Below the pieces are notes generated by a model. The model was not told where the DNA came from. It worked only from the letters and a program-made list of their open reading frames with translations, and made no database searches. A stretch of DNA of 64,000 nucleotides from the NCBI RefSeq assembly GCF_028737315.1, contig NZ_JAQZAO010000014.1, positions 1 to 64,000 on the forward strand, in the 5' to 3' direction. This document shows positions 1-64,000 of the stretch, one piece after another. The position numbers and the translations under genes were made by a program. Origin of the DNA: Actinomycetospora lemnae (lineage in GTDB: Bacteria > Actinomycetota > Actinomycetes > Mycobacteriales > Pseudonocardiaceae). Numbering within the stretch: position 1 is the stretch's first letter; each line of letters begins with the position of its first letter.

Positions 1-74
1 CTCGAACCCTGTTCTGCCCACAACCCGGCAGGCTGGCCACGATCACGACCAGCCCACCCGGCGGGCCTACTCAG

Positions 75-121
75 TGTCCGCGATGTGCTGAGACATCACC
101 TGTCTCCGATGTCCTGAGCAC
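75..121. repeat. Degenerate 20-bp direct repeat near left edge
   Basis: Two imperfect tandem copies of a TGTCTCCGATGTCCTGAG-like unit lie at 75-95 and 101-121. Spaced near-identical units of this kind can be transposase-binding sites at IS ends, so this may be the terminus of an element lying to the left. No transposase fragment can be recognised in bases 1-74, so the IS interpretation is only a guess. Bases 1-150 hold no gene. Confidence 0.3.
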
Positions 122-150
122 GAGCACGCGCCCATGGGCGCGGCAACTGC

Positions 151-1224
151 TCACAGGGGGCGTGCCACCTGCTCGCGCGTCGTCAGGGCGAGACCGGCAC
201 GCAGGGCCGAGGCGGCGTCGAGGACCGCGTTGCGCGCGGTCGGCACGACGCCCGCCATGCCCGCGTAGCCGTGGATGAGCCCGGGGAAGCGACGGGCGAC
301 GACCGGCACGTCGGCGGCCCGCAGCGCCGCCACGAGCTCCTCGCCCTCGTCGCGCAGCGGGTCGAACCCGGCCGTCGCCACGTAGCAGGGCGGCATGATC
401 GCGAGGTCGTCGACCTCCAGGAGACCGGTGGGCCGGATCGGCTCGATGCCGTCGGGCAGGTAGTAGCGCTCGAAGACCTCGATGTCGACGGTCCGCAGCC
501 CGAAGCCCTCGGCGAAGAGCTCCCGCGACCCGCCGACGCGTCCGGCGTCGGTGACGGGGTAGAGCGCGAGCACGAACGCGGCGGTCTCGTCGCGGTGGCG
601 GGCGAGCTGGTGCGCGGCGGTGAGGGCGAGGTTGGCGCCGGCCGAGTCGCCGCCCGCCGCGACGGCCGTGGCGTGGAAGTCGTCGCGGTGGGTGAGGACG
701 TGGTGCAGCGCCGCCGCCGCGTCCGCGAGACCCGCGGGGAACGGGTTCTCGGGCGCGAGCCGGTACTCCACCGAGAGCACGCGCACGCTCGCCTGGCTCG
801 CGAGCACGCGGCACAGCGGCTCGCTCGACGCGATGCTCCCCAGGGCGAACCCGCCACCGTGGAAGTGGACGAGCAGCGGCGCGGGCCGGCCGGTGACCTC
901 CGCCGGCGTGTAGAGGCGCGCCGTGAGGGTGCCCGCCTCGTCCCGCCCGGGACCCGCCGGCACCGGGATCTGCACCGGGAGGGTCGCGATCCCGGGCGTC
1001 ACCGACTCCGCCAGGCCCGCCGCGCGATCGGTGGCGCGTCGCTGCTCGACCAGCGACGGCTCCTCGCCGCCGGCGATCAGCCCGAGCAGGCGCAGCACGA
1101 GCTGGACGTCGAGATCGAGGGTCTGCCCGTCCCGCGTCACCCTCGGCCCGGCCAGCAGCCGGCGGACGGGTCGGGGCAGTGCGATCAAGGCGCGCAGGAC
1201 GCGACGGAGGAGCCGGAACATCAC
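151..1224 (-). CDS. Alpha/beta hydrolase, hormone-sensitive-lipase-type esterase
   Basis: 357-aa serine hydrolase. An oxyanion-hole HGGG motif is at residues 122-125, the nucleophile elbow GDSAG at 192-196 (Ser194), a candidate acid Asp288 in FDPLRD, and the catalytic His318 in LIHGY. This arrangement is that of family IV (HSL-like) carboxylesterases, which hydrolyse short-chain acyl esters. No signal peptide is obvious; the N-terminus is basic and may be peripheral. The gene stands alone on the minus strand; the DUF3253 gene upstream is separated by about 110 bp that carry a dispersed repeat. The natural substrate cannot be told from sequence. Confidence 0.88.
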   Translation of the reverse strand: MMFRLLRRVLRALIALPRPVRRLLAGPRVTRDGQTLDLDVQLVLRLLGLIAGGEEPSLVEQRRATDRAAGLAESVTPGIATLPVQIPVPAGPGRDEAGTLTARLYTPAEVTGRPAPLLVHFHGGGFALGSIASSEPLCRVLASQASVRVLSVEYRLAPENPFPAGLADAAAALHHVLTHRDDFHATAVAAGGDSAGANLALTAAHQLARHRDETAAFVLALYPVTDAGRVGGSRELFAEGFGLRTVDIEVFERYYLPDGIEPIRPTGLLEVDDLAIMPPCYVATAGFDPLRDEGEELVAALRAADVPVVARRFPGLIHGYAGMAGVVPTARNAVLDAASALRAGLALTTREQVARPL

Positions 1225-1274
1225 CCGCCGACCCTAGGTGCGACGGCGCGACGGGATCGGGGGCGCACCCCACC

Positions 1275-1319
1275 TGGGGGATTTCCTGGCATCTGGCGCC
1301 AGCGTGGACGCCAGGCTGG
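1275..1319 (-). repeat. Dispersed repeat family C, copy 1
   Basis: Read on the minus strand this begins CCAGCCTGGCGTCCACGCTG and ends around CAGGAAATCC. The same 24-nt start and 10-nt end, with a variable 8-nt middle, recur in direct form at 27473-27515. Internal CCTGGC/GCCAGG arms allow a hairpin. It lies between two minus-strand genes. Confidence 0.7.
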
Positions 1320-1335
1320 CACCGGGGCCGGTGCC

Positions 1336-1590
1336 TCAGTCGCCCGGGTGGCGCAGGCGGACGGGGCCGCGGGCGGTGGCGGGGTCGACGACCTCGCCGC
1401 CCTGGGTCATCTCGATCCGCCCGTCGGCGACCAGCCGGCCCGCGACGCGGCGGACGTCGGGCATGAGCTCGCGCCAGTCGTCGGGGTCGACGCGCCGCGC
1501 GGCCTCGGACGGGCAGATCGTCGTGCCCGCGGCCCGGCGGTCGAGCAGGTCGACGATGGCGTCGGCCAACGCGCTCTCGATGTCACCCAC
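1336..1590 (-). CDS. DUF3253 domain protein
   Basis: 84-aa protein starting at a GTG (MGDIESALADAIVDLL). The DAIVDLL...TTICPSEAAR...W..LMP..R..A..L...GRIE pattern is that of the DUF3253 family, small winged-helix-like proteins of unknown function. The length is normal for the family. The Shine-Dalgarno sequence is weak. The next gene upstream is divergent, so this is probably monocistronic. No function is assigned. Confidence 0.7.
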   Translation of the reverse strand: MGDIESALADAIVDLLDRRAAGTTICPSEAARRVDPDDWRELMPDVRRVAGRLVADGRIEMTQGGEVVDPATARGPVRLRHPGD

Positions 1591-1632
1591 GCCCTCGGGG
1601 TACCCGCGGGCCCCGCGGGGTACCGGGACCGG

Positions 1633-2067
1633 GTGAGCTCGGAGCCGGTGGTCCGTGAGGTGACGATCAACGCCCCCGTGGAGAAGGTGCTCGAGGCGGT
1701 GCAGGACCTCGAGAACACCGACCGCTGGGCCAGCGAGGCGAAGGCCGCGTCCATCAGGTCCCGCGACGACCAGGGCCGCCCGACGCGGATCGTCGTCACC
1801 CTCGGCGCCCTGCGCTTCACCACCGACGCGACGTACGAGGTGACCTACGGCGACGGCTCGGTGACCCTGACCTGCGTCGACGCCCGCCTCATCCGCGAGA
1901 GCACCATCGCCTACACCGCCCACGACGAGGGCGGCGCGCGCACGCGGCTCGTCATGTCCTCGACGATGGAGGTCAGCGTCCGCGTCCCCCGCTGGGGCCT
2001 GGACCGGGCCATGGGCTCCAGCGCCGAGAAGAACCTCGCGTCCATCAAGAAGGACGCGGAGGGCTAG
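1633..2067 (+). CDS. SRPBCC family protein (START-like lipid/ligand-binding fold)
   Basis: 144 aa from a GTG start. The opening (VVREVTINAPVEKVLEAVQDLENTDRW) is the typical N-terminal strand and helix of the SRPBCC/polyketide-cyclase fold, followed by alternating strands and a long C-terminal helix (AMGSSAEKNLASIKKDAE). Members bind hydrophobic ligands or act as non-enzymatic chaperones and cyclases; no catalytic residue can be identified. Its stop overlaps by 4 bp the end of a second, convergent SRPBCC gene, so the two 3' ends share sequence. Confidence 0.75.
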   Translation: MSSEPVVREVTINAPVEKVLEAVQDLENTDRWASEAKAASIRSRDDQGRPTRIVVTLGALRFTTDATYEVTYGDGSVTLTCVDARLIRESTIAYTAHDEGGARTRLVMSSTMEVSVRVPRWGLDRAMGSSAEKNLASIKKDAEG

Positions 2068-2570
2068 TCACGGGTGGGCCGGCCCGCCGCTTCGCGGACG
2101 TCCGTCCCCTGCTCGGCGAACGCCTTGAAGTCCTGCATGTGCTTTCGCGACTGCCGGCGGAAGGCGCCGCGCATGAACGGCGCCGCCAGGCGCATCGGCA
2201 GGCTGCTGAACCGGTACTCGCTCTCGCTCGCCCACAGCGTCGTCCCCGGACCGGCCTCGGTCAGCCGGTCCCGCACGACGCTCCACATGCCCTCCGCGAC
2301 GATCTCGCGGTCGAACCGGACGATGCTGTCGCTCGGGATCCCGTGCAGGTCCGCCGGTTCCCGGCGCGTGATGGTCTCGGTGCCCTCCATCTCCTGCTGA
2401 CCCATCCGCATCACGACGCGCGACTCGGTCCCGACCTGACCGTGCCCACCCCGCACCGGCTCGTGCCGCACCAGGCCCCGCAGCCACTTCGGCAGGTGGG
2501 CGGGGTCGGCGAGCAGCTGCGCCACCTCCTCGCGCGGGAGGGCGATCTCGATCGAGACGGTGTACTCCAT
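2064..2570 (-). CDS. SRPBCC family protein
   Basis: 168-aa START-like protein. It begins MEYTVSIEIALPREEVAQLLADPAHLPKWL, the signature opening of this fold, and ends with a long helix rich in Arg and Gln (FMRGAFRRQSRKHMQDFKAF) that would cover the cavity. It converges on and overlaps the preceding SRPBCC gene by 4 bp. The two are only distantly alike and need not be recent duplicates. The ligand is unknown. A 7-bp-arm inverted repeat upstream (2621-2655) may be its operator. Confidence 0.75.
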   Translation of the reverse strand: MEYTVSIEIALPREEVAQLLADPAHLPKWLRGLVRHEPVRGGHGQVGTESRVVMRMGQQEMEGTETITRREPADLHGIPSDSIVRFDREIVAEGMWSVVRDRLTEAGPGTTLWASESEYRFSSLPMRLAAPFMRGAFRRQSRKHMQDFKAFAEQGTDVREAAGRPTRD

Positions 2571-2620
2571 GGCGGCGCGCTCCCCGAACCCCTGGTGGAC
2601 GGGGGCACGCTAGGCGACCG

Positions 2621-2655
2621 CACTCGTATCAGTCCAGGCTTATGAATGACGAGTG
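2621..2655. promoter_or_regulatory. Inverted repeat upstream of SRPBCC gene
   Basis: CACTCGT (2621-2627) and its exact complement ACGAGTG (2649-2655) are separated by 21 bp that are unusually AT-rich for this genome. It lies in the gap between the SRPBCC start (2570) and the CoA-transferase stop (2679), where a minus-strand promoter is expected. The regulator is unknown. Confidence 0.35.
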
Positions 2656-2678
2656 GCCACGCGCCGCGGCGTCGGCCC

Positions 2679-3875
2679 TCAGACCACCTTCTCCTCGGCC
2701 AGGGCCGCGAGCTGCTCGTCCGACAGCCCCAGCTCGCCGTAGACCTCGGCGTTGTGGTGCCCCGGCACGGGCGGGCCGGCCCAGCGCACCGCGCCCGGGG
2801 TGTCGGAGAAGACCGGCACGACGCCGGGGCCCAGGACGTCCTCGTCGAAGCGCTCGTCGAAGTGCGGCGCAAGCATGCCGCGGGCGCGGAACTGGGGGTC
2901 GGCGACGACCTCGGCCGCGGTGTTGATCGGCCCGCAGATGACGCCCGCCTCGTCGAGCACGCGGCGCACCTCGTCCGCGGGCAGCGAGCCCACCCAGTCG
3001 CCGACGATCCCGTCGAGCTCGTCCTGGCGCTCGCCGCGGGCGCGGTGGTCGGCGAAGCGCGGGTCGTCGGCGAGCTCCGGGCGCCCCATCGCGCCGCACA
3101 GCCGCCGGAACACGGTGTCCTGGTTCGCCGCGACGACCAGCCACAGCTCGTCGGCGGTGAGGTAGACGTTCGACGGGGCGATGCCCTCGAGGCGCGTGCC
3201 GCCGGGCTGCCGGATGCGGCCGAGCTTGTCGTACTCGGGGATGATCGACTCGAGCACCGACAGGCACGCCTCGGTCAGCGCGACGTCGACGACCTGCCCC
3301 TGCCCCGTGCGCTCGCGGTGGTGCAGCGCGGCGAGCACGCCCTGCACCGCGACCATCCCGGCCAGCGAGTCGCCCAGCGAGATCGCCTGCCGCGGCGGCG
3401 CCTGCCCCGGGTAGCCGTTGATGTAGCGCAGACCCGAGAGGGCCTCGGCCACCGACGCGTAGCCCGCCTTGTCCGCGTAGGGGCCCGTCTGGCCGTAGCC
3501 CGACACCCGCGCGAGCACCAGCCCCGGGTTCACCGCCGACAGCCGGTCCCACCCGAGGTTCCAGCGCTCGAGCGTGCCCGGCCGGAAGTTCTCGACGATG
3601 ACGTCGGCGCCCTCGACGAGCCGCAGGAAGAGCTCCTGGCCGCGCTCGGAGCGCAGGTCGAGGGTGATGCAGCGCTTGTTGCGGGCGTGGACGGTCCACC
3701 ACAGCCGGTGGCCCTTGTACGACTCCTGGCCCCAGTCGCGCATCGGGTCCTGGCCGCCCGGCGGCTCGATCTTGACGACGTCCGCGCCGTAGTCGGCGAG
3801 CAGCCGCCCGGCGAACGGCCCGGCGACGATCGTGCCCAGCTCGAGCACACGGACGTCGGCCAGCGGACCGGTCAC
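2679..3875 (-). CDS. CaiB/BaiF family (class III) CoA-transferase
   Basis: 398 aa from a GTG. The N-terminal VRVLELGTIVAGPFAGRLLADYGADVVKIEPP block, RNKRCITLDLRSERGQ and VIVENFRPG are hallmarks of class III (formyl-CoA transferase-like) enzymes, which move CoA between carboxylic acids through aspartyl-CoA intermediates. The likely catalytic Asp is in SLGDSLAGM. The GTG overlaps the flavin reductase TGA by 4 bp, so the two are translationally coupled. The CoA donor and acceptor are unknown. Lying divergently from the catechol operon, it may activate an aromatic or aliphatic acid (inference). Confidence 0.88.
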   Translation of the reverse strand: MTGPLADVRVLELGTIVAGPFAGRLLADYGADVVKIEPPGGQDPMRDWGQESYKGHRLWWTVHARNKRCITLDLRSERGQELFLRLVEGADVIVENFRPGTLERWNLGWDRLSAVNPGLVLARVSGYGQTGPYADKAGYASVAEALSGLRYINGYPGQAPPRQAISLGDSLAGMVAVQGVLAALHHRERTGQGQVVDVALTEACLSVLESIIPEYDKLGRIRQPGGTRLEGIAPSNVYLTADELWLVVAANQDTVFRRLCGAMGRPELADDPRFADHRARGERQDELDGIVGDWVGSLPADEVRRVLDEAGVICGPINTAAEVVADPQFRARGMLAPHFDERFDEDVLGPGVVPVFSDTPGAVRWAGPPVPGHHNAEVYGELGLSDEQLAALAEEKVV

Positions 3876-4366
3876 TCCGCCGCCGCCGCGGGGCTCGTGC
3901 GGGCGTAGCTCCCGCGGTGGAACACCAGCGGCGGGTCGCCCGGCGCGCCGAGGTCGTGCACGGCGCCGACGACGATGAGGTGGTCGCCGCCGTCGTGCAC
4001 GGCGTGCAGCGTGCAGTCGATCCACGCCGTGGCGCCCCCGAGGATCGGGGAGCCCAGCCCGGAGAGGCGCCAGTCGACGCCCGCGAACTTGTCGCCGCCG
4101 GAGACCGCGAACCGCGTCGAGAGCGCCTCCTGCTCGGCGGAGAGCACGTTGACGACGAACCGGCCCGTCGCCTCGATCTTCGGCCAGCTCGACGAGGAGC
4201 GCCCCGGCAGCACGAGCACGAGCGGCGGGTCGAGCGAGAGCGACGAGAACGACTGACACGTGAAGCCCGCCGGCCCGTCGGGGGTGGTGCCGGTGACGAC
4301 GGTGACACCGCTGGGGAAGTGCCCCAGCACCTGCCGCATCGTCGAGGGGTCGGTGCCCTCGCTCAT
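3872..4366 (-). CDS. Flavin reductase family protein (FMN-binding split barrel)
   Basis: 164 aa starting at ATG 4366, preceded by GGGAGG. MRQVLGHFPSGVTVVTG, GFTCQSFSSLSLDPPLVLV and FVVNVLS are the conserved blocks of HpaC/HsaB-type NAD(P)H:flavin reductases, which supply reduced flavin to two-component monooxygenases. The usual C-terminal histidine-containing segment is present (LVFHRGSY). Its start faces the catechol operon across a 220-bp divergent region, and its stop overlaps the CoA-transferase start. No partner oxygenase component is in the window, so the client enzyme must be encoded elsewhere. Confidence 0.88.
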   Translation of the reverse strand: MSEGTDPSTMRQVLGHFPSGVTVVTGTTPDGPAGFTCQSFSSLSLDPPLVLVLPGRSSSSWPKIEATGRFVVNVLSAEQEALSTRFAVSGGDKFAGVDWRLSGLGSPILGGATAWIDCTLHAVHDGGDHLIVVGAVHDLGAPGDPPLVFHRGSYARTSPAAAAE

Positions 4367-4586
4367 TCGCTGCCTCCCGGGGAGCTGTGCCTCTCCGCAC
4401 CGTATTGCCCCCGTGTACGCGCCGCAGGCATGAGTCCGCGCACGTCGCGCGGGATGACGGGACGCCGACTCCGCCGGCGATCCAGACGCTGCACGTCTCG
4501 ATCGATCTGCACTCCGCTCTTTTTCGTCCGGGATGGCTCGTGTCACGCTCGTCGCGGCCCGGTCATCGTCGGACGGAGGGCAGCCC
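4367..4586. promoter_or_regulatory. Divergent promoter region of the catechol operon
   Basis: 220 bp between the flavin reductase and FAD monooxygenase starts must hold promoters for both directions. It includes an AT-rich stretch around 4500-4530 with a self-complementary ATCGAT step and a strong GGACGGAGGG ribosome-binding site at 4571-4580 serving the GTG at 4587. No exact operator can be named; the LysR protein encoded in the operon is the obvious candidate regulator. Confidence 0.4.
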
Positions 4587-5777
4587 GTGACGCGCGTCCT
4601 CGTCGTCGGCGCCGGCATCGGCGGGCTGACCCTCGGCATCACCCTGCAGCGCGCGGGCGTGCCGGTGGAGATCCACGAGCGCGCCGAGGAGCTGCGCGAG
4701 GTCGGCGCCGCCGTCGCCATCTCCGCCAACGGCACCCGCGTGCTCGCCCGCCTCGGCCTGGGCGCCGAGCTCGAGGCGGCGGGCACCCCGCCGACCGAGC
4801 TGGTCTTCCGCGACGGGCGCAGCGGCGAGCGGATCGCCGCCCACCCCGGCGGCGCCGCGTACCGCGGGCGCTTCGGCGCGCCCTACCTCGGCATCCACCG
4901 CGTCGACCTGCAGCAGGCGCTGGCCCGCGCCTTCGGCGCCGAGCACCTGCACCTCGGATCGGCGGTCACCGCCGTGGACTCCGACGACCGCGGCGCGACG
5001 GTCACGTTCGCCGACGGGTCGACGGCGGGCGCGGACGTCGTCGTCGGCGCGGACGGCGTGCACTCGCTGGTGCGCGCCCACGTCGCCGGTCCCGACGCCC
5101 GCCCGGTGTACACGGGGACGAGCGGCTTCCGCGGCCTCGTGCCGCGGGACGCGCTGACCGCGCTGCCCGACCCGCTCGCCATCCAGTTCTGGGCCGGGCC
5201 GGACGCGCACCTGCTGCACTACCCGCTCGGCGGCCCGCGCGCGGGCGACGACACGGTCAACTTCCTGGCCGTGCTCTGCGGCCCCGACACCTGGGACGGC
5301 GGCAACCGGCCCGCCCCACCCGGCGAGCTGCTCGCGGCCTTCGCCGGCTGGCACCCGGCCGTGCTCGAGATGCTGGGCGCGGTCGAGCAGAGCCCCCGCT
5401 GGCCGCTGCTCGCCCTGCCCCCGCTCACGACCTGGACCCGCGGGCGGGTCGCGCTGCTCGGCGACGCCTGCCACGCGATGCTGCCCCACCACGGCCAGGG
5501 CGCGGGCACCTCGATCGAGGACGCCGCGCACCTGGGCGCCCTGCTCGCGACGACCGGGCCGGACGAGGCGCTCGCCGCCTACCCCCGCCACCGCCGCGCC
5601 CGCACGCGCGCGATCGCCCGCAGCGCCTGGGAGACCGGGACGTTGCTGCACCTCGCCGACGACCACCCCCGCGTACCGGAGCGGGACAAACGCTTCGCCG
5701 GCTACCTGCCCGACAACGCCTGGGTGCACGACCACGACGTCGCCGCCCGCGACCACCACCTGAGGAGAACCCGTTGA
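4587..5777 (+). CDS. FAD-dependent aromatic monooxygenase (salicylate-hydroxylase-like)
   Basis: 396 aa from GTG 4587, chosen because GGACGGAGGG lies 7 nt upstream. The GAGIGG dinucleotide fold is at residues 8-13, the DG motif (VVGADGVHS) near 155, and the GD ribityl motif (GDACHAMLPHHGQG) near 292: the layout of single-component class A flavoprotein hydroxylases. These use NAD(P)H and O2 to hydroxylate phenolic acids. Because the next gene is catechol 1,2-dioxygenase (stop/start overlap TTGA), a decarboxylating hydroxylation yielding catechol, as with salicylate 1-hydroxylase, is the best guess; 3-hydroxybenzoate or other hydroxylases are alternatives. Confidence 0.85.
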   Translation: MTRVLVVGAGIGGLTLGITLQRAGVPVEIHERAEELREVGAAVAISANGTRVLARLGLGAELEAAGTPPTELVFRDGRSGERIAAHPGGAAYRGRFGAPYLGIHRVDLQQALARAFGAEHLHLGSAVTAVDSDDRGATVTFADGSTAGADVVVGADGVHSLVRAHVAGPDARPVYTGTSGFRGLVPRDALTALPDPLAIQFWAGPDAHLLHYPLGGPRAGDDTVNFLAVLCGPDTWDGGNRPAPPGELLAAFAGWHPAVLEMLGAVEQSPRWPLLALPPLTTWTRGRVALLGDACHAMLPHHGQGAGTSIEDAAHLGALLATTGPDEALAAYPRHRRARTRAIARSAWETGTLLHLADDHPRVPERDKRFAGYLPDNAWVHDHDVAARDHHLRRTR

Positions 5778-6655
5778 CCACCACCCAGCCGGGCGCGGAC
5801 CAGTCCGTCTCCGACGCCGTCACCGCCGGCTCCCACGCCACCGAGTCCGCCCGCTCCGGGCTCTCCAACCTCCGCGGCCCCGGCTCGGGCGAGGTCGACC
5901 AGCAGCGGGTCGCCACCGTCGTCGGCGCCGCGCTCGAGGGCATCCGGTCGGCCATCCGCGAGCACGAGGTCACCTACGAGGAGTTCGACGCGTTCAAGCG
6001 CTGGCTCATCGCCGTCTCCGACACCGGCGAGTGGCCGCTGTTCCTCGACGTCTACCTCGAGCACGAGGTCGAGAAGGTCGCGGCGAAGCGTCAGCAGGGC
6101 TCGGTCGGCACGATCCTCGGCCCGTTCTGGCTCGACGAGCAGGCCCGGCTCGACACCCCGGCCACGCTGCCGATGCGCGACGACGAGCCGGGCACGCCGA
6201 TGATCCTCGCCGGCCAGGTGACCTCGACCGACGGCACGCCGCTGGCCGGCGCGACGGTCGACATCTGGCACACCGACGACGAGGGCTGGTACTCCGGCTT
6301 CGCCGCCAAGCCGCCGGCCGGGAACCTGCGCGGCGTGGTGCGCTGCGACGACCAGGGCCGCTTCGAGATCCACACCCGCAAGCCCGCGCCGTACACGATC
6401 CCGCTCGACGGCCCGACCGGGCAGATGACCCAGGCCGCCGGCTGGAGCCCGTGGCGGCCCGCGCACATCCACCTGCTCGTCGCCGCGCCCGGCCACCGGA
6501 CGCTGACCAGCCAGCTGTTCTTCACCGGCGACCCCTACCTGGGCAACGACGTCGCCTCGGCCGACAAGCCCGAGCTCACCCTCGACCCGCAGCCGACGGG
6601 GAACGGTGACGAGATCCGCGCCGACCGCGACTTCGTGCTGGAGCGGGAGACGTAG
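5774..6655 (+). CDS. catA: Catechol 1,2-dioxygenase
   Basis: 293 aa intradiol dioxygenase starting at a TTG that overlaps the upstream TGA, with GAGGAG in front. Fe(III) ligands fit Tyr173 (GWYSGF), Tyr207 (PAPYTIP), His231 and His233 (AHIHL), with spacing close to the known catechol dioxygenases. The helical N-terminal linker domain (about residues 1-110) precedes the catalytic beta sandwich. It opens catechol to cis,cis-muconate, the substrate of catB two genes downstream. Hydroxyquinol dioxygenase is an alternative but the catB/catC context argues for catechol. The TAG stop lies inside a dispersed repeat copy. Confidence 0.92.
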   Translation: MTTTQPGADQSVSDAVTAGSHATESARSGLSNLRGPGSGEVDQQRVATVVGAALEGIRSAIREHEVTYEEFDAFKRWLIAVSDTGEWPLFLDVYLEHEVEKVAAKRQQGSVGTILGPFWLDEQARLDTPATLPMRDDEPGTPMILAGQVTSTDGTPLAGATVDIWHTDDEGWYSGFAAKPPAGNLRGVVRCDDQGRFEIHTRKPAPYTIPLDGPTGQMTQAAGWSPWRPAHIHLLVAAPGHRTLTSQLFFTGDPYLGNDVASADKPELTLDPQPTGNGDEIRADRDFVLERET

Positions 6656-6667
6656 CGGAGCTCGACC
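6643..6667 (+). repeat. Dispersed repeat family B, copy 1 (shortened)
   Basis: GCGGGAGACG followed by TAGCGGAGCTCGACC. It matches the copies at 6674-6703 and 46489-46516 but lacks the 5-nt segment before AGCGGAGCTC. The catA stop codon TAG (6653-6655) falls within it, so the repeat forms the 3' end of catA. Confidence 0.65.
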
Positions 6668-6673
6668 ATCGAA

Positions 6674-6703
6674 GCGGGAGACGGAGCGCAGCGGAGCTCG
6701 ACC
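6674..6703 (+). repeat. Dispersed repeat family B, copy 2
   Basis: GCGGGAGACGG followed by AGCGCAGCGGAGCTCGACC. It is nearly tandem with copy 1 and matches 46489-46516 for 27-28 nt. It fills the 70-bp catA-LysR gap just before the GAGGAGGAGG ribosome-binding site. Confidence 0.7.
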
Positions 6704-6725
6704 AGAGGAGGAGGTCGGACGACCA

Positions 6726-7736
6726 GTGGAGACGCGCCAGCTGCGCTACTTCGTCGCGGTCGCCGAGACGCGGCACTTCGGGCGGGCGGCCGAGCAGCTG
6801 CACATCGCCCAGTCGCCGCTGTCCCAGGCGATCCGGCAGCTGGAGTCGCAGCTCGGCGCCCCGCTGTTCGAGCGCACCACCCGCCGGGTCGACCTCACGC
6901 CCGCGGGCGAGGCGCTGCTGCCCGAGGCGGTGCGCATCCTCGCGTCGCTCGACGCGGCCCGCGACCAGGTGGGCCGCGTCGCCGCCGGCGCGCTCGGGCG
7001 GCTGCGGATCGGCGCGACGGGGCTGGCGGCCTACCGGCACGTCCCGGAGCTGGTCCGCCGGCTGGCCGCCGAGCTGCCCGGCCTCGCGCTGACCGTCACC
7101 AGCGAGATGCTCACCCCCGCGCTCGAGGCCGCGCTCGCCGACCACCGCATCGACCTCGCGGTCCTGCGCCCGCCGGTGCGCGACACGTCGCTCGCCCACC
7201 ACCTCCTCGCCCGCGAGCACCTCGTGCTGGCGGTCCCGGCGGGCCACCGGCTCGCGACCCCGGGCAGGGAGCAACGCCCTCGCTCGGTCCACGCCCCGCC
7301 GCCGGCGCCCCTCGCCGACCTCGCCGACCTCGCCGACCTCGCCGACCTCGCCGACCTCGCCGACCTCGCCGACCTCGCCGACCTCGCCGACCTCGCCGAC
7401 GAGGACTTCGTCGTCTACGCGCCGCCGGGCTCGGTGGTCGGCGAGGCGGCGGCGCGGGCGTGCCGCGCGGCCGGGTTCACGCCACGCGCCACCCACGAGG
7501 CCGACCAGACCTCGATCGTGCTCGCCCTCGTCGCCGCCGGCGTCGGGGTGGCGCTGCTGCCGTCGTCGGTGCTGGCGGTCGCCGTCGAGGGTGTGCGCTA
7601 CGTCGAGCTCGCCGACCCGGATCCCGTCACCACCGACGTCGCGCTGGCCTGGCGCCGCGACGACCCCCAGCCGGCCCTGGCCCGGGCGCTCGCCGTCCTG
7701 TGCCGGCCCGACCACCCGGAGACCGCTCCCGCATGA
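6726..7736 (+). CDS. LysR-type transcriptional regulator of the catechol operon
   Basis: 336 aa from GTG 6726. The N-terminal winged helix-turn-helix (residues 1-60: RQLRYFVAVAETRHFGRAAEQLHIAQSPLSQAIRQLE) is classic LysR; the rest is a periplasmic-binding-like effector domain that probably senses muconate or another pathway acid. It lies inside the operon, between catA and catB, and its TGA overlaps the catB ATG (ATGA). Odd feature: residues 196-225 are ten uninterrupted LAD repeats where relatives have roughly one LADLADE, expanding a loop in the effector domain. Despite this the frame is intact. Confidence 0.9.
   Translation: METRQLRYFVAVAETRHFGRAAEQLHIAQSPLSQAIRQLESQLGAPLFERTTRRVDLTPAGEALLPEAVRILASLDAARDQVGRVAAGALGRLRIGATGLAAYRHVPELVRRLAAELPGLALTVTSEMLTPALEAALADHRIDLAVLRPPVRDTSLAHHLLAREHLVLAVPAGHRLATPGREQRPRSVHAPPPAPLADLADLADLADLADLADLADLADLADLADEDFVVYAPPGSVVGEAAARACRAAGFTPRATHEADQTSIVLALVAAGVGVALLPSSVLAVAVEGVRYVELADPDPVTTDVALAWRRDDPQPALARALAVLCRPDHPETAPA
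7311..7400 (+). repeat. Perfect 9-bp x 10 tandem repeat inside LysR gene
   Basis: The unit CTCGCCGAC is repeated ten times with no mismatch, encoding (Leu-Ala-Asp)10. Because the unit is a multiple of three, gain or loss of copies keeps the frame but changes the length of the effector-domain loop. Perfect identity suggests recent expansion by slippage; an assembly artefact cannot be excluded. Confidence 0.95.
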
Positions 7737-8833
7737 AGATCAGCTCCGTCGAGGCCGTCCCCCTCGCCGTCCCCTACCGGCGGCCGTTCGCCTTCGCCAG
7801 CGGCGTGGCCACCAGCGCCGACCACGTCCTCGTGCGGATCACCACCGACGACGGGCTGGTCGGGCACGGCGAGGCCCCACCCCGTCCCTACACCTACGGC
7901 GAGACCGCGACCTCGATCGTCGCCGTCGTCCGCGACGTGTTCGCCCCGCTCCTCGTCGGCGCCGACCCGTTCGCCCGCGAGCGCCTGCGCGCCGACCTCG
8001 CCCGCACCGTCGCCAACAACGCCGCCAAGGGCGCGGTGGACGTCGCGCTCTGGGACCTCGCCGGGCAGGCCTGCGGGCAGCCGGTGCACGTGCTGCTCGG
8101 GCACGCCGCCGACGACGTGGCGGCCGCGCACATGATCGGGCTGGGCACGCCGGCGCAGATGGTCGCCGACGCCGTCGAGATGAGCGATCGGTACGGCGTC
8201 GAGGCGTTCAAGGTCAAGGTGGGCCGGGACCTCGCCCACGACCTCGCCGCGGTCCGGCAACTGCGCCGCGAGCTCGGCGACTCGGTCGAGCTCTACGCCG
8301 ACGCCAACCGCGGGTGGGACGCCGACACCGCGATCGTCGCCGCCCGCCGCCTCGCCGACTTCCACGTCACCATGCTCGAGGAGCCGAACCCCGCCGACGA
8401 CGTGCTCGGCCGGCGCCGGATCGTGCGCGAGAGCCCGATCCCGATCGTCGGCGACGAGTCGACGATCACGCTCGGCGGCGTGGCCCGCTCGTTGCTCGAC
8501 GGCGACGCGCAGGCCATCAGCGTCAAGGTCGCCCGCACCGGGTTCACCGACTCCGCGAAGATCGTCGGGCTGTGCGAGGGCCTGGGCATCACCACCGTCG
8601 TCGGCAACCAGATCGACGGGATGCTCGGCACCGTCGCCTCGACGGCCCTGGCCTGCGGGCAGCGAGCCCTCGCCCGCCACCCGGTCGAGGTCACGAACTT
8701 CCTGCTCATGACCGACGACGTCCTCGCCGAGCCGCCGGTGATCGTCGACGGCCGCGCCGCCCCCCGCCAGGCCCCCGGCCTCGGCGTCACCATCGACCCC
8801 GACAAGCTCGCCCACTACCGCGCCGACCGGTAG
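7733..8833 (+). CDS. catB: Muconate cycloisomerase (enolase superfamily)
   Basis: 366 aa; the ATG overlaps the LysR stop. It has an N-terminal capping domain (GVATSADHVLVRITTDDGLVGHGEA) and a TIM barrel with the MLE signature: Lys160 and Lys162 (FKVKVG), metal ligands Asp190 (ADANRGWD), Glu216 (EEPN) and Asp241 (GDEST), and the second-side Lys265 (SVKVARTG). This matches muconate lactonizing enzymes, which convert cis,cis-muconate to muconolactone. Dipeptide epimerases share the fold, but the catA and catC neighbours make muconate the probable substrate. Confidence 0.92.
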   Translation: MKISSVEAVPLAVPYRRPFAFASGVATSADHVLVRITTDDGLVGHGEAPPRPYTYGETATSIVAVVRDVFAPLLVGADPFARERLRADLARTVANNAAKGAVDVALWDLAGQACGQPVHVLLGHAADDVAAAHMIGLGTPAQMVADAVEMSDRYGVEAFKVKVGRDLAHDLAAVRQLRRELGDSVELYADANRGWDADTAIVAARRLADFHVTMLEEPNPADDVLGRRRIVRESPIPIVGDESTITLGGVARSLLDGDAQAISVKVARTGFTDSAKIVGLCEGLGITTVVGNQIDGMLGTVASTALACGQRALARHPVEVTNFLLMTDDVLAEPPVIVDGRAAPRQAPGLGVTIDPDKLAHYRADR

Positions 8834-8844
8834 CCGCCCCGTAC

Positions 8845-8896
8845 CAGCGAAGTGCCGTCGCTGACACTCAACGTCCGCAATCCTCCTTCGATCACC
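8845..8896. repeat. 52-bp dispersed element family D, copy 1
   Basis: It begins CAGCGAAGTGCCGT and ends CTTCGATCACC, exactly as the copy at 18391-18442. The central 13 bp (GACACTCAACGTC) are the exact reverse complement of the other copy's centre (GACGTTGAGTGTC). It fills most of the catB-catC gap; the catC ribosome-binding site follows immediately. Confidence 0.75.
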
Positions 8897-8908
8897 GAGG
8901 AGCACCCC

Positions 8909-9190
8909 GTGCAGTTCCTCGTCCGCATGGACGTCCGCCTCCCCCACGACATGCCGCAGGACGTCGCCGACGACCTCCGCGCCCGGGAGCGGGAGCGCGC
9001 CCACGAGATCCAGCGCAGCGGCAAGTGGCCGGAGCTCTGGCGCGTGGTCGGGCGCTACGCGAACGTGAGCCGCTTCGACGTCGAGTCGGGCGACGAGCTC
9101 CACCAGCTGCTCTCCAGCCTGCCGCTGTTCCCGTACATGGAGATCGAGGTCACCGCCCTGGCCGTGCATCCGTCGAAGCTCGACTCCTGA
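8909..9190 (+). CDS. catC: Muconolactone delta-isomerase
   Basis: 93 aa from GTG 8909, with GAGGAG at 8897-8902. MQFLVRMDVRLPHDMP, RERERAHEIQRSGKWPELWRVVGRYANVSRFDVES and LHQLLSSLPLFPYMEIEVTALA are diagnostic of the ferredoxin-like muconolactone isomerases, and the length is right (92-96 aa usual). It converts muconolactone to 3-oxoadipate enol-lactone, the substrate of the next gene product. The proteins assemble as large homo-oligomers. It sits 51 bp before pcaD. Confidence 0.95.
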   Translation: MQFLVRMDVRLPHDMPQDVADDLRARERERAHEIQRSGKWPELWRVVGRYANVSRFDVESGDELHQLLSSLPLFPYMEIEVTALAVHPSKLDS

Positions 9191-9241
9191 TGGGCGGAAT
9201 CCCCGGGTTCACCGCGGCCGGTCAGAGGGCACGGTGAGGGC

Positions 9242-10006
9242 GTGAAGCTGCACCACGTCCTCGAGGGTCCCGCCGACGCGCCGCCGCTGGTGCTGCTCTG
9301 CTCGCTGGGCAGCACGGTCGACATGTGGGCGCCCCAGCGCCGCGAGCTGGCCGACGAGTTCCGGCTGATCTCGGTCGACACCCGCGGGCACGGCGGCTCG
9401 CCGGTGCCCGACGGCCCGTACCGCGTCGAGGAGCTCGCCCGCGACGTCCTCGAGACCCTCGACGACCTGGGCGTCGAGCGCGCGTCGTTCGCCGGCGTCA
9501 GCCTCGGCGGCGCGATCGCGCAGTGGGTCGGCCTGTACGCCCCGGAGCGCGCGAGCTCGCTCGCGATGCTCTGCACGGCGGCCCGCTTCCCCAACGCCGA
9601 CACGTTCCGCCAGCGCGCGCAGACCGCCCGCGCCGACGGGGTCGCGTCGATCGCCGACGCCGTCGTCGCGCGCTGGTTCACCGACGACTACGCCGACGCC
9701 GAGCCCGACACGGTGGCCCGGATGCGCGACATGATCGCCGCGACGCCCGCCGAGGGCTACGCCTCCTGCTGCGAGGCCGTCGCCGACTGGGACGTCGTCG
9801 ACGAGCTGGGCGGCATCAGCGCGCCGACCCTCGTCGTCAGCGGCGTCGAGGACCCGGCCACCCCGCCCGAGCACCAGCAGATCCTCGCCGACGGCATCCC
9901 GGACGCGCGGCTCGAGTCGGTCACGGACGCCGCGCACCTGGCGTCGTTCCAGCGCCCCGACGTCGTGACGCCGCTGCTGCGCGAGCACGCCAAGGGGGCT
10001 CGGTGA
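9242..10006 (+). CDS. pcaD: 3-Oxoadipate enol-lactonase
   Basis: 254-aa alpha/beta hydrolase from a GTG. Catalytic triad candidates are Ser87 (GVSLGG), Asp204 (GVEDPATPP) and His232 (DAAHLASF). The LCSLGSTVDMWAPQ...ISVDTRGHGGSP opening is typical of PcaD, which hydrolyses 3-oxoadipate enol-lactone to 3-oxoadipate, where the catechol and protocatechuate branches meet. No decarboxylase fusion (PcaL type) is present. Its TGA overlaps the GTG of the CoA-transferase subunit that follows. Confidence 0.93.
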   Translation: MKLHHVLEGPADAPPLVLLCSLGSTVDMWAPQRRELADEFRLISVDTRGHGGSPVPDGPYRVEELARDVLETLDDLGVERASFAGVSLGGAIAQWVGLYAPERASSLAMLCTAARFPNADTFRQRAQTARADGVASIADAVVARWFTDDYADAEPDTVARMRDMIAATPAEGYASCCEAVADWDVVDELGGISAPTLVVSGVEDPATPPEHQQILADGIPDARLESVTDAAHLASFQRPDVVTPLLREHAKGAR

Positions 10007-10803
10007 GCGGGGTGAGCATCGACAAGACCGTCGCGTCGGCTGACGAGGCCGTCGCCGACATCGCGGACGGGGCGTCGCTGGCCGTCGGCGGGTTCGGGCT
10101 GTCGGGCGTGCCGATCGTGCTCATCGACGCGATCTCGCGCGGCTCGGCCACCGGCCTGCACGTCGCGTCGAACAACTGCGGCACCGACGGCTGGGGCCTG
10201 GGCATCCTGCTCGAGCAGCACCGCATCGACCGCGTCGTCGCCTCCTACATCGGCGAGAACAAGGAGTTCGGGCGCCAGTACCTCGCCGGCGAGCTCGAGG
10301 TCGAGCTGACCCCGCAGGGCACGCTCGCCGAGCGGCTGCGCGCCGCCGGCTCGGGTATCCCGGCGTTCTACACCCCCGCGGGCGTCGGCACCTGGGTCGC
10401 CGACGGCGAGATGCCCTGGCGCTACGCCCCGGACGGATCGGTGGCGGTGACCTCGCCGCCCAAGGAGGTCCGCGAGTTCGAGGTCCGCCGGGACGACGGG
10501 ACGAGCGAGCGTGTGCCGTTCGTCCTCGAGCTCTCGCTGGTCTGCGACTTCGGCCTCGTGCGCGCGGCCAAGGGCGACCGGCACGGCAACCTCGTCTTCC
10601 ACCGCTCCGCGCGGAACTTCAACCCGCTCGCGGCGATGGCCGGGCGCACGACGATCGCCGAGGTCGAGCAGCTCGTCGAGCCCGGCGAGATCGACCCCGA
10701 CGAGGTCCACGTGCCCGGCATCTTCGTCCACCGCGTGGTGGAGCTGACCGCGGAGCAGGTCACGACCAAGCACATCGAGAAGCGCACGACCCGGGAGGCG
10801 TGA
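10003..10803 (+). CDS. pcaI: 3-Oxoadipate CoA-transferase subunit A
   Basis: 266 aa. The GTG at 10003 overlaps the pcaD stop; a second in-frame GTG at 10012 ([14 protein letters not shown]) is an equally sensible start. [14 protein letters not shown] is the glycine-rich CoA-binding loop of class I CoA-transferase alpha subunits, and [28 protein letters not shown] is strongly conserved. With PcaJ it moves CoA from succinyl-CoA to 3-oxoadipate. A general 3-oxoacid (acetoacetate) transferase is the alternative; the operon context supports oxoadipate. Confidence 0.92.
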
Positions 10804-10804
10804 G

Positions 10805-11467
10805 ATGGCCCTGACCCGCGAGCAGATGGCCGCCCGCGCCGCCCGCGAGCTGGCCCACGGCTCCTACGTCAACCTCGGCATCGGGCTGCCGACGCTCATC
10901 CCGAACCACCTGCCCGAGGGCGTCGACGTCCTGCTGCACTCGGAGAACGGCCTGCTCGGCGTGGGCCCGTACCCGCTCGAGGAGGAGGTCGACCCCGACC
11001 TCATCAACGCCGGCAAGGAGACCGTCACCGTCCGCGAGGGCGCCTCGTTCTTCGACTCCGCGCTGTCGTTCGGGATGATCCGCGGCGGCAAGGTCGACAC
11101 CGCGGTGCTGGGCGCGATGCAGGTCGCGGTCACCGGCGACATCGCCAACTGGGCGGTGCCCGGCGCGATGGTCAAGGGCATGGGCGGGGCGATGGACCTC
11201 GTCCACGGCGCGCGGCGCGTGCTCGTCGTCATGGAGCACGTGACGAAGAAGGGCGCGGCGAAGCTCGTCGAGTCCTGCTCGCTGCCCCTGACCGGCCGCG
11301 GGGTCGTCTCCCGCGTGATCACCGACCTCGCCGTCGTCGACGTCACGCCGGGCGGGTTCGTGCTGCGCGAGCTGGCGCCGGGGGTCACCATCGAGGAGGT
11401 CCGCGAGCAGACCGGCGCGCCGCTCCTCGACGCCGAGGACCTCACCGAGATGGCCGTTCCCGCCTGA
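10805..11467 (+). CDS. pcaJ: 3-Oxoadipate CoA-transferase subunit B
   Basis: 220 aa; the ATG lies 1 nt after the pcaI stop. The catalytic glutamate is Glu47 in [12 protein letters not shown], and [15 protein letters not shown] and [18 protein letters not shown] are family blocks. It forms the heteromeric transferase with PcaI, producing 3-oxoadipyl-CoA. It is the last gene of the operon: the beta-ketothiolase (pcaF) that would finish the pathway is not downstream, where a 307-bp gap and an unrelated PAS-like gene follow. Confidence 0.93.
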
Positions 11468-11774
11468 GTCCGCGTTCAACGAGGAATCGTTCAGCGACGC
11501 ATTCTGCACGATTCGCAGGAAGTCAACCTTTGCGACGGGTCCACGCCGCGACGAGACGCTGACCTGCGCGTCGGGACGTGGAAAAGGCAAAGACCATGTC
11601 CGCCGAGCGAATTCGCTGCGCGGTCAGCGAGCCGGCGGCCACCCCCGGTTGCTGGCGCCGTGCACGGCGTGGAGAGTCTGCGCATTCCCCGCCGGACATT
11701 TCCGACACGTCGGGAGGAACGGCCCCTCGTCCCCGGCGGACGTCCACCACCATCCGGCCCACGAGAGGTGCCGA
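11468..11774. other. Intergenic region after the catechol operon
   Basis: 307 bp without a convincing gene. Bases 11470-11600 are much less GC-rich than the surroundings. An inverted repeat GAATCGT/ACGATTC (11484-11490 and 11508-11514) lies shortly after pcaJ and could be a weak terminator or an operator. A 66-codon open frame from 11578 lacks coding character and was not called. Confidence 0.5.
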
Positions 11775-12446
11775 ATGATCAAACGTCGCGACCTGGCCCT
11801 CCTGTCGGACGACGCGGTGTGCGCCCTCCTGCGCAGCGACCGGCTCGCGGTGAGCGAGCAGGTGGCGCAGCAGCTCACCCGGTGCTCGCTGGACCGTGTG
11901 CAGCGAGTCGTGCTCCGGCTGCTCGCCCGGGCCGGTCTCTCCGACCCCGAGACACGACAGGCCCTCCGCGCCGAGGCGGACGAGCTCGACGCCGCGGTCC
12001 GGGCCGCCCGCGACGTCCTGTTCGCGCCGTGGGACGAGACCCAGCACGTCGACGCCCGGCCGGAGGCGACGGACGACGCGCCGCCCGAGCCTCCCGTCGA
12101 GACCGCCCTCCTGGACACCGCCGGGGTGATCGTCTGGGTCGACCAGGCCTGGCACGACTTCTGCGTGGCCAACGGCGGCGACCCGGCGCAGGCCGGCGTC
12201 GGGCGCTCGTTCCTCGCGCTGTGCGACGCCGCCGGCGACCCGCACAGCGCCACCGTGGCCGCGGCGATCCGCGCGGCCCTGCAGGGCGACCTCCCGGCAC
12301 CGGCGCGCGTCGAGGTGCCCTGCGACGCCCCGGAGCGTCCTCGCGTGTTCGACGTGCTCATCTCGACGCGGCGCGACGACCGCGGCGACGTCCTCGGCGC
12401 GACGGTGACGCTGTCCGAGGTCGTCGCCGCGGCCACGGGTGCCTGA
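11775..12446 (+). CDS. PAS-like sensory domain protein
   Basis: 223 aa from ATG 11775, preceded by GAGAGGTG. The N-terminal 100 residues are helical and Arg/Asp-rich (RRDLALLSDDAVCALLRSDRLAVSEQVAQQL). The C-terminal part (VETALLDTAGVIVWVDQAWHDFCVANGGDP...VGRSFLALCDAA...VFDVLISTRRDDRGDVLGATVTLSEV) has the strand-helix pattern and N-x-A/D spacing of PAS domains. No kinase, GGDEF or DNA-binding domain follows, so it would act through a partner. It is divergent from nothing and converges on the acetoacetyl-CoA synthetase gene with a 7-bp gap. Confidence 0.65.
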   Translation: MIKRRDLALLSDDAVCALLRSDRLAVSEQVAQQLTRCSLDRVQRVVLRLLARAGLSDPETRQALRAEADELDAAVRAARDVLFAPWDETQHVDARPEATDDAPPEPPVETALLDTAGVIVWVDQAWHDFCVANGGDPAQAGVGRSFLALCDAAGDPHSATVAAAIRAALQGDLPAPARVEVPCDAPERPRVFDVLISTRRDDRGDVLGATVTLSEVVAAATGA

Positions 12447-12453
12447 CGGCAGC

Positions 12454-14451
12454 TCACTCCCGGGCCCGCGCCACGACGTCCTCGAGCGCCTCGGGGTTGC
12501 GCAGCGCGTCCTTGCTGACGGCCTTGTCCGGGTCGGTGCCGGCGAGGATGCGCTTGACCGGCACCTCGGACTTCTTGCCGTTGAGCGTGCGCGGGATGTC
12601 GGCGACGACGAGGAAGCGGTCGGGCACGTGCCGCGGCGAGAGCTGTGAGCGCAGCGCCTTCTTCAGCTGCCCCTCGACGTCGCCGAACGCGACGCCCTCG
12701 CCGAGCACGAGGAAGCACAGCAGCTCGCCGCCGTCGCGGGCGCCCTCGAGCCCGGAGGTGTCGATGACCAGCGAGTCGAGGACCTCGTCGAACGACTCGA
12801 CGACCTCGTAGAACTCGGCGGTGCCCATGCGCACGCCGCCGCGGTTGAGCGTCGAGTCGCTGCGCCCGCGGATGACGCACGAGCCGCGCGGGGTGATCCG
12901 GATCCAGTCGCCGTGGCGCCAGATGCCGGGGAAGTCCTCGAAGTACGACTCGCGCATCCGCGACCCGTCCTCGTCGTTCCACAGCATCACCGGCATCGAC
13001 GGCATCGGGCGGGTGATGACGAGCTCCCCGACCTCGTCGATCACCGGGTTGCCCTGCGGGTCGAACGCCTCGACCGCGCAGCCCAGCGCGCGACAGGAGA
13101 TCTCGCCGCGCCACACGGGCACGGTCGGCGCGACCCCCACGAACGCCGCGCAGGTGTCGGTGCCCCCGGAGACCGACGCGATCTGGAGGTGCCCACCGAC
13201 CGCGTCACGGAGCCAGTCGAAGCCCTCCGGCGAGAGCGGCGAGCCGGTGGAGCCGACCGACCGGATCGCCGACAGGTCGAAGGCGTCCTTCGGGCAGAGC
13301 CCGGCCTTGAGGCACGACTGCACGAACGACGCCGAGGTCCCGAACAGCGTCACGCCCTCGTCGGCGGCCATCTTCCAGAGCACGTCGAGGTCGGGGTAGC
13401 CGGGGCTGCCGTCGAAGGCGACGACCGTCGAGCCGACCAGCAGCCCGCTGATCAGCAGGTTCCACATCATCCAGCCGGTGGTGGTGAACCAGAAGAACCG
13501 GTCGCCGGGGCCCAGGTCGTGCTGGATGGCCAGGGACTTGAGGTGCTCGACGACGATCCCGCCGTGCGAGTGCACGATGCCCTTGGGTAGGCCGGTGGTG
13601 CCCGAGGAGTAGAGGATCCACAGCGGGTGGTCGAACGGCACCGGGTCGACCGTGAGCTCGGCGTCGGCGTGGTCGGTGAAGTCCGCCCAGCGCACCACGT
13701 CGTCGCGCCCGCCCCAGGCGTCGTCGGCGAGGTAGTCGATGCCGACGAACGCGCGCAGCGTCGGCAGCTGGGCGCGCAGGTCGTCGACGGTGCCGCGGAC
13801 GTCGTAGCCCTTGCCGTTGTAGAGGTAGCCGTCGACGGCGACCAGCACCGACGGCTCGATCTGCGCGAACCGGTCCACGACGGCGCGGGCCCCGAAGTCC
13901 GGCGAGCACGACGACCACGTCGCCCCCAGCGACGCCGCGGCCAGGAACGCCACGAGCGTCTCGACGGTGTTCGGGGACAGCGCCACGACCCGGTCGCCGC
14001 GCCCGACCCCGAGCGCGACCAGCCCGGCGCGGGCGCGGGCGACGTCGGCGCGCAGCTCGCCGTAGGTGCGCGCGACCCGCCGGCCGTCCTCGCGCACGGC
14101 GACGATCGCCGTGTCCCCGTCGGCGCCGCCCTCGCGGGGCCACAGCGCGTGCTCGGCGTAGTTCAGCGTCGCGCCCGGGAACCACTCCGCACCGGGCATC
14201 GCGTCGGAGCCGAGCACCGTGCTCGGCCGGTCGTGGAACCGCACGCCCAGGACGTCGACGATCGTGCCCCAGAACGCCGGCAGGTCCGACGTCGACCAGG
14301 CCCACAACTGGTCGTAGGTGTCCACGGTGACCCCGTGCTCGCGGGCCACCCGCTGCGCGAACGCGGTGATCCGCGCGTTCTGCACCGTCGTCTCGTCGGG
14401 ACGCCAGAGGATCTCGGGCTCGGTGCTCTCGGACGGGGTGCTCATGGGCAC
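12454..14451 (-). CDS. Acetoacetate--CoA ligase
   Basis: 665-aa adenylate-forming enzyme. The N-terminal ILWRPDETTVQNARITAF and FWGTIVDVLGVRFHDRPSTVLG are characteristic of acetoacetyl-CoA synthetases and distinguish them from acetyl-CoA synthetases. The AMP-binding loop YSSGTTGLPKG is near residues 280-290 and the acetylatable lysine region TLNGKKSEVPVKRIL is near the C-terminus. A GTG at 14451 has GAGGA at good spacing; ATG 14445 is the alternative start. It activates acetoacetate with ATP for biosynthesis or ketone-body use. A methyltransferase gene ends 10 bp upstream on the same strand. Confidence 0.92.
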   Translation of the reverse strand: MPMSTPSESTEPEILWRPDETTVQNARITAFAQRVAREHGVTVDTYDQLWAWSTSDLPAFWGTIVDVLGVRFHDRPSTVLGSDAMPGAEWFPGATLNYAEHALWPREGGADGDTAIVAVREDGRRVARTYGELRADVARARAGLVALGVGRGDRVVALSPNTVETLVAFLAAASLGATWSSCSPDFGARAVVDRFAQIEPSVLVAVDGYLYNGKGYDVRGTVDDLRAQLPTLRAFVGIDYLADDAWGGRDDVVRWADFTDHADAELTVDPVPFDHPLWILYSSGTTGLPKGIVHSHGGIVVEHLKSLAIQHDLGPGDRFFWFTTTGWMMWNLLISGLLVGSTVVAFDGSPGYPDLDVLWKMAADEGVTLFGTSASFVQSCLKAGLCPKDAFDLSAIRSVGSTGSPLSPEGFDWLRDAVGGHLQIASVSGGTDTCAAFVGVAPTVPVWRGEISCRALGCAVEAFDPQGNPVIDEVGELVITRPMPSMPVMLWNDEDGSRMRESYFEDFPGIWRHGDWIRITPRGSCVIRGRSDSTLNRGGVRMGTAEFYEVVESFDEVLDSLVIDTSGLEGARDGGELLCFLVLGEGVAFGDVEGQLKKALRSQLSPRHVPDRFLVVADIPRTLNGKKSEVPVKRILAGTDPDKAVSKDALRNPEALEDVVARARE

Positions 14452-14461
14452 CGTTCTATCC

Positions 14462-15106
14462 TCAGCGGACCGCCAGCACCAGCATCCGCGCCTCCACCCC
14501 GACGCCCGCGCGGTAGGGCGTCGGATCGGCCGACACGAGATCCGCCCGTCCGGCGGAGACGAGATCGTCCACCTCGGCGCGGTAGCCGCCGGACTCCCAG
14601 ACGTCGTCGAGCACGGTGGCCACGACGTACCCGCCGGGGCGGGTGACGCGCACGAACTCCGTCAGCGCCTCCGGGCCGACGTGGCCGTGGGTCAGGGTGC
14701 CGACGCAGACGACGACGTCGTAGCTGTCGGCGGGCGTGCGCAGCGGACGCGTGAGGTCGGCGGGCTCCAGCGAGCGGTAGGCCCCGGTGGCGCGGGCGCG
14801 CTCGAGCATGCCCGGGGAGACGTCGACCCCGTCGATCGGGCCGACCTCGCGCGCGGCGAGCTCCACCCCGACCAGGCCCGTCCCGCACCCGGCGTCGAGC
14901 ACGGCGACGCCGGTGCCCGCGACGCGCACCACCGTGTCGGCGGCCAGGCCCGGCGCGACGTAGTCCTGGCTCGCGTCGGCGAGCTCGTCGTCGTAGCTCT
15001 CGGCCCAGTCGTCGTAGAACGCCCGCGCGTCGTCGGGACCGCGGAGGGTGTAGGCCCGCTCCATGCGCGGGTTGCCGCCGGTCGGGGTCGTGGGCTGCTC
15101 GGTCAC
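14462..15106 (-). CDS. Class I SAM-dependent methyltransferase
   Basis: 214 aa from GTG 15106 (an internal ATG at 15064, MERAYTLRG, is an alternative start giving 200 aa). It has the opening RAFYDDWAESYDDEL and motif I VLDAGCGTGLVG, followed by the acidic end of strand 2 (IDGVDVSPGMLERAR) and the post-III block TRPGGYVVATV. It is a small-molecule-type Rossmann methyltransferase; the substrate is unknown. It is probably co-transcribed with the acetoacetyl-CoA synthetase 10 bp downstream. Upstream lies a 40-bp palindrome and a divergent MFS gene. Confidence 0.8.
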   Translation of the reverse strand: MTEQPTTPTGGNPRMERAYTLRGPDDARAFYDDWAESYDDELADASQDYVAPGLAADTVVRVAGTGVAVLDAGCGTGLVGVELAAREVGPIDGVDVSPGMLERARATGAYRSLEPADLTRPLRTPADSYDVVVCVGTLTHGHVGPEALTEFVRVTRPGGYVVATVLDDVWESGGYRAEVDDLVSAGRADLVSADPTPYRAGVGVEARMLVLAVR

Positions 15107-15123
15107 GGGGGCGAGTCTGGTCC

Positions 15124-15163
15124 GTGAGCGGACTCTTGGGCTATAGCTCCGAAGTCCGCTCAC
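15124..15163. repeat. 40-bp palindromic element family A, copy 1
   Basis: GTGAGCGGACT at the left pairs with AGTCCGCTCAC at the right (11 perfect bp). The middle is GGGCTATAGC-like and imperfectly paired. Same length, same ends and same centre as 53946-53985 and 55208-55247. Here it lies between divergent genes, next to a -10-like box, so it cannot be a simple terminator. Confidence 0.85.
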
Positions 15164-15164
15164 A

Positions 15165-15179
15165 TAAGATGAGGGCGTG
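15165..15179 (+). promoter_or_regulatory. -10 box with leaderless GTG of the broken MFS gene
   Basis: TAAGAT at 15165-15170 matches the actinobacterial TAnnnT consensus and is followed after 6 nt by GTG at 15177, the geometry of leaderless transcripts. The GTG opens a reading frame VQNLFRRR that meets TGA at 15201-15203 and then continues in frame into the MFS transporter. Confidence 0.5.
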
Positions 15180-15281
15180 CAGAACCTCTTCCGCCGCCGC
15201 TGACACCCGGTCCCGCGTGATGCGCGGGTCCCCCGCGGGTTCGGTGCCCGGGTCGTCGCCGTCGAGGCGCTCGGCCAGGCC

Positions 15282-16388
15282 GTGCCGCTCTACCCGCTCT
15301 ACGCGCTGCTCTTCGCCGACCACGGCCTGTCCGACGCGGCGATCTCCGCGCTGTTCGCCCTGTGGTCGGTGACGACGCTGGTCCTCGAGGTGCCCTCGGG
15401 CGCCTGGGCCGACGTCACGTCCCGACGCCGGATGCTCGCGGCGTCCGGCGTGCTGTCCACCGCGGCGTTCACACTGTGGGTGCTCCTGCCGAGCGCACCG
15501 GTCTTCGCGCTCGGGTTCGTGCTCTGGGGCGTCGGGACGGCGCTGGCCTCGGGCACGCTCGAGGCCCTGGCCTACGACGCCCTCGCGCGGTGGGACGCGA
15601 CCGACCGCTACGCCACCCTCATGGGCCGTGTCCGCGCCGGCTACCTCGGCGCGACGCTCGTGGCCACCGCCCTCGCCGCGCCGCTGGTCGCGATCGGCGG
15701 CTACGTCCTGCCCGGGCTGGTCGGGGCCGGTGCGACGCTGCTCTCCGCCGCGCTCGCGCTGACGCTGCCCGAGGAGGCCCGCGGGCCCCGGTCGGCGCGA
15801 TCCACCGTCCGGGCCGCGCTCGTCGCGTGGTGGGCGATGCTGCGCGACGGGGTCGGCGAGGTGTCGCGGGTCGCGCTGCTGCGCCGAGCCGTCGTGCTCA
15901 CCGCGCTCCTCACCGGGCTCATGGCCGTCGACGAGTACCTGCCCCTGCTCGCCGCCGACCACGGCGCGACGCCCGCGGCCACCGCGCTCGCCCTCACGGC
16001 GGTCGGTGTCGCCGAGACGGCCTGCGTGACCCTCGCCGGCCGCGTCGCTCGGGCCCGCGGTCCGGTGCTCGGGGCGCTGCTGGCCGGCTCGGCGATCGCG
16101 GTCGGCACGGGCGCCCTGTTGCCGCTCGGGCCCGGGTTCGCGCTCATCGCCGCGGGGTGGGGCGTCCTGCAGCTGCTGCTCGTCGTCGTCGAGACCCGGG
16201 TGCAGGACGCGGTGGTCGGCGAGGCCCGCGCCACCGTCACCTCGATGGCCGGCCTGGGCTCCGAGGCCGTCGGGCTCGGGGTGCTCGCCGTGGTCGGCAC
16301 GGGCTCGGTGTGGATCGCGCTCCCGGCGTTGATCGCGGGGTTGACCGTCCCGTTGCTGGTCCTGGCGGTGGTCGTGTCCCGGGAGTGA
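15282..16388 (+). CDS. MFS transporter, N-terminus interrupted by TGA
   Basis: From GTG 15282 the open frame gives 368 aa with about eleven hydrophobic segments and the cytoplasmic loop LEVPSGAWADVTSRRRML of major facilitator exporters. This start cuts the first membrane helix: the same frame upstream (GARVVAVEALGQA) clearly belongs to helix 1. It extends back to GTG 15177 through a TGA at 15201-15203, and no start codon exists between that TGA and 15282. Either the gene is a pseudogene or recent nonsense mutant, or it is translated from 15282 as a trimmed protein, or the base is a sequencing error. Substrate unknown. Confidence 0.7.
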   Translation: MPLYPLYALLFADHGLSDAAISALFALWSVTTLVLEVPSGAWADVTSRRRMLAASGVLSTAAFTLWVLLPSAPVFALGFVLWGVGTALASGTLEALAYDALARWDATDRYATLMGRVRAGYLGATLVATALAAPLVAIGGYVLPGLVGAGATLLSAALALTLPEEARGPRSARSTVRAALVAWWAMLRDGVGEVSRVALLRRAVVLTALLTGLMAVDEYLPLLAADHGATPAATALALTAVGVAETACVTLAGRVARARGPVLGALLAGSAIAVGTGALLPLGPGFALIAAGWGVLQLLLVVVETRVQDAVVGEARATVTSMAGLGSEAVGLGVLAVVGTGSVWIALPALIAGLTVPLLVLAVVVSRE

Positions 16389-16463
16389 CCGTCCGGGTCT
16401 GGTCGAACCCGGACGGTTGCTGCCATATTCATCACGTCGCGAACCCGACGGAGGGAACGGACC

Positions 16464-16895
16464 ATGCGCATCGCGGACCTGCTCGCACGGAAGGGGACCG
16501 CGGTGCTGACGGTCTCCCCCGACGATCCCGTGGCGTCGCTGCTCGCGGTGCTGGCCGAGCGCAACGTCGGCGCCGCGGTCGTGTGCGACGACGACGACCG
16601 GCTGGCCGGGATCGTCTCCGAGCGCGACGTCGTGCGGCACCTGCACCACCGCGGCGCGTCACTGCTCGAGGCCCCGATCTCGGAGATCATGACGACGGTG
16701 GTGGCCACCTGCCGCGCCGGCGACGACGTGCAGTCGCTGAGCCGCACCATGACCGAGCGTCGCATCCGCCACGTCCCGGTGCTCGACGAGCAGGAGAGGC
16801 TCGCGGGCATCGTCAGCATCGGCGACGTCGTCAAGAGCCGGATCGACCAGCTCGAGGAGCACCGCAGCCAGCTCGAGGCCTACATCTCGGGCTGA
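16464..16895 (+). CDS. CBS-domain pair protein
   Basis: 143 aa made almost entirely of two CBS domains (about residues 5-60 and 72-130; LAGIVSERDVVRHL and LAGIVSIGDVVKSRI are the characteristic ends). Such stand-alone Bateman modules bind adenine nucleotides or SAM and regulate other proteins. A start at ATG 16464 is preceded by GGAGGGAACGG. It is followed closely by an aldo/keto reductase on the same strand, 44 bp away, which may be co-transcribed. The ligand and target are unknown. Confidence 0.88.
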   Translation: MRIADLLARKGTAVLTVSPDDPVASLLAVLAERNVGAAVVCDDDDRLAGIVSERDVVRHLHHRGASLLEAPISEIMTTVVATCRAGDDVQSLSRTMTERRIRHVPVLDEQERLAGIVSIGDVVKSRIDQLEEHRSQLEAYISG

Positions 16896-16939
16896 CACGT
16901 CACCGTTCCGGGTGGCGCGGCCGCGGGTACGCGACCGGC

Positions 16940-17914
16940 ATGGACATGACCAGGTTGGGCAAGACCGAGCTGCAGGTGTCGCGGATCGCGTTCGGGACCT
17001 GGCAGGTCTCGGGCGAGTGGGGTTCCTACGACGCCGAGCAGGCGCAGCGGGCGATCCGCCACGCCCTGGACCTGGGCGTCAACTTCTTCGACACCGCCCA
17101 GGCCTACGGGTTCGGGCAGGCCGAGGAGGTGCTCGCGAACGCGCTGCGCGGCGAGCTGGACCGTGACCGCGACTCGGTGGTCATCGCCACCAAGGGCGGC
17201 ATCAACCCGGGCAGCGACAAGCCGCGCGACTCGAGCCGGGAGTACCTGCGCTCGGGCGTGGAGTCGTCGCTCAAGGCGATGAAGATCGACCACATCGACC
17301 TCTACCAGGTGCACTGGCCGGACACCGACACGCCGTTCGAGGACACGGCGGGCTACCTGCAGGAGCTCGTCGACGAGGGCAAGATCCGCCACGTCGGGGT
17401 GTCGAACTTCGACCAGGACCAGATGGCCGCGTTCGACCGCCGGCGCCCGGTGGAGACGCTGCAGCCGCCGTACCACCTGTTCCGCCGGCACATCGAGGAC
17501 GGCGTGCTGCCGTACGTCCGCGAGCACGACATCGGGACGCTGGTCTACAGCCCGCTCGGCTCGGGGCTGCTGACGGGGACGATGGACTCCTCGACGACGT
17601 TCGAGGACTCCGACTGGCGCTCGCAGGCGTCCGCCTTCCACGGCGACCAGTTCCGGACGAACCTCGAGGTCGTCGAGCGGCTCAAGTCGTTCGCGGCGGA
17701 CAAGGGCTGCGAGGTCTCGCAGCTCGCGATCGCATGGGTGCTCGCCCAGGACGGCATCGACGTCGCGATCGTCGGGGCCCGCTCCGACAGGAACATCGAG
17801 CGCTCGCTCGCCGCGGTCGACGTGCAGCTCTCGACCGACGACCTCGCCGAGATCGAGCGGATCACCGCCGACGGCGTGCAGGTCAGCGGCGCCTCGCCCG
17901 AGGGCGTCGCGTAG
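16940..17914 (+). CDS. Aldo/keto reductase
   Basis: 324-aa NADPH-dependent TIM-barrel oxidoreductase. The catalytic tetrad is Asp51 and Tyr56 (FFDTAQAYG), Lys85 (ATKGG) and His125 (YQVHWPD). The C-terminal coenzyme block AIVGARSDRNIERSLAAVD is also present. It resembles the general AKR families acting on aldehydes and sugars. A second ATG two codons on is possible. It follows the CBS protein on the same strand. Another aldo/keto reductase lies at 54163 but the two differ considerably and are not recent copies. Confidence 0.9.
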   Translation: MDMTRLGKTELQVSRIAFGTWQVSGEWGSYDAEQAQRAIRHALDLGVNFFDTAQAYGFGQAEEVLANALRGELDRDRDSVVIATKGGINPGSDKPRDSSREYLRSGVESSLKAMKIDHIDLYQVHWPDTDTPFEDTAGYLQELVDEGKIRHVGVSNFDQDQMAAFDRRRPVETLQPPYHLFRRHIEDGVLPYVREHDIGTLVYSPLGSGLLTGTMDSSTTFEDSDWRSQASAFHGDQFRTNLEVVERLKSFAADKGCEVSQLAIAWVLAQDGIDVAIVGARSDRNIERSLAAVDVQLSTDDLAEIERITADGVQVSGASPEGVA

Positions 17915-18002
17915 CGGGACGGGCACCCATCGTGGTCCTTGTCCAGGATCACGGAGTCCCACTACCGTACGTCGGGTCTTCCTCGCCGACGAAGGAGTCC
18001 CG

Positions 18003-18386
18003 ATGACCGCGTCCACCGCCACCACCGTCACGAACCTGGGCGTCGCCATGTTCGCCGTCGCCGACCAGGACGCCGCGATCGCCTTCTACACCGAGAAGCT
18101 CGGGTGGGAGCTGCGCGGCGACACCCGGTTCGGCGAGGACGGCGAGAACCGCTGGGTCGAGGTCGCCCCGCCGGGCTCCACCGCGCGTCTCGCGCTCAAC
18201 CCGCCGATGGGCGGGGAGCCCGGTGGCTGCGGCATCGGCGTGGAGACCCCGGACGCGCGGGCCGAGCACGCCCGCCTGCGCGACCTCGGCGTCGACGTCG
18301 ACGACGTCATGGACGCCCCGGGCGCCCCGACGCTGTTCATGATGCGCGACCCCGACGGCAACCACATCGCGGTGGTCCAGGTCTAG
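18003..18386 (+). CDS. VOC superfamily (glyoxalase/dioxygenase fold) protein
   Basis: 127 aa with AAGGAG upstream. VTNLGVAMFAVADQDAAIAFYTEKLGWELRGD opens the first beta-alpha-beta-beta-beta unit and DPDGNHIAVVQV closes the second, the standard vicinal-oxygen-chelate fold. The terminal metal-binding Glu of true glyoxalase I is replaced here by Val/Gln, so it may be a binding or resistance protein rather than an enzyme. The gene ends 4 bp before a 52-bp dispersed element. Confidence 0.82.
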   Translation: MTASTATTVTNLGVAMFAVADQDAAIAFYTEKLGWELRGDTRFGEDGENRWVEVAPPGSTARLALNPPMGGEPGGCGIGVETPDARAEHARLRDLGVDVDDVMDAPGAPTLFMMRDPDGNHIAVVQV

Positions 18387-18390
18387 GTGT

Positions 18391-18442
18391 CAGCGAAGTG
18401 CCGTTGCAGACGTTGAGTGTCCGCAACGGGACTTCGATCACC
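18391..18442. repeat. 52-bp dispersed element family D, copy 2
   Basis: GAAGTGCCGTTGC at the left and GCAACGGGACTTC at the right form a 13-bp stem with one mismatch, around a GACGTTGAGTGTC centre. Ends match 8845-8896 in direct orientation while the centre is inverted. The complement of GATCACC at its right end carries the TGA stop of the glycosyltransferase (18438-18440). It lies between convergent genes. Confidence 0.78.
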
Positions 18443-19604
18443 GCGCGAGCTCGGCCTCCACGACGTCCGCGGCGGCCGGCGCCCCGCCCCCGCGGCGGAC
18501 GAGGTCGCGCTGCTCGGCCAGGCGCGCCGCGACCTCGGGCGACGACGTCAGCTCGAGCAGCGCCGCCCGCAGCGTCTCCGGCGTCGCCTCCTCGGTCGGC
18601 ACCGTGCGGGCCACGCCCGCCGCCTCGAGCAGCGCGGCGTTGCCGAACTGGTCGACCGCCTGCGGGATCGGGATCATGGGAACGCCCTGGTAGAGCCCCT
18701 CGGCGCACCCGCCCATCCCGGCGTGGGTGACGAACGCGCTCGCCCGCCCGAGCACCCCGAGCTGCGGCACCCAGCGGTGGGCGGTGACGTGCTCGGGCAG
18801 CTCACCGAGCGCCGCGAGGTCGACGTGCGGGCCCACGGCCAGCACGACCTCCCAGCCCAGCGGCGCGAACGCCTCCGCGCAGGCCCGGAACAGGTCGGGG
18901 TGGTCGTGGTACGCCGACCCGAACGAGACGAGCACCAGCGGCCGCTCCGGCGCCGGCCACTGCTCCTGCGCCGCCCGGCGGTCGAGGTCGGGTCCGACGA
19001 AGGTGTAGACGTCCGGGTCGACCTTGTCCGCGAACGGCTGCAGCGTGCGCGGGATCTCGACGATCGACCGCCGCGGGCGACCGACGAACTGTTCCGGGTC
19101 GTCGTCGATGCCCTGCTCCGCGAGCCACGCCGCGAACCGCGCGAGGTAGGCCTGGTAGCCGGGCTCCCGCCGGAACGCGAGGTCGTCGGCGAGGTCGTCC
19201 TCGAAGCCCTCCCACGCGACCATCGCGGGGGAGAGCTGGATCGCCGGGATGCCCCAGCGGCGGGCGAGGACGAGCGCGGGATAGCCGCCGATGTCGTGGA
19301 GCGCGACGTCGGGGACGTCGTCACCCAGCGCCGCCTCGATCTGCGGCAGCGCGTGGACCGCCTCGTCGAGGAACAGCGCCGTGCCCGCGACGGGGTCGAC
19401 CGGCCATTGCTCGCCGCGGCCCTGGTCGGGCAGCACGGAGGTGTGGCGCAGCGGCGTCGCCCCGGTCTCGGCGACCATCTCGGCGAACGACGCGGGGATG
19501 GCGTAGGTGACCCGGTGGCCGCGCGCGACGAGCTCGGCGACGACGGGCAGGTGGGGGTGGGTGTGGCCGTGCGCGGCGACGCCGACCACGAGGACGTGGG
19601 CCAT
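18438..19604 (-). CDS. MGT/UGT-type glycosyltransferase
   Basis: 388-aa GT-B fold enzyme of family GT1. The N-terminal domain starts MAHVLVVGVAAHGHTHPHLPVV (acceptor side). The C-terminal domain has LVLVSFGSAYHD and the nucleotide-sugar signature region HRWVPQLGVLGRASAFVTHAGMGGCAEGL...PMIPIPQAVDQFGNAALL. This is the macrolide-inactivating/natural-product glycosyltransferase subgroup, which moves a sugar from UDP- or dTDP-sugar to a small hydrophobic acceptor. Lacking a biosynthetic cluster nearby, a detoxification role is plausible. The stop codon lies in a dispersed repeat. Confidence 0.88.
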   Translation of the reverse strand: MAHVLVVGVAAHGHTHPHLPVVAELVARGHRVTYAIPASFAEMVAETGATPLRHTSVLPDQGRGEQWPVDPVAGTALFLDEAVHALPQIEAALGDDVPDVALHDIGGYPALVLARRWGIPAIQLSPAMVAWEGFEDDLADDLAFRREPGYQAYLARFAAWLAEQGIDDDPEQFVGRPRRSIVEIPRTLQPFADKVDPDVYTFVGPDLDRRAAQEQWPAPERPLVLVSFGSAYHDHPDLFRACAEAFAPLGWEVVLAVGPHVDLAALGELPEHVTAHRWVPQLGVLGRASAFVTHAGMGGCAEGLYQGVPMIPIPQAVDQFGNAALLEAAGVARTVPTEEATPETLRAALLELTSSPEVAARLAEQRDLVRRGGGAPAAADVVEAELAR

Positions 19605-19868
19605 GGAGATCTCCGGGTACGGAGTGGACGAGGGCAGCGGCGGGCACGCGGACCACCGCCGGAGGTCGTCCGGCGGTGCCGCGGGCGGGCTCTCGTCAGC
19701 CGTAGATCTGCTGGATCACGACGCCGACGCTAGGAGGACCCGGCGCCTCGGGGCCACCGGTTTCCGGTGATCGGAGTACCGGGACGGACACCGGGTGTCG
19801 ATCAACCCAGCACGCCGGTCGGGGCGCGTCGCCGACACCCCTCGGTCGGGCAGGGCGACCCTGCCGGG
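19605..19868. other. Intergenic region, promoter of glycosyltransferase
   Basis: 264 bp between two minus-strand genes with no convincing ORF. CACCGG and CCGGTG (19755-19760 and 19764-19769) form a small inverted repeat that may be an operator. A 7-codon frame on the minus strand ending IQQIYG-stop was noticed but is too short to call. Confidence 0.4.
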
Positions 19869-20960
<1,092 letters not shown>

Positions 20961-20972
20961 CGCTGTAGCTCC

Positions 20973-21854
20973 CTACTTGACCGCGCCGAACGACAGGCCC
21001 TGCACCAGCTTGTTCTGCGCCACCCAGCCCGCGAGGATCACGGGCAGCGCGGCCAGGGTCGCCGCGGCGGAGAGCTGGGCCCAGTACAGGCCCTCCGAGG
21101 TGATGAATCCGACCAGGAAGACCGGCATGGTGCCGGCGTTGGCCGCGGTCAGGTTGACCGCGAAGAAGAACTCGTTCCACGCGAAGATCACGCAGATCAG
21201 CGCCGTGGCGAAGATGCCCGGCGAGATGATCGGCAGGACGATCTCGCGCAGCGTGCGCCACAGCGGGGCGCCGTCGATGCTCGCCTGCTCGAGCAGCTCG
21301 CCCGGCACCTCCAGGAAGAACGACCTCATCATCCACACCGCGATCGGCAGGTTCATCCCGGTGTAGAGGACGACCAGGGTCCAGATGTTGTCGAGCATGC
21401 CGATCTGGTTGACCACGACGTAGATCGGCACGATCACCGCGACCACCGGCAGCATCTTCGTGGAGATGAAGAAGAACAGGACGTCCTGGGTCTTCTTCAC
21501 CGGGCGCAGCGAGACCGCGAACGCGGCCGGGATCCCCAGGAGCAGCACGAGCAGGGTGGAGAACACCGTGGCGATCAGCGAGTTCGCCAGGTAGGGGCCG
21601 ACGCCGGCGGAGAAGACACCCTCGTACTGCTCCAGCGTCGGCTCGAAAATGATCTTCGGCGTCGTGGTGTAGGCGTCGGTCTCCTGCTTGAAGGAGGTCA
21701 GCACCATCCAGAAGACCGGGAAGAAGAACGCGATGCCGACGACCCAGGCGATGACGCCCAGCCAGACGTTGGCGGCGCTGCGCTTCTGACGGCGGGGCTC
21801 GGGCGGCGCCGCGGGCCCCTGCGTGTCGGGTGGAGTGCTCGTCGTGACCGCCAT
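20973..21854 (-). CDS. Carbohydrate ABC transporter permease (MalG/SmoG-like)
   Basis: 293 aa with six predicted membrane helices. The first is VWLGVIAWVVGIAFFFPVFWMVLTSFK. The EAA loop of permeases (LLEQASIDGAPLWRTLREIVLPIISPGI) binds the ATPase. The start ATG 21854 overlaps by one base the TGA of the upstream permease. It forms the membrane channel with the partner encoded just before it. The sequence type resembles the mannitol/sorbitol (Smo) and related polyol systems rather than maltose importers. Confidence 0.93.
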   Translation of the reverse strand: MAVTTSTPPDTQGPAAPPEPRRQKRSAANVWLGVIAWVVGIAFFFPVFWMVLTSFKQETDAYTTTPKIIFEPTLEQYEGVFSAGVGPYLANSLIATVFSTLLVLLLGIPAAFAVSLRPVKKTQDVLFFFISTKMLPVVAVIVPIYVVVNQIGMLDNIWTLVVLYTGMNLPIAVWMMRSFFLEVPGELLEQASIDGAPLWRTLREIVLPIISPGIFATALICVIFAWNEFFFAVNLTAANAGTMPVFLVGFITSEGLYWAQLSAAATLAALPVILAGWVAQNKLVQGLSFGAVK

Positions 21855-22795
21855 CAGGCCGCCTCCTCCTCGCCACTGAACGACTTGAAGATCAGGCGCA
21901 GCGCGAAGTTCGCGGCGATGAGGGTCAGGATCACCACGACCACGCCCATCGCCGCCGACTGGCCGATGTCGAAGCCCAGGAAGGCGCGCTGGTAGATGTA
22001 GAAGGGCAGGTTCGCGCTGGCCACACCCGGACCGCCCTGGGTCATCATGTAGACCTGGTCGAAGATGTTGACCAGGTAGATCGTGCCGAGCACGACGCCG
22101 AGCTCGATGAACCGGCGCAGGTGCGGCAGCGTCAGCTCCCGGAACGTCGACCACGCGCTCGCGCCGTCGACCCGCGCCGCCTCCAGCTGGTCGGTCGGCA
22201 TGCTCTGCAGCCCCGCGAGCAGCAGCAGCATCATGAACGGCGTCCACTGCCAGATCAACGCGGCCATCACCGAGGCGAGCGGGTAGTTGCTGATCCACTC
22301 GGTGCCCGACGCCCCGAACGGCGTCAGCACGAAGTTGATCAGACCGAGCGTCGGGTCGAGCAGCACCGTCTTCCACAGCAGCGCCGCCGCGACCGGCGTG
22401 ATGAGGAACGGCGTGATGAGCAGCGTGCGCACCACGCCCCGGCCGACGAACTGGCGGTTGAGCAGCAGCGCCAGGAGCAGGCCCAGGACCACGGCGATGA
22501 GCACCGAGCCCAGCGTCATGATCACCGTGTTCAGCGCGACGGTGCGGAACTGGCTGTCGGCGAAGACGTCGGCGTAGTTCGAGAACCAGACGAACTCCTG
22601 CGACCCCGGCCGCACCAGGTTCCACGACTGCAGCGAGTACCAGAGCGTCAGGATGAACGGGATCTGCGTGACGATGATCGTGAAGATCAGCGCGGGGAGC
22701 AGCGGCGCCCGGCGGCGCCAGCCCTCGGCCCGATCGATCATCGGCGCGCCGCCGGTGGTCTCCGGTGCGGCGGGACGTTCCATGGTGGCTGTCAT
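21854..22795 (-). CDS. Carbohydrate ABC transporter permease (MalF/SmoF-like)
   Basis: 313 aa with about six membrane segments. The EAA motif is QLEAARVDGASAWSTFRELTLPHLRRF, and the conserved TQGGPGVASANLPFYIYQRAF block near the end is seen in polyol/sugar type permeases. Its ATG overlaps the solute-binding protein stop by 4 bp (22792-22795), showing tight translational coupling. It pairs with the second permease downstream. Confidence 0.93.
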   Translation of the reverse strand: MTATMERPAAPETTGGAPMIDRAEGWRRRAPLLPALIFTIIVTQIPFILTLWYSLQSWNLVRPGSQEFVWFSNYADVFADSQFRTVALNTVIMTLGSVLIAVVLGLLLALLLNRQFVGRGVVRTLLITPFLITPVAAALLWKTVLLDPTLGLINFVLTPFGASGTEWISNYPLASVMAALIWQWTPFMMLLLLAGLQSMPTDQLEAARVDGASAWSTFRELTLPHLRRFIELGVVLGTIYLVNIFDQVYMMTQGGPGVASANLPFYIYQRAFLGFDIGQSAAMGVVVVILTLIAANFALRLIFKSFSGEEEAA

Positions 22796-24168
22796 CGCTG
22801 GTAGCTCTCCCCCACCGTCTCCGCGTAGTTCTGCGACTGCTCCAGGGCCTCGTCGACGGTGATCTGGCCCGCGATTGCGGCGCTGACCTGTTGACTGACG
22901 CGGGTGCCGAGGTCCTGGAACTCAGGGATGCGGAGGAACTGCACGCCCTGGTACGGCACCGGCTGCACGGTCGGCTGCTGGGGGTTCGCCCGCTGCAGGC
23001 CGTCGAGGATCAGCGGCGCGTAGGCGTTCGCCACCTGCTGGTACTGCGGAATTTGGTAGGTCGACTGACGGGAGCCGGGCGGGATCGAGGTCCACCCGAT
23101 CTCGGGGTCGTTGCCGGCCCGCTGGATGTACTCCTTGCTCGTCATCCAGGACATGAACCGCCAGGCCGCGTCCTTGCGCGGTGAGGTCTGCGGGATGCCC
23201 AGGGACCAGGTGTACAGCCAGCCGGACGACGGGGTGGCGACGACGGGCGCCGGCGCGTAGCCGATGCGGCCCGCCACCGTCGACTCCGCGGGGTCCTCGA
23301 CCGTGCCCGCGGCCGACGTCGCGTCGTACCACATGGCGACCTGGCCCTGCCCGAACTGCGTCGCACACTCCGAGAAGCCGGACTGCGAGGCGCCGGGCTG
23401 GCCGTGCTGGCGGACGAGGTCGACGTAGAACTGCACCGCGCCCCGCACCTCGGGCGAGGTCAGCTGCGCGCGCCACTGCGGGTCGTACCAACGGCCGCCG
23501 AAGGTGTTGATGACGGTGTCGAGCGGGGCCATCACCTCGCCCCAGCCGGGCTTGCCGCGCAGGCAGATGCCGCGCTGGCGGCCCTCGCCCTGGTCGAGCC
23601 GGGCGGCGAACTCGGCGATCTGCGGCCACGTCGGCTGCGCGGGCATCTGGATGCCGGCCTGCTCGAAGAGGTCGCGGCGGTACATGAGGAACGACGACTC
23701 GCCGTAGAACGGCACCGAGTACATCCGGCCCTCGTACGACAGCGAGTCGCGCACGGTGGGGATGAAGTCGGCCCGGTCGTAGCCCGGCGTCGCCGCCATG
23801 TAGGGCTCCAGATCGGTGAGCCAGCCGTTCTGCGCCCACTGCGGCGTCTCGTAGTTCGAGATCATGACGATGTCGAACTCGCCGCCGCCGGTCGCGACCG
23901 AGGCCGTGATCTTGGCGCGGGCCTCGTTCTCCGACAGCGAGACGAAGCGCAGCCGGATGCCCGGGTTCTCCGCCTCGAACTCCGGGGCGAGCGAGATCGC
24001 GTCCTCCATCTGCGGGTTGGACACGATGGCGACCGTGACGGTCTCGACGCCCTCCGCGCCGCCGAGTGCGCCGGCGCCCGAGCACCCGGCCAGCAGCCCC
24101 AGGGTCGCGAGGACCGCCCCGACCACCACCGGGAGCCGGCTCCGTCGCCGTGCCGCCGCGCCCTGCAT
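22792..24168 (-). CDS. ABC transporter solute-binding lipoprotein (sugar/polyol)
   Basis: 458 aa. A basic N-terminus, a hydrophobic helix and the lipobox LLAGC (about residues 24-28) mark a lipoprotein anchored outside the membrane. The mature part is a family-1 solute-binding protein: VAIVSNPQMEDAISLAPEFEAENPGI, FDIVMISNYETPQWAQNGWL, VPFYGESSFLMYRRDLFEQAGI. The SNYETPQWA region is typical of SmoE/MtlE mannitol-sorbitol binding proteins. First gene of the importer operon; a divergent LacI gene and a palindromic AAGCGCTT site lie upstream. Confidence 0.92.
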   Translation of the reverse strand: MQGAAARRRSRLPVVVGAVLATLGLLAGCSGAGALGGAEGVETVTVAIVSNPQMEDAISLAPEFEAENPGIRLRFVSLSENEARAKITASVATGGGEFDIVMISNYETPQWAQNGWLTDLEPYMAATPGYDRADFIPTVRDSLSYEGRMYSVPFYGESSFLMYRRDLFEQAGIQMPAQPTWPQIAEFAARLDQGEGRQRGICLRGKPGWGEVMAPLDTVINTFGGRWYDPQWRAQLTSPEVRGAVQFYVDLVRQHGQPGASQSGFSECATQFGQGQVAMWYDATSAAGTVEDPAESTVAGRIGYAPAPVVATPSSGWLYTWSLGIPQTSPRKDAAWRFMSWMTSKEYIQRAGNDPEIGWTSIPPGSRQSTYQIPQYQQVANAYAPLILDGLQRANPQQPTVQPVPYQGVQFLRIPEFQDLGTRVSQQVSAAIAGQITVDEALEQSQNYAETVGESYQR

Positions 24169-24270
24169 CGCGCCTCCCGCCCCGAACGACCACCATGGTG
24201 GAGCCGCACCGCGGCGACCGTGATGTGGGCCACGTGCGGTGGGGTGACCGTAAAGCTGCGCTCCGTGAGA

Positions 24271-24285
24271 GGCAAGCGCTTAACC
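24271..24285. promoter_or_regulatory. LacI-family operator
   Basis: AAGCGCTT (24274-24281) is a perfect 8-bp palindrome with the central CG step typical of LacI/GalR operators, in the 216-bp gap between the divergent transporter operon and lacI-type gene. It is well placed to control both. Confidence 0.65.
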
Positions 24286-24384
24286 ACTTCAGTTCCGGGT
24301 GGAGCGCGCACGGTGTGCGCGGGGTACAACTAGCGCGCACGCGGTGGGTCGTGGCTCGACGCCGCCGGAGGACGGGAGCCGGTC

Positions 24385-25383
24385 ATGGTGACGATGGCCG
24401 ATGTGGCGCGGATGGCCGGCGTCTCCACGGCCACGGTCTCGCACGTCCTCAACGGCACCCGTCCGGTGCGGGCGCGGACCCGCGAACAGGTGCTCTCGGC
24501 GGTGGCGGCCACCCACTACACGCCGAACACCGTCGCCCGGTCCCTGGCCACCGCGCGCACGACGACGATGGGCCTGGTCCTCTCGGCGATCTCGAACCCC
24601 TACTTCGGCGAGCTGCTCCACGGCGCCGAGTGCGCGGCCGCCGACGCCGGCTACACACTGCTGCTCGTCGATCCCCACGAGGACCCGGAGTACGAGCTCA
24701 CCGTCGTCTCCCGCCTGCACCACCACCGGGTCGACGGCGTCGTGCTCGCCCCGTCGGCCCGCCCCGACGAGGCGCTCGCCTACCTCGCGCGCCACCGGGT
24801 GCCGACGGTGCTGCTCGACCGGCTCATCGACCCCGCGCACGACCAGGTGGGCAGCGAGAACCGGGAGGCCACCGCCGCGCTCACCGGCCACCTCGCCGAC
24901 CACGGGCACACCCGCATCGGCCTGGTCGCGGGCCTGCAGGGGCTCGCGACGACGGTCGAGCGCCGCGACGGGCACCGCGACGCGCTGGTCGCCCGTGGGC
25001 TGCCCGTCGACCCGGCGCTGGAGGTCAGCGGCTCGTCGTCCACCGAGGGGGCGCGGGTGGCGACCGCGGCGCTGCTCGCGCTCGACGACCCGCCGACCGC
25101 GATCGTCGTCGGCAACAACAGCATGACCATCGGCGCCATGCAGGCGCTGCGGGCGGCCGGGCTCGTGGTGCCCCGCGACGTCGCCGTCGCCGCGTTCGAC
25201 GACTTCGCCTGGGCCGACCTGTTCTCTCCGCGCCTGACCGTCGTCGCGCAGCCGTTCGACGAGATCGCGCGGACCGCCGTGCACCTGCTGCTCGCCCGGA
25301 TCGCCGACCCCGACACCCCGCCGCACACGCGGCGGATCGCGCCCGAGCTGCGGATCCGGGAGTCGTGCGGCTGCCCGCCCTGA
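24385..25383 (+). CDS. LacI family transcriptional regulator
   Basis: 332 aa. The N-terminal helix-turn-helix and hinge (MADVARMAGVSTATVSHVLNGTRPVRARTREQVLSAVAATHYTPNTVARSLA) are classical LacI. The rest is a periplasmic-binding-protein sensor ending in RESCGCPP. It is divergent from the polyol ABC operon, which it probably represses in the absence of substrate through the AAGCGCTT operator between them. A xylulokinase gene lies 0.7 kb downstream on the same strand, and the substrate is probably a pentitol, hexitol or related sugar (inference). Confidence 0.93.
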   Translation: MVTMADVARMAGVSTATVSHVLNGTRPVRARTREQVLSAVAATHYTPNTVARSLATARTTTMGLVLSAISNPYFGELLHGAECAAADAGYTLLLVDPHEDPEYELTVVSRLHHHRVDGVVLAPSARPDEALAYLARHRVPTVLLDRLIDPAHDQVGSENREATAALTGHLADHGHTRIGLVAGLQGLATTVERRDGHRDALVARGLPVDPALEVSGSSSTEGARVATAALLALDDPPTAIVVGNNSMTIGAMQALRAAGLVVPRDVAVAAFDDFAWADLFSPRLTVVAQPFDEIARTAVHLLLARIADPDTPPHTRRIAPELRIRESCGCPP

Positions 25384-25459
25384 GGCGCGGAACGGCAGGG
25401 CAGCGCGACGGAGGAGCGCTGTCGGGCCGTCTCCTCGTCGCCGGGACGACCCCGACCTC

Positions 25460-25936
25460 TCAGACCAGGGCGGCCAGGTTGTCGAGCGAGCGGGTCAGGT
25501 GCTCCTCACCGAAGGGCGGGAAGCTGATGTGCTCGCGCAGGAAGGCCGGGACCGCCGACCAGTCGTAGGTCAGCGTCACTCGCGTGCCGCCACCCGCCGG
25601 CTCGAGGTCGTAGCGCCAGATCCAGCCGCCGTAGCCGATCTCGCCGTCGGGTCCGTACTGGCCGGGCTGCCAGGCGAGCGCGCGCGGCGGGTCGAACACC
25701 TCGACGCGGTTGTGCATCCGGTAGTCGCCGTCGGGGTGGTTGCTGTGGAACATGCCCACGCCGAACACCTGACCCGCGCCGCTGATCGCGCCGTCGTCCA
25801 GGGGCTCGCGGACCCAGCCCGTGCCGTCGATCGCCGCGTGACGGCCGGGGTCGGCGAGGACCCGGAAGACCGCCTCCGGCGACGCGTCGACGTGCCGCGC
25901 CACGCTCATGACCTCGGTGGCCGTCCCGGTGCTCAT
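25460..25936 (-). CDS. SRPBCC family protein
   Basis: 158 aa from ATG 25936, preceded by GGGGAGGA. MSVARHVDASPEAVFRVLADPGRHAAIDGTGWVRE is the START-like N-terminus. WRYDLEPAGGGTRVTLTYDWS and the terminal helix (EHLTRSLDNLAALV) complete the fold. It resembles actinobacterial polyketide-cyclase/ligand-binding members. It is inserted between the LacI gene and xylulokinase but on the opposite strand, so it is not obviously part of the sugar system. Confidence 0.78.
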   Translation of the reverse strand: MSTGTATEVMSVARHVDASPEAVFRVLADPGRHAAIDGTGWVREPLDDGAISGAGQVFGVGMFHSNHPDGDYRMHNRVEVFDPPRALAWQPGQYGPDGEIGYGGWIWRYDLEPAGGGTRVTLTYDWSAVPAFLREHISFPPFGEEHLTRSLDNLAALV

Positions 25937-25962
25937 CGTCGGTCCTCCCCGTCTCCGTGTTC

Positions 25963-25979
25963 GGTACGGGAACCGTATC
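25963..25979. promoter_or_regulatory. Palindrome between SRPBCC and xylulokinase genes
   Basis: GGTACGG-GAA-CCGTATC, with TACGG/CCGTA perfectly paired around a 3-nt spacer. It lies 27 bp upstream of the SRPBCC start in the divergent gap to xylB. A TetR- or MarR-like dimer could bind; no regulator gene is adjacent. Confidence 0.4.
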
Positions 25980-26060
25980 GGTGAGTTGCTCGAAAGGACA
26001 AGAGGGGTCGACGGCGGTTCGGCGGGCGTCGCCGTCGACGATCGTGGCCATACTGCGGGC

Positions 26061-27458
26061 ATGGCGCGCTCAGCGACGTACGTCGCCGGGGTCGACTCCT
26101 CGACCCAGGCGACCAAGGTCCTCGTCGTCGACCCGTCGGACGGGAGCGTGGTCCGCGAGGCCCGCCGCGCCCATCCCGACGGCACGGAGGTCGATCCGCG
26201 GGCCTGGTGGGACGCGCTGGCCGGGGCGCTCGGGGAGGTCGGCACCGACGACGTCGCGGCGATCGCCGTCGCCGGTCAGCAGCACGGGATGGTGCTGCTC
26301 GACGAGGCCGGAGAGCCGGTCCGCGACGCGCTGCTGTGGAACGACACCCGCTCGGCGCCCGACGCGCGGGCGCTGATCGAGGAGCTCGGCGGGGCCGAGG
26401 CGTGGGCGGAGGCGGTCGGCACGGTGCCGGTCGCGAGCATCACCGCGACGAAGCTGCGCTGGACCTCGCGCGCCGAGCCGGAGAACGCCGACCGGGCGCG
26501 CTCGGTGATGCTGCCGCACGACTGGCTGACCTGGCGGCTGTGCGGGATGCCGGACGAGCCGGTGACCGACCGCGGCGACGCCTCGGGCACCGGCTACTGG
26601 TCGACGGTCACCGGCGAGTACCGCCCCGACCTGCTCGAGCTGGCGTTCGGGCGCACGCTCGGCGTGCCGCGGGTGGCCGGGCCGGACGAGGTCGTCGGGC
26701 ACACCGAGGGCGGGATCGCCGTGGCCCCGGGCACGGGCGACAACGCGGGCGCGGCGCTGGCGATCGGGCCGGGAGCGGGCGAGGTGATCGTGTCGATCGG
26801 CACCTCGGGGACGGTGTTCACCGGGTACGACCGGCCGACCACCGACGCCTCGGGGCTGGTCGCCGGGTTCGCCGATGCGCGTGGGGGCTACCTGCCGCTG
26901 ATCGCCACCCTCAACGCGGCACGGGTGCTGGGCGTGGGCGCGGGGCTGCTCGGCGTGGACCCCGCGGGGTTCGACGAGCTCGCCCGCGCGGCGTCGCCGG
27001 GCGCCAGCGGGCTGGTGCTGCTGCCCTACCTCGACGGCGAGCGCACGCCCGACCGCCCGCAGGCGCAGGGCCGCTACGTCGGGCTGACCACGGCCAATGG
27101 CACGCGGGAGAACCTGGCGCGCGCGACGGTGGAGGGCATGCTCTGCGGGCTCGCCGACGGCGTGGACGCCCTGACCGCGCAGGGCGTACCGGCGCGCCGG
27201 GCGCTGCTGATCGGGGGCGGGTCGCGGTCGGCCGCCGTCGCGGAGCTCGCGCCGGACGTGCTGGGCCTGCCGGTCGAGGTGCTCGCGCCGCAGGAGTACG
27301 TGGCGCTCGGCGCCGCCCGCCAGGCCTCCTGGGCGCTGCAGGGCGAGGAGCCGAGCTGGCGCGTGCCGCGCGAGACCAGCCGCGACGTCACCGACGCGAC
27401 CATCTCCGAGCAGGTCCGCGCGCGCTACGCCGACGTCCGGGACGGCCGCGCGCCCTAG
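26061..27458 (+). CDS. xylB: Xylulokinase (FGGY carbohydrate kinase)
   Basis: 465 aa. YVAGVDSSTQATKVLVVD is the N-terminal phosphate-binding strand. VAGQQHGMVLLDEAG...ALLWNDTR is specific to xylulokinases (the MxH/W-N-D-R segments contact D-xylulose). SIGTSGTVF and LLIGGGSRSAAVAELAPDVLGLPVEV are the FGGY ATP-binding elements. The protein phosphorylates D-xylulose to enter the pentose phosphate pathway. With a nearby polyol importer this would suit arabitol or xylitol use, although no polyol dehydrogenase is adjacent. Confidence 0.92.
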   Translation: MARSATYVAGVDSSTQATKVLVVDPSDGSVVREARRAHPDGTEVDPRAWWDALAGALGEVGTDDVAAIAVAGQQHGMVLLDEAGEPVRDALLWNDTRSAPDARALIEELGGAEAWAEAVGTVPVASITATKLRWTSRAEPENADRARSVMLPHDWLTWRLCGMPDEPVTDRGDASGTGYWSTVTGEYRPDLLELAFGRTLGVPRVAGPDEVVGHTEGGIAVAPGTGDNAGAALAIGPGAGEVIVSIGTSGTVFTGYDRPTTDASGLVAGFADARGGYLPLIATLNAARVLGVGAGLLGVDPAGFDELARAASPGASGLVLLPYLDGERTPDRPQAQGRYVGLTTANGTRENLARATVEGMLCGLADGVDALTAQGVPARRALLIGGGSRSAAVAELAPDVLGLPVEVLAPQEYVALGAARQASWALQGEEPSWRVPRETSRDVTDATISEQVRARYADVRDGRAP

Positions 27459-27472
27459 CTCGCGAGGTCGTT

Positions 27473-27515
27473 CCAGCCTGGCGTCCACGCTGGCGTTCAA
27501 CGTCAGGAAATCCGC
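27473..27515 (+). repeat. Dispersed repeat family C, copy 2
   Basis: It begins CCAGCCTGGCGTCCACGCTG at 27473 and carries CAGGAAATCC about 12 nt further on. It matches the reverse complement of 1275-1319 except for about 8 central bases. It lies 15 bp after the xylulokinase stop. Confidence 0.72.
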
Positions 27516-27540
27516 CATGTCGATGCGCCGGAAGCCGGGA

Positions 27541-27561
27541 ATTGAGCGCGCCCGACTCATG
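27541..27561. promoter_or_regulatory. HAIR-like operator upstream of hsp20
   Basis: ATTGAGC-N7-ACTCATG closely matches the HspR-associated inverted repeat CTTGAGT-N7-ACTCAAG (11 of 14 conserved positions). A further TTGAGT half-site follows at 27562-27567. It lies 58 bp before the Hsp20 start. HspR is known to repress hsp20/acr2 and dnaK in actinobacteria; no hspR gene is in the window. Confidence 0.7.
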
Positions 27562-27618
27562 TTGAGTGAGTTGTAGGCCCGCAAGGCCGGGCCGCCTTCG
27601 GTACTCGAGGAGAACACC

Positions 27619-28134
27619 ATGAGCACGCTGATCCCCTGGGGCCCGCGCTTCGTCGACCCGTTCGCGCTGACCGACGCCCTGTTCCGCCGCCCGGCCGCCC
27701 GCGGCGACCGCGGCACCGCCTGGTACGCCCCGACCACCGACGTGGTGCGCGAGGGTGACGACGCCGTCGTCCGCCTCGAGCTCCCGGGCGTGGACGTGGC
27801 CAAGGACGTCACCGTCGAGGTCGAGGGCGGCCGCCTGACCGTCCGCGGCGAGCGCCGTGACGAGCAGTCCGGCGAGGGCTTCCGCCAGAGCCGCTACGGC
27901 TCGTTCCGCCGGACCTTCACGCTGCCCGAGCACGTCGACGGCGACGCGGTGTCCGCGTCGTACGACGCCGGCGTGCTGACGGTCCGCGTCGCCGGCGCCC
28001 ACGCGTCGGTCGAGGCCGGCGCCCGGCGCATCGCCATCGACGGCGTCTCCGCGCCGGAGTCGACCGAGTCGGCCGACTCGGCCGAGTCGGCCGAATCGGC
28101 CGAGGGCGGGGCCGGCGAGGGCAAGGCCGCCTGA
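27619..28134 (+). CDS. hsp20: Small heat shock protein, Hsp20/alpha-crystallin family
   Basis: 171 aa. The alpha-crystallin domain spans about residues 35-130 (DVVREGDDAVVRLELPGVDVAKDVTVEVEGGRLTVRGERR...YGSFRRTFTLPEHVDGDAVSASYDAGVLTVRV). The A-x-x-x-G-x-L element is present. The usual C-terminal I-x-I motif is represented by RRIAIDG. The tail is a low-complexity Ser-Ala-Glu stretch encoded by near-repeats of GAGTCGGCC. It is an ATP-independent holdase that binds unfolding proteins. It is preceded by a HAIR-like HspR site and followed by a strong terminator. Confidence 0.94.
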   Translation: MSTLIPWGPRFVDPFALTDALFRRPAARGDRGTAWYAPTTDVVREGDDAVVRLELPGVDVAKDVTVEVEGGRLTVRGERRDEQSGEGFRQSRYGSFRRTFTLPEHVDGDAVSASYDAGVLTVRVAGAHASVEAGARRIAIDGVSAPESTESADSAESAESAEGGAGEGKAA

Positions 28135-28214
28135 CGAGCCCGGACGCAGCGAACGCGCTGTTCGCTGCTTCTACGCGCACGAAGGCCCCGTTGACTACCA
28201 CGTGATCGACGACC

Positions 28215-28249
28215 GACGCCCGCGGGACCTGCACGGTCCCGCGGGCGTC
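28215..28249. terminator. Strong bidirectional terminator
   Basis: GACGCCCGCGGGACC (28215-28229), a 5-nt loop and the exact complement (28235-28249) give a 15-bp perfect stem. It lies between the convergent hsp20 and molybdenum hydroxylase genes and can serve both. Confidence 0.85.
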
Positions 28250-28275
28250 GTCGTGTCGGGGGGGCGGTCCGGGAC

Positions 28276-30387
28276 TCAGTCGAGGAAGTGGTCCACCAGC
28301 ATCGGCGCGGAGCGGACCCGCACCCCGGTGGCGTGGTACGCCGCGTTGGCCACCACCGCCGCGGCCCCGACGATCCCGATCTCCCCGATGCCCTTGGAGC
28401 CCATCGGGTTCACGTACGGGTCCTCCTCGTCGATCCACTCGGCGTCCATGTCGCCGACGTCGGCGCACGACGCGATGTGGTAGTTCGCGAGGTCGTGGTT
28501 GACCACGTGCCCCGAGCGCGGGTCCATCACGCTGTCCTCGTGCAGGGCCATCGACAGGCCCATCGTCATGCCGCCGATGAACTGCGAGCGGGCCGTGACC
28601 GGGTTGAGGATCCGCCCGGCGGCGAACACCCCCAGCATCCGCGGCACCCGGACCTCGCCGGTGTCGGCGTGCACCAGGACCTCGGCGAACTGCGCTCCGA
28701 ACGCCGACATCGCGTAGTGCTCGGACCAGTCGTTCTCCGGCGTCGCGCCCTCGATCTCGTCGCCGTCCGACGGGTCGGTCCCGTACTTCGCGCGGAACCG
28801 CTGCGCCGCGTCGACCACCGCGGAGCCCCAGGACGCCGTCCCCGACGACCCGCCGGCCACGGTCGCGGGCGGGACCGCGGTGTCCCCGACGGTCACCTCG
28901 ACGGTGTCCACGTCGACACCGAGCGCGTCGGCCGCGATCTGACCGAGCACCGTGCGGGCGCCGGTGCCGATGTCCGCGGCGGCGATCTCGACGTCCCAGT
29001 GCTCGGCACCGTCGGCGGCCGGGCGGTGGTAGCGGATCGTGGCGCCCGAGCCCGGTGAGCGGTTGGTCGGGTAGGCCGACGCCGCCACCCCGGTGCCCGA
29101 CCACCAGCCGTCGACCAGGCGCGCCCGCGGCGTCGGGTCGCGCCGCGACCAGCCGAAACGGTCGGCGCCGCGGCGCAGGCACTCCACGAGGTGGCGGCTG
29201 GAGAACGGCTTGCCCGTCTCCGGGTCGGCGTCGGGCTCGTTGCGGATCCGCAGCTCCACCGGGTCGACGTCGCACGCGACGGCCAGCTCGTCCATCGCCA
29301 CCTCGGCGGCGAAGCTGCCCGGGCACTCCCCCGGCGCGCGCATCCACGACGGCACCGGCACGTCGAGCATGTCGAGGCGGTGGGTGGTGCGCCGGTGCGG
29401 CGCGGCGTAGACCGAGCGGCTGTAGGTCGCGGTCTGCTCGGCGAACTCCTTGGTCCGCGACGTCTGCTCGACGACGTCGTGCACCAGCGCGCTGAGCCGC
29501 CCCTCGCGCGTCGCCCCGAGCCGCACGTGCTGGATCGTCGGCGTGCGGTAGCCGACCAGCGAGAACATCTGCTGGCGGGTCAGCGGGTACTTCACCGGCC
29601 GTCCCGGGACCCGCCGCGCGGCCAGGCACGCCAGGACCACGTTGGCGTGCAGGTTGCCCTTCGACCCGAAGCCGCCGCCCACGTGCGGGCTGATGACGTC
29701 GACGTCGGCCTCGTCCATCCCGAACACCGTCGCGACGTTGCTGCGGGTGGTGCTGACGCCCTGGGTCGAGTCGAAGATCGTGAACCGGCCCCCGTCGGGC
29801 TCCCACACCACGATCGACGAATGGGGTTCCAGCGGGTTGTTGTGCGTGGTCGCGGTCGTGTAGGTCGCGTCGACGACGACCTCGGCCTCGCCGAGCGCCG
29901 CGTCGGCGTCGCCGATCACCGAGTCGGTCGCGAACGCCGGGTTCACGGCGTCGGGCGCGTAGAGCTCGCCCGCGTCCGGGTCGAGCACGGCCCGGAAGTC
30001 GTCCTGCTCGTAGGTCACCTCGACCCGGTCGGCGCCCTCCCGCGCCGCCTCCGGGGTGTCGGCGAGCACCGCGCCCACGTACTGGCCGCGGAACCCGATC
30101 TCGTCGTCCTGCAGCACCGTGAACTCGCGGTCCGAGGTGTCGGCCAGCGCGTCGGCGTCGCGGGTGGTGAGCACCGCGACGACCCCGTCGACGGCCTCGG
30201 CGGCCGACGTGTCGATCGCGGTGACCCGCCCGCGCGGGATCGTCGCCAGCACCGGGTGCAGGTGCACCGGTCGGTCCAGGGGGTGCTCGGCGGCGTAGCG
30301 CGCGGTGCCGGTGACCTTGGCCGGGCCCTCGACGCGGCGCCGGGGCGTGCCCATCGCGCGAGGTGTCAGCATCTCCGGGGTGCTCAT
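28276..30387 (-). CDS. Molybdenum hydroxylase large subunit (YagR/PaoC, xanthine dehydrogenase family)
   Basis: 703 aa. VEGPAKVTGTARYAAEHPL opens the domain. SPHVGGGFGSKGNLHANVVLACLAARRVPGRPVKYPLTRQQMF and MRAPGECPGSFAAEVAMDELA are molybdopterin-cytosine-dinucleotide contact blocks. The catalytic Glu is in KGIGEIGIVGAAAVVANA near the C-terminus. Its length (about 700 aa) and the G-E-C-P-G segment match the YagR/PaoC aldehyde dehydrogenase type rather than true xanthine dehydrogenase. Its ATG overlaps the FAD-subunit stop (30384-30387). It would oxidise aromatic aldehydes or N-heterocycles. Confidence 0.92.
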   Translation of the reverse strand: MSTPEMLTPRAMGTPRRRVEGPAKVTGTARYAAEHPLDRPVHLHPVLATIPRGRVTAIDTSAAEAVDGVVAVLTTRDADALADTSDREFTVLQDDEIGFRGQYVGAVLADTPEAAREGADRVEVTYEQDDFRAVLDPDAGELYAPDAVNPAFATDSVIGDADAALGEAEVVVDATYTTATTHNNPLEPHSSIVVWEPDGGRFTIFDSTQGVSTTRSNVATVFGMDEADVDVISPHVGGGFGSKGNLHANVVLACLAARRVPGRPVKYPLTRQQMFSLVGYRTPTIQHVRLGATREGRLSALVHDVVEQTSRTKEFAEQTATYSRSVYAAPHRRTTHRLDMLDVPVPSWMRAPGECPGSFAAEVAMDELAVACDVDPVELRIRNEPDADPETGKPFSSRHLVECLRRGADRFGWSRRDPTPRARLVDGWWSGTGVAASAYPTNRSPGSGATIRYHRPAADGAEHWDVEIAAADIGTGARTVLGQIAADALGVDVDTVEVTVGDTAVPPATVAGGSSGTASWGSAVVDAAQRFRAKYGTDPSDGDEIEGATPENDWSEHYAMSAFGAQFAEVLVHADTGEVRVPRMLGVFAAGRILNPVTARSQFIGGMTMGLSMALHEDSVMDPRSGHVVNHDLANYHIASCADVGDMDAEWIDEEDPYVNPMGSKGIGEIGIVGAAAVVANAAYHATGVRVRSAPMLVDHFLD

Positions 30388-31403
30388 GCGGCTCCCTCCA
30401 CCAGCGTGCGCAGCGTCGACGTGAGCGTGCCGCGCAGCAGCGGCACCTTGAACGCGTTGCCGCCGACGTCGGTGTCGAGGGGGGCGGCGTCGGCGAGCTC
30501 GGCGTCGGCGGCGGCGCGGTAGGTGTCGTCGGTGGCGGGCGCGCCCCGCAGCACGTCCTCGGCACGGGTCGCGCGCCACGGCCCGTGCGCGACGCCGCCG
30601 AACGCGACGCGCGCGTCGGTGACGGTGCCGTCCTCCACCGCGACCGCGGCCGCGACGCTGACCAGCGCGAACGCGTACGACGCGCGGTCGCGGACCTTGC
30701 GGTACGTCGAGCGCGCGGCGATCGGCGACGGCGGCAGGTCGACCGCGGTGATCAGCTCGCCACGGCGCAGGACGGTGTCACGCGACGGGTCGTCCCCGGG
30801 CAGCCGGTAGAACTCGGTGATCGGGACCGCGCGGTCGCCGTCGGGGCCGGTGAGCCGGACGACGGCGTCGAACGCCAGCATCGGCACCGCCATGTCCGAG
30901 GGGTGGGCGGCGACGCAGTGCTGCAGGCCCGCGGAGTCCTGCGCGGCGCCGAGGATCGCGTGGTAGCGCGTCCAGCCGTCACGGGCGGCGCAGCCCTGGC
31001 CGGGGACGCGCTTGTTGCACGGCGTGGTGACGTCCTGGAAGTAGGCGCAGCGGGTGCGCTGGAGCAGGTTGCCGCCGGTGGTGGCCATGTTGCGCAGCTG
31101 CCCGGACGCGCCGGCGAGCAGGGCCGCGGCGAGGGCCGGGTAGGCGCGGCGCACCCGCGGGTCGCCGGCCAGGTCGCTGTTGCGCACGCCGGCGCCGACC
31201 CGCAGCCCACCGTCGGGGAGGTCCTCGACGGCGGTGGAGGTCAGACCGGTGACGTCGACGAGCGTGCCCGGGGTGGCGACGCCGAGCTTGAGGTGGTCGA
31301 CGAGGTTGGTGCCGCCGGCGAGGAACACGGCGTCGGGATCGGCGGCGACCGTGGCCACCGCGTCCCCGGCGGTGTCCGGGCGGAGGTGGGTGAAGGGCCT
31401 CAC
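30384..31403 (-). CDS. Molybdenum hydroxylase FAD subunit (YagS/PaoB-like) with extra Fe-S site
   Basis: 339 aa from a GTG. FLAGGTNLVDHLKLGVATPGTLVDVT is the PP-loop FAD site and NMATTGGNLLQRTRCAYF the second FAD loop. A cysteine-rich insertion with Cys in RCAYF, TPCNKR and QGCAA follows, which in E. coli PaoB holds an additional [4Fe-4S] cluster. The C-terminal CO-dehydrogenase-flavoprotein domain is intact. Both ends overlap neighbouring genes by 4 bp (GTGA/ATGA), so the three subunits are co-translated. Confidence 0.92.
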   Translation of the reverse strand: MRPFTHLRPDTAGDAVATVAADPDAVFLAGGTNLVDHLKLGVATPGTLVDVTGLTSTAVEDLPDGGLRVGAGVRNSDLAGDPRVRRAYPALAAALLAGASGQLRNMATTGGNLLQRTRCAYFQDVTTPCNKRVPGQGCAARDGWTRYHAILGAAQDSAGLQHCVAAHPSDMAVPMLAFDAVVRLTGPDGDRAVPITEFYRLPGDDPSRDTVLRRGELITAVDLPPSPIAARSTYRKVRDRASYAFALVSVAAAVAVEDGTVTDARVAFGGVAHGPWRATRAEDVLRGAPATDDTYRAAADAELADAAPLDTDVGGNAFKVPLLRGTLTSTLRTLVEGAA

Positions 31404-31924
31404 CGGGCACCCCCGTCGGTGCCGGCGACCGACGCCACGGCGTCGACGATGTTCGCGTACGCGCCGCAGCGGCACAGGTTGCCGCTCATGCGCTCGGCGA
31501 TCTCGCTGCGGTCGAGCGTGACGCGCTCCGCGTCGAGGTCGGGGGTGACCGCGCTCGGCCAGCCCTCACCGGCCTCCGCGAGGACGGCCGCCGCCGAGCA
31601 GACCTGGCCCGGCGTGCAGTAGCCGCACTGGTAGGCGTCGGCGTCGAGGAACGCCCTGGCCACGGGATGCAGCTCGCCGTCGGTGGCGAGCCCGTCGGCC
31701 GTGGTCACGTCGGCGCCGTCGTGGGCCACCGCCAGCGCCAGGCAGGGCAGGGCACGGCGCCCGTCGAGGAGCACGGTGCACGACCCGCACTGCCCGTGGT
31801 CACACCCCTTCTTCGGGCTCGTGACGTCCAGGTGCTCGCGCAGCGCGTCGAGCACGGTCGTCCGCGTGTCGACGGTGAGCGTGCGCTCCCGTCCGTCGAC
31901 GGTCAGGGTGATGGTGGCGTCCAC
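31400..31924 (-). CDS. Molybdenum hydroxylase [2Fe-2S] subunit (YagT/PaoA-like)
   Basis: 174 aa from a GTG. The plant-ferredoxin-type cluster CDHGQCGSC plus a distal Cys (LPC) lies in the first half; the helical second cluster domain has CGYCTPGQ and NLCRCGAY. Unlike E. coli PaoA, it shows no twin-arginine signal peptide (it begins MDATITLTVDGRERTL), so the complex should be cytoplasmic. First gene of the operon; the Shine-Dalgarno sequence is weak. No PaoD-type maturation gene accompanies it. Confidence 0.93.
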   Translation of the reverse strand: MDATITLTVDGRERTLTVDTRTTVLDALREHLDVTSPKKGCDHGQCGSCTVLLDGRRALPCLALAVAHDGADVTTADGLATDGELHPVARAFLDADAYQCGYCTPGQVCSAAAVLAEAGEGWPSAVTPDLDAERVTLDRSEIAERMSGNLCRCGAYANIVDAVASVAGTDGGAR

Positions 31925-32194
31925 CGTTCAGGGTGACCGGTGGCCCTGGTCCGCACTCCTCGTCCACGGAGCGGACCACGTCGCCGCCGGGGCAGGCTCG
32001 CGACGAAGGCGGCGGTGTCCCCGCGCATCGAGGTCCCCGTCCGCCGGGGGTGCGCGGCGATCCACGCGTCGAGGTGCGGAGTGGCGGCCGCACCCGCGGC
32101 GCGCTCGGGCGCACTGGTGCCCGCGGAGACCGCGGACAGCCAGCGAGCCCGCTCGTTCGGTCTAGCGATCAGCTACCGAGCGTGAGGAATCGCC
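31925..32194. other. Intergenic region, possible decayed gene
   Basis: 270 bp between two minus-strand genes. On the minus strand a start-less open frame reads like protein (PHLDAWIAAHPRRTGTSMRG then DTAAFVASLPRRR), which could be a remnant of a lost gene or chance in GC-rich DNA. No start codon or ribosome-binding site supports expression, so no gene was called. Confidence 0.35.
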
Positions 32195-33859
32195 TCAGCG
32201 ACGACGGCCTCGACCCGCGCCCGAGCGCGCGGAGTGGGCCGCCGCCGAGTGGCTCGGGGCGCTCTGCCCACCGCTGCCGGCCGCGCGCGGCCGCCCGCCG
32301 CCCGCGCCGCCCGTGCCGCCGCCCCGCGAGCCGCCCCGGCCGCCGGCGCTCGCGCCGGTGCTCGCGGCCGCTCCGCCGTCGGTGCGCGACCCGCCCCCGC
32401 GCCGACGGCCACCGCCGCCGCCGCGCGAGCCCCCGGACCGCGCGCCGCCGGAGCGCTCGCCACCCGAGCCGTCCCCGGGGCGACCGCCACCCCGCGGACC
32501 CCCGGACCGCGAACCTCCGGACCGCGAACTCCCGGACCGGGAACCCCCGGACCGCCCCGAGCCCGCGACGGGCTGGGGCGGGGGCTTGCGGGCCGCGGAC
32601 TCCGGCCCGTCCTCGGGCGCCACGTGCGGCGCCGGCTCGCCGACCAGCGCGGCGATCTCGCGGGCGCCGGGCGTGACCTCCGCGGTGCGCGGCTTGATGC
32701 CGGCCTTGCGGGTCATCGACGCCACCTCGGACCGCTCCGACGGCGCCACCAGCGTCACGACGTCACCCGCCGAGCCGGCGCGCGCGGTGCGCCCGGAGCG
32801 GTGGGTGTAGGCCTTGTGCTCCGCGGGCGGGTCGACGTGCACGACGAGCGCGACGTCGTCGACATGGATGCCGCGGGCGGCGATGTCGGTGGCGACGAGC
32901 ACGCGCACGTCGCCGGCCGCGAAGCCCGCGAGGTTCCGGTCGCGGGCGGGCTGCGACAGGTTGCCGTGCAGCTCGGTCGCCGGGATCCCGGCCGCGGTGA
33001 GCTGGCGGGAGAGCTTGCGGGCGGCGTGCTTGGTGCGGGTGAACAGCATGCTGCGCCCCTGCCCGCCGGCGAGCTCGCTGACCACCGCGGCCCGGTCGGC
33101 GGGCGCGACCGTGAACACGTGGTGGGTCATGTCCGGCACCGGCTCCTGGGCGGCGTCGACGCTGTGGGTCACCGGCTGGTGCAGGAATTCCCGCACGAGC
33201 CGGTCGACCTCGCCGTCGAGCGTCGCCGAGAACAGCAGCCGCTGCCCGTCGCCCGGGGTGCGCCGGAGCAGCCGCCGCACGGCCGGCAGGAAGCCGAGGT
33301 CGCTCATGTGGTCGGCCTCGTCGAGCACCGTGACCTCGACCCGGTCGAGGTCCACGAGCCCCTGCCCGAGGAGGTCCTCGAGGCGGCCGGGGCAGGCGAT
33401 GAGCAGGTCGACGCCGCTGCGCAGCGCGTCGGCCTGGCGGCCCTGGCCGACGCCGCCGTAGACGACGGTCTGGCGCAGGCCGAGGGCCTCGGCGAGCGGG
33501 GCGAGGGCGTCGCGGACCTGGCTCGCGAGCTCGCGCGTCGGCAGCAGCACGAGGCCCCGGGGCCGCTTCGAGATCGTGCGCCCGCTCGCGAGGCGGGCGA
33601 GCAGCGGCAGCCCGAAGGCCAGGGTCTTGCCGCTGCCGGTGCGCCCGCGGCCGAGCACGTCGCGCCCGGACAGCGCGTCCGGGATCGCGGCCTGCTGGAT
33701 CGGGGTGGGATCGGTGATCCCGCGTGCCGCGAGCACGTCGACCACGTCGACGGGGATGCCGAGGTCGGCGAAGGGCGTGCGGGACCGGGGGACGGACGTC
33801 GTCGGGATGTCGGGAACCTCTCCACGGGGAGCGTTGGGCCGCGAGCTCGGCCCGTCCAC
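32195..33859 (-). CDS. DEAD-box RNA helicase (RhlE-like) with Gly/Arg/Ser-rich tail
   Basis: About 554 aa. Helicase motifs are in order: Q (PTPIQQ), I (GRTGSGKT), Ia (LLPTRELASQ), II (VLDEADHM), III (FSATL), IV-V (HGNLSQPARDRNLAGF, VLVATDIAARGIHVDDV), VI (HRSGRTARAG). The last about 150 residues are RGG/SGG-rich low-complexity sequence, typical of RNA-binding tails that promote condensation. The start is uncertain: GTG 33859 is the only in-frame start that keeps the N-terminal FADLGIPVDVVDVLAARG without running into the divergent protease gene. Probable role: cold-tolerant RNA unwinding or ribosome assembly. Confidence 0.9.
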   Translation of the reverse strand: MDGPSSRPNAPRGEVPDIPTTSVPRSRTPFADLGIPVDVVDVLAARGITDPTPIQQAAIPDALSGRDVLGRGRTGSGKTLAFGLPLLARLASGRTISKRPRGLVLLPTRELASQVRDALAPLAEALGLRQTVVYGGVGQGRQADALRSGVDLLIACPGRLEDLLGQGLVDLDRVEVTVLDEADHMSDLGFLPAVRRLLRRTPGDGQRLLFSATLDGEVDRLVREFLHQPVTHSVDAAQEPVPDMTHHVFTVAPADRAAVVSELAGGQGRSMLFTRTKHAARKLSRQLTAAGIPATELHGNLSQPARDRNLAGFAAGDVRVLVATDIAARGIHVDDVALVVHVDPPAEHKAYTHRSGRTARAGSAGDVVTLVAPSERSEVASMTRKAGIKPRTAEVTPGAREIAALVGEPAPHVAPEDGPESAARKPPPQPVAGSGRSGGSRSGSSRSGGSRSGGPRGGGRPGDGSGGERSGGARSGGSRGGGGGRRRGGGSRTDGGAAASTGASAGGRGGSRGGGTGGAGGGRPRAAGSGGQSAPSHSAAAHSARSGAGRGRRR

Positions 33860-34004
33860 GGTGGAGGGGAGGACCGCGTCGTGCGCGGTGCGCTGACGAC
33901 CCACGGGCGCCGGACCGGCGCCGCGTACACCTCCAGTGTCCCAGAAGTCGATCGCCCGGGTGGGACGGCGGGGGGTGTCGGACGTCTCGGGCACACTGAC
34001 CGCC

Positions 34005-35105
34005 GTGATCAGCTGCCGCTGCGAGATCGCGCCGCCGTCGCTGTTGCTGCGGGTGGCCGAGCGGGGCGGGCGCGAGGCGCGCGACGCGGCCCTGCGCACG
34101 CTGCTCACCTCGGCGGCCCTGCGCTCGCGGCGCACGGCGCTCGGCGCGACGCTGCGCCGCTTCGGGCTCTCGCCCGCCGACCTGGAGTTCCTGCCCGCGC
34201 AGGCGCCCGCCACCGGCCCGGAGAACACCGTGTACGACGTCGCGGGCGGTGGGGAGGAGGCGCTGCCCGGGCGCCGGGTGCGCGGCACGGACGACCCGCC
34301 GACCGGCGACGCCGCGGTGGACCAGGCCTTCGACGGCGCCGCGACGACGGCGACGTTCTACCGGGAGGTCTTCGGGCGCGACTCGGTCGACGGCCGCGGG
34401 CTCGACCTCGTCTCCTCGGTGCACTTCGGTCGGCGCTACGACAACGCCTTCTGGACCGGCGACCAGATGGTCTACGGCGACGGCGGCGGCGGGGTGTTCG
34501 TCCCGGGCGGGCTGACGCGCTCGCTCGCCGTCATCGCCCACGAGCTCACCCACGGCGTCACGCAGTTCAGCGCCGGCCTCGCGTACCGGGGGCAGAGCGG
34601 GGCGCTCAACGAGTCGTTCTCCGACGTCTTCGGCGTGCTGGTCGAGCACCGGGCCGGCGACGTCGACGCCGCGTCGGCGAGCTGGCTGGTCGGCGAGGGC
34701 ATCCTCGAGCCGTCGCTCGGCGGGGCGCTGCGCAACATGATCGCGCCGGGGACGGCGTACTCGGGCGACGACCAGCCCGCGGACATGGACGCCTACGCCG
34801 ACCTGCCCGTCGACGACGACCCGCGCAACGACAACGGCGGCGTGCACATCAACTCCGGCATCCCCAACCGCGCCTTCGCCGAGGCCGCACGCACGCTCGG
34901 CGGTCGCGCGTGGGAGACGGTGGGACCGGTCTGGTACGAGGTCCTGACGGGCGGACGCCTCGCCCCGACCGCCGACTTCGCCGCCTGCGCCGCGCTCACC
35001 GTCAGGGTGGCGGGCGAGCGCTACGGCGAGGGGTCGGCGCAGCAGGACGCGGTGCGCGGGGGCTGGGAGGCGGTCAAGGTGCGGTTGCCGGCGGACCCGC
35101 GGTGA
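34005..35105 (+). CDS. M4-family neutral metalloprotease, protealysin-like
   Basis: 366 aa from a GTG. Zinc ligands His179 and His183 (HELTH, catalytic Glu180) and Glu203 (NESFSDVFG) are intact; the transition-state His281 is in HINSGIPNRAF. The protein has no signal peptide and starts with a short propeptide (CRCEIAPPSLLLRVAERG) that resembles the C-x-x-x-P-P-x-L-L motif of protealysins, the intracellular-type thermolysin relatives. Its TGA overlaps the GTG of the next small gene, an emfourin-like inhibitor, exactly the bicistronic arrangement known for protealysin operons. Confidence 0.92.
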   Translation: MISCRCEIAPPSLLLRVAERGGREARDAALRTLLTSAALRSRRTALGATLRRFGLSPADLEFLPAQAPATGPENTVYDVAGGGEEALPGRRVRGTDDPPTGDAAVDQAFDGAATTATFYREVFGRDSVDGRGLDLVSSVHFGRRYDNAFWTGDQMVYGDGGGGVFVPGGLTRSLAVIAHELTHGVTQFSAGLAYRGQSGALNESFSDVFGVLVEHRAGDVDAASASWLVGEGILEPSLGGALRNMIAPGTAYSGDDQPADMDAYADLPVDDDPRNDNGGVHINSGIPNRAFAEAARTLGGRAWETVGPVWYEVLTGGRLAPTADFAACAALTVRVAGERYGEGSAQQDAVRGGWEAVKVRLPADPR

Positions 35106-35416
35106 AGGTCACCGTGGTCCGCGCCGGCGGGGTCGCGGGCATGGTGCTGACGGTCGAGGTCGACGCCGGCGAGCTCGACGCGGAGGCGACCGCGCAGCTC
35201 ACGGGCCTGGTCGACGCCTGCGAGTTCCCGGAGACCCCGCCCGCCGCCACCAAGGGTCGCGCCGACACCTTCGACTACGAGCTCGCCGTCGAGCGGGACG
35301 ACGGCGCCGTGCGCCGGACCCGCTTCGGCCAGGGCGCGGCGCCGCCGGGAGCCGACGCCCTCGTGGCGTGGGTCCTCGACGGCCCGCACGGACACCGACA
35401 CGTCGGACGCTGGTGA
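35102..35416 (+). CDS. Emfourin-like inhibitor of the adjacent M4 protease
   Basis: 104 aa, GTG overlapping the protease stop. MKVTVVRAGGVAGMVLTVEVDAGEL, LTGLVDACEF, DTFDYELAVERDDGAVRRTRFGQG and a Pro/Gly-rich end follow the layout of emfourin (M4in), the proteinaceous protealysin inhibitor encoded next to its protease. It would bind the active-site cleft and keep the cytoplasmic protease silent. The call rests on position, size and weak motif agreement. Confidence 0.75.
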   Translation: MKVTVVRAGGVAGMVLTVEVDAGELDAEATAQLTGLVDACEFPETPPAATKGRADTFDYELAVERDDGAVRRTRFGQGAAPPGADALVAWVLDGPHGHRHVGRW

Positions 35417-35437
35417 TCGAGGACCTGCGCTGACGAC

Positions 35438-36172
35438 TCACCAGTCGAAGAAGCCCCCACCGTCGAAGCCGCCGTCCATGCCGGGGTCCATCCCCGGGTC
35501 CATCCCCGGATCCATGCCCGGGTCCGTCCCGCCCATGTCCGCGCCCATCGCGTCGCCACCCACCGCGGCGGCGCCGAAGCCGGAGAACAGGGCGCTGGCG
35601 ACCATCATCCCGCCGACGACGCCGACGCCGCCGAGGAGCATCGGCCGCCACCACGGCTCGGAGTACCAGCCGGCGGGCACGGGACGGCCGCCGACCATGC
35701 CGCCCGGGTAGTAGTGGCTGTTCTGCGCCGAGGGCTGCGGCGAGCCGGTGACGCTGCGGCCGTCGACGTCGACCTCCCGCGCGGACGCCAGCTCCCCGGC
35801 CCGCGACCGCTCGGCGGAGCCGGGCAGCTCCGGGCCGGGGTCCATGCCCATGGCGGTGCGGGCGGCGCGCACGTAGTAGAGGCCCTCGAGCGCGGTGTCG
35901 GTGACCAGCTGGTACTGCGGCGCGGTGGACGCCTGCTCCAGCTGGGAACCGGCGGCGGTGTAGCGCTCGGCGGCGTCGGCGAGCGCCTGCTTCGAGGGCT
36001 CGTCGGACCCGGTCAGGTTGAGCACCTGGCCGCCGAGGCGTTCGTACCAGCGGCGCGCCTCGGCCTCGGCGTCACCGAGCTGACTCTGGGCGGTGGTGCC
36101 CCGGCCGCGCCCGCGCGTGGCCACGAGGGCGACCAGGCCGCCGACGACGAGCAGGATGAGCAGGATCTCCAC
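35438..36172 (-). CDS. Membrane-anchored protein with DPGM repeats
   Basis: 244 aa from GTG 36172. An N-terminal membrane helix (MEILLILLVVGGLVALVATR) is followed by a helical region (residues 30-110: DAEAEARRWYERLGGQVLNL...YQLVTDTALEGLYYVRAARTAMG), a linker, a second hydrophobic stretch (LLGGVGVVGGMMVASALFSGFG), and a C-terminal Asp-Pro-Gly-Met repeat (four copies, 12-bp DNA period) ending GGFFDW. It resembles actinobacterial membrane proteins of unknown function; no enzyme motif is seen. Confidence 0.75.
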   Translation of the reverse strand: MEILLILLVVGGLVALVATRGRGRGTTAQSQLGDAEAEARRWYERLGGQVLNLTGSDEPSKQALADAAERYTAAGSQLEQASTAPQYQLVTDTALEGLYYVRAARTAMGMDPGPELPGSAERSRAGELASAREVDVDGRSVTGSPQPSAQNSHYYPGGMVGGRPVPAGWYSEPWWRPMLLGGVGVVGGMMVASALFSGFGAAAVGGDAMGADMGGTDPGMDPGMDPGMDPGMDGGFDGGGFFDW

Positions 36173-36308
36173 GTCACCGATGGTCCGCGCGGCTCCTGAG
36201 ACGCAGCTGTGAGCGAGCGAGAAAACCGCTCGGCAGTCGACCGCGCCGTCGCCGGGTTGCCGCTCGCGGGCCCCTACGCGATCTCCGGGCGTCGCTCTGG
36301 CGGCTCGC

Positions 36309-36725
36309 TCAGGGGCGGCGCATCGGCACGTGCGGGATGCCGTCCTCGTCGTAGCCGGGGCCGTCGACGGCGAACCCGAGCCGCTCGTAGAACCCCTGCG
36401 CCTGCACCTGCGCACCGAGCACCACCGGGCCGTCGACGGCGGCGAGCACCGCGCGCACCAACGCCGCCCCGGCGCCGGTGCCGCGGTGCTCGGGCGCGGT
36501 GACGATCCGCCCCAGGCGCGTCACCCCACCACCCTCGTCGAGCACCCGGAGGTACGCCGCCATCTCCCCGCCCGGCCCGCGGGTCCACACGTGCTCGGCG
36601 GCGGCGTCGAGGCCGTCGAGCTCCTGGTAGGCGCACTCCTGCTCGACGACGAACACCCGCACCCGCAGCGCGAGCAGGTCGTAGAGCTCGGCGGGGGTCA
36701 GCTCGGCGAAGCCCCGCCGGATCAC
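36309..36725 (-). CDS. GNAT N-acetyltransferase, ElaA family
   Basis: 138 aa from GTG 36725. [40 protein letters not shown] is the diagnostic ElaA opening. The acetyl-CoA loop follows ([25 protein letters not shown]), and [28 protein letters not shown] closes the fold. Its GTG overlaps the ilvD stop (36722-36725), so it is co-translated with ilvD, though a link to branched-chain amino acid synthesis is not implied. The acceptor substrate is unknown. Confidence 0.88.
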
Positions 36726-38416
36726 GCGAAGCCGACCACGGCCCCCTCGGCCGCGGAGCCGACGAGGCGGGCGTACTTGCCGAGCACGCCGGTGCGGTGC
36801 TTGGGCGGCGGCGCGGTCCAGCCCTCGCGCCGGGCGGCCAGCTCCTCGTCGGGGATCAGGAGGTCGAGGGTGCGGGCGGCGAGGTCGAGGCGGATGCGGT
36901 CGCCGTCGCGGACGAAGGCGATCGGCCCGCCGTGGTCGGCCTCGGGCGCGACGTGGCCGACGCACAGGCCCGTCGTCCCGCCGGAGAACCGGCCGTCGGT
37001 GATCAGCAGGACGTCCTTGCCGAGGCCCGCGCCCTTGATCGCGCCCGTCACCGCGAGCATCTCGCGCATCCCGGGACCGCCGCGGGGACCCTCGTTGCGG
37101 ATGACGACGACGTCGCCGGGCTGCAGCCCGTCCGGACCGGAGGCCTCGACGGCGTCCATCGCGCCCTGCTCGCCGTCGAAGACGCGCGCGGTGCCCTCGA
37201 ACGAGGCGGTGTCGAAGCCCGCGGACTTCACCACGGCGCCGTCGGGGGCGAGCGAGCCGCGCAGGATCGTCAGCCCGCCGGTGGGGTGGATGGGGTTCGA
37301 CAGCGGGCGCAGGATCTCGCCGTCGAGGCCCTCGGGGCGCAGCTCCTCGAGGTTCTCGGCGACCGTCCTCCCGGTCACCGTGAGGCAGTCGCCGTGGACG
37401 AGCCCGGCGTCGAGCAGCGCCTTCATCACCACCGGCACGCCGCCGACCCGGTCGACGGTGTTCATCATCCAGCGCCCGAACGGCTTGACGTCGGCGAGGT
37501 GGGGGACCTTGTCGCCGATGCGGTTGAAGTCGTCGAGGGTGAGCTCCACCTCGGCCTCGCGGGCGATGGCGAGCAGGTGCAGCACCGCGTTGGTCGAGCC
37601 GCCGAACGCCATGACGACGGCGATCGCGTTCTCGAACGCCTCGCGGGTCATGACGTCGCGCGCGGTGTGGCCGCGGGCGAGCATCCCGACGACGGCCTCG
37701 CCGGACGCGCGGGCGAAGCCGTCACGACGACGGTCGGCCGACGGCGGCGACGACGACCCGGGCAGCGCCATCCCCATCGCCTCGGCGGCACAGGCCATGG
37801 TGTTGGCGGTGTACATGCCGCCGCAGGCCCCCTCACCGGGGCAGATCGCGCGCTCGATCTCGTCGACCTTCTCCCGGCTGATCAGCCCGCGCGCGCAGGC
37901 GCCGACGGCCTCGAAGGCGTCGATGATCGACACCTCCTTGCCGTCGACGGTGCCGGGCATGATCGAGCCGGCGTAGAGGAACACCGAGGCGAGGTCGAGG
38001 CGGGCCGCGGCCATGAGCATGCCGGGCAGCGACTTGTCGCAGCCCGCGAGCGTCACCGTGCCGTCGAGCCGCTCGGCCGACACCACCGTCTCCACCGAGT
38101 CGGCGATGACCTCGCGGCTGACCAGCGAGTAGTGCATGCCGAGGTGGCCCATGGAGATGCCGTCGGAGACCGAGATCGTCCCGAACTCCATCGGGAAGCC
38201 GCCGGCACGGTGCACGCCCTCCTTGGCCGCGGTGGCCAGGCGGTCCAGCGACAGGTTGCAGGGCGTGATCTCGTTCCACGACGAGGCGACGCCGATCTGC
38301 GGCTTGGCGAAGTCGTCGTCGCGCATCCCGACCGCGCGCAGCATGCCGCGGGCCGCGGCCCGTTCCATGCCGTCGGTGACGTCGCGGCTGCGGGGCTTGA
38401 GGTCGGCCGGCTCCAT
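36722..38416 (-). CDS. ilvD: Dihydroxy-acid dehydratase
   Basis: 564 aa. The three cluster cysteines are Cys53 (NEITPCN), Cys126 ([10 protein letters not shown]) and Cys198 ([12 protein letters not shown]), with Lys128 the metal-bridging lysine. The pattern and length match the [2Fe-2S] actinobacterial enzymes. It dehydrates 2,3-dihydroxy-isovalerate and 3-methylvalerate in valine and isoleucine synthesis. The rest of the ilv pathway is not here. Residues near 225-240 ([19 protein letters not shown]) are normal for the family. Confidence 0.95.
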
Positions 38417-38468
38417 GAGGCGAAGGTAACGCTTGTCGCCCCCGGAGGCCGGGACCAGACTCGGCCGC

Positions 38469-38549
38469 ATGACCGGGGAGCCGCTCGAGCCGTTCTGGCC
38501 GGGCCGCCGCTCCGACGCCTTCGACGAGCTCTGTCGCCGGGACCGCTGA
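38469..38549 (+). CDS. Possible 26-codon small ORF upstream of LLM-like gene
   Basis: ATG 38469 to TGA 38549 encodes a 26-aa peptide ending [11 protein letters not shown], in the 175-bp space between ilvD (divergent) and the next plus-strand gene. It could be a leader peptide or chance. No clear ribosome-binding site is seen. Confidence 0.25.
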
Positions 38550-38591
38550 CACCCGCGTCCCACCCGCGCCACCTCGACGGAGCCCGTCACC

Positions 38592-39044
38592 GTGACCACC
38601 CTCGCCGCACCGCCCGCCGTCCCCGACGTCGTCCACCTCGACCGACCGCACCGGCCCGGCCAGGGGCTCGGTCCCGCCGGCGGGTCCCGCGACCTCGACG
38701 CCCTCGTCGACCGGGCCCGCGCCGCCGAGGCCGCCGGCACCGCGGTGGTCGTCGTCCCGCCCGGCGGTCCGGGCGACCACTGGCCCGCCACCGCGCAGGC
38801 CCTGGCCGTCCTGCTCGCCACGACGTCGGTGCGCGTCGCGGTCACCGTCGACCCGGCGGCCGGCGAGCCCGACGCCATCGCCCTCTTCGCGCGCAGCGCC
38901 GCCGGCCTCGTCGGCGACCGGCTGATCGTGCAGGTGCGCGGCGCCGGAGCCCCGTCCGTCGACGAGGCCTTCGCCGGCGCCCTCACCGCGCGCTGGGACG
39001 GCCCCGTCGTGGCCGGCGACGCGGACCTCGACACCCGCACCTGA
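38592..39044 (+). CDS. Hypothetical protein, possibly truncated luciferase-like monooxygenase
   Basis: 150 aa from a GTG. The order ([68 protein letters not shown]) parallels the first three beta-alpha units of SsuD/LLM-class flavin-dependent monooxygenases, but the protein stops at about 150 residues where family members run 300-400. It may be a shortened paralogue, a decayed gene, or an unrelated family. The preceding small ORF may form its leader. No cofactor-binding motif is visible. Confidence 0.45.
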
Positions 39045-39083
39045 CCCCGCTCCCGCGAGAGCCGCGTCACACGCCGGACCAAT

Positions 39084-39137
39084 AGTTGACGTCTCAACTG
39101 ATGGTGCTAGGCTCTGCCTTGAAAGTTGATGCTTCAA
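39084..39137 (+). promoter_or_regulatory. yceI promoter with two MarR-like operators
   Basis: Two TTGA-N4-TCAA sites lie at 39086-39097 (extended to AGTTGACGTCTCAACT) and 39126-39137, centres 40 bp apart. The first contains a -35-like TTGACG (39086-39091), spaced 16 bp from TAGGCT (39108-39113), a plausible -10; the second covers the start of the transcript. A dimeric repressor bound to both would block the promoter. No regulator gene is adjacent. Confidence 0.7.
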
Positions 39138-39155
39138 GTCTCCACGGAGGACGCC

Positions 39156-39710
39156 ATGACCGAGACCGCTGCGCCGACCCTCGAGCTCGCGGGCTCCTAC
39201 CAGATCGACCCCGCCCACACGCGCATCGGCTTCACCGCCCGGCACGCGATGGTCACCAAGGTCCGCGGCACGTTCGGCGAGTTCCGCGGCGACGCCACCA
39301 TCGGTGAGGACCCGGCCCGCTCGGGCGTCGAGATCGTCATCGCCGCCAACAGCCTCAACACCGGCCAGGAGCAGCGCGACGGGCACGTCCAGGGCGACGA
39401 CTTCCTCGCCGTGAACGTCTACCCGGAGATCACCTTCCGCTCGACCTCGGTCGAGAAGGACGGCGACACCTGGAACATCACCGGCGACCTGACGATCCGC
39501 GACGTCACCCGGTCCGTGACCATCCCGTTCGAGTTCACCGGCCTCGCCAAGGACCCGTTCGGCAACGTGCGCGCCGGCTTCGAGGGCGCCACCACGATCA
39601 ACCGCAAGGACTTCGGCATCACGTTCAACGCCGCCCTCGAGACCGGTGGCGTGCTCGTGTCGGAGAAGGTCGGCCTCGAGTTCGACGTCTCGGCGGTCAA
39701 GCAGTCCTGA
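39156..39710 (+). CDS. YceI family lipocalin-like isoprenoid-binding protein
   Basis: 184 aa from ATG 39156 with CGGAGG upstream. [33 protein letters not shown] is the classic YceI start; [45 protein letters not shown] and [25 protein letters not shown] blocks follow. YceI proteins form an extended barrel binding polyisoprenoids or ubiquinone-like amphiphiles; periplasmic ones have signal peptides, but this one lacks one, as is usual in actinobacteria. The tandem operator upstream suggests induction, possibly by small lipophilic or acidic compounds (inference). Confidence 0.92.
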
Positions 39711-39746
39711 CCCGACGGGCGCCACGGCGCTCGACGGCCCACGACA

Positions 39747-39781
39747 ACGGCCCGCGCCCCCACACCGGGGACGCGGGCCGT
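39747..39781. terminator. Terminator between yceI and pseudokinase genes
   Basis: ACGGCCCGCG then CCCC, a short loop, GGGG with one bulged base, and CGCGGGCCGT: 14 bp of pairing. It is convergently placed between yceI (+) and the kinase-like gene (-). Confidence 0.8.
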
Positions 39782-39807
39782 CGTGTGTCCGGATGGCCCG
39801 GGAGGCC

Positions 39808-41175
39808 TCAGACCGCGTCGTCCAGCGCGCGGCCGAGCGACCCGCCGCCGGATCCGCCGGCGTCGGGGTCCCGGCCGCCAGCACCATCGCCGCCGGCGTC
39901 GCCGCCGTCGCGCCCACGGTCCTCGCCGCCCCGCTCGTCGTCACGGTCGGAGCCGCCGTCGTCGTCGCCGCGCCGGTCCTCCTGCCGGTCCTCACCGGGG
40001 TCCTCACCCCGGTCCTCGCCCCGGTCCTCGCCCCGGACCTCGCCCCGGTCCTCGCCCCGGTCGCCGTCCTCGGCCCGGTCGGCCCGGCCTCCCCGGTCCA
40101 CGGCGTCGTCGGCCCGGTCGTCCGCCCGTGCCTCGCCCGTGGCGGCCGGGCGGCTCCCCGCGCGGGTCGCGGGACGGTCGGAGCTGCGGGGCGCGGGGCG
40201 GGCCATCTCGTCGTCGGCCGGCTCGGCGGTCGCGTCGGGCGCCCCTCCGGTCGGTCCGGGCACGACGCGGTCCGCGGCCGGACCCGAGAACACGCCGGCC
40301 GCCGGCACCGCGAGCACCGCGGCGGGCGGCGTCGGGCCGACGGCCGGCCCGCCGACGCTCCCGGCCACGACGGTCGCGTCGGCGTGGCCGCCGGTGCTCG
40401 CCATGCCGGCGCCGAACGCCCCGCCGAGCACGGCGGCCCCGACGCAGGCCGCGAGCACGGCACGCCGGGCACGGCGCGGACGCCGCGTGACGGGCAGGAC
40501 ACGGGCGGCGCGCGACGCGACCCCGAGGCGGGCCGTCTGCGCCGTCAGGGCCGTGCACAGCCGCAGCCGGGCGGCCGCGTCGACGGGCCCGACCACCAGC
40601 GCGCGGACGGCCTCCACGACCTCGGGCGCGGGGTCGGCCACGACGGCCGACGGACCGGTGGCGGCGGCGACGGCGATGCCCGCCAGCGCGACGACGTCGT
40701 CCTCGGGGCTCGCGGCGGCCGGGACCTCCGCGCCCTGGCCGGTCCAGCGCGGGCCCAGGGACGGGTCGAGCAGGACCGCGTCGGTGCCCACCCCGCCGTG
40801 CACGAGCCCGAGGCGGTGCAGGCGCCCCAGCCCCACGGCGAGGCGGGCGACGAGCAGTGCCGCCGAGGCGGGGTCCCATGGGTCGACCGCCCGGTCCAGG
40901 CTGCCGCCGCGGGCGACCGGCATGACGACGAACGGCCCGTCGGGCCCGTCGGGCGCGCCGTCGAGGACCTCCATGGCCTGGCCCGGCCCGAGCTGCACGC
41001 GGCGGAGCGCGTCGCGTTCCCAGCGCGCGGGCCCGTCCTCGCCCGGGAACGACTTGATGACCACGTCGCGCTGCAGCAGCAGGTCGTGGGCCCGGTGGAC
41101 CGGGTTCTCACGACCGCCGAGGCGGTCGCCGGGGAGATAGCGCTCACCGGCCGCGGTCGGGCGCGTCGACGTCAC
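39808..41175 (-). CDS. Membrane-anchored Ser/Thr pseudokinase
   Basis: 455 aa from GTG 41175 with AAGGAG in front. Residues 10-220 follow the kinase fold: [29 protein letters not shown] (VIK lysine, Lys41). The catalytic loop HRD is HGG (126-128, [13 protein letters not shown]), the catalytic-loop Asn is Asp, and no DFG is present, so phosphotransfer is unlikely. One membrane helix (about 238-260) separates it from an outer Pro/Ala region and a long Arg-Gly-Glu-Asp repeat tail ([16 protein letters not shown]). It may be a regulatory scaffold; truncated or decayed kinase is the alternative. Confidence 0.82.
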
Positions 41176-41271
41176 GCGGGCTCCTTCGTGAGGAGGACGA
41201 CAGGGGCGCCGCGCTGTTGCAGCGGAGCCGAATACCACCCGTCCCGGTACCCCACACGTGTCAGGCCCGGA

Positions 41272-42264
41272 TCAGTGGTGCGTGTTCTGTCCGGGGTCGT
41301 CGGTGAAGCGGACGTCGACCGTCTGGTGGTCCTTCTGCCGCTCCGACTCGACGTAGGACTCGTAGGCGCGGATGTCGGCGGCCGTCGTGTCGCGGTCGTC
41401 GGGGTACATGCTGAACAGGCTGCGCGGGTGCAGGCGGCGGGCCAGGACGGCGTCGAGCTCGGCACCGAGCACGAACACCGCGGCGGCGAGGTAGATCCAG
41501 GCCAGCAGGCCCAGCACGATGCCGAAGAACCCGTACGTCGCGCTCGCGCCGGCCAGCCGGGTGCGCACCAGCCAGGTGCCGATCTCGAGCAGCACCTGCC
41601 ACGTCACGCCGGCGGTGACGGCACCGATCCAGCGCTCGCGGACGGGCACCCGGTGGGCGGTCAGCAGGTGGTAGGCCAGCAGGAACAGGCTGACGTTGAC
41701 GACGAGGCCGGCGACGGTGGTGGCCCAGCGGGTGAGGTCGCTCCAGCCCAGCAGGGCACCGGCGGAGGCGCCGACCGCCGAGAGCCCCGCCGTGGCCAGC
41801 ACGCCGACGCCCACGAGCAGCACGACGTACGCGCCGCGCGCGTAGGCGGTCCAGATGCTCGGGCGCTCGGCCCGCGGCACCGCCCAGACCTCGTCGAGCG
41901 CGTGCTGGGCCGCGTGGGTCACGCCGAGCGCGCCGTACACGGCGACGACGACGCCGACGACGAGGCCGACGACGCTGCCGCTCATCGTGTGCACGTTGTC
42001 GCGGATCTGGTCCCCGATCACCGGCACGTTGCGCAGCGCCGAGGACAGCACCGCCTGCTGGGCGGCCGGGTCGTCGTGCAGGACGTAGCCCAGCACCGTC
42101 ACCGCGAGCAGCAGCAGCGGGAACAGCGAGACGAAGCCGTAGTAGGCCAGCAGGGCGGCGAGGTAGGCGCCCTGGTCGTCGACGAACTTGTAGACCACGG
42201 CCAGCGGCAGCGCCGCCCAGCGATGCCGACGTTGGAAGGCGTCGAACCTCCTCGAGACGCCCAT
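41272..42264 (-). CDS. YihY/BrkB family membrane protein
   Basis: 330 aa from ATG 42264, chosen because GGGGAGG lies just upstream; an upstream ATG at 42318 would add 18 residues. The opening [47 protein letters not shown], the central [18 protein letters not shown] and [34 protein letters not shown] are signature blocks. Six membrane helices are expected. These proteins were once called ribonuclease BN; the real role (envelope or transport) is uncertain. Confidence 0.92.
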
Positions 42265-42389
42265 CCCCACCTCCCCGACACGCGCGAGCAACGGATACCC
42301 CCTCGACGCCCCCGTCATCGGAGCAGTCGCTGCCGCCGAACGGGCACTCCCCGGACGCGCGGGGCGGGGCGGAGTGGCTCGCCCCGCCC

Positions 42390-42413
42390 GTGGGCGCCAC
42401 ACTGGCGCCCCAC
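42390..42413. promoter_or_regulatory. GC hairpin upstream of ppa
   Basis: GTGGGCGCCA-CAC-TGGCGCCCCAC, a near-perfect inverted repeat in the short space between the divergent BrkB and pyrophosphatase genes, 23 bp before the ppa start. It could be an operator or just a GC-rich palindrome. Confidence 0.35.
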
Positions 42414-42435
42414 GGCGATCACCGGGAGGAGCAGC

Positions 42436-42930
42436 GTGGAGTTCGACGTGCTGGTCGAGGTACCGCAGGGCAGCCGCAACAAGTACGAGATGGACCACGA
42501 GACGGGGCGCCTGCGGCTGGACCGCACGCTGTTCACCGCCACCCGCTATCCCGCCGACTACGGCTACATCGAGAACACGCTCGGCCAGGACGGCGACCCG
42601 CTCGACGCCCTGGTGCTCGTCCAGCAGCCCACGTTCCCGGGGTGTCTGGTGCGCAGCCGCGCGATCGGCATGTTCCGCATGACCGACGAGGCCGGCGGTG
42701 ACGACAAGGTGCTCTGCGTCCCGAGCGACGACCCGCGCCTCGAGCACCTGCGCGACATCCACCACCTCGACGAGTACCACCGCATGGAGATCCAGCACTT
42801 CTTCGAGGTCTACAAGGCGCTGGAGCCCGACAAGGAGGTCGAGGGCCACTCCTGGGTCGGACGCGCCGAGGCCGAGAAGGAGGTGCGCGCCTCCCTCGAG
42901 CGGGCCGAGAAGGAGGGCTACACCACGTGA
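42436..42930 (+). CDS. ppa: Inorganic pyrophosphatase (family I)
   Basis: 164 aa from GTG 42436 with [49 protein letters not shown], the metal-binding [13 protein letters not shown] (D-x-D-P-x-D) and [17 protein letters not shown] are all present, as is the terminal [14 protein letters not shown] segment. It hydrolyses pyrophosphate to drive biosynthesis and is essential in most bacteria. It is followed at 10 bp by a small membrane protein. Confidence 0.97.
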
Positions 42931-42940
42931 GGGTGCGACC

Positions 42941-43531
42941 GTGACCGAGCCGCCGGACCCGCCGCCGACCGTCGCGACGATGCGCACGATCGGCATCGTG
43001 TGGGCGGTCGCGGGCGGGCTCGCGATCCTCGTCGGCGCCGTCGCGACGGTCTTCGCGATCGTCATCTTCGGTGTGCTCGCCCTGGTGCTCGGCGTCGCGC
43101 TGATCGGCATCCAGGACGTCCGCGCGCGCTCGGCCATCCGCGCCTCGCGGACCCTGACCAACGCGCCCGCGCCGCCCGCCGACCCGCCGAGGGCGGGCCG
43201 GCCGCCCCGGTCCACCCCCGGGCCGCCGCGGTCGGCGACCGCCGGCCCGACGCCCGGTCCTCCGGACGACCCGACCGGTGGCCCGTCCGACACCGGCGAC
43301 GACCAGGGCGCCGAGGCCGCGGTGGGGTCGACGGGGTCCGGGTCGTCGGGGTCGTCGGGCCCGTCGGGGTCGGACGACGCGGGCGGCTCCGGCGAGGACG
43401 GCGACCGGGACGGCTCGAGCGGCGGCCCGGAGGTCGTCGAGCACGACCGCGAGGGCCCCTGGACGGGCGCGGCCGAGGCCGAGGACGGCACCGGCGTGCC
43501 GAACGACCCCGACGCCCGCCGCGACGCGTGA
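42941..43531 (+). CDS. Small membrane protein with disordered acidic tail
   Basis: 196 aa from a GTG. A membrane segment pair (TMRTIGIVWAVAGGLAILVGAVATVFAIVIFGVLALVLGVALIGIQDV, residues 13-60) is followed by 130 residues of Pro/Gly/Ser/Asp low-complexity sequence. It lies 10 bp after ppa and may be co-transcribed. No family is recognised; coding support comes from position and third-position GC bias. Confidence 0.65.
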   Translation: MTEPPDPPPTVATMRTIGIVWAVAGGLAILVGAVATVFAIVIFGVLALVLGVALIGIQDVRARSAIRASRTLTNAPAPPADPPRAGRPPRSTPGPPRSATAGPTPGPPDDPTGGPSDTGDDQGAEAAVGSTGSGSSGSSGPSGSDDAGGSGEDGDRDGSSGGPEVVEHDREGPWTGAAEAEDGTGVPNDPDARRDA

Positions 43532-43588
43532 GGGCCCGGGGCCGGGGGTAGAGCCCTCTCGACCGTGCCGTCGATCCCTGGAGGCACC

Positions 43589-43915
43589 GTGGCCACCCCC
43601 ACCGACGACGACCGCACCCTGCTCACCGTCATCGCGCACATGAAGGCGCTGCCGGGCAAGGAGCAGGAGCTGCGCTCGGAGCTCGAGAAGCTGGTCGAGC
43701 CGACGCTGGCCGAGGACGGGTGCGTCAACTACGACCTGCACGTCGCCGTCGACGACCCCGGCACGTTCTTCTTCTACGAGAACTGGACGAGCCCCGGGCA
43801 CCTCGAGGCGCACCTCGCCAACAGCCACCTCGTGGAGTTCGCCGGCAAGCTCGACGAGTACCTCCAGGGTGGTGCCGACGGCCTCGTGATCACGCAGCTG
43901 CAGCGGATCCAGTGA
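43589..43915 (+). CDS. Antibiotic-biosynthesis-monooxygenase (ABM) domain protein
   Basis: 108 aa from GTG 43589 with GGAGG upstream (GTG 43565 would add 8 residues). LLTVIAHMKALPGKEQELRSELEKLVEPTLAEDGCVNYDLHVAVDDPGTFFFYENWTSPGHLEAHLANSHLVEF is the complete dimeric ferredoxin-like ABM domain. The family includes quinol and anthrone monooxygenases and heme-degrading enzymes, plus YgiN quinol oxidases. No heme-specific residues are apparent. The stop overlaps the GTG of the DUF3500 gene. Confidence 0.88.
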   Translation: MATPTDDDRTLLTVIAHMKALPGKEQELRSELEKLVEPTLAEDGCVNYDLHVAVDDPGTFFFYENWTSPGHLEAHLANSHLVEFAGKLDEYLQGGADGLVITQLQRIQ

Positions 43916-45072
43916 CCTCCGGCGATCCGAGCCCGCGCACGGTCGCCTCGGCGATGGCCGAGGCGGCCGTGGCGTGGATCGACGGTCTCGACGACGAGCA
44001 GCGCGCGATCGGCGTGTGGGACTGGCCGGGGTCGAAGGCCGCCGACGCCGAGCGCGTGCGCTGGTACTACACGCCGACCGACCACGGCGGCCTGACCGTC
44101 CACCAGCAGCGTCCCCACCAGCAGCGGGCGGGGATGCGACTGCTCGCCACCGGGCTGTCCGAGCCGGGCTACGTCAGCGCGGCGACGATCATGGGGCTGG
44201 AGAACGTCCTCGACCGCACCGAGGGCTTCGCCACCGGGTTCGCCCGCGATCGCGGCCGCGACCCCGGCATGTACTACCTGCGCGTCTTCGGCGACCCGTC
44301 GGGTGACGGGCCCTGGTCCTGGCGCTTCGGCGGGCACCACGTGTCGGTGAACCACCTGGTCGTCGGCGGCGAGGCCGTCGCCGGCAGCCCCTGCTTCCTC
44401 GGCGCGGACCCGATGGTCTCGCCGCTGCTCGGGGGCCGGGAGCTGCGCCCGCTCGGCGGGATCGAGGACACCGCCCGCGAGCTGCTGCACGCGCTCGACG
44501 CCGACCAGCGCCCCCGCGCCGTGCTGACCCCGACCGCGCCCGCCGACATCATCGGCGCCAACCGCGTGCGGCCCGGGCCCGGCGACCGCCTCATCCCGCT
44601 GCCCGACCTGTGGCGCGGGCACTTCGAGCAGGACCTCGAGGACCGGCTGTGGTCGATGCACGACGGGCTCGAGGCGCAGCTCGGCGTCACCGAGGCCGAC
44701 CGCGCGGCCACCGAGCTCACCGCCGCCCCGCGCGGCATCGCCGGGGCCGACCTCGACGCGGGCCAGCAGGAGATCCTGCGCCGCCTCCTCGACACCTACG
44801 TCGGGCGGATGCCGCCCGGGCTCGTCGAGCGCGAGCGGGCCCGGTTCGACGGTGGCGCCCTCGACGCCGTGCACTTCGCGTGGGCCGGCGGGGCCGAGCG
44901 CGGGGAGCCGCACTACTACCGCCTGCAGGGCCCCCACCTGCTCGCGGAGTGGGACAACACCCAGCGCGGCGTCAACCACGCCCACTCCGTCTGGCGCGAC
45001 CCCGAGCGCGACTTCGGGCTCGACCTGCTGGCCGAGCACCTCGCGCTCCACCACTCCGAGCACCACCCGTGA
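43912..45072 (+). CDS. DUF3500 domain protein
   Basis: 386 aa from a GTG overlapping the ABM stop by 4 bp. It is rich in conserved Trp/His: WDWPGSKAADAERVRWYYTPTDHGGLTV, WSWRFGGHHVSVNHLVVGG, FAWAGGAERGEPHYYRLQGPHLLAEWDNTQRGVNHAHSVWRDPERDFG. These are diagnostic of DUF3500, whose function is not known. The His- and Asp-rich C-terminal block (WDNTQ...NHAHSVWRDP) looks like a metal-site or catalytic centre. Its own stop overlaps the carboxylesterase GTG, so the three genes are tightly coupled. Confidence 0.88.
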   Translation: MTSGDPSPRTVASAMAEAAVAWIDGLDDEQRAIGVWDWPGSKAADAERVRWYYTPTDHGGLTVHQQRPHQQRAGMRLLATGLSEPGYVSAATIMGLENVLDRTEGFATGFARDRGRDPGMYYLRVFGDPSGDGPWSWRFGGHHVSVNHLVVGGEAVAGSPCFLGADPMVSPLLGGRELRPLGGIEDTARELLHALDADQRPRAVLTPTAPADIIGANRVRPGPGDRLIPLPDLWRGHFEQDLEDRLWSMHDGLEAQLGVTEADRAATELTAAPRGIAGADLDAGQQEILRRLLDTYVGRMPPGLVERERARFDGGALDAVHFAWAGGAERGEPHYYRLQGPHLLAEWDNTQRGVNHAHSVWRDPERDFGLDLLAEHLALHHSEHHP

Positions 45073-46571
45073 CCGGGGCGGTCCCCGACGCGACCGTCAC
45101 GCTGTCGACCGGCACGCTGCGCGGGCGACGGCGCGGTGGTGTCGTCGACATCGTCGAGTTCCGCGGCATCCGCTACGCCGCCGCGCCCCGCTTCGCGCCG
45201 CCGGAGCCGCCCGCGCCGTGGTCCGGGGTCCGCGACGCCCTCGACCCCGGCCCGATCAGCCCGCAGCTGCCGGCCCGCGTCGCCTCGGTCACCGGCCCCT
45301 CGTCCGACGACGACGCCCCGCAGGACGAGGACTGCCTACGCCTCGACGTGCGCGCCCCCGCCGCCGCGCTGACCGACGGCGTCCCCCGCCCGGTGCTCGT
45401 GTGGCTGCACGGCGGCGCGTACGTCATCGGCTCGGCGTCGACCTCCTGGTACGACACCGCCCGCCTCGTCGCCGAGGGCTCTGAAGGCGGAGTCGTCACC
45501 GTGAGCGTGGGCTACCGGCTCGGGGTGCTCGGCTGGCTCGCCGCGCCCGGGGTGTCCGACGGCAACCTCGGACTGCTCGACCAGATCGCCGCCCTGCGCT
45601 GGGTGCAGGAGCACGTCGCGGCGTTCGGCGGCGACCCGGCGCAGGTCACGGTGGCGGGCCAGTCGGCGGGCGCGCACGCCATCGCCTGCCTCATGACCGT
45701 GCCCGAGGCCCGCCCGCTGTTCCGGCGCGCGATCCTGCAGAGCGGCCAGCTCGGCCTCGGGCTCTCCTCGCCGCAGCGGGCGGCGCGGGTCGCGGGATAC
45801 GTCACCGAGGGGCTCGACGGCGCGGACCCGCGCACGGCGGGCGTCGACGCGCTGCTGGCGGCCCAGCGCCACGCGGTGGTCCGCGCGGCGGGACCCGGCG
45901 GGCTCGACTCGTCGCCGGCCTTCGCCCCGACCGCGGGCGTCGCTCCGCTGGCGGCGGGCATGACCTGGAGCGACGCCGCGTCGTCCGGTCACGACGTGCT
46001 CGTCGGCGCCACCGCGGACGAGATCGAGACGTTCCTGGCCATCAGCCCGCCCCTGCGCGCGGCCCGGCGGCTGCCACTGGTCGGGCGCCTCGCCTCGGCG
46101 GCCGGGGGCGTGGTGACCCGGCGGGTGTTCACCGGCCCGGCCGACCGGTTCGCGGACGATGCGGCACGCAGCGCAGCGGAGCTGCGGCGCCGAAGGCCGG
46201 ATGCCGCGCGGGGCGGCGCCCGCACCTTCAGCTACCGCTTCGCCTGGCGCGCGCCCGCCTCGCGCCTGGGCGCGTGCCACTGCATCGAGCTGCCGTTCCT
46301 GTTCGGCGCGCGGGAGGCGTGGGCGGACGCGCCGATGCTGCGCGGGGCCGACTGGGACGCCGACGTCGAGCCGCTCGGCGCCGTGCTGCGCGGGGCGTGG
46401 CTCGCGTTCGTGCGGCACGGGAACCCGTGGACCGACGACCTGCCCTGGCCCCCGCACTCCCCCGGCGCCGGGCCGACGGTCGTGCTGGGGGAGACGGAGC
46501 GCAGCGGAGCTCGACCGTCGGGCACCACCTGTTCCGGAGGAAACGGGCACACTCGATGTGGACACCCCTGA
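45069..46571 (+). CDS. Type-B carboxylesterase/lipase family protein
   Basis: 500 aa from a GTG overlapping the DUF3500 stop. FRGIRYAAAPRFAPPEPPAPW, LVWLHGGAYVIGSAS (oxyanion hole) and VAGQSAGAHAIACLM (nucleophile Ser199) are conserved; the acid Glu is in ATADEIETFL-like and the His in GACHCIELPFLFG. The N-terminal fold matches p-nitrobenzyl and acetylcholinesterase-type enzymes. The last about 28 residues (from LGETERSGARP) are read out of a dispersed repeat and unusual Cys/Gly-rich sequence, so the native C-terminus was probably altered by that insertion. Confidence 0.9.
   Translation: MTGAVPDATVTLSTGTLRGRRRGGVVDIVEFRGIRYAAAPRFAPPEPPAPWSGVRDALDPGPISPQLPARVASVTGPSSDDDAPQDEDCLRLDVRAPAAALTDGVPRPVLVWLHGGAYVIGSASTSWYDTARLVAEGSEGGVVTVSVGYRLGVLGWLAAPGVSDGNLGLLDQIAALRWVQEHVAAFGGDPAQVTVAGQSAGAHAIACLMTVPEARPLFRRAILQSGQLGLGLSSPQRAARVAGYVTEGLDGADPRTAGVDALLAAQRHAVVRAAGPGGLDSSPAFAPTAGVAPLAAGMTWSDAASSGHDVLVGATADEIETFLAISPPLRAARRLPLVGRLASAAGGVVTRRVFTGPADRFADDAARSAAELRRRRPDAARGGARTFSYRFAWRAPASRLGACHCIELPFLFGAREAWADAPMLRGADWDADVEPLGAVLRGAWLAFVRHGNPWTDDLPWPPHSPGAGPTVVLGETERSGARPSGTTCSGGNGHTRCGHP
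46489..46516 (+). repeat. Dispersed repeat family B, copy 3
   Basis: GGGAGACGG followed by AGCGCAGCGGAGCTCGACC, near-identical to 6674-6703 about 40 kb away. It lies inside the 3' end of the carboxylesterase gene and encodes GETERSGAR. Confidence 0.75.
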
Positions 46572-46581
46572 GGAGGAACCG

Positions 46582-46863
46582 ATGCCCCTGATGCGCAGGG
46601 TCGCGGCCATCGGCGCGGCCGTGGCGGCCGCGCGGCGATTCGCCCGCCAGAACCCCGAGACGGTCAACCGCTACGCCGACCAGGCCGCGGCCTTCGTCAA
46701 CAGCCGCACCGGCGGGAGGTACCAGAAGCAGATCGACTCGGCGGTGCGCCAGGTCCGCAAGCAGACCAGCGTCCCGGGGCGCACCGTGCCGTTCCCGGAG
46801 CCGCAGTACTACGGGCCGCAGTCGGCGACGCGCTACCCGAGCCAGCGCACCGACCGGCCCTGA
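46582..46863 (+). CDS. Small helical protein, MT0933/Rv0909-like antitoxin family
   Basis: 93 aa, with AGGAGGA upstream. RRFARQNPETVNRYADQAAAFVNSRTGGRYQKQIDSAVRQVRKQ resembles the Q-N-x-x-x-V-x-x-x-x-D...F-V-x-x-x-T-x-G-x-Y-x-x-x-I-D pattern of the short MT0933/Rv0909 antitoxin-like proteins. No toxin partner (Rv0910-like SRPBCC protein) lies next to it, so an antitoxin role is not supported here; it may be a stress protein. The C-terminal 30 residues are Pro/Tyr-rich and probably disordered. Confidence 0.6.
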   Translation: MPLMRRVAAIGAAVAAARRFARQNPETVNRYADQAAAFVNSRTGGRYQKQIDSAVRQVRKQTSVPGRTVPFPEPQYYGPQSATRYPSQRTDRP

Positions 46864-46901
46864 CGCGTGATCCCCGCGTCGGCAGCGGGCACAGGACGGA
46901 C

Positions 46902-47084
46902 ATGGGACTGAACTACCGTGGCCGCCGCAAGCTGGGCCCGCTGCCGGTGTGGCGGAACGTGTCGCGCTCGGGGAAGGGCAAGACCACCTCGTGGACGGTC
47001 AAGCTCTTCGGGGTGAGCTGGAACAGCCGCACGAAGAAGAAGACCGTCGACCTGCCCGGCAACTGGTCCTATCGGGCGGACTGA
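46902..47084 (+). CDS. DUF4236 domain protein
   Basis: 60-aa basic protein: MGLNYRGRRKLGPLPVWRNV then SRSGKGKTTSWTVKLFGVSW. The repeated R-K and a conserved GxxxxSxxGxxS-like stretch are those of DUF4236, short proteins of unknown function usually found near small envelope or phage-type genes. It ends 4 bp before an SDR gene and may be co-transcribed with it. Confidence 0.8.
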   Translation: MGLNYRGRRKLGPLPVWRNVSRSGKGKTTSWTVKLFGVSWNSRTKKKTVDLPGNWSYRAD

Positions 47085-47088
47085 CGCG

Positions 47089-47916
47089 GTGAGCACCCCC
47101 GACACCCGCACCGTCCTCGTCACCGGCGCCACCGACGGCCTCGGCCGCGGGCTCGCCCGCGACCTCGCCGGGCGCGGGATGCAGGTCCTGCTGCACGGCC
47201 GCGACGACGAGCGGGGCAAGGCCACGCTCGAGGAGATCCGGGCGGCCACCGGCAACGACGCCCTGTCCTGGTACCGCGCGGACCTCGCCGAGCTGGCGCA
47301 GGTCCGCGACCTCGCCGACCGCGTCGCCGCCGACCACCCGCGCCTGCACGTGCTCGTCAACAACGCCGGCATCGGCGCCGACGTCCCGGGCGGCGGCGAG
47401 CGCCAGGAGAGCGTCGACGGCCACGAGCTCCGCTTCGCGGTGAACTTCCTCGCCGGCCACCTGCTGACCCGGCGCCTGCTGCCCTCGCTGCAGGCGGCCG
47501 CGTCGCCGGGCGACCCCTCGCGGATCGTCATGGTGTCGTCGGCGGGCCAGGCGGCGCTGGACTTCGACGACCTCATGCTCCGCCGGGACTACTCCGGCTG
47601 GCGCGCCTACACCCAGAGCAAGCTCGCGCAGATCCTCGACGCGTTCGACCTCGCCGACGAGCTCGACCCGGCCGTCGTCACCGCGACCGCGCTGCACCCG
47701 GCGACGTACATGCCGACCAAGATCGTGCCCTCGCCGATCAGCACGATCGCCGAGGGCGTGGCGGCCACGGCGCGGCTCGCGGTCGACCCGGAGCTCGCGG
47801 GCGTCACGGGGCGGTACTACAACGGCGTGCGCGAGGCCGAGCCCGACCCGCAGGCCGACGACCCGCTCGCGCGCGCCCGCCTGCGCGCCATCGCCGACGA
47901 GCTGACCCGACCCTGA
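47089..47916 (+). CDS. Short-chain dehydrogenase/reductase
   Basis: 275 aa from a GTG. VLVTGATDGLGRGLARDLAGRG is the TGxxxGxG NAD(P)-binding site, VLVNNAGIG follows, and the catalytic Ser (VMVSSAGQ), Tyr and Lys (WRAYTQSKLAQ) are in place. The spacing resembles retinol dehydrogenase/protochlorophyllide-reductase-like classical SDRs. It follows the DUF4236 gene by 4 bp. Substrate unknown. Confidence 0.9.
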   Translation: MSTPDTRTVLVTGATDGLGRGLARDLAGRGMQVLLHGRDDERGKATLEEIRAATGNDALSWYRADLAELAQVRDLADRVAADHPRLHVLVNNAGIGADVPGGGERQESVDGHELRFAVNFLAGHLLTRRLLPSLQAAASPGDPSRIVMVSSAGQAALDFDDLMLRRDYSGWRAYTQSKLAQILDAFDLADELDPAVVTATALHPATYMPTKIVPSPISTIAEGVAATARLAVDPELAGVTGRYYNGVREAEPDPQADDPLARARLRAIADELTRP

Positions 47917-47952
47917 CGGGAGATGTCAGCCTCTCCCCGCGAGGATGGCGAC

Positions 47953-48345
47953 GTGACCCACCTCGAGAGCGCCTTCACCATCGACGTCTGGGAGCCCGCG
48001 GAGGGGGACGCCCTCGCCGAGCCGGAGGGCCGCGGCCCCGCGACCGGCCGGACCCTGCTGCGCAAGACCTACTCCGGCCCGCTGCAGGGCACGGCCGTCG
48101 CCGAGCTGCTGACCACCCAGGGCGAGGGCGGCGCCGCCTACCTCGCGCAGGAGCGCGTGGTCGGCGAGCTGGAGGGCCGCGCGGGCAGCTTCGTCCTCCA
48201 GCACGGGGCGTCCGGCGGGGACGGCCACGAGATGCGGCAGTGGGCGTTCGTCGTCGCCGGCTCGGGGACGGGCGGGCTCGAGGGCCTGCGCGGCACCGGC
48301 GTCGTCGCCCACGAGCGCCTGACGCTGGACTACGAGCTGCCCTGA
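47953..48345 (+). CDS. DUF3224 domain protein
   Basis: 130 aa from GTG 47953 (an upstream ATG at 47923 would add 10 residues, but MTHLESAFTIDVWEP is the family's usual start). LLRKTYSGPLQGTAVAELLTTQGEGGAAYLAQERVVGELEGRAGSFVLQHGASG and LTLDYELP are diagnostic of DUF3224, a small lipocalin-like barrel of unknown function common in actinobacteria. It lies 36 bp after the SDR gene and converges with the FNT gene. Confidence 0.88.
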   Translation: MTHLESAFTIDVWEPAEGDALAEPEGRGPATGRTLLRKTYSGPLQGTAVAELLTTQGEGGAAYLAQERVVGELEGRAGSFVLQHGASGGDGHEMRQWAFVVAGSGTGGLEGLRGTGVVAHERLTLDYELP

Positions 48346-48350
48346 GCGGG

Positions 48351-49193
48351 TCACGTGTCGTGGTGCGGGCCGGGGTGGGTCCGCCACTCCTGGAGGCGTT
48401 CGCTGCTGCGCAGGAGGCGCAGCGCCGTGGTGACCCCCAGCCCACCCACCACGTTCCCGGCGACCGACCAGGCGAAGAACACGATCCAGTTCCCGTAGCC
48501 GTACCCACCGCCGGCGTGGATGCCGCCGAAGATGAACAGGGTGTCGAGCACCGAGTGGTACATCGACAGCCCCGCGACGAGGAAGGCCACGGCGACCGAG
48601 GCCACGACCTTCGCGACGTCGTTGTCGGTGCCGTTGCGCATGCGGGTCAGCAGGGTCATGGCGACGCCGGCGAGGACGGCGAGGAGGAAGGTCGAGAGGG
48701 TCAGGGACGACGTCGCGAACGTGGCGCCGTTCCGTACGGCGCCGGAGCGGATCGCCGGGAAGGCGGTGACCACCGCCCACATCGTGACCCACCCTCCGAC
48801 GAGGTTGCCCAGCAGCGTCAGGGCCCAGAAGCGCACCAGCTGTCCGTAGGTCGCCTCCTTGGCGGCGACGACGACCACCGGGACGAGGAAGCCCTCGGTG
48901 AACAGCTCGCTGTTGCCGAGCAGCAGGGCGATGAAGCCGATCGAGAACGCGAGACCGGCGAGGAGCTTGGACCCGGTCGCCTGCTCGACACTGAGGAAGG
49001 CGAGGACACCGAGCGCGATCTCGACCCCGGCGATCGTCCCGCTGGCCAGCAGCTCGACCGGCGTGCGGTAGAGGCGGGGCCGCCCCTTCTCCACCACCTG
49101 GTCGAACGTGCGCTCCACCTCGTGCTCGCGGATCGCGTCGTGGCGGCCCTGGGAGTCACGCTCGACCGCCGTCGTGTCGTCCTCGGCACTCAT
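48351..49193 (-). CDS. Formate/nitrite transporter family channel
   Basis: 280 aa with six membrane helices. GTIAGVEIALGVLAFLSVEQ, GFIALLLGNSELFTEGFLVPVV (the F-T-E-N/G pore element) and SMYHSVLDTLFIFGGIHAGGGYGYGNWIVFFAWSVAGNVVGG define the FNT fold, close to the YfdC subgroup with an extended N-terminus. FNT channels are pentameric and pass formate, nitrite or hydrosulfide. The cargo here is not predictable, and no formate or nitrite enzyme is adjacent. Confidence 0.88.
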   Translation of the reverse strand: MSAEDDTTAVERDSQGRHDAIREHEVERTFDQVVEKGRPRLYRTPVELLASGTIAGVEIALGVLAFLSVEQATGSKLLAGLAFSIGFIALLLGNSELFTEGFLVPVVVVAAKEATYGQLVRFWALTLLGNLVGGWVTMWAVVTAFPAIRSGAVRNGATFATSSLTLSTFLLAVLAGVAMTLLTRMRNGTDNDVAKVVASVAVAFLVAGLSMYHSVLDTLFIFGGIHAGGGYGYGNWIVFFAWSVAGNVVGGLGVTTALRLLRSSERLQEWRTHPGPHHDT

Positions 49194-49244
49194 GAGCGCC
49201 CGGTCTGCCCGATGGATCCACCCGCCGACACCTACGGTCGGCCG

Positions 49245-49724
49245 ATGGCGTTCACGACCGACCCCGACGGCACCCACCGCTACCGCGCGACGTGCACGTG
49301 GTCCGGCTCGACCGGGGCCGGCTACGACGGCTACGGGCGCGCCCACCGCGTCGAGGCCCCGCCCGCCGCGACCGCGCTGGCACTGTCCAACGACCCGACG
49401 CTGGGCGGCGACGCCGCGCTCCTGGACCCCGAGCAGCTGGTCCTCGCGGCGGCGTCGTCGTGCCAGCTGCTGTCGTTCCTCGCGATCGCGGCGCGGGCGC
49501 GCATCGACGTCACCGCCTACCGGGACGACGCCGAGGCGACGATGTCGCACGGCGAGGGCCCGGCGCGGATCGCGGCGATCGTGCTGCACCCGCAGATCAC
49601 CGTGGCGGCGGGCCCGAGCGTCCCGCGGGTGGAGCGGCTGGTGCACCTGGCCCACCAGGAGTGCTACATCGCCAACAGCCTCGCCACCCCGGTCACGGTG
49701 GATCCGGTGCTCACGAGGGGGTCA
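49245..49724 (+). CDS. OsmC family peroxiredoxin-like protein lacking its stop codon
   Basis: From ATG 49245 (or 49212) the frame encodes about 160 residues of an OsmC/Ohr-type protein. TLGGDAALLDPEQLVLAAASSCQLLSFLAIAARARIDVTAYRDDAEATM carries the conserved helix and cysteine (SSCQ). RLVHLAHQECYIANSLATPVTVDPVL has the second cysteine of the organic-hydroperoxide site. A stop is expected near 49720 but is absent: the frame stays open for a further 3.6 kb to 53345 across the antisense strand of the next gene. The end given is where homology stops. Confidence 0.72.
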
Positions 49725-52700
49725 GGGCAGCAGCTCCGCCAGGCGGGCGCGGTAGCGGGCGACGTTGTCGAGCTTGATCTGCTCGTAGCCCCGGACCATG
49801 TCCGGCAGGGCGGCGATCTCGACGGCGCGATCCACGTCGTCGAGCGCCAGCAGCTGCGGCACCAGCGCCCGGTACTCCGCCACCAGCTCCCGCTCCACGC
49901 GCCGCACCTCGGCCACGCCGAACGGGTCGAGGCGCGTCCCGCGCAGGCGGCGCATCGCGCGCAGCGTCCGGTAGCCCGGCCGGAACCAGCGGCCCAGCGT
50001 GATCTTGCGCTGCATGCCCGCCGCCCGGAGCACCGGCGGGTGGAGCTTCCACGCGTACCGGGCGCCCTCGCCGAACTGCGCGCGCACCGAGGCCTCGAGC
50101 GCCGGGTCGAGCGACAGGCGGGCGACCTCGTACTCGTCCTTGTACGCCATGAGCTTGTACAGCCCGGTGGCGATCGCCTCGGCGAGCCGCGGGTCGGCGT
50201 CGACGGTCCCGGCGACGACCGAGGCGTAGGACCGCGCGTAGTCGGCGTCCTGGTAGGCGACGAGCTCGGGCACCCGGATCGCGACCAGGCGCTCCAGCTC
50301 GCTGCCCGCCGGCGCCCCGATCGACGCGACGATCTCCGCGGCCTCCGCCGCCCCGCGCGCGGTCAGGCCCGGGACCCCGGTGTCGGGACCCGTGCCCGTG
50401 ACCCGCGTGACGACCGCCGCGAACGCCTCCGGGTCGGCCACCGACTGCCGCCCGCGCCGGAACGCCTGGAGGTTCTGCTGCACCGCCGCGCCGTTGAGCG
50501 TGAACGCCTCCTCGATCGCCGACGCCGGCAGCGGCAGCGCGCCGGCCTGGAACGCGGCGCCGAGCAGGAACGTCAGCGCGAACTGGTCGTCGCCGAACAG
50601 GGCGTCGGCCAGCGCGCGGGCGTCGACGACGACCCCGACGTCGCGCCGCACCCGGTCGGTGATCCGCCGCAGCACCGCGTCGGCATCCGGGAACGACACC
50701 GACGGGTCGACGACCATCGCTCCCGTCGCGATCTTCGCCGACGACACCGCGGCGACCGTCCGCCACGACGCGCAGGTCGCGAGGTTCGCCGGGTCGGCGG
50801 CGACGAGCAGGTCGGCGCCGAGGTAGAGGTCGCACTCCCCCTCCGCGGCGCGCCCCGCCGCCTCGCCCGGGCGACGGCTGACCTTGACGTCGGACACCAC
50901 CGCGCCGCCCTTCTGGGCCAGCCCGGTCTGGTCGAGGCCGCGCACGTGGCGCCCGGCCACGAGCCCGGCGGTGGCGAGCACCTGCGACACCGTCGTCACG
51001 CCCGTCCCGCCGATGCCGGCGAGGCGCACCGTGAACGACTCGTCGTCGACCACCGCGGGCGGCGTCGGCAGCGCGTCGGCGCCCAGCGGCTCGAGCACCG
51101 GCGGGCCCGCGGCCGTGCCGGGCTCGACGGTCAGGAACGCCGGGCAGTCGCCGTCGAGGCAGGAGTAGTCCTTGTTGCACGACGCCTGGTGGATGCGGGT
51201 CTTGCGGCCGAACTCGGTGTCGACCGGCGTCACCGACAGGCAGTTCGACGTCTGCCCGCAGTCGCCGCAGCCTTCGCAGACCCGCTCGTTGATCATGACG
51301 CGGGTCGACGGGTCGGCGAGCTGGCCGCGCTTGCGCTTGCGCCGCTTCTGGGCCGCGCACTCCTGGTCGTGGATGAGCACGGTGACGCCCGGGGTGTCCG
51401 CGAGGACGCGCTGGGCCTCGGGGTAGCGCGAGCGGTCCCAGACCTCGACGCCCTTCGCCAGCCGCACACCGCGGTAGCGCGAGCGGTCCTCGGTGGTGAC
51501 GAGGATCCGCGTGACGCCCTCGGCGGCGAGGCTCTGCGTGAGTGCCGGCATCGACAGCGCACCGACGGCGTCCTGCCCGCCGGTCATGGCGGCCGCACCG
51601 TTGTGCAGCAGGCGGAAGGTCATGTGCGCGCCCGCCGCCACGGCCGCGCGCACCGCGAGCGAGCCCGAGTGGTGGAAGGTCCCGTCGCCCATGTTCTGGA
51701 CGAAGTGGTCGGCGTCGACGAACGGCGCCATGCCGAGCCAGTGCGCGCCCTCGCCGCCCATCTGCGTCAGCCCGGTGACCTCGCCGACCTGCTCCTCGGG
51801 CATCAGCAGCACCATCGTGTGGCAGCCGATGCCGGCGCCGACCAGCGAGCCGTCGGGGATCGCGGTGGTCGAGGTGTTGTGGGGGCAGCCCGAGCAGTAG
51901 AACGGCGTGCGCTTCGCGCCGTCGACCGGCGTCAGCGACAGGTCGATGCGGCTCCTCTCTCGGGCCTGCCGCGCCTTCTCGTCGCGCCACGCCCGCACCG
52001 ACGGCACGTCGCCGTGGGCGAGCAGGCGCTCGCCGAGGCGGCGGGCGACGACGTCGGGGTCGAGGTCGCCGGCCTCGGGGAACATCGCCGCGCCGTCGGG
52101 GCCGCGCTTGCCGTGCACCCGCGGGGCGTCGTGGCGCCCGTAGAGCCGGTCCTTGATCTGCGTCTCGAGGAACGCCCGCTTCTCCTCGACGACGACGATC
52201 TCGTCGAGGCCCTCGGCGAAGCGGTCGACGACGTCGTGGTCGAGGGGCCAGGGCATGCCGACGCGCAGCAGGCGCACGCCGCGGCGCACGAGCTCGGCGT
52301 CGTCGAGGCCGAGGGTGTCGAGCGCCTGGCGCAGGTCGAGCCAGCTCTTGCCCGCGGCCACGACGCCGATCCGCGCCGGTCCGGTGCCGACGATCCGGTC
52401 GAGGCCGTTGGCGGCGGCGTAGCGACGGGCGAGCTCGAGCCGGGCGCGGTAGAGGTCGCGCTCGATCGGCCCCAGCGAGGGCTGCAGGAGCACCGCCGAC
52501 GGGGTGTGCACGTACGGGCGGCCGTCGATCGTCGTGTCGGGGACGACCGGGAGCAGCCGGTCGGGGTGGAGCTCGACGGTGCCCGAACCGTCGGCGACCG
52601 CGGTGACCATCTTCAGCGCGGTCCACAGCCCGCTCACCCGGCTGAGCGCGACGGCGTGGCGGCCGAGGTCGAGGACGTCCTGGGAGTCCGCGGGGTAGAG

Positions 52701-53270
52701 CACCGGGACGGCCATGTCCGCGAGCGCGGCCTCCGACGCGCTGGGCACGCTCGACGACTTCGCCGCCGGGTCGTCGCCGACGAACGCGACGGCGCCGCCG
52801 CGGGGGTGGGTGCCGGTGAGGTTCGCGTGGCGCAGGGCGTCGGTGGCGCGGTCGAGGCCCGGCGCCTTGCCGTACCAGTAGCCGACGACGCCGTCGCGGG
52901 TCAGGCTGCCGGTGGCCGCCGCGAGCTGGGTGCCCTCGACCGCGGTCAGCGCGATCTCCTCGTTGAGCCCCGGTGCGAAGACGACGTCGTGCTCGGCGAG
53001 CAGGTCGCGGTGGCGCGCGAGCTCGAGGTCGTAGCCGGCCAGCGGCGAGCCCTCGTAGCCCGAGACGTAGCCGCCGGTGCGCAGGCCCGCGGCGCGGTCG
53101 GCGCGGTGCTGGTCGAGCGGCAGGCGGACCAGCGCCTGCACGCCGGTGAGGTGCACGCGCCCGTGCGTCATCGCGTAGCGGTCGCGCAGCGACACCGGAC
53201 GGCGGGGCGGCTCGTCCCCGGCGCCCCCGAAGGGGACGTCGAAGACGGGCGGGCGGACGTCGACGGTCAT
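49722..53270 (-). CDS. Indolepyruvate ferredoxin oxidoreductase, fused alpha-beta type
   Basis: 1182 aa from ATG 53270 with GAGGAGG upstream. The N-terminal half carries the pyruvate-oxidoreductase domain I (SGYEGSPLAGYDLEL) and the thiamine-diphosphate domain (FYCSGCPHNTST, GGEGAHWLGMAPFV, NMGDGTFHHSGSLAVRAAVAAG). A ferredoxin-like insertion with CEGCGDC and later Cys residues (QTSNC, ASCNKDYSCLDGDCP) binds [4Fe-4S]. The C-terminal gamma domain opens GIGGTGVTTVSQVLATAG. It oxidatively decarboxylates aryl pyruvates to aryl-acetyl-CoA with ferredoxin reduction. The divergent Lrp regulator suggests amino acid control. Confidence 0.94.
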   Translation of the reverse strand: MTVDVRPPVFDVPFGGAGDEPPRRPVSLRDRYAMTHGRVHLTGVQALVRLPLDQHRADRAAGLRTGGYVSGYEGSPLAGYDLELARHRDLLAEHDVVFAPGLNEEIALTAVEGTQLAAATGSLTRDGVVGYWYGKAPGLDRATDALRHANLTGTHPRGGAVAFVGDDPAAKSSSVPSASEAALADMAVPVLYPADSQDVLDLGRHAVALSRVSGLWTALKMVTAVADGSGTVELHPDRLLPVVPDTTIDGRPYVHTPSAVLLQPSLGPIERDLYRARLELARRYAAANGLDRIVGTGPARIGVVAAGKSWLDLRQALDTLGLDDAELVRRGVRLLRVGMPWPLDHDVVDRFAEGLDEIVVVEEKRAFLETQIKDRLYGRHDAPRVHGKRGPDGAAMFPEAGDLDPDVVARRLGERLLAHGDVPSVRAWRDEKARQARERSRIDLSLTPVDGAKRTPFYCSGCPHNTSTTAIPDGSLVGAGIGCHTMVLLMPEEQVGEVTGLTQMGGEGAHWLGMAPFVDADHFVQNMGDGTFHHSGSLAVRAAVAAGAHMTFRLLHNGAAAMTGGQDAVGALSMPALTQSLAAEGVTRILVTTEDRSRYRGVRLAKGVEVWDRSRYPEAQRVLADTPGVTVLIHDQECAAQKRRKRKRGQLADPSTRVMINERVCEGCGDCGQTSNCLSVTPVDTEFGRKTRIHQASCNKDYSCLDGDCPAFLTVEPGTAAGPPVLEPLGADALPTPPAVVDDESFTVRLAGIGGTGVTTVSQVLATAGLVAGRHVRGLDQTGLAQKGGAVVSDVKVSRRPGEAAGRAAEGECDLYLGADLLVAADPANLATCASWRTVAAVSSAKIATGAMVVDPSVSFPDADAVLRRITDRVRRDVGVVVDARALADALFGDDQFALTFLLGAAFQAGALPLPASAIEEAFTLNGAAVQQNLQAFRRGRQSVADPEAFAAVVTRVTGTGPDTGVPGLTARGAAEAAEIVASIGAPAGSELERLVAIRVPELVAYQDADYARSYASVVAGTVDADPRLAEAIATGLYKLMAYKDEYEVARLSLDPALEASVRAQFGEGARYAWKLHPPVLRAAGMQRKITLGRWFRPGYRTLRAMRRLRGTRLDPFGVAEVRRVERELVAEYRALVPQLLALDDVDRAVEIAALPDMVRGYEQIKLDNVARYRARLAELLP

Positions 53271-53393
53271 GGCGGACCTCCTCGGTGGACCGGCGCACGG
53301 GCGCGGGGTGGGTCCCGTGTCCCGGGCCACACGTCGTGGCGGTGACCGAGAAGCTAGGGAGTTACTCGCCAGTGGTCTATCGTCGTGTTCCAG

Positions 53394-53414
53394 GACTGGG
53401 CCATTGGCCCAGTC
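53394..53414. promoter_or_regulatory. Lrp/AsnC operator (21-bp palindrome)
   Basis: GACTGGGCCA-T-TGGCCCAGTC is perfectly symmetric. A second GGCCAATGG half-match occurs at 53439-53448. It lies between the divergent oxidoreductase and Lrp-type genes, close to where both promoters should be, consistent with autoregulation and control of the neighbour. Confidence 0.72.
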
Positions 53415-53466
53415 GATCGGCCTCCGCGCTGATCCCCTTCGGCCAATGGACGAGCCAGGAGCCGGC

Positions 53467-53949
53467 ATGGACCTCGACGACCTCGACCGGGCGCTGCTGC
53501 TCGCGCTCCTCGAACGGCCGCGGGTCGGCCTGCGCGAGCACGCGCGGGCACTCGGCATCGCGCGGGGCACCGCGCAGGCCCGGTTCCTGCGCCTGCAGGA
53601 GCGCGGGGTGATCGTCGGGTTCGAGCCACAGGTCGACCCGGAGGCCCTCGGCTACGACGTCACCGCGTTCGTCACCCTGCACATCACCCAGGGCCGGCTC
53701 GACGCCGTGGCCGAGCACCTCGCGACGATCCCGGAGGTCGTGGAGGCGCACAGCATCACCGGCGACGGCGACCTGTGGGCCCGCGTGGTCGCCCGGACCA
53801 ACGCCCACCTGGAGCACGTGGTCCAGGGGATCATCGGCACCCCGGGCGTGGAGCGCACCCGCACCGAGATCGCGCTGACCGAGCGCGTGGCCCACCGCGT
53901 GCTGCCGCTCGTGCGCGCCCTGCCGCGGGGTGCGCGTCCGCGCACGTGA
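53467..53949 (+). CDS. Lrp/AsnC family transcriptional regulator
   Basis: 160 aa from ATG 53467 with AGGAG upstream (ATG 53446 is a weaker alternative). LDDLDRALLLALLERPRVGLREHARALGIARGTAQARFLRLQERGVIVGFEP is the N-terminal helix-turn-helix; YDVTAFVTLHITQGRLDAVAEHLATIPEVVEAHSITGDGDLWARVVA is the RAM ligand domain that binds an amino acid. It is divergent from the indolepyruvate oxidoreductase and likely senses aromatic amino acids or their keto acids. The TGA (53947-53949) lies within a 40-bp palindrome. Confidence 0.93.
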   Translation: MDLDDLDRALLLALLERPRVGLREHARALGIARGTAQARFLRLQERGVIVGFEPQVDPEALGYDVTAFVTLHITQGRLDAVAEHLATIPEVVEAHSITGDGDLWARVVARTNAHLEHVVQGIIGTPGVERTRTEIALTERVAHRVLPLVRALPRGARPRT

Positions 53950-53985
53950 GCAGGAAGAGGTGCCACAGCACTTCCTCCTGCTCAC
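53946..53985. repeat. 40-bp palindromic element family A, copy 2
   Basis: GTGAGCAGGA at the left and TCCTGCTCAC at the right; 16 of 19 positions pair around a 2-nt loop. The Lrp stop codon TGA is formed by its GTGAGC end. See 15124-15163 and 55208-55247. Confidence 0.88.
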
Positions 53986-54100
53986 CTGACCGCAGGGCAC
54001 CCTGTCGGACCGATGGGGTCTCGACGACGGCCGGCGGGGCGGCGGTCACCAGCTCAGCGTGGCGCTGGGGCGCTGCTCCGACCGGGGCGGTGGCGAAAGC

Positions 54101-54136
54101 GGAACGTCCTTCCGTATAGTTCCGGAAGAACGTTCC
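54101..54136 (+). promoter_or_regulatory. Promoter-operator of the aldo/keto reductase
   Basis: GGAACGTCCTTCCG (54101-54114) and CGGAAGAACGTTCC (54123-54136) are inverted repeats with one mismatch, spaced 8 bp. The spacer starts with TATAGT (54115-54120), a near-consensus -10, so a bound repressor dimer would cover the promoter. A TetR-family protein is the likely binder (one is encoded downstream at 55225, though its own operator looks different). Confidence 0.72.
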
Positions 54137-54162
54137 GTTTCGCGTGCACCCCGGAGGACGAC

Positions 54163-55191
54163 ATGCGCTACCGCACCCTCGGCCGGACAGGCATCAAGGT
54201 CAGCCCCTACTCACTCGGCGTGCTGCTGCTCGGGTCGGCGCGCGGCAACCCCGACCAGGAGGACTCGATCCGCCTCGTCCACCGCGCCCTCGACACGGGG
54301 ATCAACCTGGTCGACACCGCCGACGTCTACGGCGGCGGCGCGTCCGAGGAGGTCCTCGGCAAGGCCCTGATCGGGCGCCGCGACGACGTCGTCCTCGCCA
54401 CGAAGATGGGCCGCCCGATGGGCGACGACCCGAACCGCCAGGGGGCGTCGCGGCGCTGGATCACCACCGCCGTCGAGGAGTCGTTGCGCCGCCTGCAGAC
54501 CGACCACATCGACCTCTACCAGGTCCACCGGCCCGACCCGGACACCGACGTCGAGGAGACCCTCTCGGCGCTCACCGACCTCGTGCGCAGCGGCAAGGTC
54601 CGCGCGATCGGGTCGTCGACCATGCCCGCGTCGGACATCGTCGAGGCGCAGTGGGTGGCCGAGCGCCGCGGCCTCGAGCGCTTCCGCACCGACCAGCCGC
54701 CCTACTCGATCCTCAACCGCGGCATCGAGCGCGAGGTGCTGCCGGTCGCCGAGCGCTACGGGATGGGGACGCTGGTCTGGGGCCCGCTCGCGCAGGGGAT
54801 GCTCACCGGCCGCGCCCGGCGCGGGCAGCCCACCGACCTCGTCCGCGCCGACCTCTTCCGCGTGTTCCACGACGAGGCCCGCCTCGCGACGATCGAGCAG
54901 CTCATCACCCTGGCCGACGAGGCGGGCCTGCGCCTCACCCACCTCGCGATGGCGTTCGCGATCACGCACCCGGGCGTCAGCACGGCCCTGCTCGGCCCGC
55001 GCACCCAGGAGCAGCTCGACGACCTGCTCGCCGGCCTCGACGTCGTGCTGCCCGACGACGTCCTCGACCGCATCGACGAGATCGTCCCGCCGGGCACCGA
55101 GGTCGGGCGGCTCGACCAGGACTACCTCCCGCCCGCCCTGACCACGACCGCGCGGCGCCGCCGCCCGGTCGACGAGCGCGCCGCCGCGTGA
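54163..55191 (+). CDS. Aldo/keto reductase
   Basis: 342 aa from ATG 54163 with CGGAGGA upstream. MRYRTLGRTGIKVSPYSLG opens the barrel. The catalytic residues are in NLVDTADVYGGG (Asp, Tyr), LATKMG (Lys) and YQVHRPD (His). ALLGPRTQEQLDDLLAGLDVVL binds the cofactor phosphate. It resembles the YajO/AKR13-like group acting on aldehydes. It is preceded by a strong operator-promoter and lies between two copies of the 40-bp palindrome. Confidence 0.92.
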   Translation: MRYRTLGRTGIKVSPYSLGVLLLGSARGNPDQEDSIRLVHRALDTGINLVDTADVYGGGASEEVLGKALIGRRDDVVLATKMGRPMGDDPNRQGASRRWITTAVEESLRRLQTDHIDLYQVHRPDPDTDVEETLSALTDLVRSGKVRAIGSSTMPASDIVEAQWVAERRGLERFRTDQPPYSILNRGIEREVLPVAERYGMGTLVWGPLAQGMLTGRARRGQPTDLVRADLFRVFHDEARLATIEQLITLADEAGLRLTHLAMAFAITHPGVSTALLGPRTQEQLDDLLAGLDVVLPDDVLDRIDEIVPPGTEVGRLDQDYLPPALTTTARRRRPVDERAAA

Positions 55192-55204
55192 GGTGCGCTC
55201 CGCG

Positions 55205-55250
55205 CAGGTGAGCAGGAAGAAGGGCTACAGCCCTTCTTCCTGCTCACCTG
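55205..55250. repeat. 40-bp palindromic element family A, copy 3 (perfect 22-bp stem)
   Basis: The 40-bp core (55208-55247) is extended by 3 bp on each side: CAGGTGAGCAGGAAGA then AGGGCT, loop AC, and an exact complement. On the minus strand it encodes the last eight residues of the TetR protein and its TAG stop. It lies between convergent genes. Confidence 0.9.
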
Positions 55251-55824
55251 GCCGGAGGCCACCGAGCGCCTGCAGGACGGTGGTGACCAGCAGCGCGGCC
55301 CGCGCCGCGACCTCGTCGGAGCCGCCGGCGAGCATCGGCGAGTCGGCGGGCAGGTCGTTGACCTCGTGGAGGAGCGCCAGGTAGACGCGGCGCCCCCACG
55401 TCGGGTCCGGCGCGGTGATCGCGCCGGCGTCGCGCAGGCGGGCGAAGAGCCGGTCGAGGCCGTCGAGCACCTCCGGCGTCATCGACGCGCTGAGCTGCAC
55501 GGCGAACCGGTGGGCGATCTTCAGCGCGAAGGCGGTCTCGGTCATGCGCAGCATCGCGGCCACCGGTGGCGCCGAGTCCACCCGCGCCTCGGCGAGGCCC
55601 TGCACGTAGCGCTGCGCGAGCTGCGCGGCGAGGGCGTCGAGCAGCGCGGTGCGCGAGGAGAAGCGGCGGTGGACCGTCGCGCGGGCCAGCCCCGCCGCGT
55701 CGGCGATCCGCTCCAGCGGGGCCGTCTCGTCCTCGGCGAGCACGGCCTCGGCCGCCTCCAGGATGCGTGCCGTGCTGCGCTCGGCGTCGGCCCGCACCCG
55801 CCGGGGCGCCGCGTCGTCGTCCAT
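55225..55824 (-). CDS. TetR family transcriptional regulator
   Basis: 199 aa. STARILEAAEAVLAEDETAPLERIADAAGLARATVHRRFSSRTALLDAL is the TetR helix-turn-helix. The ligand domain is unremarkable and ends in GLRPGEQEEGL, of which PGEQEEGL and the stop come from a 40-bp palindromic element. It is divergent from an SDR gene with a 10-bp-arm inverted repeat between, so it most likely represses that enzyme and itself until a small hydrophobic effector binds. Confidence 0.9.
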   Translation of the reverse strand: MDDDAAPRRVRADAERSTARILEAAEAVLAEDETAPLERIADAAGLARATVHRRFSSRTALLDALAAQLAQRYVQGLAEARVDSAPPVAAMLRMTETAFALKIAHRFAVQLSASMTPEVLDGLDRLFARLRDAGAITAPDPTWGRRVYLALLHEVNDLPADSPMLAGGSDEVAARAALLVTTVLQALGGLRPGEQEEGL

Positions 55825-55852
55825 GCCACCTCCGCTGTCCGGCAACCCTAGC

Positions 55853-55908
55853 AACTGCGACAGTGGTGGCGCACTTGGTCGTCGATGTGCAACTCTGGTG
55901 TCGCAGTT
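55853..55908. promoter_or_regulatory. TetR operator pair
   Basis: AACTGCGACA (55853-55862) and TGTCGCAGTT (55899-55908) are perfect inverted 10-mers 36 bp apart in the 118-bp TetR-SDR divergent gap. They may be two half-sites or two operators read in opposite directions, one near each promoter. Confidence 0.65.
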
Positions 55909-55942
55909 ACAGCGACGGTGTCCCCGAGAACAGGAGCACGAG

Positions 55943-56728
55943 ATGGACCTCCAGCTGCGCGGCAAGCGCGTCCTGGTCACCGGCGCGAGCCGGGGCCTGG
56001 GACTCGAGATCGTGCGGGCGTTCCTCGCCGAGGGCAGCTCCGTCGTCGCCACCGCGCGACGCAGCACGCCGGAGATCGAGGCGACCGGGGCGACGTTCCT
56101 CCCGGCCGACCTCACCACGCCCGACGGCCCGCGCCGCGTCGTCGAGGCCGCGCTCGCGACCGACCCGCACCTGGACGTGCTGATCAACAACGCCGGAGGC
56201 GGCGACATGCCGCCCGAGCACGCGGTCGACGTGTTCGACGGCGAGGACGACGTCTGGGCCGCCGCCTTCGCCCTCAACCTCGACGCCGCCCGGCGGACCA
56301 CCCGCGCCGCCCTGCCCGCCCTGACCGAGGCGCGTGGCGCGGTCGTCACCATCAGCTCGGACAGCGCGCGGCGCGTCGGCCCCGAGCCGCTGCCCTACCG
56401 CGTCGCGAAGGCCGCGCTCAACGCGTTCTCCCGCAGCCTCGCCGAGCGGGTCGCGCCCTCCGGGGTCCGCGTCAACACGGTGTCCCCAGCCGGCATCCGC
56501 ACCCCGTTGCTGACCGGTCCCGACACGTTCGTCGCGCGCATGGCGGCGGACATGGGCCTCGACCACGAGACGCTGCTGGCCGCCATGCCGCGGCAGAACG
56601 GCATGCTCACCGGCGAGCTCATCGAGCCCGCCGAGGTCGCGCGCGTGGTCCTGCTGCTCGCCTCCCCGACCGTGCCGAGCGTCATCGGCGCCGACTGGGC
56701 GGTGGACGCCGGCAGCGTCAAGGTGTGA
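55943..56728 (+). CDS. Short-chain dehydrogenase/reductase (classical)
   Basis: 261 aa from ATG 55943 with CAGGAG upstream. VLVTGASRGLGLEIVRAFLAEG, VLINNAGGG, TISSDSARR (catalytic Ser) and LPYRVAKAALNAF (Tyr, Lys) are all present, as is VNTVSPAGIRTPLL. It belongs to the FabG-like group. It is divergent from, and probably controlled by, the TetR protein. Substrate unknown. Confidence 0.92.
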   Translation: MDLQLRGKRVLVTGASRGLGLEIVRAFLAEGSSVVATARRSTPEIEATGATFLPADLTTPDGPRRVVEAALATDPHLDVLINNAGGGDMPPEHAVDVFDGEDDVWAAAFALNLDAARRTTRAALPALTEARGAVVTISSDSARRVGPEPLPYRVAKAALNAFSRSLAERVAPSGVRVNTVSPAGIRTPLLTGPDTFVARMAADMGLDHETLLAAMPRQNGMLTGELIEPAEVARVVLLLASPTVPSVIGADWAVDAGSVKV

Positions 56729-56771
56729 GGTGCCCTGTCGGCGTGCTGGTCTTGATGCGCAGGTGAGCCAC

Positions 56772-57887
56772 CTACGTCCAGTACAGGACGCGGGCGGCCG
56801 GGAGGTGCTCGGCGAGCTCGTCGGTGACGTGCCGGCGCAGGTCGGCCATGACGTCGTCGGGGTAGACGTGCTTGACCGCGCCGAACTTGCCGCGCTTGGT
56901 CCGGCGCTGCTCGGGGTCCATCTCGAGCCGCGTGCGCGGGTACCAGGTCTCGAGCGTCTCCTTGCTGCCCGGCGTGAAGCGGTGGGTGATGCACTCGGCG
57001 GTGAGGTCGAGGTCGCCGGGAGCGACCCCCTCGAGCGCCGTCGCCACGCGGGCCAGCAGGTCGCCGTAGGCCGTGCGCCAGTCGCCGACGGGCATGATCG
57101 GCGCGATCGTCAGGCCGACCGGCCAGCCCGCCCGGGCCATCGTCGCCAGGGCCTCGATGCGCCGGCCGACCGGGTCGGTGCCGCCCTCGAAGCGCCCGAC
57201 CACCGACTCCGGCCCGAGCGAGAACCGCAGCCGCGTGCGCCCGTGGTGCGGGAGGTCGAGCAGGCCGGCGACGTCGGCGAACTTCGTCGTCGCGCGCAGC
57301 TGCACCGGCCCGCCGAAGTCGTGGGTGCCGACGTGGCGGATCGCGGCCGACAGGCTGCCGGTGACGTGCTCGATGCCGAGCGGGTCGGTGTAGCAGGACG
57401 CCTCGAACGTCGTGCCCTCGTCGGCGCGGGCGGCGCTCGTCGAGGTGATCGTGCCGTGGCCGACGTAGGCGTCGAGGCCGGCGAGGATCTCCTGGAGGTC
57501 GCCGTACACGCGCGTCATCGGCGGCCCGGACAGCGAGCCGGCGAGGTAGCAGTACTGGCAGTGCGCGGGGCAGCCGCGCGCCAGGTCGACGCGCCAGTCG
57601 GCGCTCGGCGGGATCGGGTCGAGCCTGCGCGCCGACGCGGGGCTCGTGACCACGGCGAGGGTGGACTTGGCGCGGGCGTAGGTCTCGCGGTCGGTCTCGC
57701 CCCGCACCCCGGTGATGCGGTCGCCGCGCAGCAGCTCGACGTCGTCGACGCCGGCGGCCTCGCAGCGGCGCAGGATCTCGGCGGTGTGCGGGTGCTCCTG
57801 GGCGGAGCGGGTGACGAGGACGTGCTGAGGGGTCCAGAGACGGGTCCGGGGCATGACCGGCGGCGCTGCCGGGAGGGGTGTCGTCAT
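56772..57887 (-). CDS. Spore-photoproduct-lyase-like radical SAM protein
   Basis: 371 aa from ATG 57887 (an internal ATG at 57854 gives 360 aa, and a GTG at 57911 379 aa). The radical SAM cysteines Cys106, Cys110 and Cys113 (RGCPAHCQYC) lie in the block typical of SPL-family proteins, with the downstream YCYL aromatic pair; TPQHVLVTRSA and the terminal HVYPDDVMADLRRHV are family elements. True spore photoproduct lyase repairs UV lesions in spores; this actinobacterial relative is more likely a DNA repair enzyme of unknown lesion specificity. No signal for sporulation control is seen. Confidence 0.82.
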   Translation of the reverse strand: MTTPLPAAPPVMPRTRLWTPQHVLVTRSAQEHPHTAEILRRCEAAGVDDVELLRGDRITGVRGETDRETYARAKSTLAVVTSPASARRLDPIPPSADWRVDLARGCPAHCQYCYLAGSLSGPPMTRVYGDLQEILAGLDAYVGHGTITSTSAARADEGTTFEASCYTDPLGIEHVTGSLSAAIRHVGTHDFGGPVQLRATTKFADVAGLLDLPHHGRTRLRFSLGPESVVGRFEGGTDPVGRRIEALATMARAGWPVGLTIAPIMPVGDWRTAYGDLLARVATALEGVAPGDLDLTAECITHRFTPGSKETLETWYPRTRLEMDPEQRRTKRGKFGAVKHVYPDDVMADLRRHVTDELAEHLPAARVLYWT

Positions 57888-58016
57888 CGCGTCCACGTCA
57901 ACGCCGGACACGGTCGGCGACTTCCGTCCGGTCGGTGTGACTGGGCCGATCGGTGGCGGGATACTCGCCCACGTCCGGCGTGTCGCCGATCACACCACCA
58001 CCCCCGGGAGGCTCCC

Positions 58017-58232
58017 GTGTCCGCCCCGCCCACCGGCCCCGACCTGCGTCCGGCCGCCCTCGACGACGCCGCCCTCGACGCGATCCACCGCCTCGAGCAG
58101 CGCCTCGGCACCCCGGTCGTCGCCTACGAGGCCGCCAGCCCCTACGCCGACCTCAGCGAGGAGCAGCTCGCGGAGATCCAGCGCACCGAGGCCGACCTCG
58201 GCGTGCGGCTGCTGGCCTTCCGCCAGGTCTGA
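58017..58232 (+). CDS. Hypothetical small protein
   Basis: 71 aa from GTG 58017 with GGGAGG upstream. It is acidic and predicted helical (DDAALDAIHRLEQRLGTPVV...YADLSEEQLAEIQRTEADLGVRLLAFRQ). No known domain is recognised. It lies 36 bp before the LuxR-type regulator gene and may be co-transcribed. Confidence 0.6.
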   Translation: MSAPPTGPDLRPAALDDAALDAIHRLEQRLGTPVVAYEAASPYADLSEEQLAEIQRTEADLGVRLLAFRQV

Positions 58233-58268
58233 TCGCGTCGGGGTCACCCCGCCCGTCCGTACCCTGAC

Positions 58269-60992
58269 GTGGTGCTGCACGGGCGTGACCCCGAACGCGC
58301 CCGCCTCGGCGCGCTCGTCGACGACGCCCGCCACGGTCGGGGCGGGGCGCTCGTCGTCCGCGGCGACCCCGGGGTCGGCAAGTCGGCGCTGCTCGACGAC
58401 GCCGCCGCCGGCGCCGACGGCCTCCAGGTGCTGCGCACCCGCGGCATCGCGTCCGAGGCGCCACTGGCGTTCGCCGCCCTGCACCGGCTGCTGCGCCCGG
58501 TCGCCCGGCACATCCCGGCGCTGCCCGCCCCGCAGGCCCGCGCGCTGCGGGCCGCGTTCGGTGAGGTCGAGGGCGACGGGGGCGACCGGTTCCTCGTCTT
58601 CCTCGCCGCGCTCAGCGTGCTGGCCGAGGCCGCCGAGGAGACGGCCGTGCTCTGCGTCGTCGACGACGCCCACTGGCTCGACGACGAGTCCGCGGCCGCC
58701 CTGCTCTTCGTCGCTCGCCGGGTCCACCTCGAGCGGATCGCCGTCCTCTTCGCCGCGCGGGACGGCGACGTCCGCGACTTCGCGAGCGACGACCTGCCCG
58801 TCCTGGCCCTCGCCGGACTCGACGACCGCGCGGCCGGTGCGCTCCTGTCCGAGCACGCGCGAGGCCCGGTCGCCGCGCCGGTGCACCGCCAGCTCGTCGA
58901 GCGCACCGGGGGCAACCCGCTGGCCCTGCTCGAGCTCCCGGACGCCCTGACCCCGGAGCAGCTCGCCGGGCACGACCCCCTGCCCGACCGCCTGCCCCGC
59001 ACCGAGGCCGTCGAACGCGGCTTCCTCGACCGCTACCGGCGGCTCCCCGACGACGCGCAGAGCCTGCTGCTCGTCGCGGCGCTCGACGACTCCGCGCGCA
59101 CGACCACCGTGCGCCGCGCGGCCGCCCTGCTCGACGTCGGCGACCCGGCGTTCGAGGCCGCCGAGCGGTCCGGCCTGCTCAGCGCGACGGACGGGCGGGT
59201 CGAGCTGCGCCACCCGCTGGTGCGGTCGGCCGTGCACGACGCGGCCACGAGCAGCCGCCGCCGGCAGGTGCACGCCGCGCTGGCCACGGTGCTGGCGGCG
59301 GAGGACGACCCCGATCGCCGCGCGTGGCACCTCGCCGCGGCCGCGGACGGTCCCGATCCGGAGGCGGTCGCCGCGCTCGACGGGGTCGCGCGGCGGGCGC
59401 AGCGCACCGGCGGGCTCGAGGCCGCCGCCGCGGCGTGGGCGCGGGCGGCCGAGCTGTGCCCGGTCCGCTCCGAGCGGGGCCGGTTGCGCTACGCCGGGGC
59501 GCGGGCGGCGTGGCTGGCCGGGCGGGCCGGCCTCGCGCGGGACCTCGCCGACACCGCGCTCCGGGACCTCGACGACCCCGCGTCGCGCGCCGACGTCGCC
59601 CGCCTCCGGGCGCGCGTGGAGTGGAACACCGGCTCCCCCGACGTCGGCCAGCGGATGGTGCTGCTGGCCGCCCGCGAGGTCGCTCCCACCGACCCGGACC
59701 GGGCCCGCGAGATGGCGATGTTCGCCGCGGCGCTCGCCTCGTTCGGCGTCGACGCGGGCGTGCGCGTCGACCCGGTCGGCCTCGTGCCCCGGCCCGCGGC
59801 GGACGACACCCCGCGGCGGCGCTGCTTCGACCACCTCCTCGTCGGCCTCGACGCGATCGCCCGGGGCGACGGCGCGACCGCGAGCACCGAGCTGCGGGCG
59901 GCGTTCGCGGTCGCCGAGGAGCTCGGGGAGGACGACCAGGACCTGCTGCCCAACCTCGGGATCGCCGCGCTCCAGCTCGGCGACGACGACGCGGCCCAGC
60001 GCTGGCACGAGCTGCTGCTCTCCCGCGCCCGCGCGACCGGCGCGATGGTCATGGTGCTCTACTCCCTGACCCGCCTCGGCCTCACCGAGTTCGCGACCGG
60101 CCGGTGGACCGCCGCGGGCAGCGCCGCCTCCGACCGCGCCCTGCAGCTCGCCCGCGACACCGGCCAGCCGGGCCTGCTCGGCCTCCCGCTCGCCGTCCGG
60201 GCCCTCGTGGCGGTCCTGCGCGACGAGGACGGGGCCGACGAGCACGCCGCCGCCGTCGAGCAGGTCGCCGCGTGCGGGCCGATGGGCATCCTCGACCTGC
60301 CGATCCGCGACGTCCTGCACTGGGCGCACGGCGTGCGGGCGTCCTCCCCGGACCGCGCCCTCCGGCACCTCTCCCGCATCACCTCCGGGCTCGTCGCGCG
60401 CCTCGCCGCGGTCGACCGTCTCGAGGCGGCGGTCCACGCCGGCGAGGCCGACACGGCGCGGCGCTGGGTCGCGGACCTCGCCGGGTTCGCCGCCACCGTC
60501 GGGACCCCGTGGGTGGCCGCGGCCGCCGCACACGGGCGGGCCCTGCTCGCCGACGCGGGGGACGCGGGCCCGCTCTTCGAGGAGGCCCTCGCCCGGCACG
60601 ACGAGGCGGGCCACCCGTTCGACCACGCACGCACCGCGCTGGCCTACGGCGAGCACCTCCGGCGGTCGCGCCGCCGGGTGGACGCGCGGACCCACCTGCG
60701 CCGCGCGCTCGAGCTGTTCGACGAGCTCGGCGCGACGCGGTGGTCGGAGCGGGCCCGCAGCGAGCTCCGGGCCTCCGGTGAGAGCGCCCGGCGGCGCGAC
60801 GCGGACGTCGCCGTCGCCCTGACGCCCCAGGAGCTGCAGGTCGCGCGGCTCGTGGGCAGCGGCACCTCCACCCGCGAGGTCGCGGCGCAGCTGTTCCTCA
60901 GCCCGCGCACGATCGACTTCCACCTGCGCAACGTCTTCGCGAAGACCGGGGTCAGCTCGCGCGCCGAGCTCGCGCACCTCCCCCTCGGCTGA
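58269..60992 (+). CDS. LuxR-family (LAL-type) ATPase transcriptional regulator
   Basis: 907 aa from GTG 58269 (GTG 58272 also possible). An AAA/STAND ATPase domain leads: Walker A GDPGVGKS at residues 32-39, Walker B VVDDAHWLDDES. A TPR-like helical region follows (about 330-820), and the C-terminal LuxR helix-turn-helix (VALTPQELQVARLVGSGTSTREVAAQLFLSPRTIDFHLRNVFAKTGVSSRAEL). These large regulators (MalT/LAL family) switch on target genes on ligand binding and ATP-driven oligomerisation; targets may include the flanking membrane proteins. Confidence 0.92.
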   Translation: MVLHGRDPERARLGALVDDARHGRGGALVVRGDPGVGKSALLDDAAAGADGLQVLRTRGIASEAPLAFAALHRLLRPVARHIPALPAPQARALRAAFGEVEGDGGDRFLVFLAALSVLAEAAEETAVLCVVDDAHWLDDESAAALLFVARRVHLERIAVLFAARDGDVRDFASDDLPVLALAGLDDRAAGALLSEHARGPVAAPVHRQLVERTGGNPLALLELPDALTPEQLAGHDPLPDRLPRTEAVERGFLDRYRRLPDDAQSLLLVAALDDSARTTTVRRAAALLDVGDPAFEAAERSGLLSATDGRVELRHPLVRSAVHDAATSSRRRQVHAALATVLAAEDDPDRRAWHLAAAADGPDPEAVAALDGVARRAQRTGGLEAAAAAWARAAELCPVRSERGRLRYAGARAAWLAGRAGLARDLADTALRDLDDPASRADVARLRARVEWNTGSPDVGQRMVLLAAREVAPTDPDRAREMAMFAAALASFGVDAGVRVDPVGLVPRPAADDTPRRRCFDHLLVGLDAIARGDGATASTELRAAFAVAEELGEDDQDLLPNLGIAALQLGDDDAAQRWHELLLSRARATGAMVMVLYSLTRLGLTEFATGRWTAAGSAASDRALQLARDTGQPGLLGLPLAVRALVAVLRDEDGADEHAAAVEQVAACGPMGILDLPIRDVLHWAHGVRASSPDRALRHLSRITSGLVARLAAVDRLEAAVHAGEADTARRWVADLAGFAATVGTPWVAAAAAHGRALLADAGDAGPLFEEALARHDEAGHPFDHARTALAYGEHLRRSRRRVDARTHLRRALELFDELGATRWSERARSELRASGESARRRDADVAVALTPQELQVARLVGSGTSTREVAAQLFLSPRTIDFHLRNVFAKTGVSSRAELAHLPLG

Positions 60993-61102
60993 CGGACCCC
61001 CGCGACCGACCCGGCAACCGACCCGGCGATCGCACCGGCGCGACGACGGCCTCCGCGGGGCGACGCTCGTGCGGTCCCCGACACCGCGTCCCGGAGGTCA
61101 CC

Positions 61103-61522
61103 GTGACCCTCGCCCCGCCGTCCCGCACCCCCTCCCGCCCCCGCGCCTTCCTGCGGCACTACGCCGAGATGGTCGTCGCGATGGTCGTCGGCATGGTCGC
61201 CCTCGAGCCGGTGTGGGGCGTCGTGCTCCCGGCCGTGGGACTGCCGGTCCTGCTCGAACGCCCCGACCTGCACGTCCTCGTCATGGCGACCGACATGACG
61301 ATCGCGATGACCCTGTGGATGCGCTACCGCGGCCACCGGTGGCGAGCGACCGCCGAGATGGCGGCCGCCATGTACCTGCCGTTCCTGGTCCTGCTCGTGC
61401 CGTGGTGGGCCGGCCTCATCCCGGAACGGACCCTGATGGTCGCCGGCCACGTCCTGATGCTCGTCGCGATGGCGCTGGCCATGCTGCTGCGCCCCGACGA
61501 GTACACGCGCCACCACCACTGA
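61103..61522 (+). CDS. Methionine-rich membrane protein
   Basis: 139 aa from a GTG. There are about four hydrophobic helices with Met/Glu/His in the first (RHYAEMVVAMVVGMVALEPVW) and MATDMTIAMTLWMRYRGHRW, then AEMAAAMYLPFLVLLVPWW. The pattern resembles short actinobacterial membrane proteins labelled flagellar-biosynthesis or unknown. It could be a metal or redox membrane component. It follows the LuxR gene by 110 bp. Confidence 0.7.
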   Translation: MTLAPPSRTPSRPRAFLRHYAEMVVAMVVGMVALEPVWGVVLPAVGLPVLLERPDLHVLVMATDMTIAMTLWMRYRGHRWRATAEMAAAMYLPFLVLLVPWWAGLIPERTLMVAGHVLMLVAMALAMLLRPDEYTRHHH

Positions 61523-61555
61523 CGCCCCTGCCCTCCCGTCCCCGAAGGAGTTCCC

Positions 61556-62029
61556 GTGTCCATCCCCCCGGAGTTCGGCGGCCTCGTCGACGGCGTCGTC
61601 CTGGCCCTCGTGTTCATCGCCGTCGCCTGGGCGCTGTCCCGCGTCCTCGCCGAGATCTGGATCCGCGCCCTGCTGCTCGCCGTGCTCGTCGTCGCGGCGG
61701 CGGTGTACGTCGTGTTCGCCGCCGACGAGGGCGGCGGGTGGATCGCCGGCGAGCTCGCCGGCGTCCTGCTCTACGGCGGTCTCGGCGCCCTGGGCCTGCG
61801 CGGCTCGCGCTGGTGGCTCGTCGCCGGCTGGACCGCCCACCCGGTCTGGGACATGGTGCTGCACTACGCCGGACCCGGCCGGGCCTTCGCTCCCGACACC
61901 TACACGATCCCGTGCCTGAGCTTCGACCTGCTCGTCGCCGTCTGGATCGCGGTGGCGGGACGCTCGTGGCCCTCCGAGCGGGCGCGCCGCGGCGCCGCGC
62001 CCGTCAGCCGGGAGACCGTGGCGTCCTGA
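61556..62029 (+). CDS. Integral membrane protein, DUF6010-like
   Basis: 157 aa from a GTG with AAGGAG upstream. About five membrane segments, with GWTAHPVWDMVLHY and FAPDTYTIPCLSFDLLVAVWI near the end: a His/Trp/Asp motif block resembling the DUF6010 family. It lies 33 bp after the previous membrane gene. Its 3' end overlaps by 26 bp the convergent methyltransferase gene. Function unknown. Confidence 0.7.
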   Translation: MSIPPEFGGLVDGVVLALVFIAVAWALSRVLAEIWIRALLLAVLVVAAAVYVVFAADEGGGWIAGELAGVLLYGGLGALGLRGSRWWLVAGWTAHPVWDMVLHYAGPGRAFAPDTYTIPCLSFDLLVAVWIAVAGRSWPSERARRGAAPVSRETVAS

Positions 62030-62540
62030 CCGGCCCTCCCCCGCCGAGCGCGGCGCGGACGTGCAGCAACCGCACGCCGCGCCGCGTCGGCGTCGTGACG
62101 GTCGGGGCGAAGCCGCCCGCGGTGAGGTGGTCGCGCAGGCGGTCGGCGACGTCCCCGCGCGGAGCCGCGCCGTCCGAGCCGTACACGAGGTGCAGCACGC
62201 CGCCCGCGTCCAGGGCCGTCGCCAGCACCGCGAGCTCGGCGCGCGCCGCGCCGGTCCAGAAGACGTTGACGTTGATCGCCAGCGCGAGGTCGACCGTGCC
62301 GGGCGCCGGCCGGAACGCGGCGAGCGCGGTGGTGTGCACCGTCCCGCGGCCGGCGAGCCGCGCGGCGGTGGCCGCCGTCGCCGTCGCGGAGCGGTCGAGG
62401 CCGGTGTACCGCCCGCGCGGCAGCCGGTCGACGAGCAGGACCGCCGCCACCCCGCGCCCGCAGCCCACCTCGAGCACGCGGGCGTCCGGCGCGGGGTCGA
62501 CGACGTCGACGGCGGCCGCGAGGCGCGGTGGGACCCTCAC
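62004..62540 (-). CDS. SAM-dependent methyltransferase (small)
   Basis: 178 aa from a GTG overlapping the AHSA1 gene stop (62537-62540). VLEVGCGRGVAAVLLVDRLPRGRYTGLDRSATAT is motif I and strand 2; ALAINVNVFW is the post-motif II. It is short, lacking an N-terminal cap, as typical Rossmann methyltransferases of unknown role in actinobacteria. Third gene of the ArsR/AHSA1/methyltransferase operon. Confidence 0.82.
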   Translation of the reverse strand: MRVPPRLAAAVDVVDPAPDARVLEVGCGRGVAAVLLVDRLPRGRYTGLDRSATATAATAARLAGRGTVHTTALAAFRPAPGTVDLALAINVNVFWTGAARAELAVLATALDAGGVLHLVYGSDGAAPRGDVADRLRDHLTAGGFAPTVTTPTRRGVRLLHVRAALGGGGPVRTPRSPG

Positions 62541-63061
62541 GCGGTCGGGCTGGGCGCGCCACGGTCGGTCGCGGCGTAGCGCGGGGCGAGGGACTCCCAC
62601 GCCGCCATGAACGCCTCGCCGCAGCAGCCCTCGGCGCGGACGTCCCCGCCGGCCAGGTGCACGTCGAGGTTGTCGAGGTGCACGTGCCACCCGGCGCCGT
62701 ACGGCACGACGTCGACGGCGATCCGCGTGTGCTCGAGCCGCAGGAGCGTGCCGGCGCCGTCCGCGATCAGCGCCAGAGCGAGCTCCGACGCCGGCTCGCC
62801 GGTGTAGTCCCAGGTCACGCGCATCGCGTGGGGCGGGTCCCAGGTCGTCACGGTGCACGTCGCCGTCTCGTCGGCGTTCATGCGCAGCACGAAGCGGCCG
62901 TCCGGGCCGGGCGCGCCGGACTCGACGGGCGCGAGCCAGTCGCCGAGGCGGGCGGGGTCGGTGAGGGCCGCCCACACCTGCTCGACGGGCGCGCGCAGGC
63001 GGCGCTCGAGGGTGACGGTGCCGGCGGCGCGGTCGACGGTGCCCAGCAGGTCGGTGGTCAT
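62537..63061 (-). CDS. SRPBCC/AHSA1 family protein
   Basis: 174 aa. TVTLERRLRAPVEQVWAALTDPARLGDWLAPVESG...RVTWDYTGEPASELALALIADGAGTLLRLEHTRI is the AHSA1-like START fold. Such genes nearly always follow an ArsR gene, as here, overlapping it by 4 bp (63058-63061). The protein is believed to bind a hydrophobic ligand. Confidence 0.88.
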   Translation of the reverse strand: MTTDLLGTVDRAAGTVTLERRLRAPVEQVWAALTDPARLGDWLAPVESGAPGPDGRFVLRMNADETATCTVTTWDPPHAMRVTWDYTGEPASELALALIADGAGTLLRLEHTRIAVDVVPYGAGWHVHLDNLDVHLAGGDVRAEGCCGEAFMAAWESLAPRYAATDRGAPSPTA

Positions 63062-63429
63062 GACGAGGTCCCTTCGTCGGTGGTCGCAGGGTCGGTGATC
63101 TCGGCGGTCTCGGCGGTCTCGGCGTCGAGGTGGCGCTCGAGGGCGTCGAGGCGTCCGGTCCAGAAGCGGGTCTGCCGTGCGGCCCACCCCGCGAGGTCGT
63201 CGAGGGGGCCGGGCTCGAGGCGGTACACGCGGCGCTGGGCGTCGACCGAGCTGGTGACGACCCCGGCCTCGCGCAGCACCTTGAGGTGCTTGGACGCGGT
63301 GGGCTGGCGGATCCCGAACCGCTGGGCGGCGAGCTCCGAGAGCTCGCCCGCCGTCGCCTCGCCGTGGTCGGCGAGCCGCTCGATCATCGAGCGCCGCACC
63401 GGGTCGGCCACCGCCTGGAACACGTCCAC
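63058..63429 (-). CDS. ArsR family transcriptional regulator
   Basis: 123 aa from GTG 63429. FQAVADPVRRSMIERLADHGEATAGELSELAAQRFGIRQPTASKHLKVLREAGVVTSSVDAQRRVYRLEPGPL is the winged helix of the SRPBCC-associated ArsR group; the cysteines for metal sensing (ELCVCD type) are absent, so it is probably not a metal sensor. It is first in the operon, with an AT-rich palindromic operator upstream. Confidence 0.9.
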   Translation of the reverse strand: MDVFQAVADPVRRSMIERLADHGEATAGELSELAAQRFGIRQPTASKHLKVLREAGVVTSSVDAQRRVYRLEPGPLDDLAGWAARQTRFWTGRLDALERHLDAETAETAEITDPATTDEGTSS

Positions 63430-63444
63430 GATCCGTACTTTGCC

Positions 63445-63463
63445 ACAGAGCTATATAGCTGTC
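63445..63463. promoter_or_regulatory. ArsR operator
   Basis: AGCTATATAGCT (63449-63460) is a perfect 12-bp palindrome flanked by ACAG and GTCG, one of the most AT-rich stretches in the window. It is 20 bp before the ArsR start and in the divergent gap to the phosphotriesterase gene, so it may control both. Confidence 0.65.
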
Positions 63464-63530
63464 GAGCGAATCGACGATCCGGAGCTAGAGTGCTCCGGGT
63501 GACAACAGCACGACGAGGTGGGGGTGCGGC

Positions 63531-64000
63531 ATGCCCACGGTGGAGACGGTGCGGGGGCCGGTGGACGTCGGCGACCTGGGCACGACGCTGATGCACGAGC
63601 ACGTGTTCGTGCTGACGCCGGACATGATGCAGAACTACGGCGACCAGTACTGGGACGAGGAGGTCCGGGTCGCGGACGCGATCGAGAAGCTCCGCCGCCT
63701 GCGCGAGCTGGGCGTCACGACGATCGTCGACCCCACCGTCGTCGGGCTCGGCCGCTACGTCCCGCGCATCGCCCGGATCAACGCCGAGGTCGACCTCAAC
63801 ATCGTCGTCGCCACCGGCCTCTACACGTTCGACGAGATCCCGCACTTCCTGCACTACCGCGGCCCGGGCACGGTCCTGGGCGGCGACGAGCTGATGACCG
63901 ACCTGTTCCTGCGCGACATCCGCGAGGGCATCGGCGGCACGGGCATCAAGGCCGCGTTCCTCAAGGGCGTGGTCGAGGAGCGCGGCCTCACGCCCGACCA
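63531..64000 (+). CDS. Phosphotriesterase-family metal hydrolase (right end cut off)
   Basis: At least 156 residues from ATG 63531; the gene continues past the window. LGTTLMHEHVFVLTPDMMQ gives the first two metal ligands His22 and His24 (HEH). ELGVTTIVDPTVVGLGR and NIVVATGLYT follow the PTE/PLL barrel, and the metal-bridging lysine region (IKAAFLKGVV) is near 148. Members hydrolyse lactones (quorum-sensing homoserine lactones) or phosphotriesters. It is divergent from the ArsR operon. Confidence 0.85.
   Translation, partial: MPTVETVRGPVDVGDLGTTLMHEHVFVLTPDMMQNYGDQYWDEEVRVADAIEKLRRLRELGVTTIVDPTVVGLGRYVPRIARINAEVDLNIVVATGLYTFDEIPHFLHYRGPGTVLGGDELMTDLFLRDIREGIGGTGIKAAFLKGVVEERGLTPD

Follow-up and report, generated by a model that had tools for sequence, protein, structure and literature searches.

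Palindromes and remnants in the window

The stretch of Actinomycetospora lemnae DNA analysed here (the window, 64 kb) carries three 40-bp palindromes with exact GTGAGC/GCTCAC ends. Their coordinates agree with those of a first-pass annotation, and the contexts it described also hold, namely between divergent genes (15124), after a gene (53946) and between convergent genes (55208). With no mismatches allowed, these ends occur in the window at the three copies only; a looser pattern with 3 mismatches gave 44 matches against 69.7 expected, which is below chance and uninformative alone. With 47 copies from the genome we built a covariance model, which recovered the three window copies at E < 1e-8 on both strands. 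The next best sites in the window were weak (43940-43969, E 0.003; 11850-11878, E 0.17), and Rfam gave no match within the window at gathering thresholds. Two remnants mark places where the sister genome G005 holds a full copy (Table 1).

Table 1. Palindromes, flanks and remnants in the window
Feature	Position	Strand	Context and pairing
Remnant: left mini-hairpin GGGTGCCTGACGGCAG without core	12437..12464	+	Full copy at same place in G005
Copy 1, class II core (GGACT...)	15124..15163		16/20 Watson-Crick pairs; between divergent methyltransferase-domain gene and MFS gene, a minority location (4/85)
Left mini-hairpin flank of copy 2, GGTGCGCGTCCGCGCAC	53929..53945		Identical letters in G005 and G008 orthologues
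Copy 2, class I core	53946..53985		16/20 Watson-Crick pairs; TGA at 53947-53949 is stop codon of AsnC/Lrp-domain gene 53269-53949
Right flank of copy 2, CTGACCGCAGGGCACC	53986..54001
Left mini-hairpin flank of copy 3, GGTGCGCTCCGCGCAG	55192..55207
Copy 3, class I core	55208..55247		19/20 Watson-Crick pairs; between convergent aldo/keto reductase gene (ends 55191) and TetR-domain gene (minus strand, open frame ends 55225 inside palindrome)
Right mini-hairpin flank of copy 3, CTGGCCGGAGGCCACC	55248..55263
Decayed class I copy	56728..56775	-	Core and left flank mostly lost, extended right flank retained; full copy here in sister G005

A family of covarying hairpins at gene ends

The three window palindromes are members of a genome-wide, REP-like, non-autonomous family of 40-bp hairpins with 98 exact-end copies. 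The genome search proposed in the annotation returned copy numbers far above expectation: GTGAGC-N28-GCTCAC occurs at 98 sites in the 6.06-Mb A. lemnae genome (G000), against 0 for a reversed-pattern control. All 17 genus relatives examined carry the pattern, with 31-192 copies each. Outside the genus it occurs patchily in a few other genera of the same family (Pseudonocardiaceae); copy-rich genomes hold 66, 23 and 13 copies in genus g5 (0-3 in copy-poor ones) and 86, 51 and 44 in genus g48 (1-6 in copy-poor ones). Length and ends are fixed, the constancy of the ends being a product of the chosen search pattern; a second end dialect, GTGCGT..ACGCAC, counts 34 copies in G005, 65 in G006 and 0 in G000.

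The compensating arm changes first seen in the window extend to the whole family, with 205 double-change cells versus 70 in shuffled data, a covariation score of 0.567 (0.148 shuffled, 0.10-0.15 slid) and pairing at positions 7-18 of 0.834, compared with 0.476 on average when arms are swapped. Conservation, high copy number and covariation of the palindromes are in accordance with the REP or small mobile element type that had been suggested. The shared GGCTAYAGC-like centre was borne out in part: the GC on either side is near-invariant (C18 and G23 in at least 90%), whereas the 4-nt centre varies. Hybrid arms are also present, as both arms lie at most 1 nt from arms of other copies in 5 of 15 badly paired copies. 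Where a mini-hairpin stands on both sides, the left and right stem letters differ in 21 of 24 copies (mini-hairpin background rate 14% per side). The minimum-energy fold of the two window class I units is one long stem, which weakens a strict three-hairpin model for this class. By eye, the tetranucleotides beside 85 copies differ from copy to copy, with gctc, gcag, gtac and ccat among them. A MITE of a DDE transposase would be expected to show a target-site duplication; no constant duplicated flank was seen by eye in these copies, and in comparisons between genomes just one site differs by the clean unit length.

We read 85 copies in context, relying on our own codon-usage gene calls and not on a standard gene finder. 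These short, high-copy palindromes are intergenic in 76 of the 85 cases; 41 copies lie between convergent, 31 between tandem and 4 between divergent genes, and 8 lie inside genes. Facing gene 3' ends fall within 30 nt of a copy in 108 of 113 instances, which places the hairpin just past the stop codon, and at 43 of these 113 gene ends the TGA in GTGAGC itself supplies the stop. Tandem copies follow the upstream stop (30/31 within 30 nt) rather than the downstream start (15/31). This placement suggests that the hairpins probably mark transcript 3' ends, where they may end transcripts from both sides or protect their 3' ends; a function of this kind would lead gene ends to retain a hairpin without constraining its sequence. 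None of 168 sides has a T-tract (at least 4 T in 8 nt), and the copies are therefore not textbook intrinsic terminators. The view that termination alone does not explain the family is upheld by this absence and by the genic copies (8/85), whereas the divergent copy on which it had partly leaned is exceptional, 72 of the 76 intergenic copies lying between convergent or tandem genes.

Kept positions and changed cores

Among the eight coding copies, six encode a VSELPSYRSEVRSR-like peptide and three lie in frame within Pfam matches (AMP-binding, GATase_4, PfkB). At the PfkB-gene site, both flanks were found in 11 genomes; eight have the palindrome, in an identical 80-nt interval and with seven different cores, and three distant ones are without it. 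A second coding site, followed in 15 genomes, has the palindrome in nine, with eight cores, and none in six distant ones. At these two loci in the distant genomes, family matches reached E 0.017 at best. Core and flank distances are uncorrelated at the PfkB site (r = 0.03, 21 pairs, G008 omitted) and at the second site (r = -0.11, 36 pairs). At the former, G005 and G006 have an identical core with flanks 20% apart, and in the G000/G005 pair 14 of 40 core positions differ with flanks 8.6% apart.

The same pattern of kept position and changed core is observed between G000 and G005 across orthologous pairs: at least 10 of 40 bases differ in 11 of 19, with flanks mostly 87-99% identical. In 16 of the 19 pairs one or both genomes have a core that is closer to another copy than to its orthologue, a count favoured by the large number of copies available for comparison. 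Core exchange is not everywhere and arm repair is not fast, because 8 of the 19 pairs have fewer than 10 differing bases and one hybrid (L059) retains an unpaired core in both species.

Flank bases are altered together with the core at L026 and L045, and at L035 class, core and flanks have all changed, i.e., the whole unit; these cases equally fit insertion of a new element into an old one. Broken or older ends are not enriched near copies (16 of 14740 flank positions versus 162 of 184175 farther off, ratio 1.23), and we did not take this ratio as a signal of excision scars.

Proposed copy-in, competing explanations and known systems

In our judgement the chances are evenly balanced that cores at kept positions differ through overwriting of one copy by another, in place and via the constant ends. 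A copy folded as a hairpin would stall replication, and the nascent strand could then switch to another copy where the end hexamer and the inner GC are shared, copy the donor core and exit through the mirror-image end. A template switch in the centre would yield copies with hybrid arms, and a switch from one arm to the other within a single copy would make it palindromic again. Class I copies may move as a 72-bp unit of mini-hairpin, 40-bp core and mini-hairpin, as suggested by one empty site (L282/L333) with a length difference of exactly 72 bp; at eight other absent sites the differences were 10-65 bp. To our knowledge, template switching over 6-8 bp has not been documented as a routine process when the loci are far apart. 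Copy-in is proposed here from comparison of genomes, in which no exchange event was caught in progress.

An unlikely but still considerable alternative is that the hairpins are mobilised by a transposase or recombinase with a target preference for existing copies, new elements thereby displacing old ones at the same address. Intact copies are indeed missing in both directions, at 4 of 23 matched G000 sites in G005 and at 6 of 23 matched G005 sites in G000. In the G005 counterpart of L012, a CGCTCAC next to the new palindrome looks like the right end left over from an older one, and the simultaneous change of class, core and flanks at L035 also speaks for displacement. The enzyme searches argue against it. 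The Y1_Tnp profile (PF01797), positive in 5 of 14 control genomes, gave no match in any of 18 genus genomes, three of them just 59-84% complete. RVT_1 was above cut-off in none of nine genus genomes tested, with one sub-threshold match in G006; elsewhere it was found in three of three copy-rich and three of six copy-poor genomes of g5, and was absent in all seven g48 genomes and in G030. On these results, a reverse transcriptase source (retron or group II intron) was rejected. In addition, no autonomous element bounded by the arms as terminal repeats, no full-length relative enclosing a transposase gene as expected for a MITE of a DDE transposase, and no family arms flanking a gene were recognised among 304 fetched sequences: five raw inverted arm pairs with up to 3 mismatches looked chance-like by eye, and 14 raw lone-arm matches comprised five whole hybrid copies, one degenerate copy and eight chance-like coding matches.

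We regard it as improbable that the copies are ordinary two-sided terminators under selection, where any hairpin serves and the sequence drifts by compensating mutations. The anchoring at gene 3' ends is consistent with such terminators, as is an unrelated long hairpin that G005 has in the same place at the L061 junction. However, termination needs neither constant ends nor constant length, T-tracts are absent, core change occurs at two of the sites inside genes too (8/85 copies), and core identity (G005/G006) and difference (G000/G005) at the PfkB site run counter to flank distances.

Mobilisation as REP elements by a RAYT (Y1 HUH) transposase, the partner proposed in the first-pass annotation, is very unlikely and was rejected as far as PF01797 can tell: REPs, as the available part of PMC3733652 describes them, agree in size, copy number, post-gene location and the occasional coding copy, but the profile gave no match in the 18 genus genomes or in copy-rich G021 and G030, was found in copy-poor relatives only, and no constant GTAG or CGTC tag stands beside the hairpin. 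Equally remote is a set of binding sites for a dimeric DNA-binding or nucleoid protein reading the GTGAGC ends, as twofold symmetry, fixed spacing and constant ends (the last by choice of search pattern) would suit it but inner-pair covariation and stop-codon placement are left unexplained.

Returning to copy-in, we tentatively propose, with somewhat less than even confidence, that the address is inherited vertically and the content is not, such that, inside genes and at gene ends, a previously undescribed copy-in via 6-bp ends overwrites cores; a literature search, with subscription papers mostly outside its reach, returned nothing describing such elements. If true, one sequence dialect can replace another genome-wide while flanking DNA changes by 6-9%. 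Compensating changes in stems are normally read as selection for an RNA fold, and the same signal is present here inside protein genes. This usual inference can fail, since covariation in protein genes comes with whole-core turnover at fixed positions. The family provides host genes with stop codons and in-frame peptides, and, with dozens of recognisable sites in each genome of several related species, it is suited to measuring homogenisation of short dispersed palindromes without a known transposase.

According to the accessible portion of PMC3733652, REPs (GTAG- or CGTC-tagged) are 20-40 bp, high-copy, gene-downstream elements in convergent or unidirectional intergenic regions and sometimes in genes, and CGTC REPs are said to be without a dedicated transposase. 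The hairpins described here are similar in size, copy number, gene-downstream location and in that no dedicated transposase was found; in contrast to the REPs of that portion, they have no constant tetranucleotide tag, are symmetric, with 6 constant bp at either end, occur in a genus in which no Y1 gene was found and change their cores at kept positions. Rickettsia palindromic elements, as covered by the available part of PMC2229807, are 105-146 bp and fused in frame into conserved protein genes. Our palindromes share the in-frame location in such genes, but are 40 bp (72 bp with flanks), lie mainly at gene ends, belong to actinobacteria and have swapped cores. Different REP classes occupy the same chromosomal place beside orthologous RAYT genes in related strains (PMC3686654, in part); those are tied to the transposase gene, whereas these hairpins stand at dispersed positions without that transposase. 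Finally, template switching re-establishes the pairing of arms and produces compensated changes of several bases within one inverted repeat, as far as the available sections of PMC8794818 and PMC8604942 describe it, and the exchange between dispersed copies is the extension that we propose here.

Copy number and distribution

The three 40-bp palindromes described in the first-pass annotation were borne out, all lying in the window with exact GTGAGC and GCTCAC ends. In the genome that carries the window (G000; 6.06 Mb, 30 contigs), a search for GTGAGC-N28-GCTCAC returned 98 sites, and the pattern read backwards none. We read 85 of these as copies; 12 sites enter the count only, and C25:171428 was excluded because it is not palindromic. 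All 17 genus relatives carry 31-192 sites each by the same end-pattern count.

In a family-wide sample of 200 genomes, 10 of them from the same genus, at least 10 sites were counted in 8 of the 190 others. Three genomes of genus g5 have 66, 23 and 13 sites (0-3 in the other seven), three of g48 have 86, 51 and 44 (1-6 in the other seven), the single g14 genome has 72 and one g3 genome 12, while order-level relatives have 0-3 sites, with controls there giving 0-2. Among the 80 matches listed of 111 named records, 75 are Actinomycetospora, Pseudonocardia or Saccharopolyspora, and the hits in the remaining five pair poorly, at 8-14 of 20 positions. We regard it as virtually certain that the family is real.

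Arm pairing, classes and gene context

An alignment of 47 copies was ungapped over 40 columns, the outer six bases per side being invariant by choice of the search pattern, and the 4-nt centre was bordered by an almost invariant C on its left and G on its right. Paired cells made up 93.7% across 18 pairs. The compensating arm changes noticed in the first-pass annotation hold across these copies, with 205 double-change cells versus 70 in shuffles and a covariation score of 0.567 versus 0.148 shuffled (0.10-0.15 in every slid control); the bare count of inner pairs changed on both sides (11 of 12) showed no excess over shuffles (10.6). Across all 85 copies, pairing at positions 7-18 was 0.834, compared with 0.476 when whole arms were swapped among copies.

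Two classes are visible among the copies read. Class I has AG or AC after the end, often a GTGC..GCAC centre, and GGTGCGCTCCGCGCAG-like and CTGCGCGGAGCGCACC-like mini-hairpins as flanks, whose left and right stems are unlike in 21 of the 24 copies having both; the best predicted fold of the two class I units in the window is one long stem. Class II is flanked by C-runs and G-runs.

By our own gene calls, the 85 copies divide into 41 flanked by convergent genes, 31 by tandem genes and 4 (window copy 1 included) by divergent genes, with 8 more inside genes and 1 at a contig end. Gene 3' ends facing a copy lie within 30 nt of it in 108 of 113 cases, and for 43 of the 113 the TGA of GTGAGC serves as the stop codon. 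Tandem copies are anchored to the upstream stop (30/31 within 30 nt), the downstream start being as close in only 15/31. No T-tract follows the copies. A 3'-end role of the hairpins appears fairly likely.

An open frame runs through the eight copies inside genes, six of which encode a HVSELPSYRSEVRSRG-like stretch, the stretches of loci L045 and L065 being unlike it.

Family copies and neighbouring features (window positions unless a locus is named)
Feature	Position	Observation
Window copy 1	15124-15163	
Window copy 2	53946-53985	
Window copy 3	55208-55247	
Decayed copy	12437-12464	full version in G005
Decayed copy	56728-56775	full version in G005
Resembles degenerate family copy	115-154, minus strand	right arm broken; no family-model score at E 1 or better
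Repeated palindromic stretch	28051-28112	GGCCGAGTC type
Hairpin	16381-16424	arms GACCGTCCGGGT / ACCCGGACGGT; MFS gene end; ordinary terminator candidate
Imperfect 40-bp palindrome	54099-54138	15 of 20 pairs, without family ends; upstream of aldo/keto reductase gene; perhaps an operator
Paired class II palindromes	L024, right flank; L129:1708-1806	about 10-20 bp apart, second degenerate
GTCAGCCGTGGGCCACCGCTGAC-like repeats	L129, site 7828	in palindrome-free distant members G016, G014, G001; perhaps another repeat family
L028 copy		inside AMP-binding match (Pfam)
L067 copy		inside GATase_4 match (Pfam)
L073 copy		inside PfkB match (Pfam)
L027 copy		between domain matches (Pfam)
L080 copy		between domain matches (Pfam): HpcH/HpaI aldolase and Orn/Arg decarboxylase either side, one open frame; possible gene fusion through the palindrome
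L045, L065 copies		outside matched part (Pfam)
L008 copy		at end of matched part (Pfam)

Position and core in related genomes

Between G000 and the sister-species genome G005, 19 copies, window copies 2 and 3 included, could be matched by both flanks, which are 78-99% identical (mostly >87%). In 11 of the 19 pairs at least 10 of the 40 bases differ, with a maximum of 22, and in the other eight 2-8 differ. For 16 of the 19, another copy in at least one genome is closer to the core than the orthologue, a count helped by the large pool of copies compared. A twentieth pair, L055, is also changed; at L035 the class has switched, flanks included, and at L052 the core alone has changed within kept mini-hairpins. 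At window copy 2 the relative G008 has a different core but keeps the left mini-hairpin and the end of the gene; G010, G011 and G017 have no copy at the orthologous gene ends.

Both flanks of a site in a PfkB-domain gene, within a 17-kb collinear stretch, were found in 11 of 18 genomes; eight have a palindrome, with seven different cores and an interval of always 80 nt, and three distant genomes have none. At a second coding site, with both flanks in 15 genomes, nine have a palindrome, with eight different cores and an interval of 71-80 nt in steps of 3, and six distant genomes have none. The family model, run on eight loci of distant genomes, gave a best E of 0.017. Core and flank distances were uncorrelated (r = 0.03 for 21 pairs and -0.11 for 36): G005 and G006 share an identical core with flanks 20% apart, and between G000 and G005, whose flanks are 8.6% apart, 14 of the 40 core bases differ. 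We are confident in this pattern of kept position with changed core.

The ends vary as well. At both coding sites those of G005 are GTGCGT..ACGCAC, a form with 34 copies in G005, 65 in G006, 51 in G015, 9-21 in five other relatives, 0-2 in the remaining nine and none in G000. Since G000 carries GTGAGC cores at both tested G005 places of this type, the difference is at least partly replacement rather than deletion; the GTGCGT core common to G006, G010 and G002 at the second site would indicate its direction.

Of 23 matched copies each way, 4 from G000 have no intact counterpart in G005 and 6 from G005 none in G000. These counts are not rates, since the two comparisons overlap and copy content was the reason for choosing some of the stretches. 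A first labelling gave 8 and 8 absent; at four and two of these, respectively, a copy is still recognisable in 39-bp, hybrid or cut-off form. The length difference at absent sites is exactly 72 bp at one and 10-65 at eight others. At L340, the G005 counterpart of L061, an unrelated long hairpin (arm GCAGCGAACGGGTATCTCG) occupies the same gene junction.

Candidate routes of core change

A RAYT partner, which the first-pass annotation suggested looking for, is excluded as far as the PF01797 profile can tell, and a reverse transcriptase is unlikely as the mover, which leaves template switching via the constant ends or an enzyme that replaces old copies in place. We lean slightly towards template switching, by which copying via the constant ends would overwrite the cores; the enzyme is nearly as likely. 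RecA needs some 20-30 bp of shared sequence, and class II copies seem to have too little in common for it, which favours template switching, as do the changes of core within genes that nonetheless hold the 40-bp length and the reading frame, and the half-and-half copies (5 of 15 badly paired ones). Template switching is further favoured because it is known to homogenise the arms of inverted repeats (PMC8604942, PMC8794818). We regard these palindromes as a new REP-like family that turns over in an unusual way.
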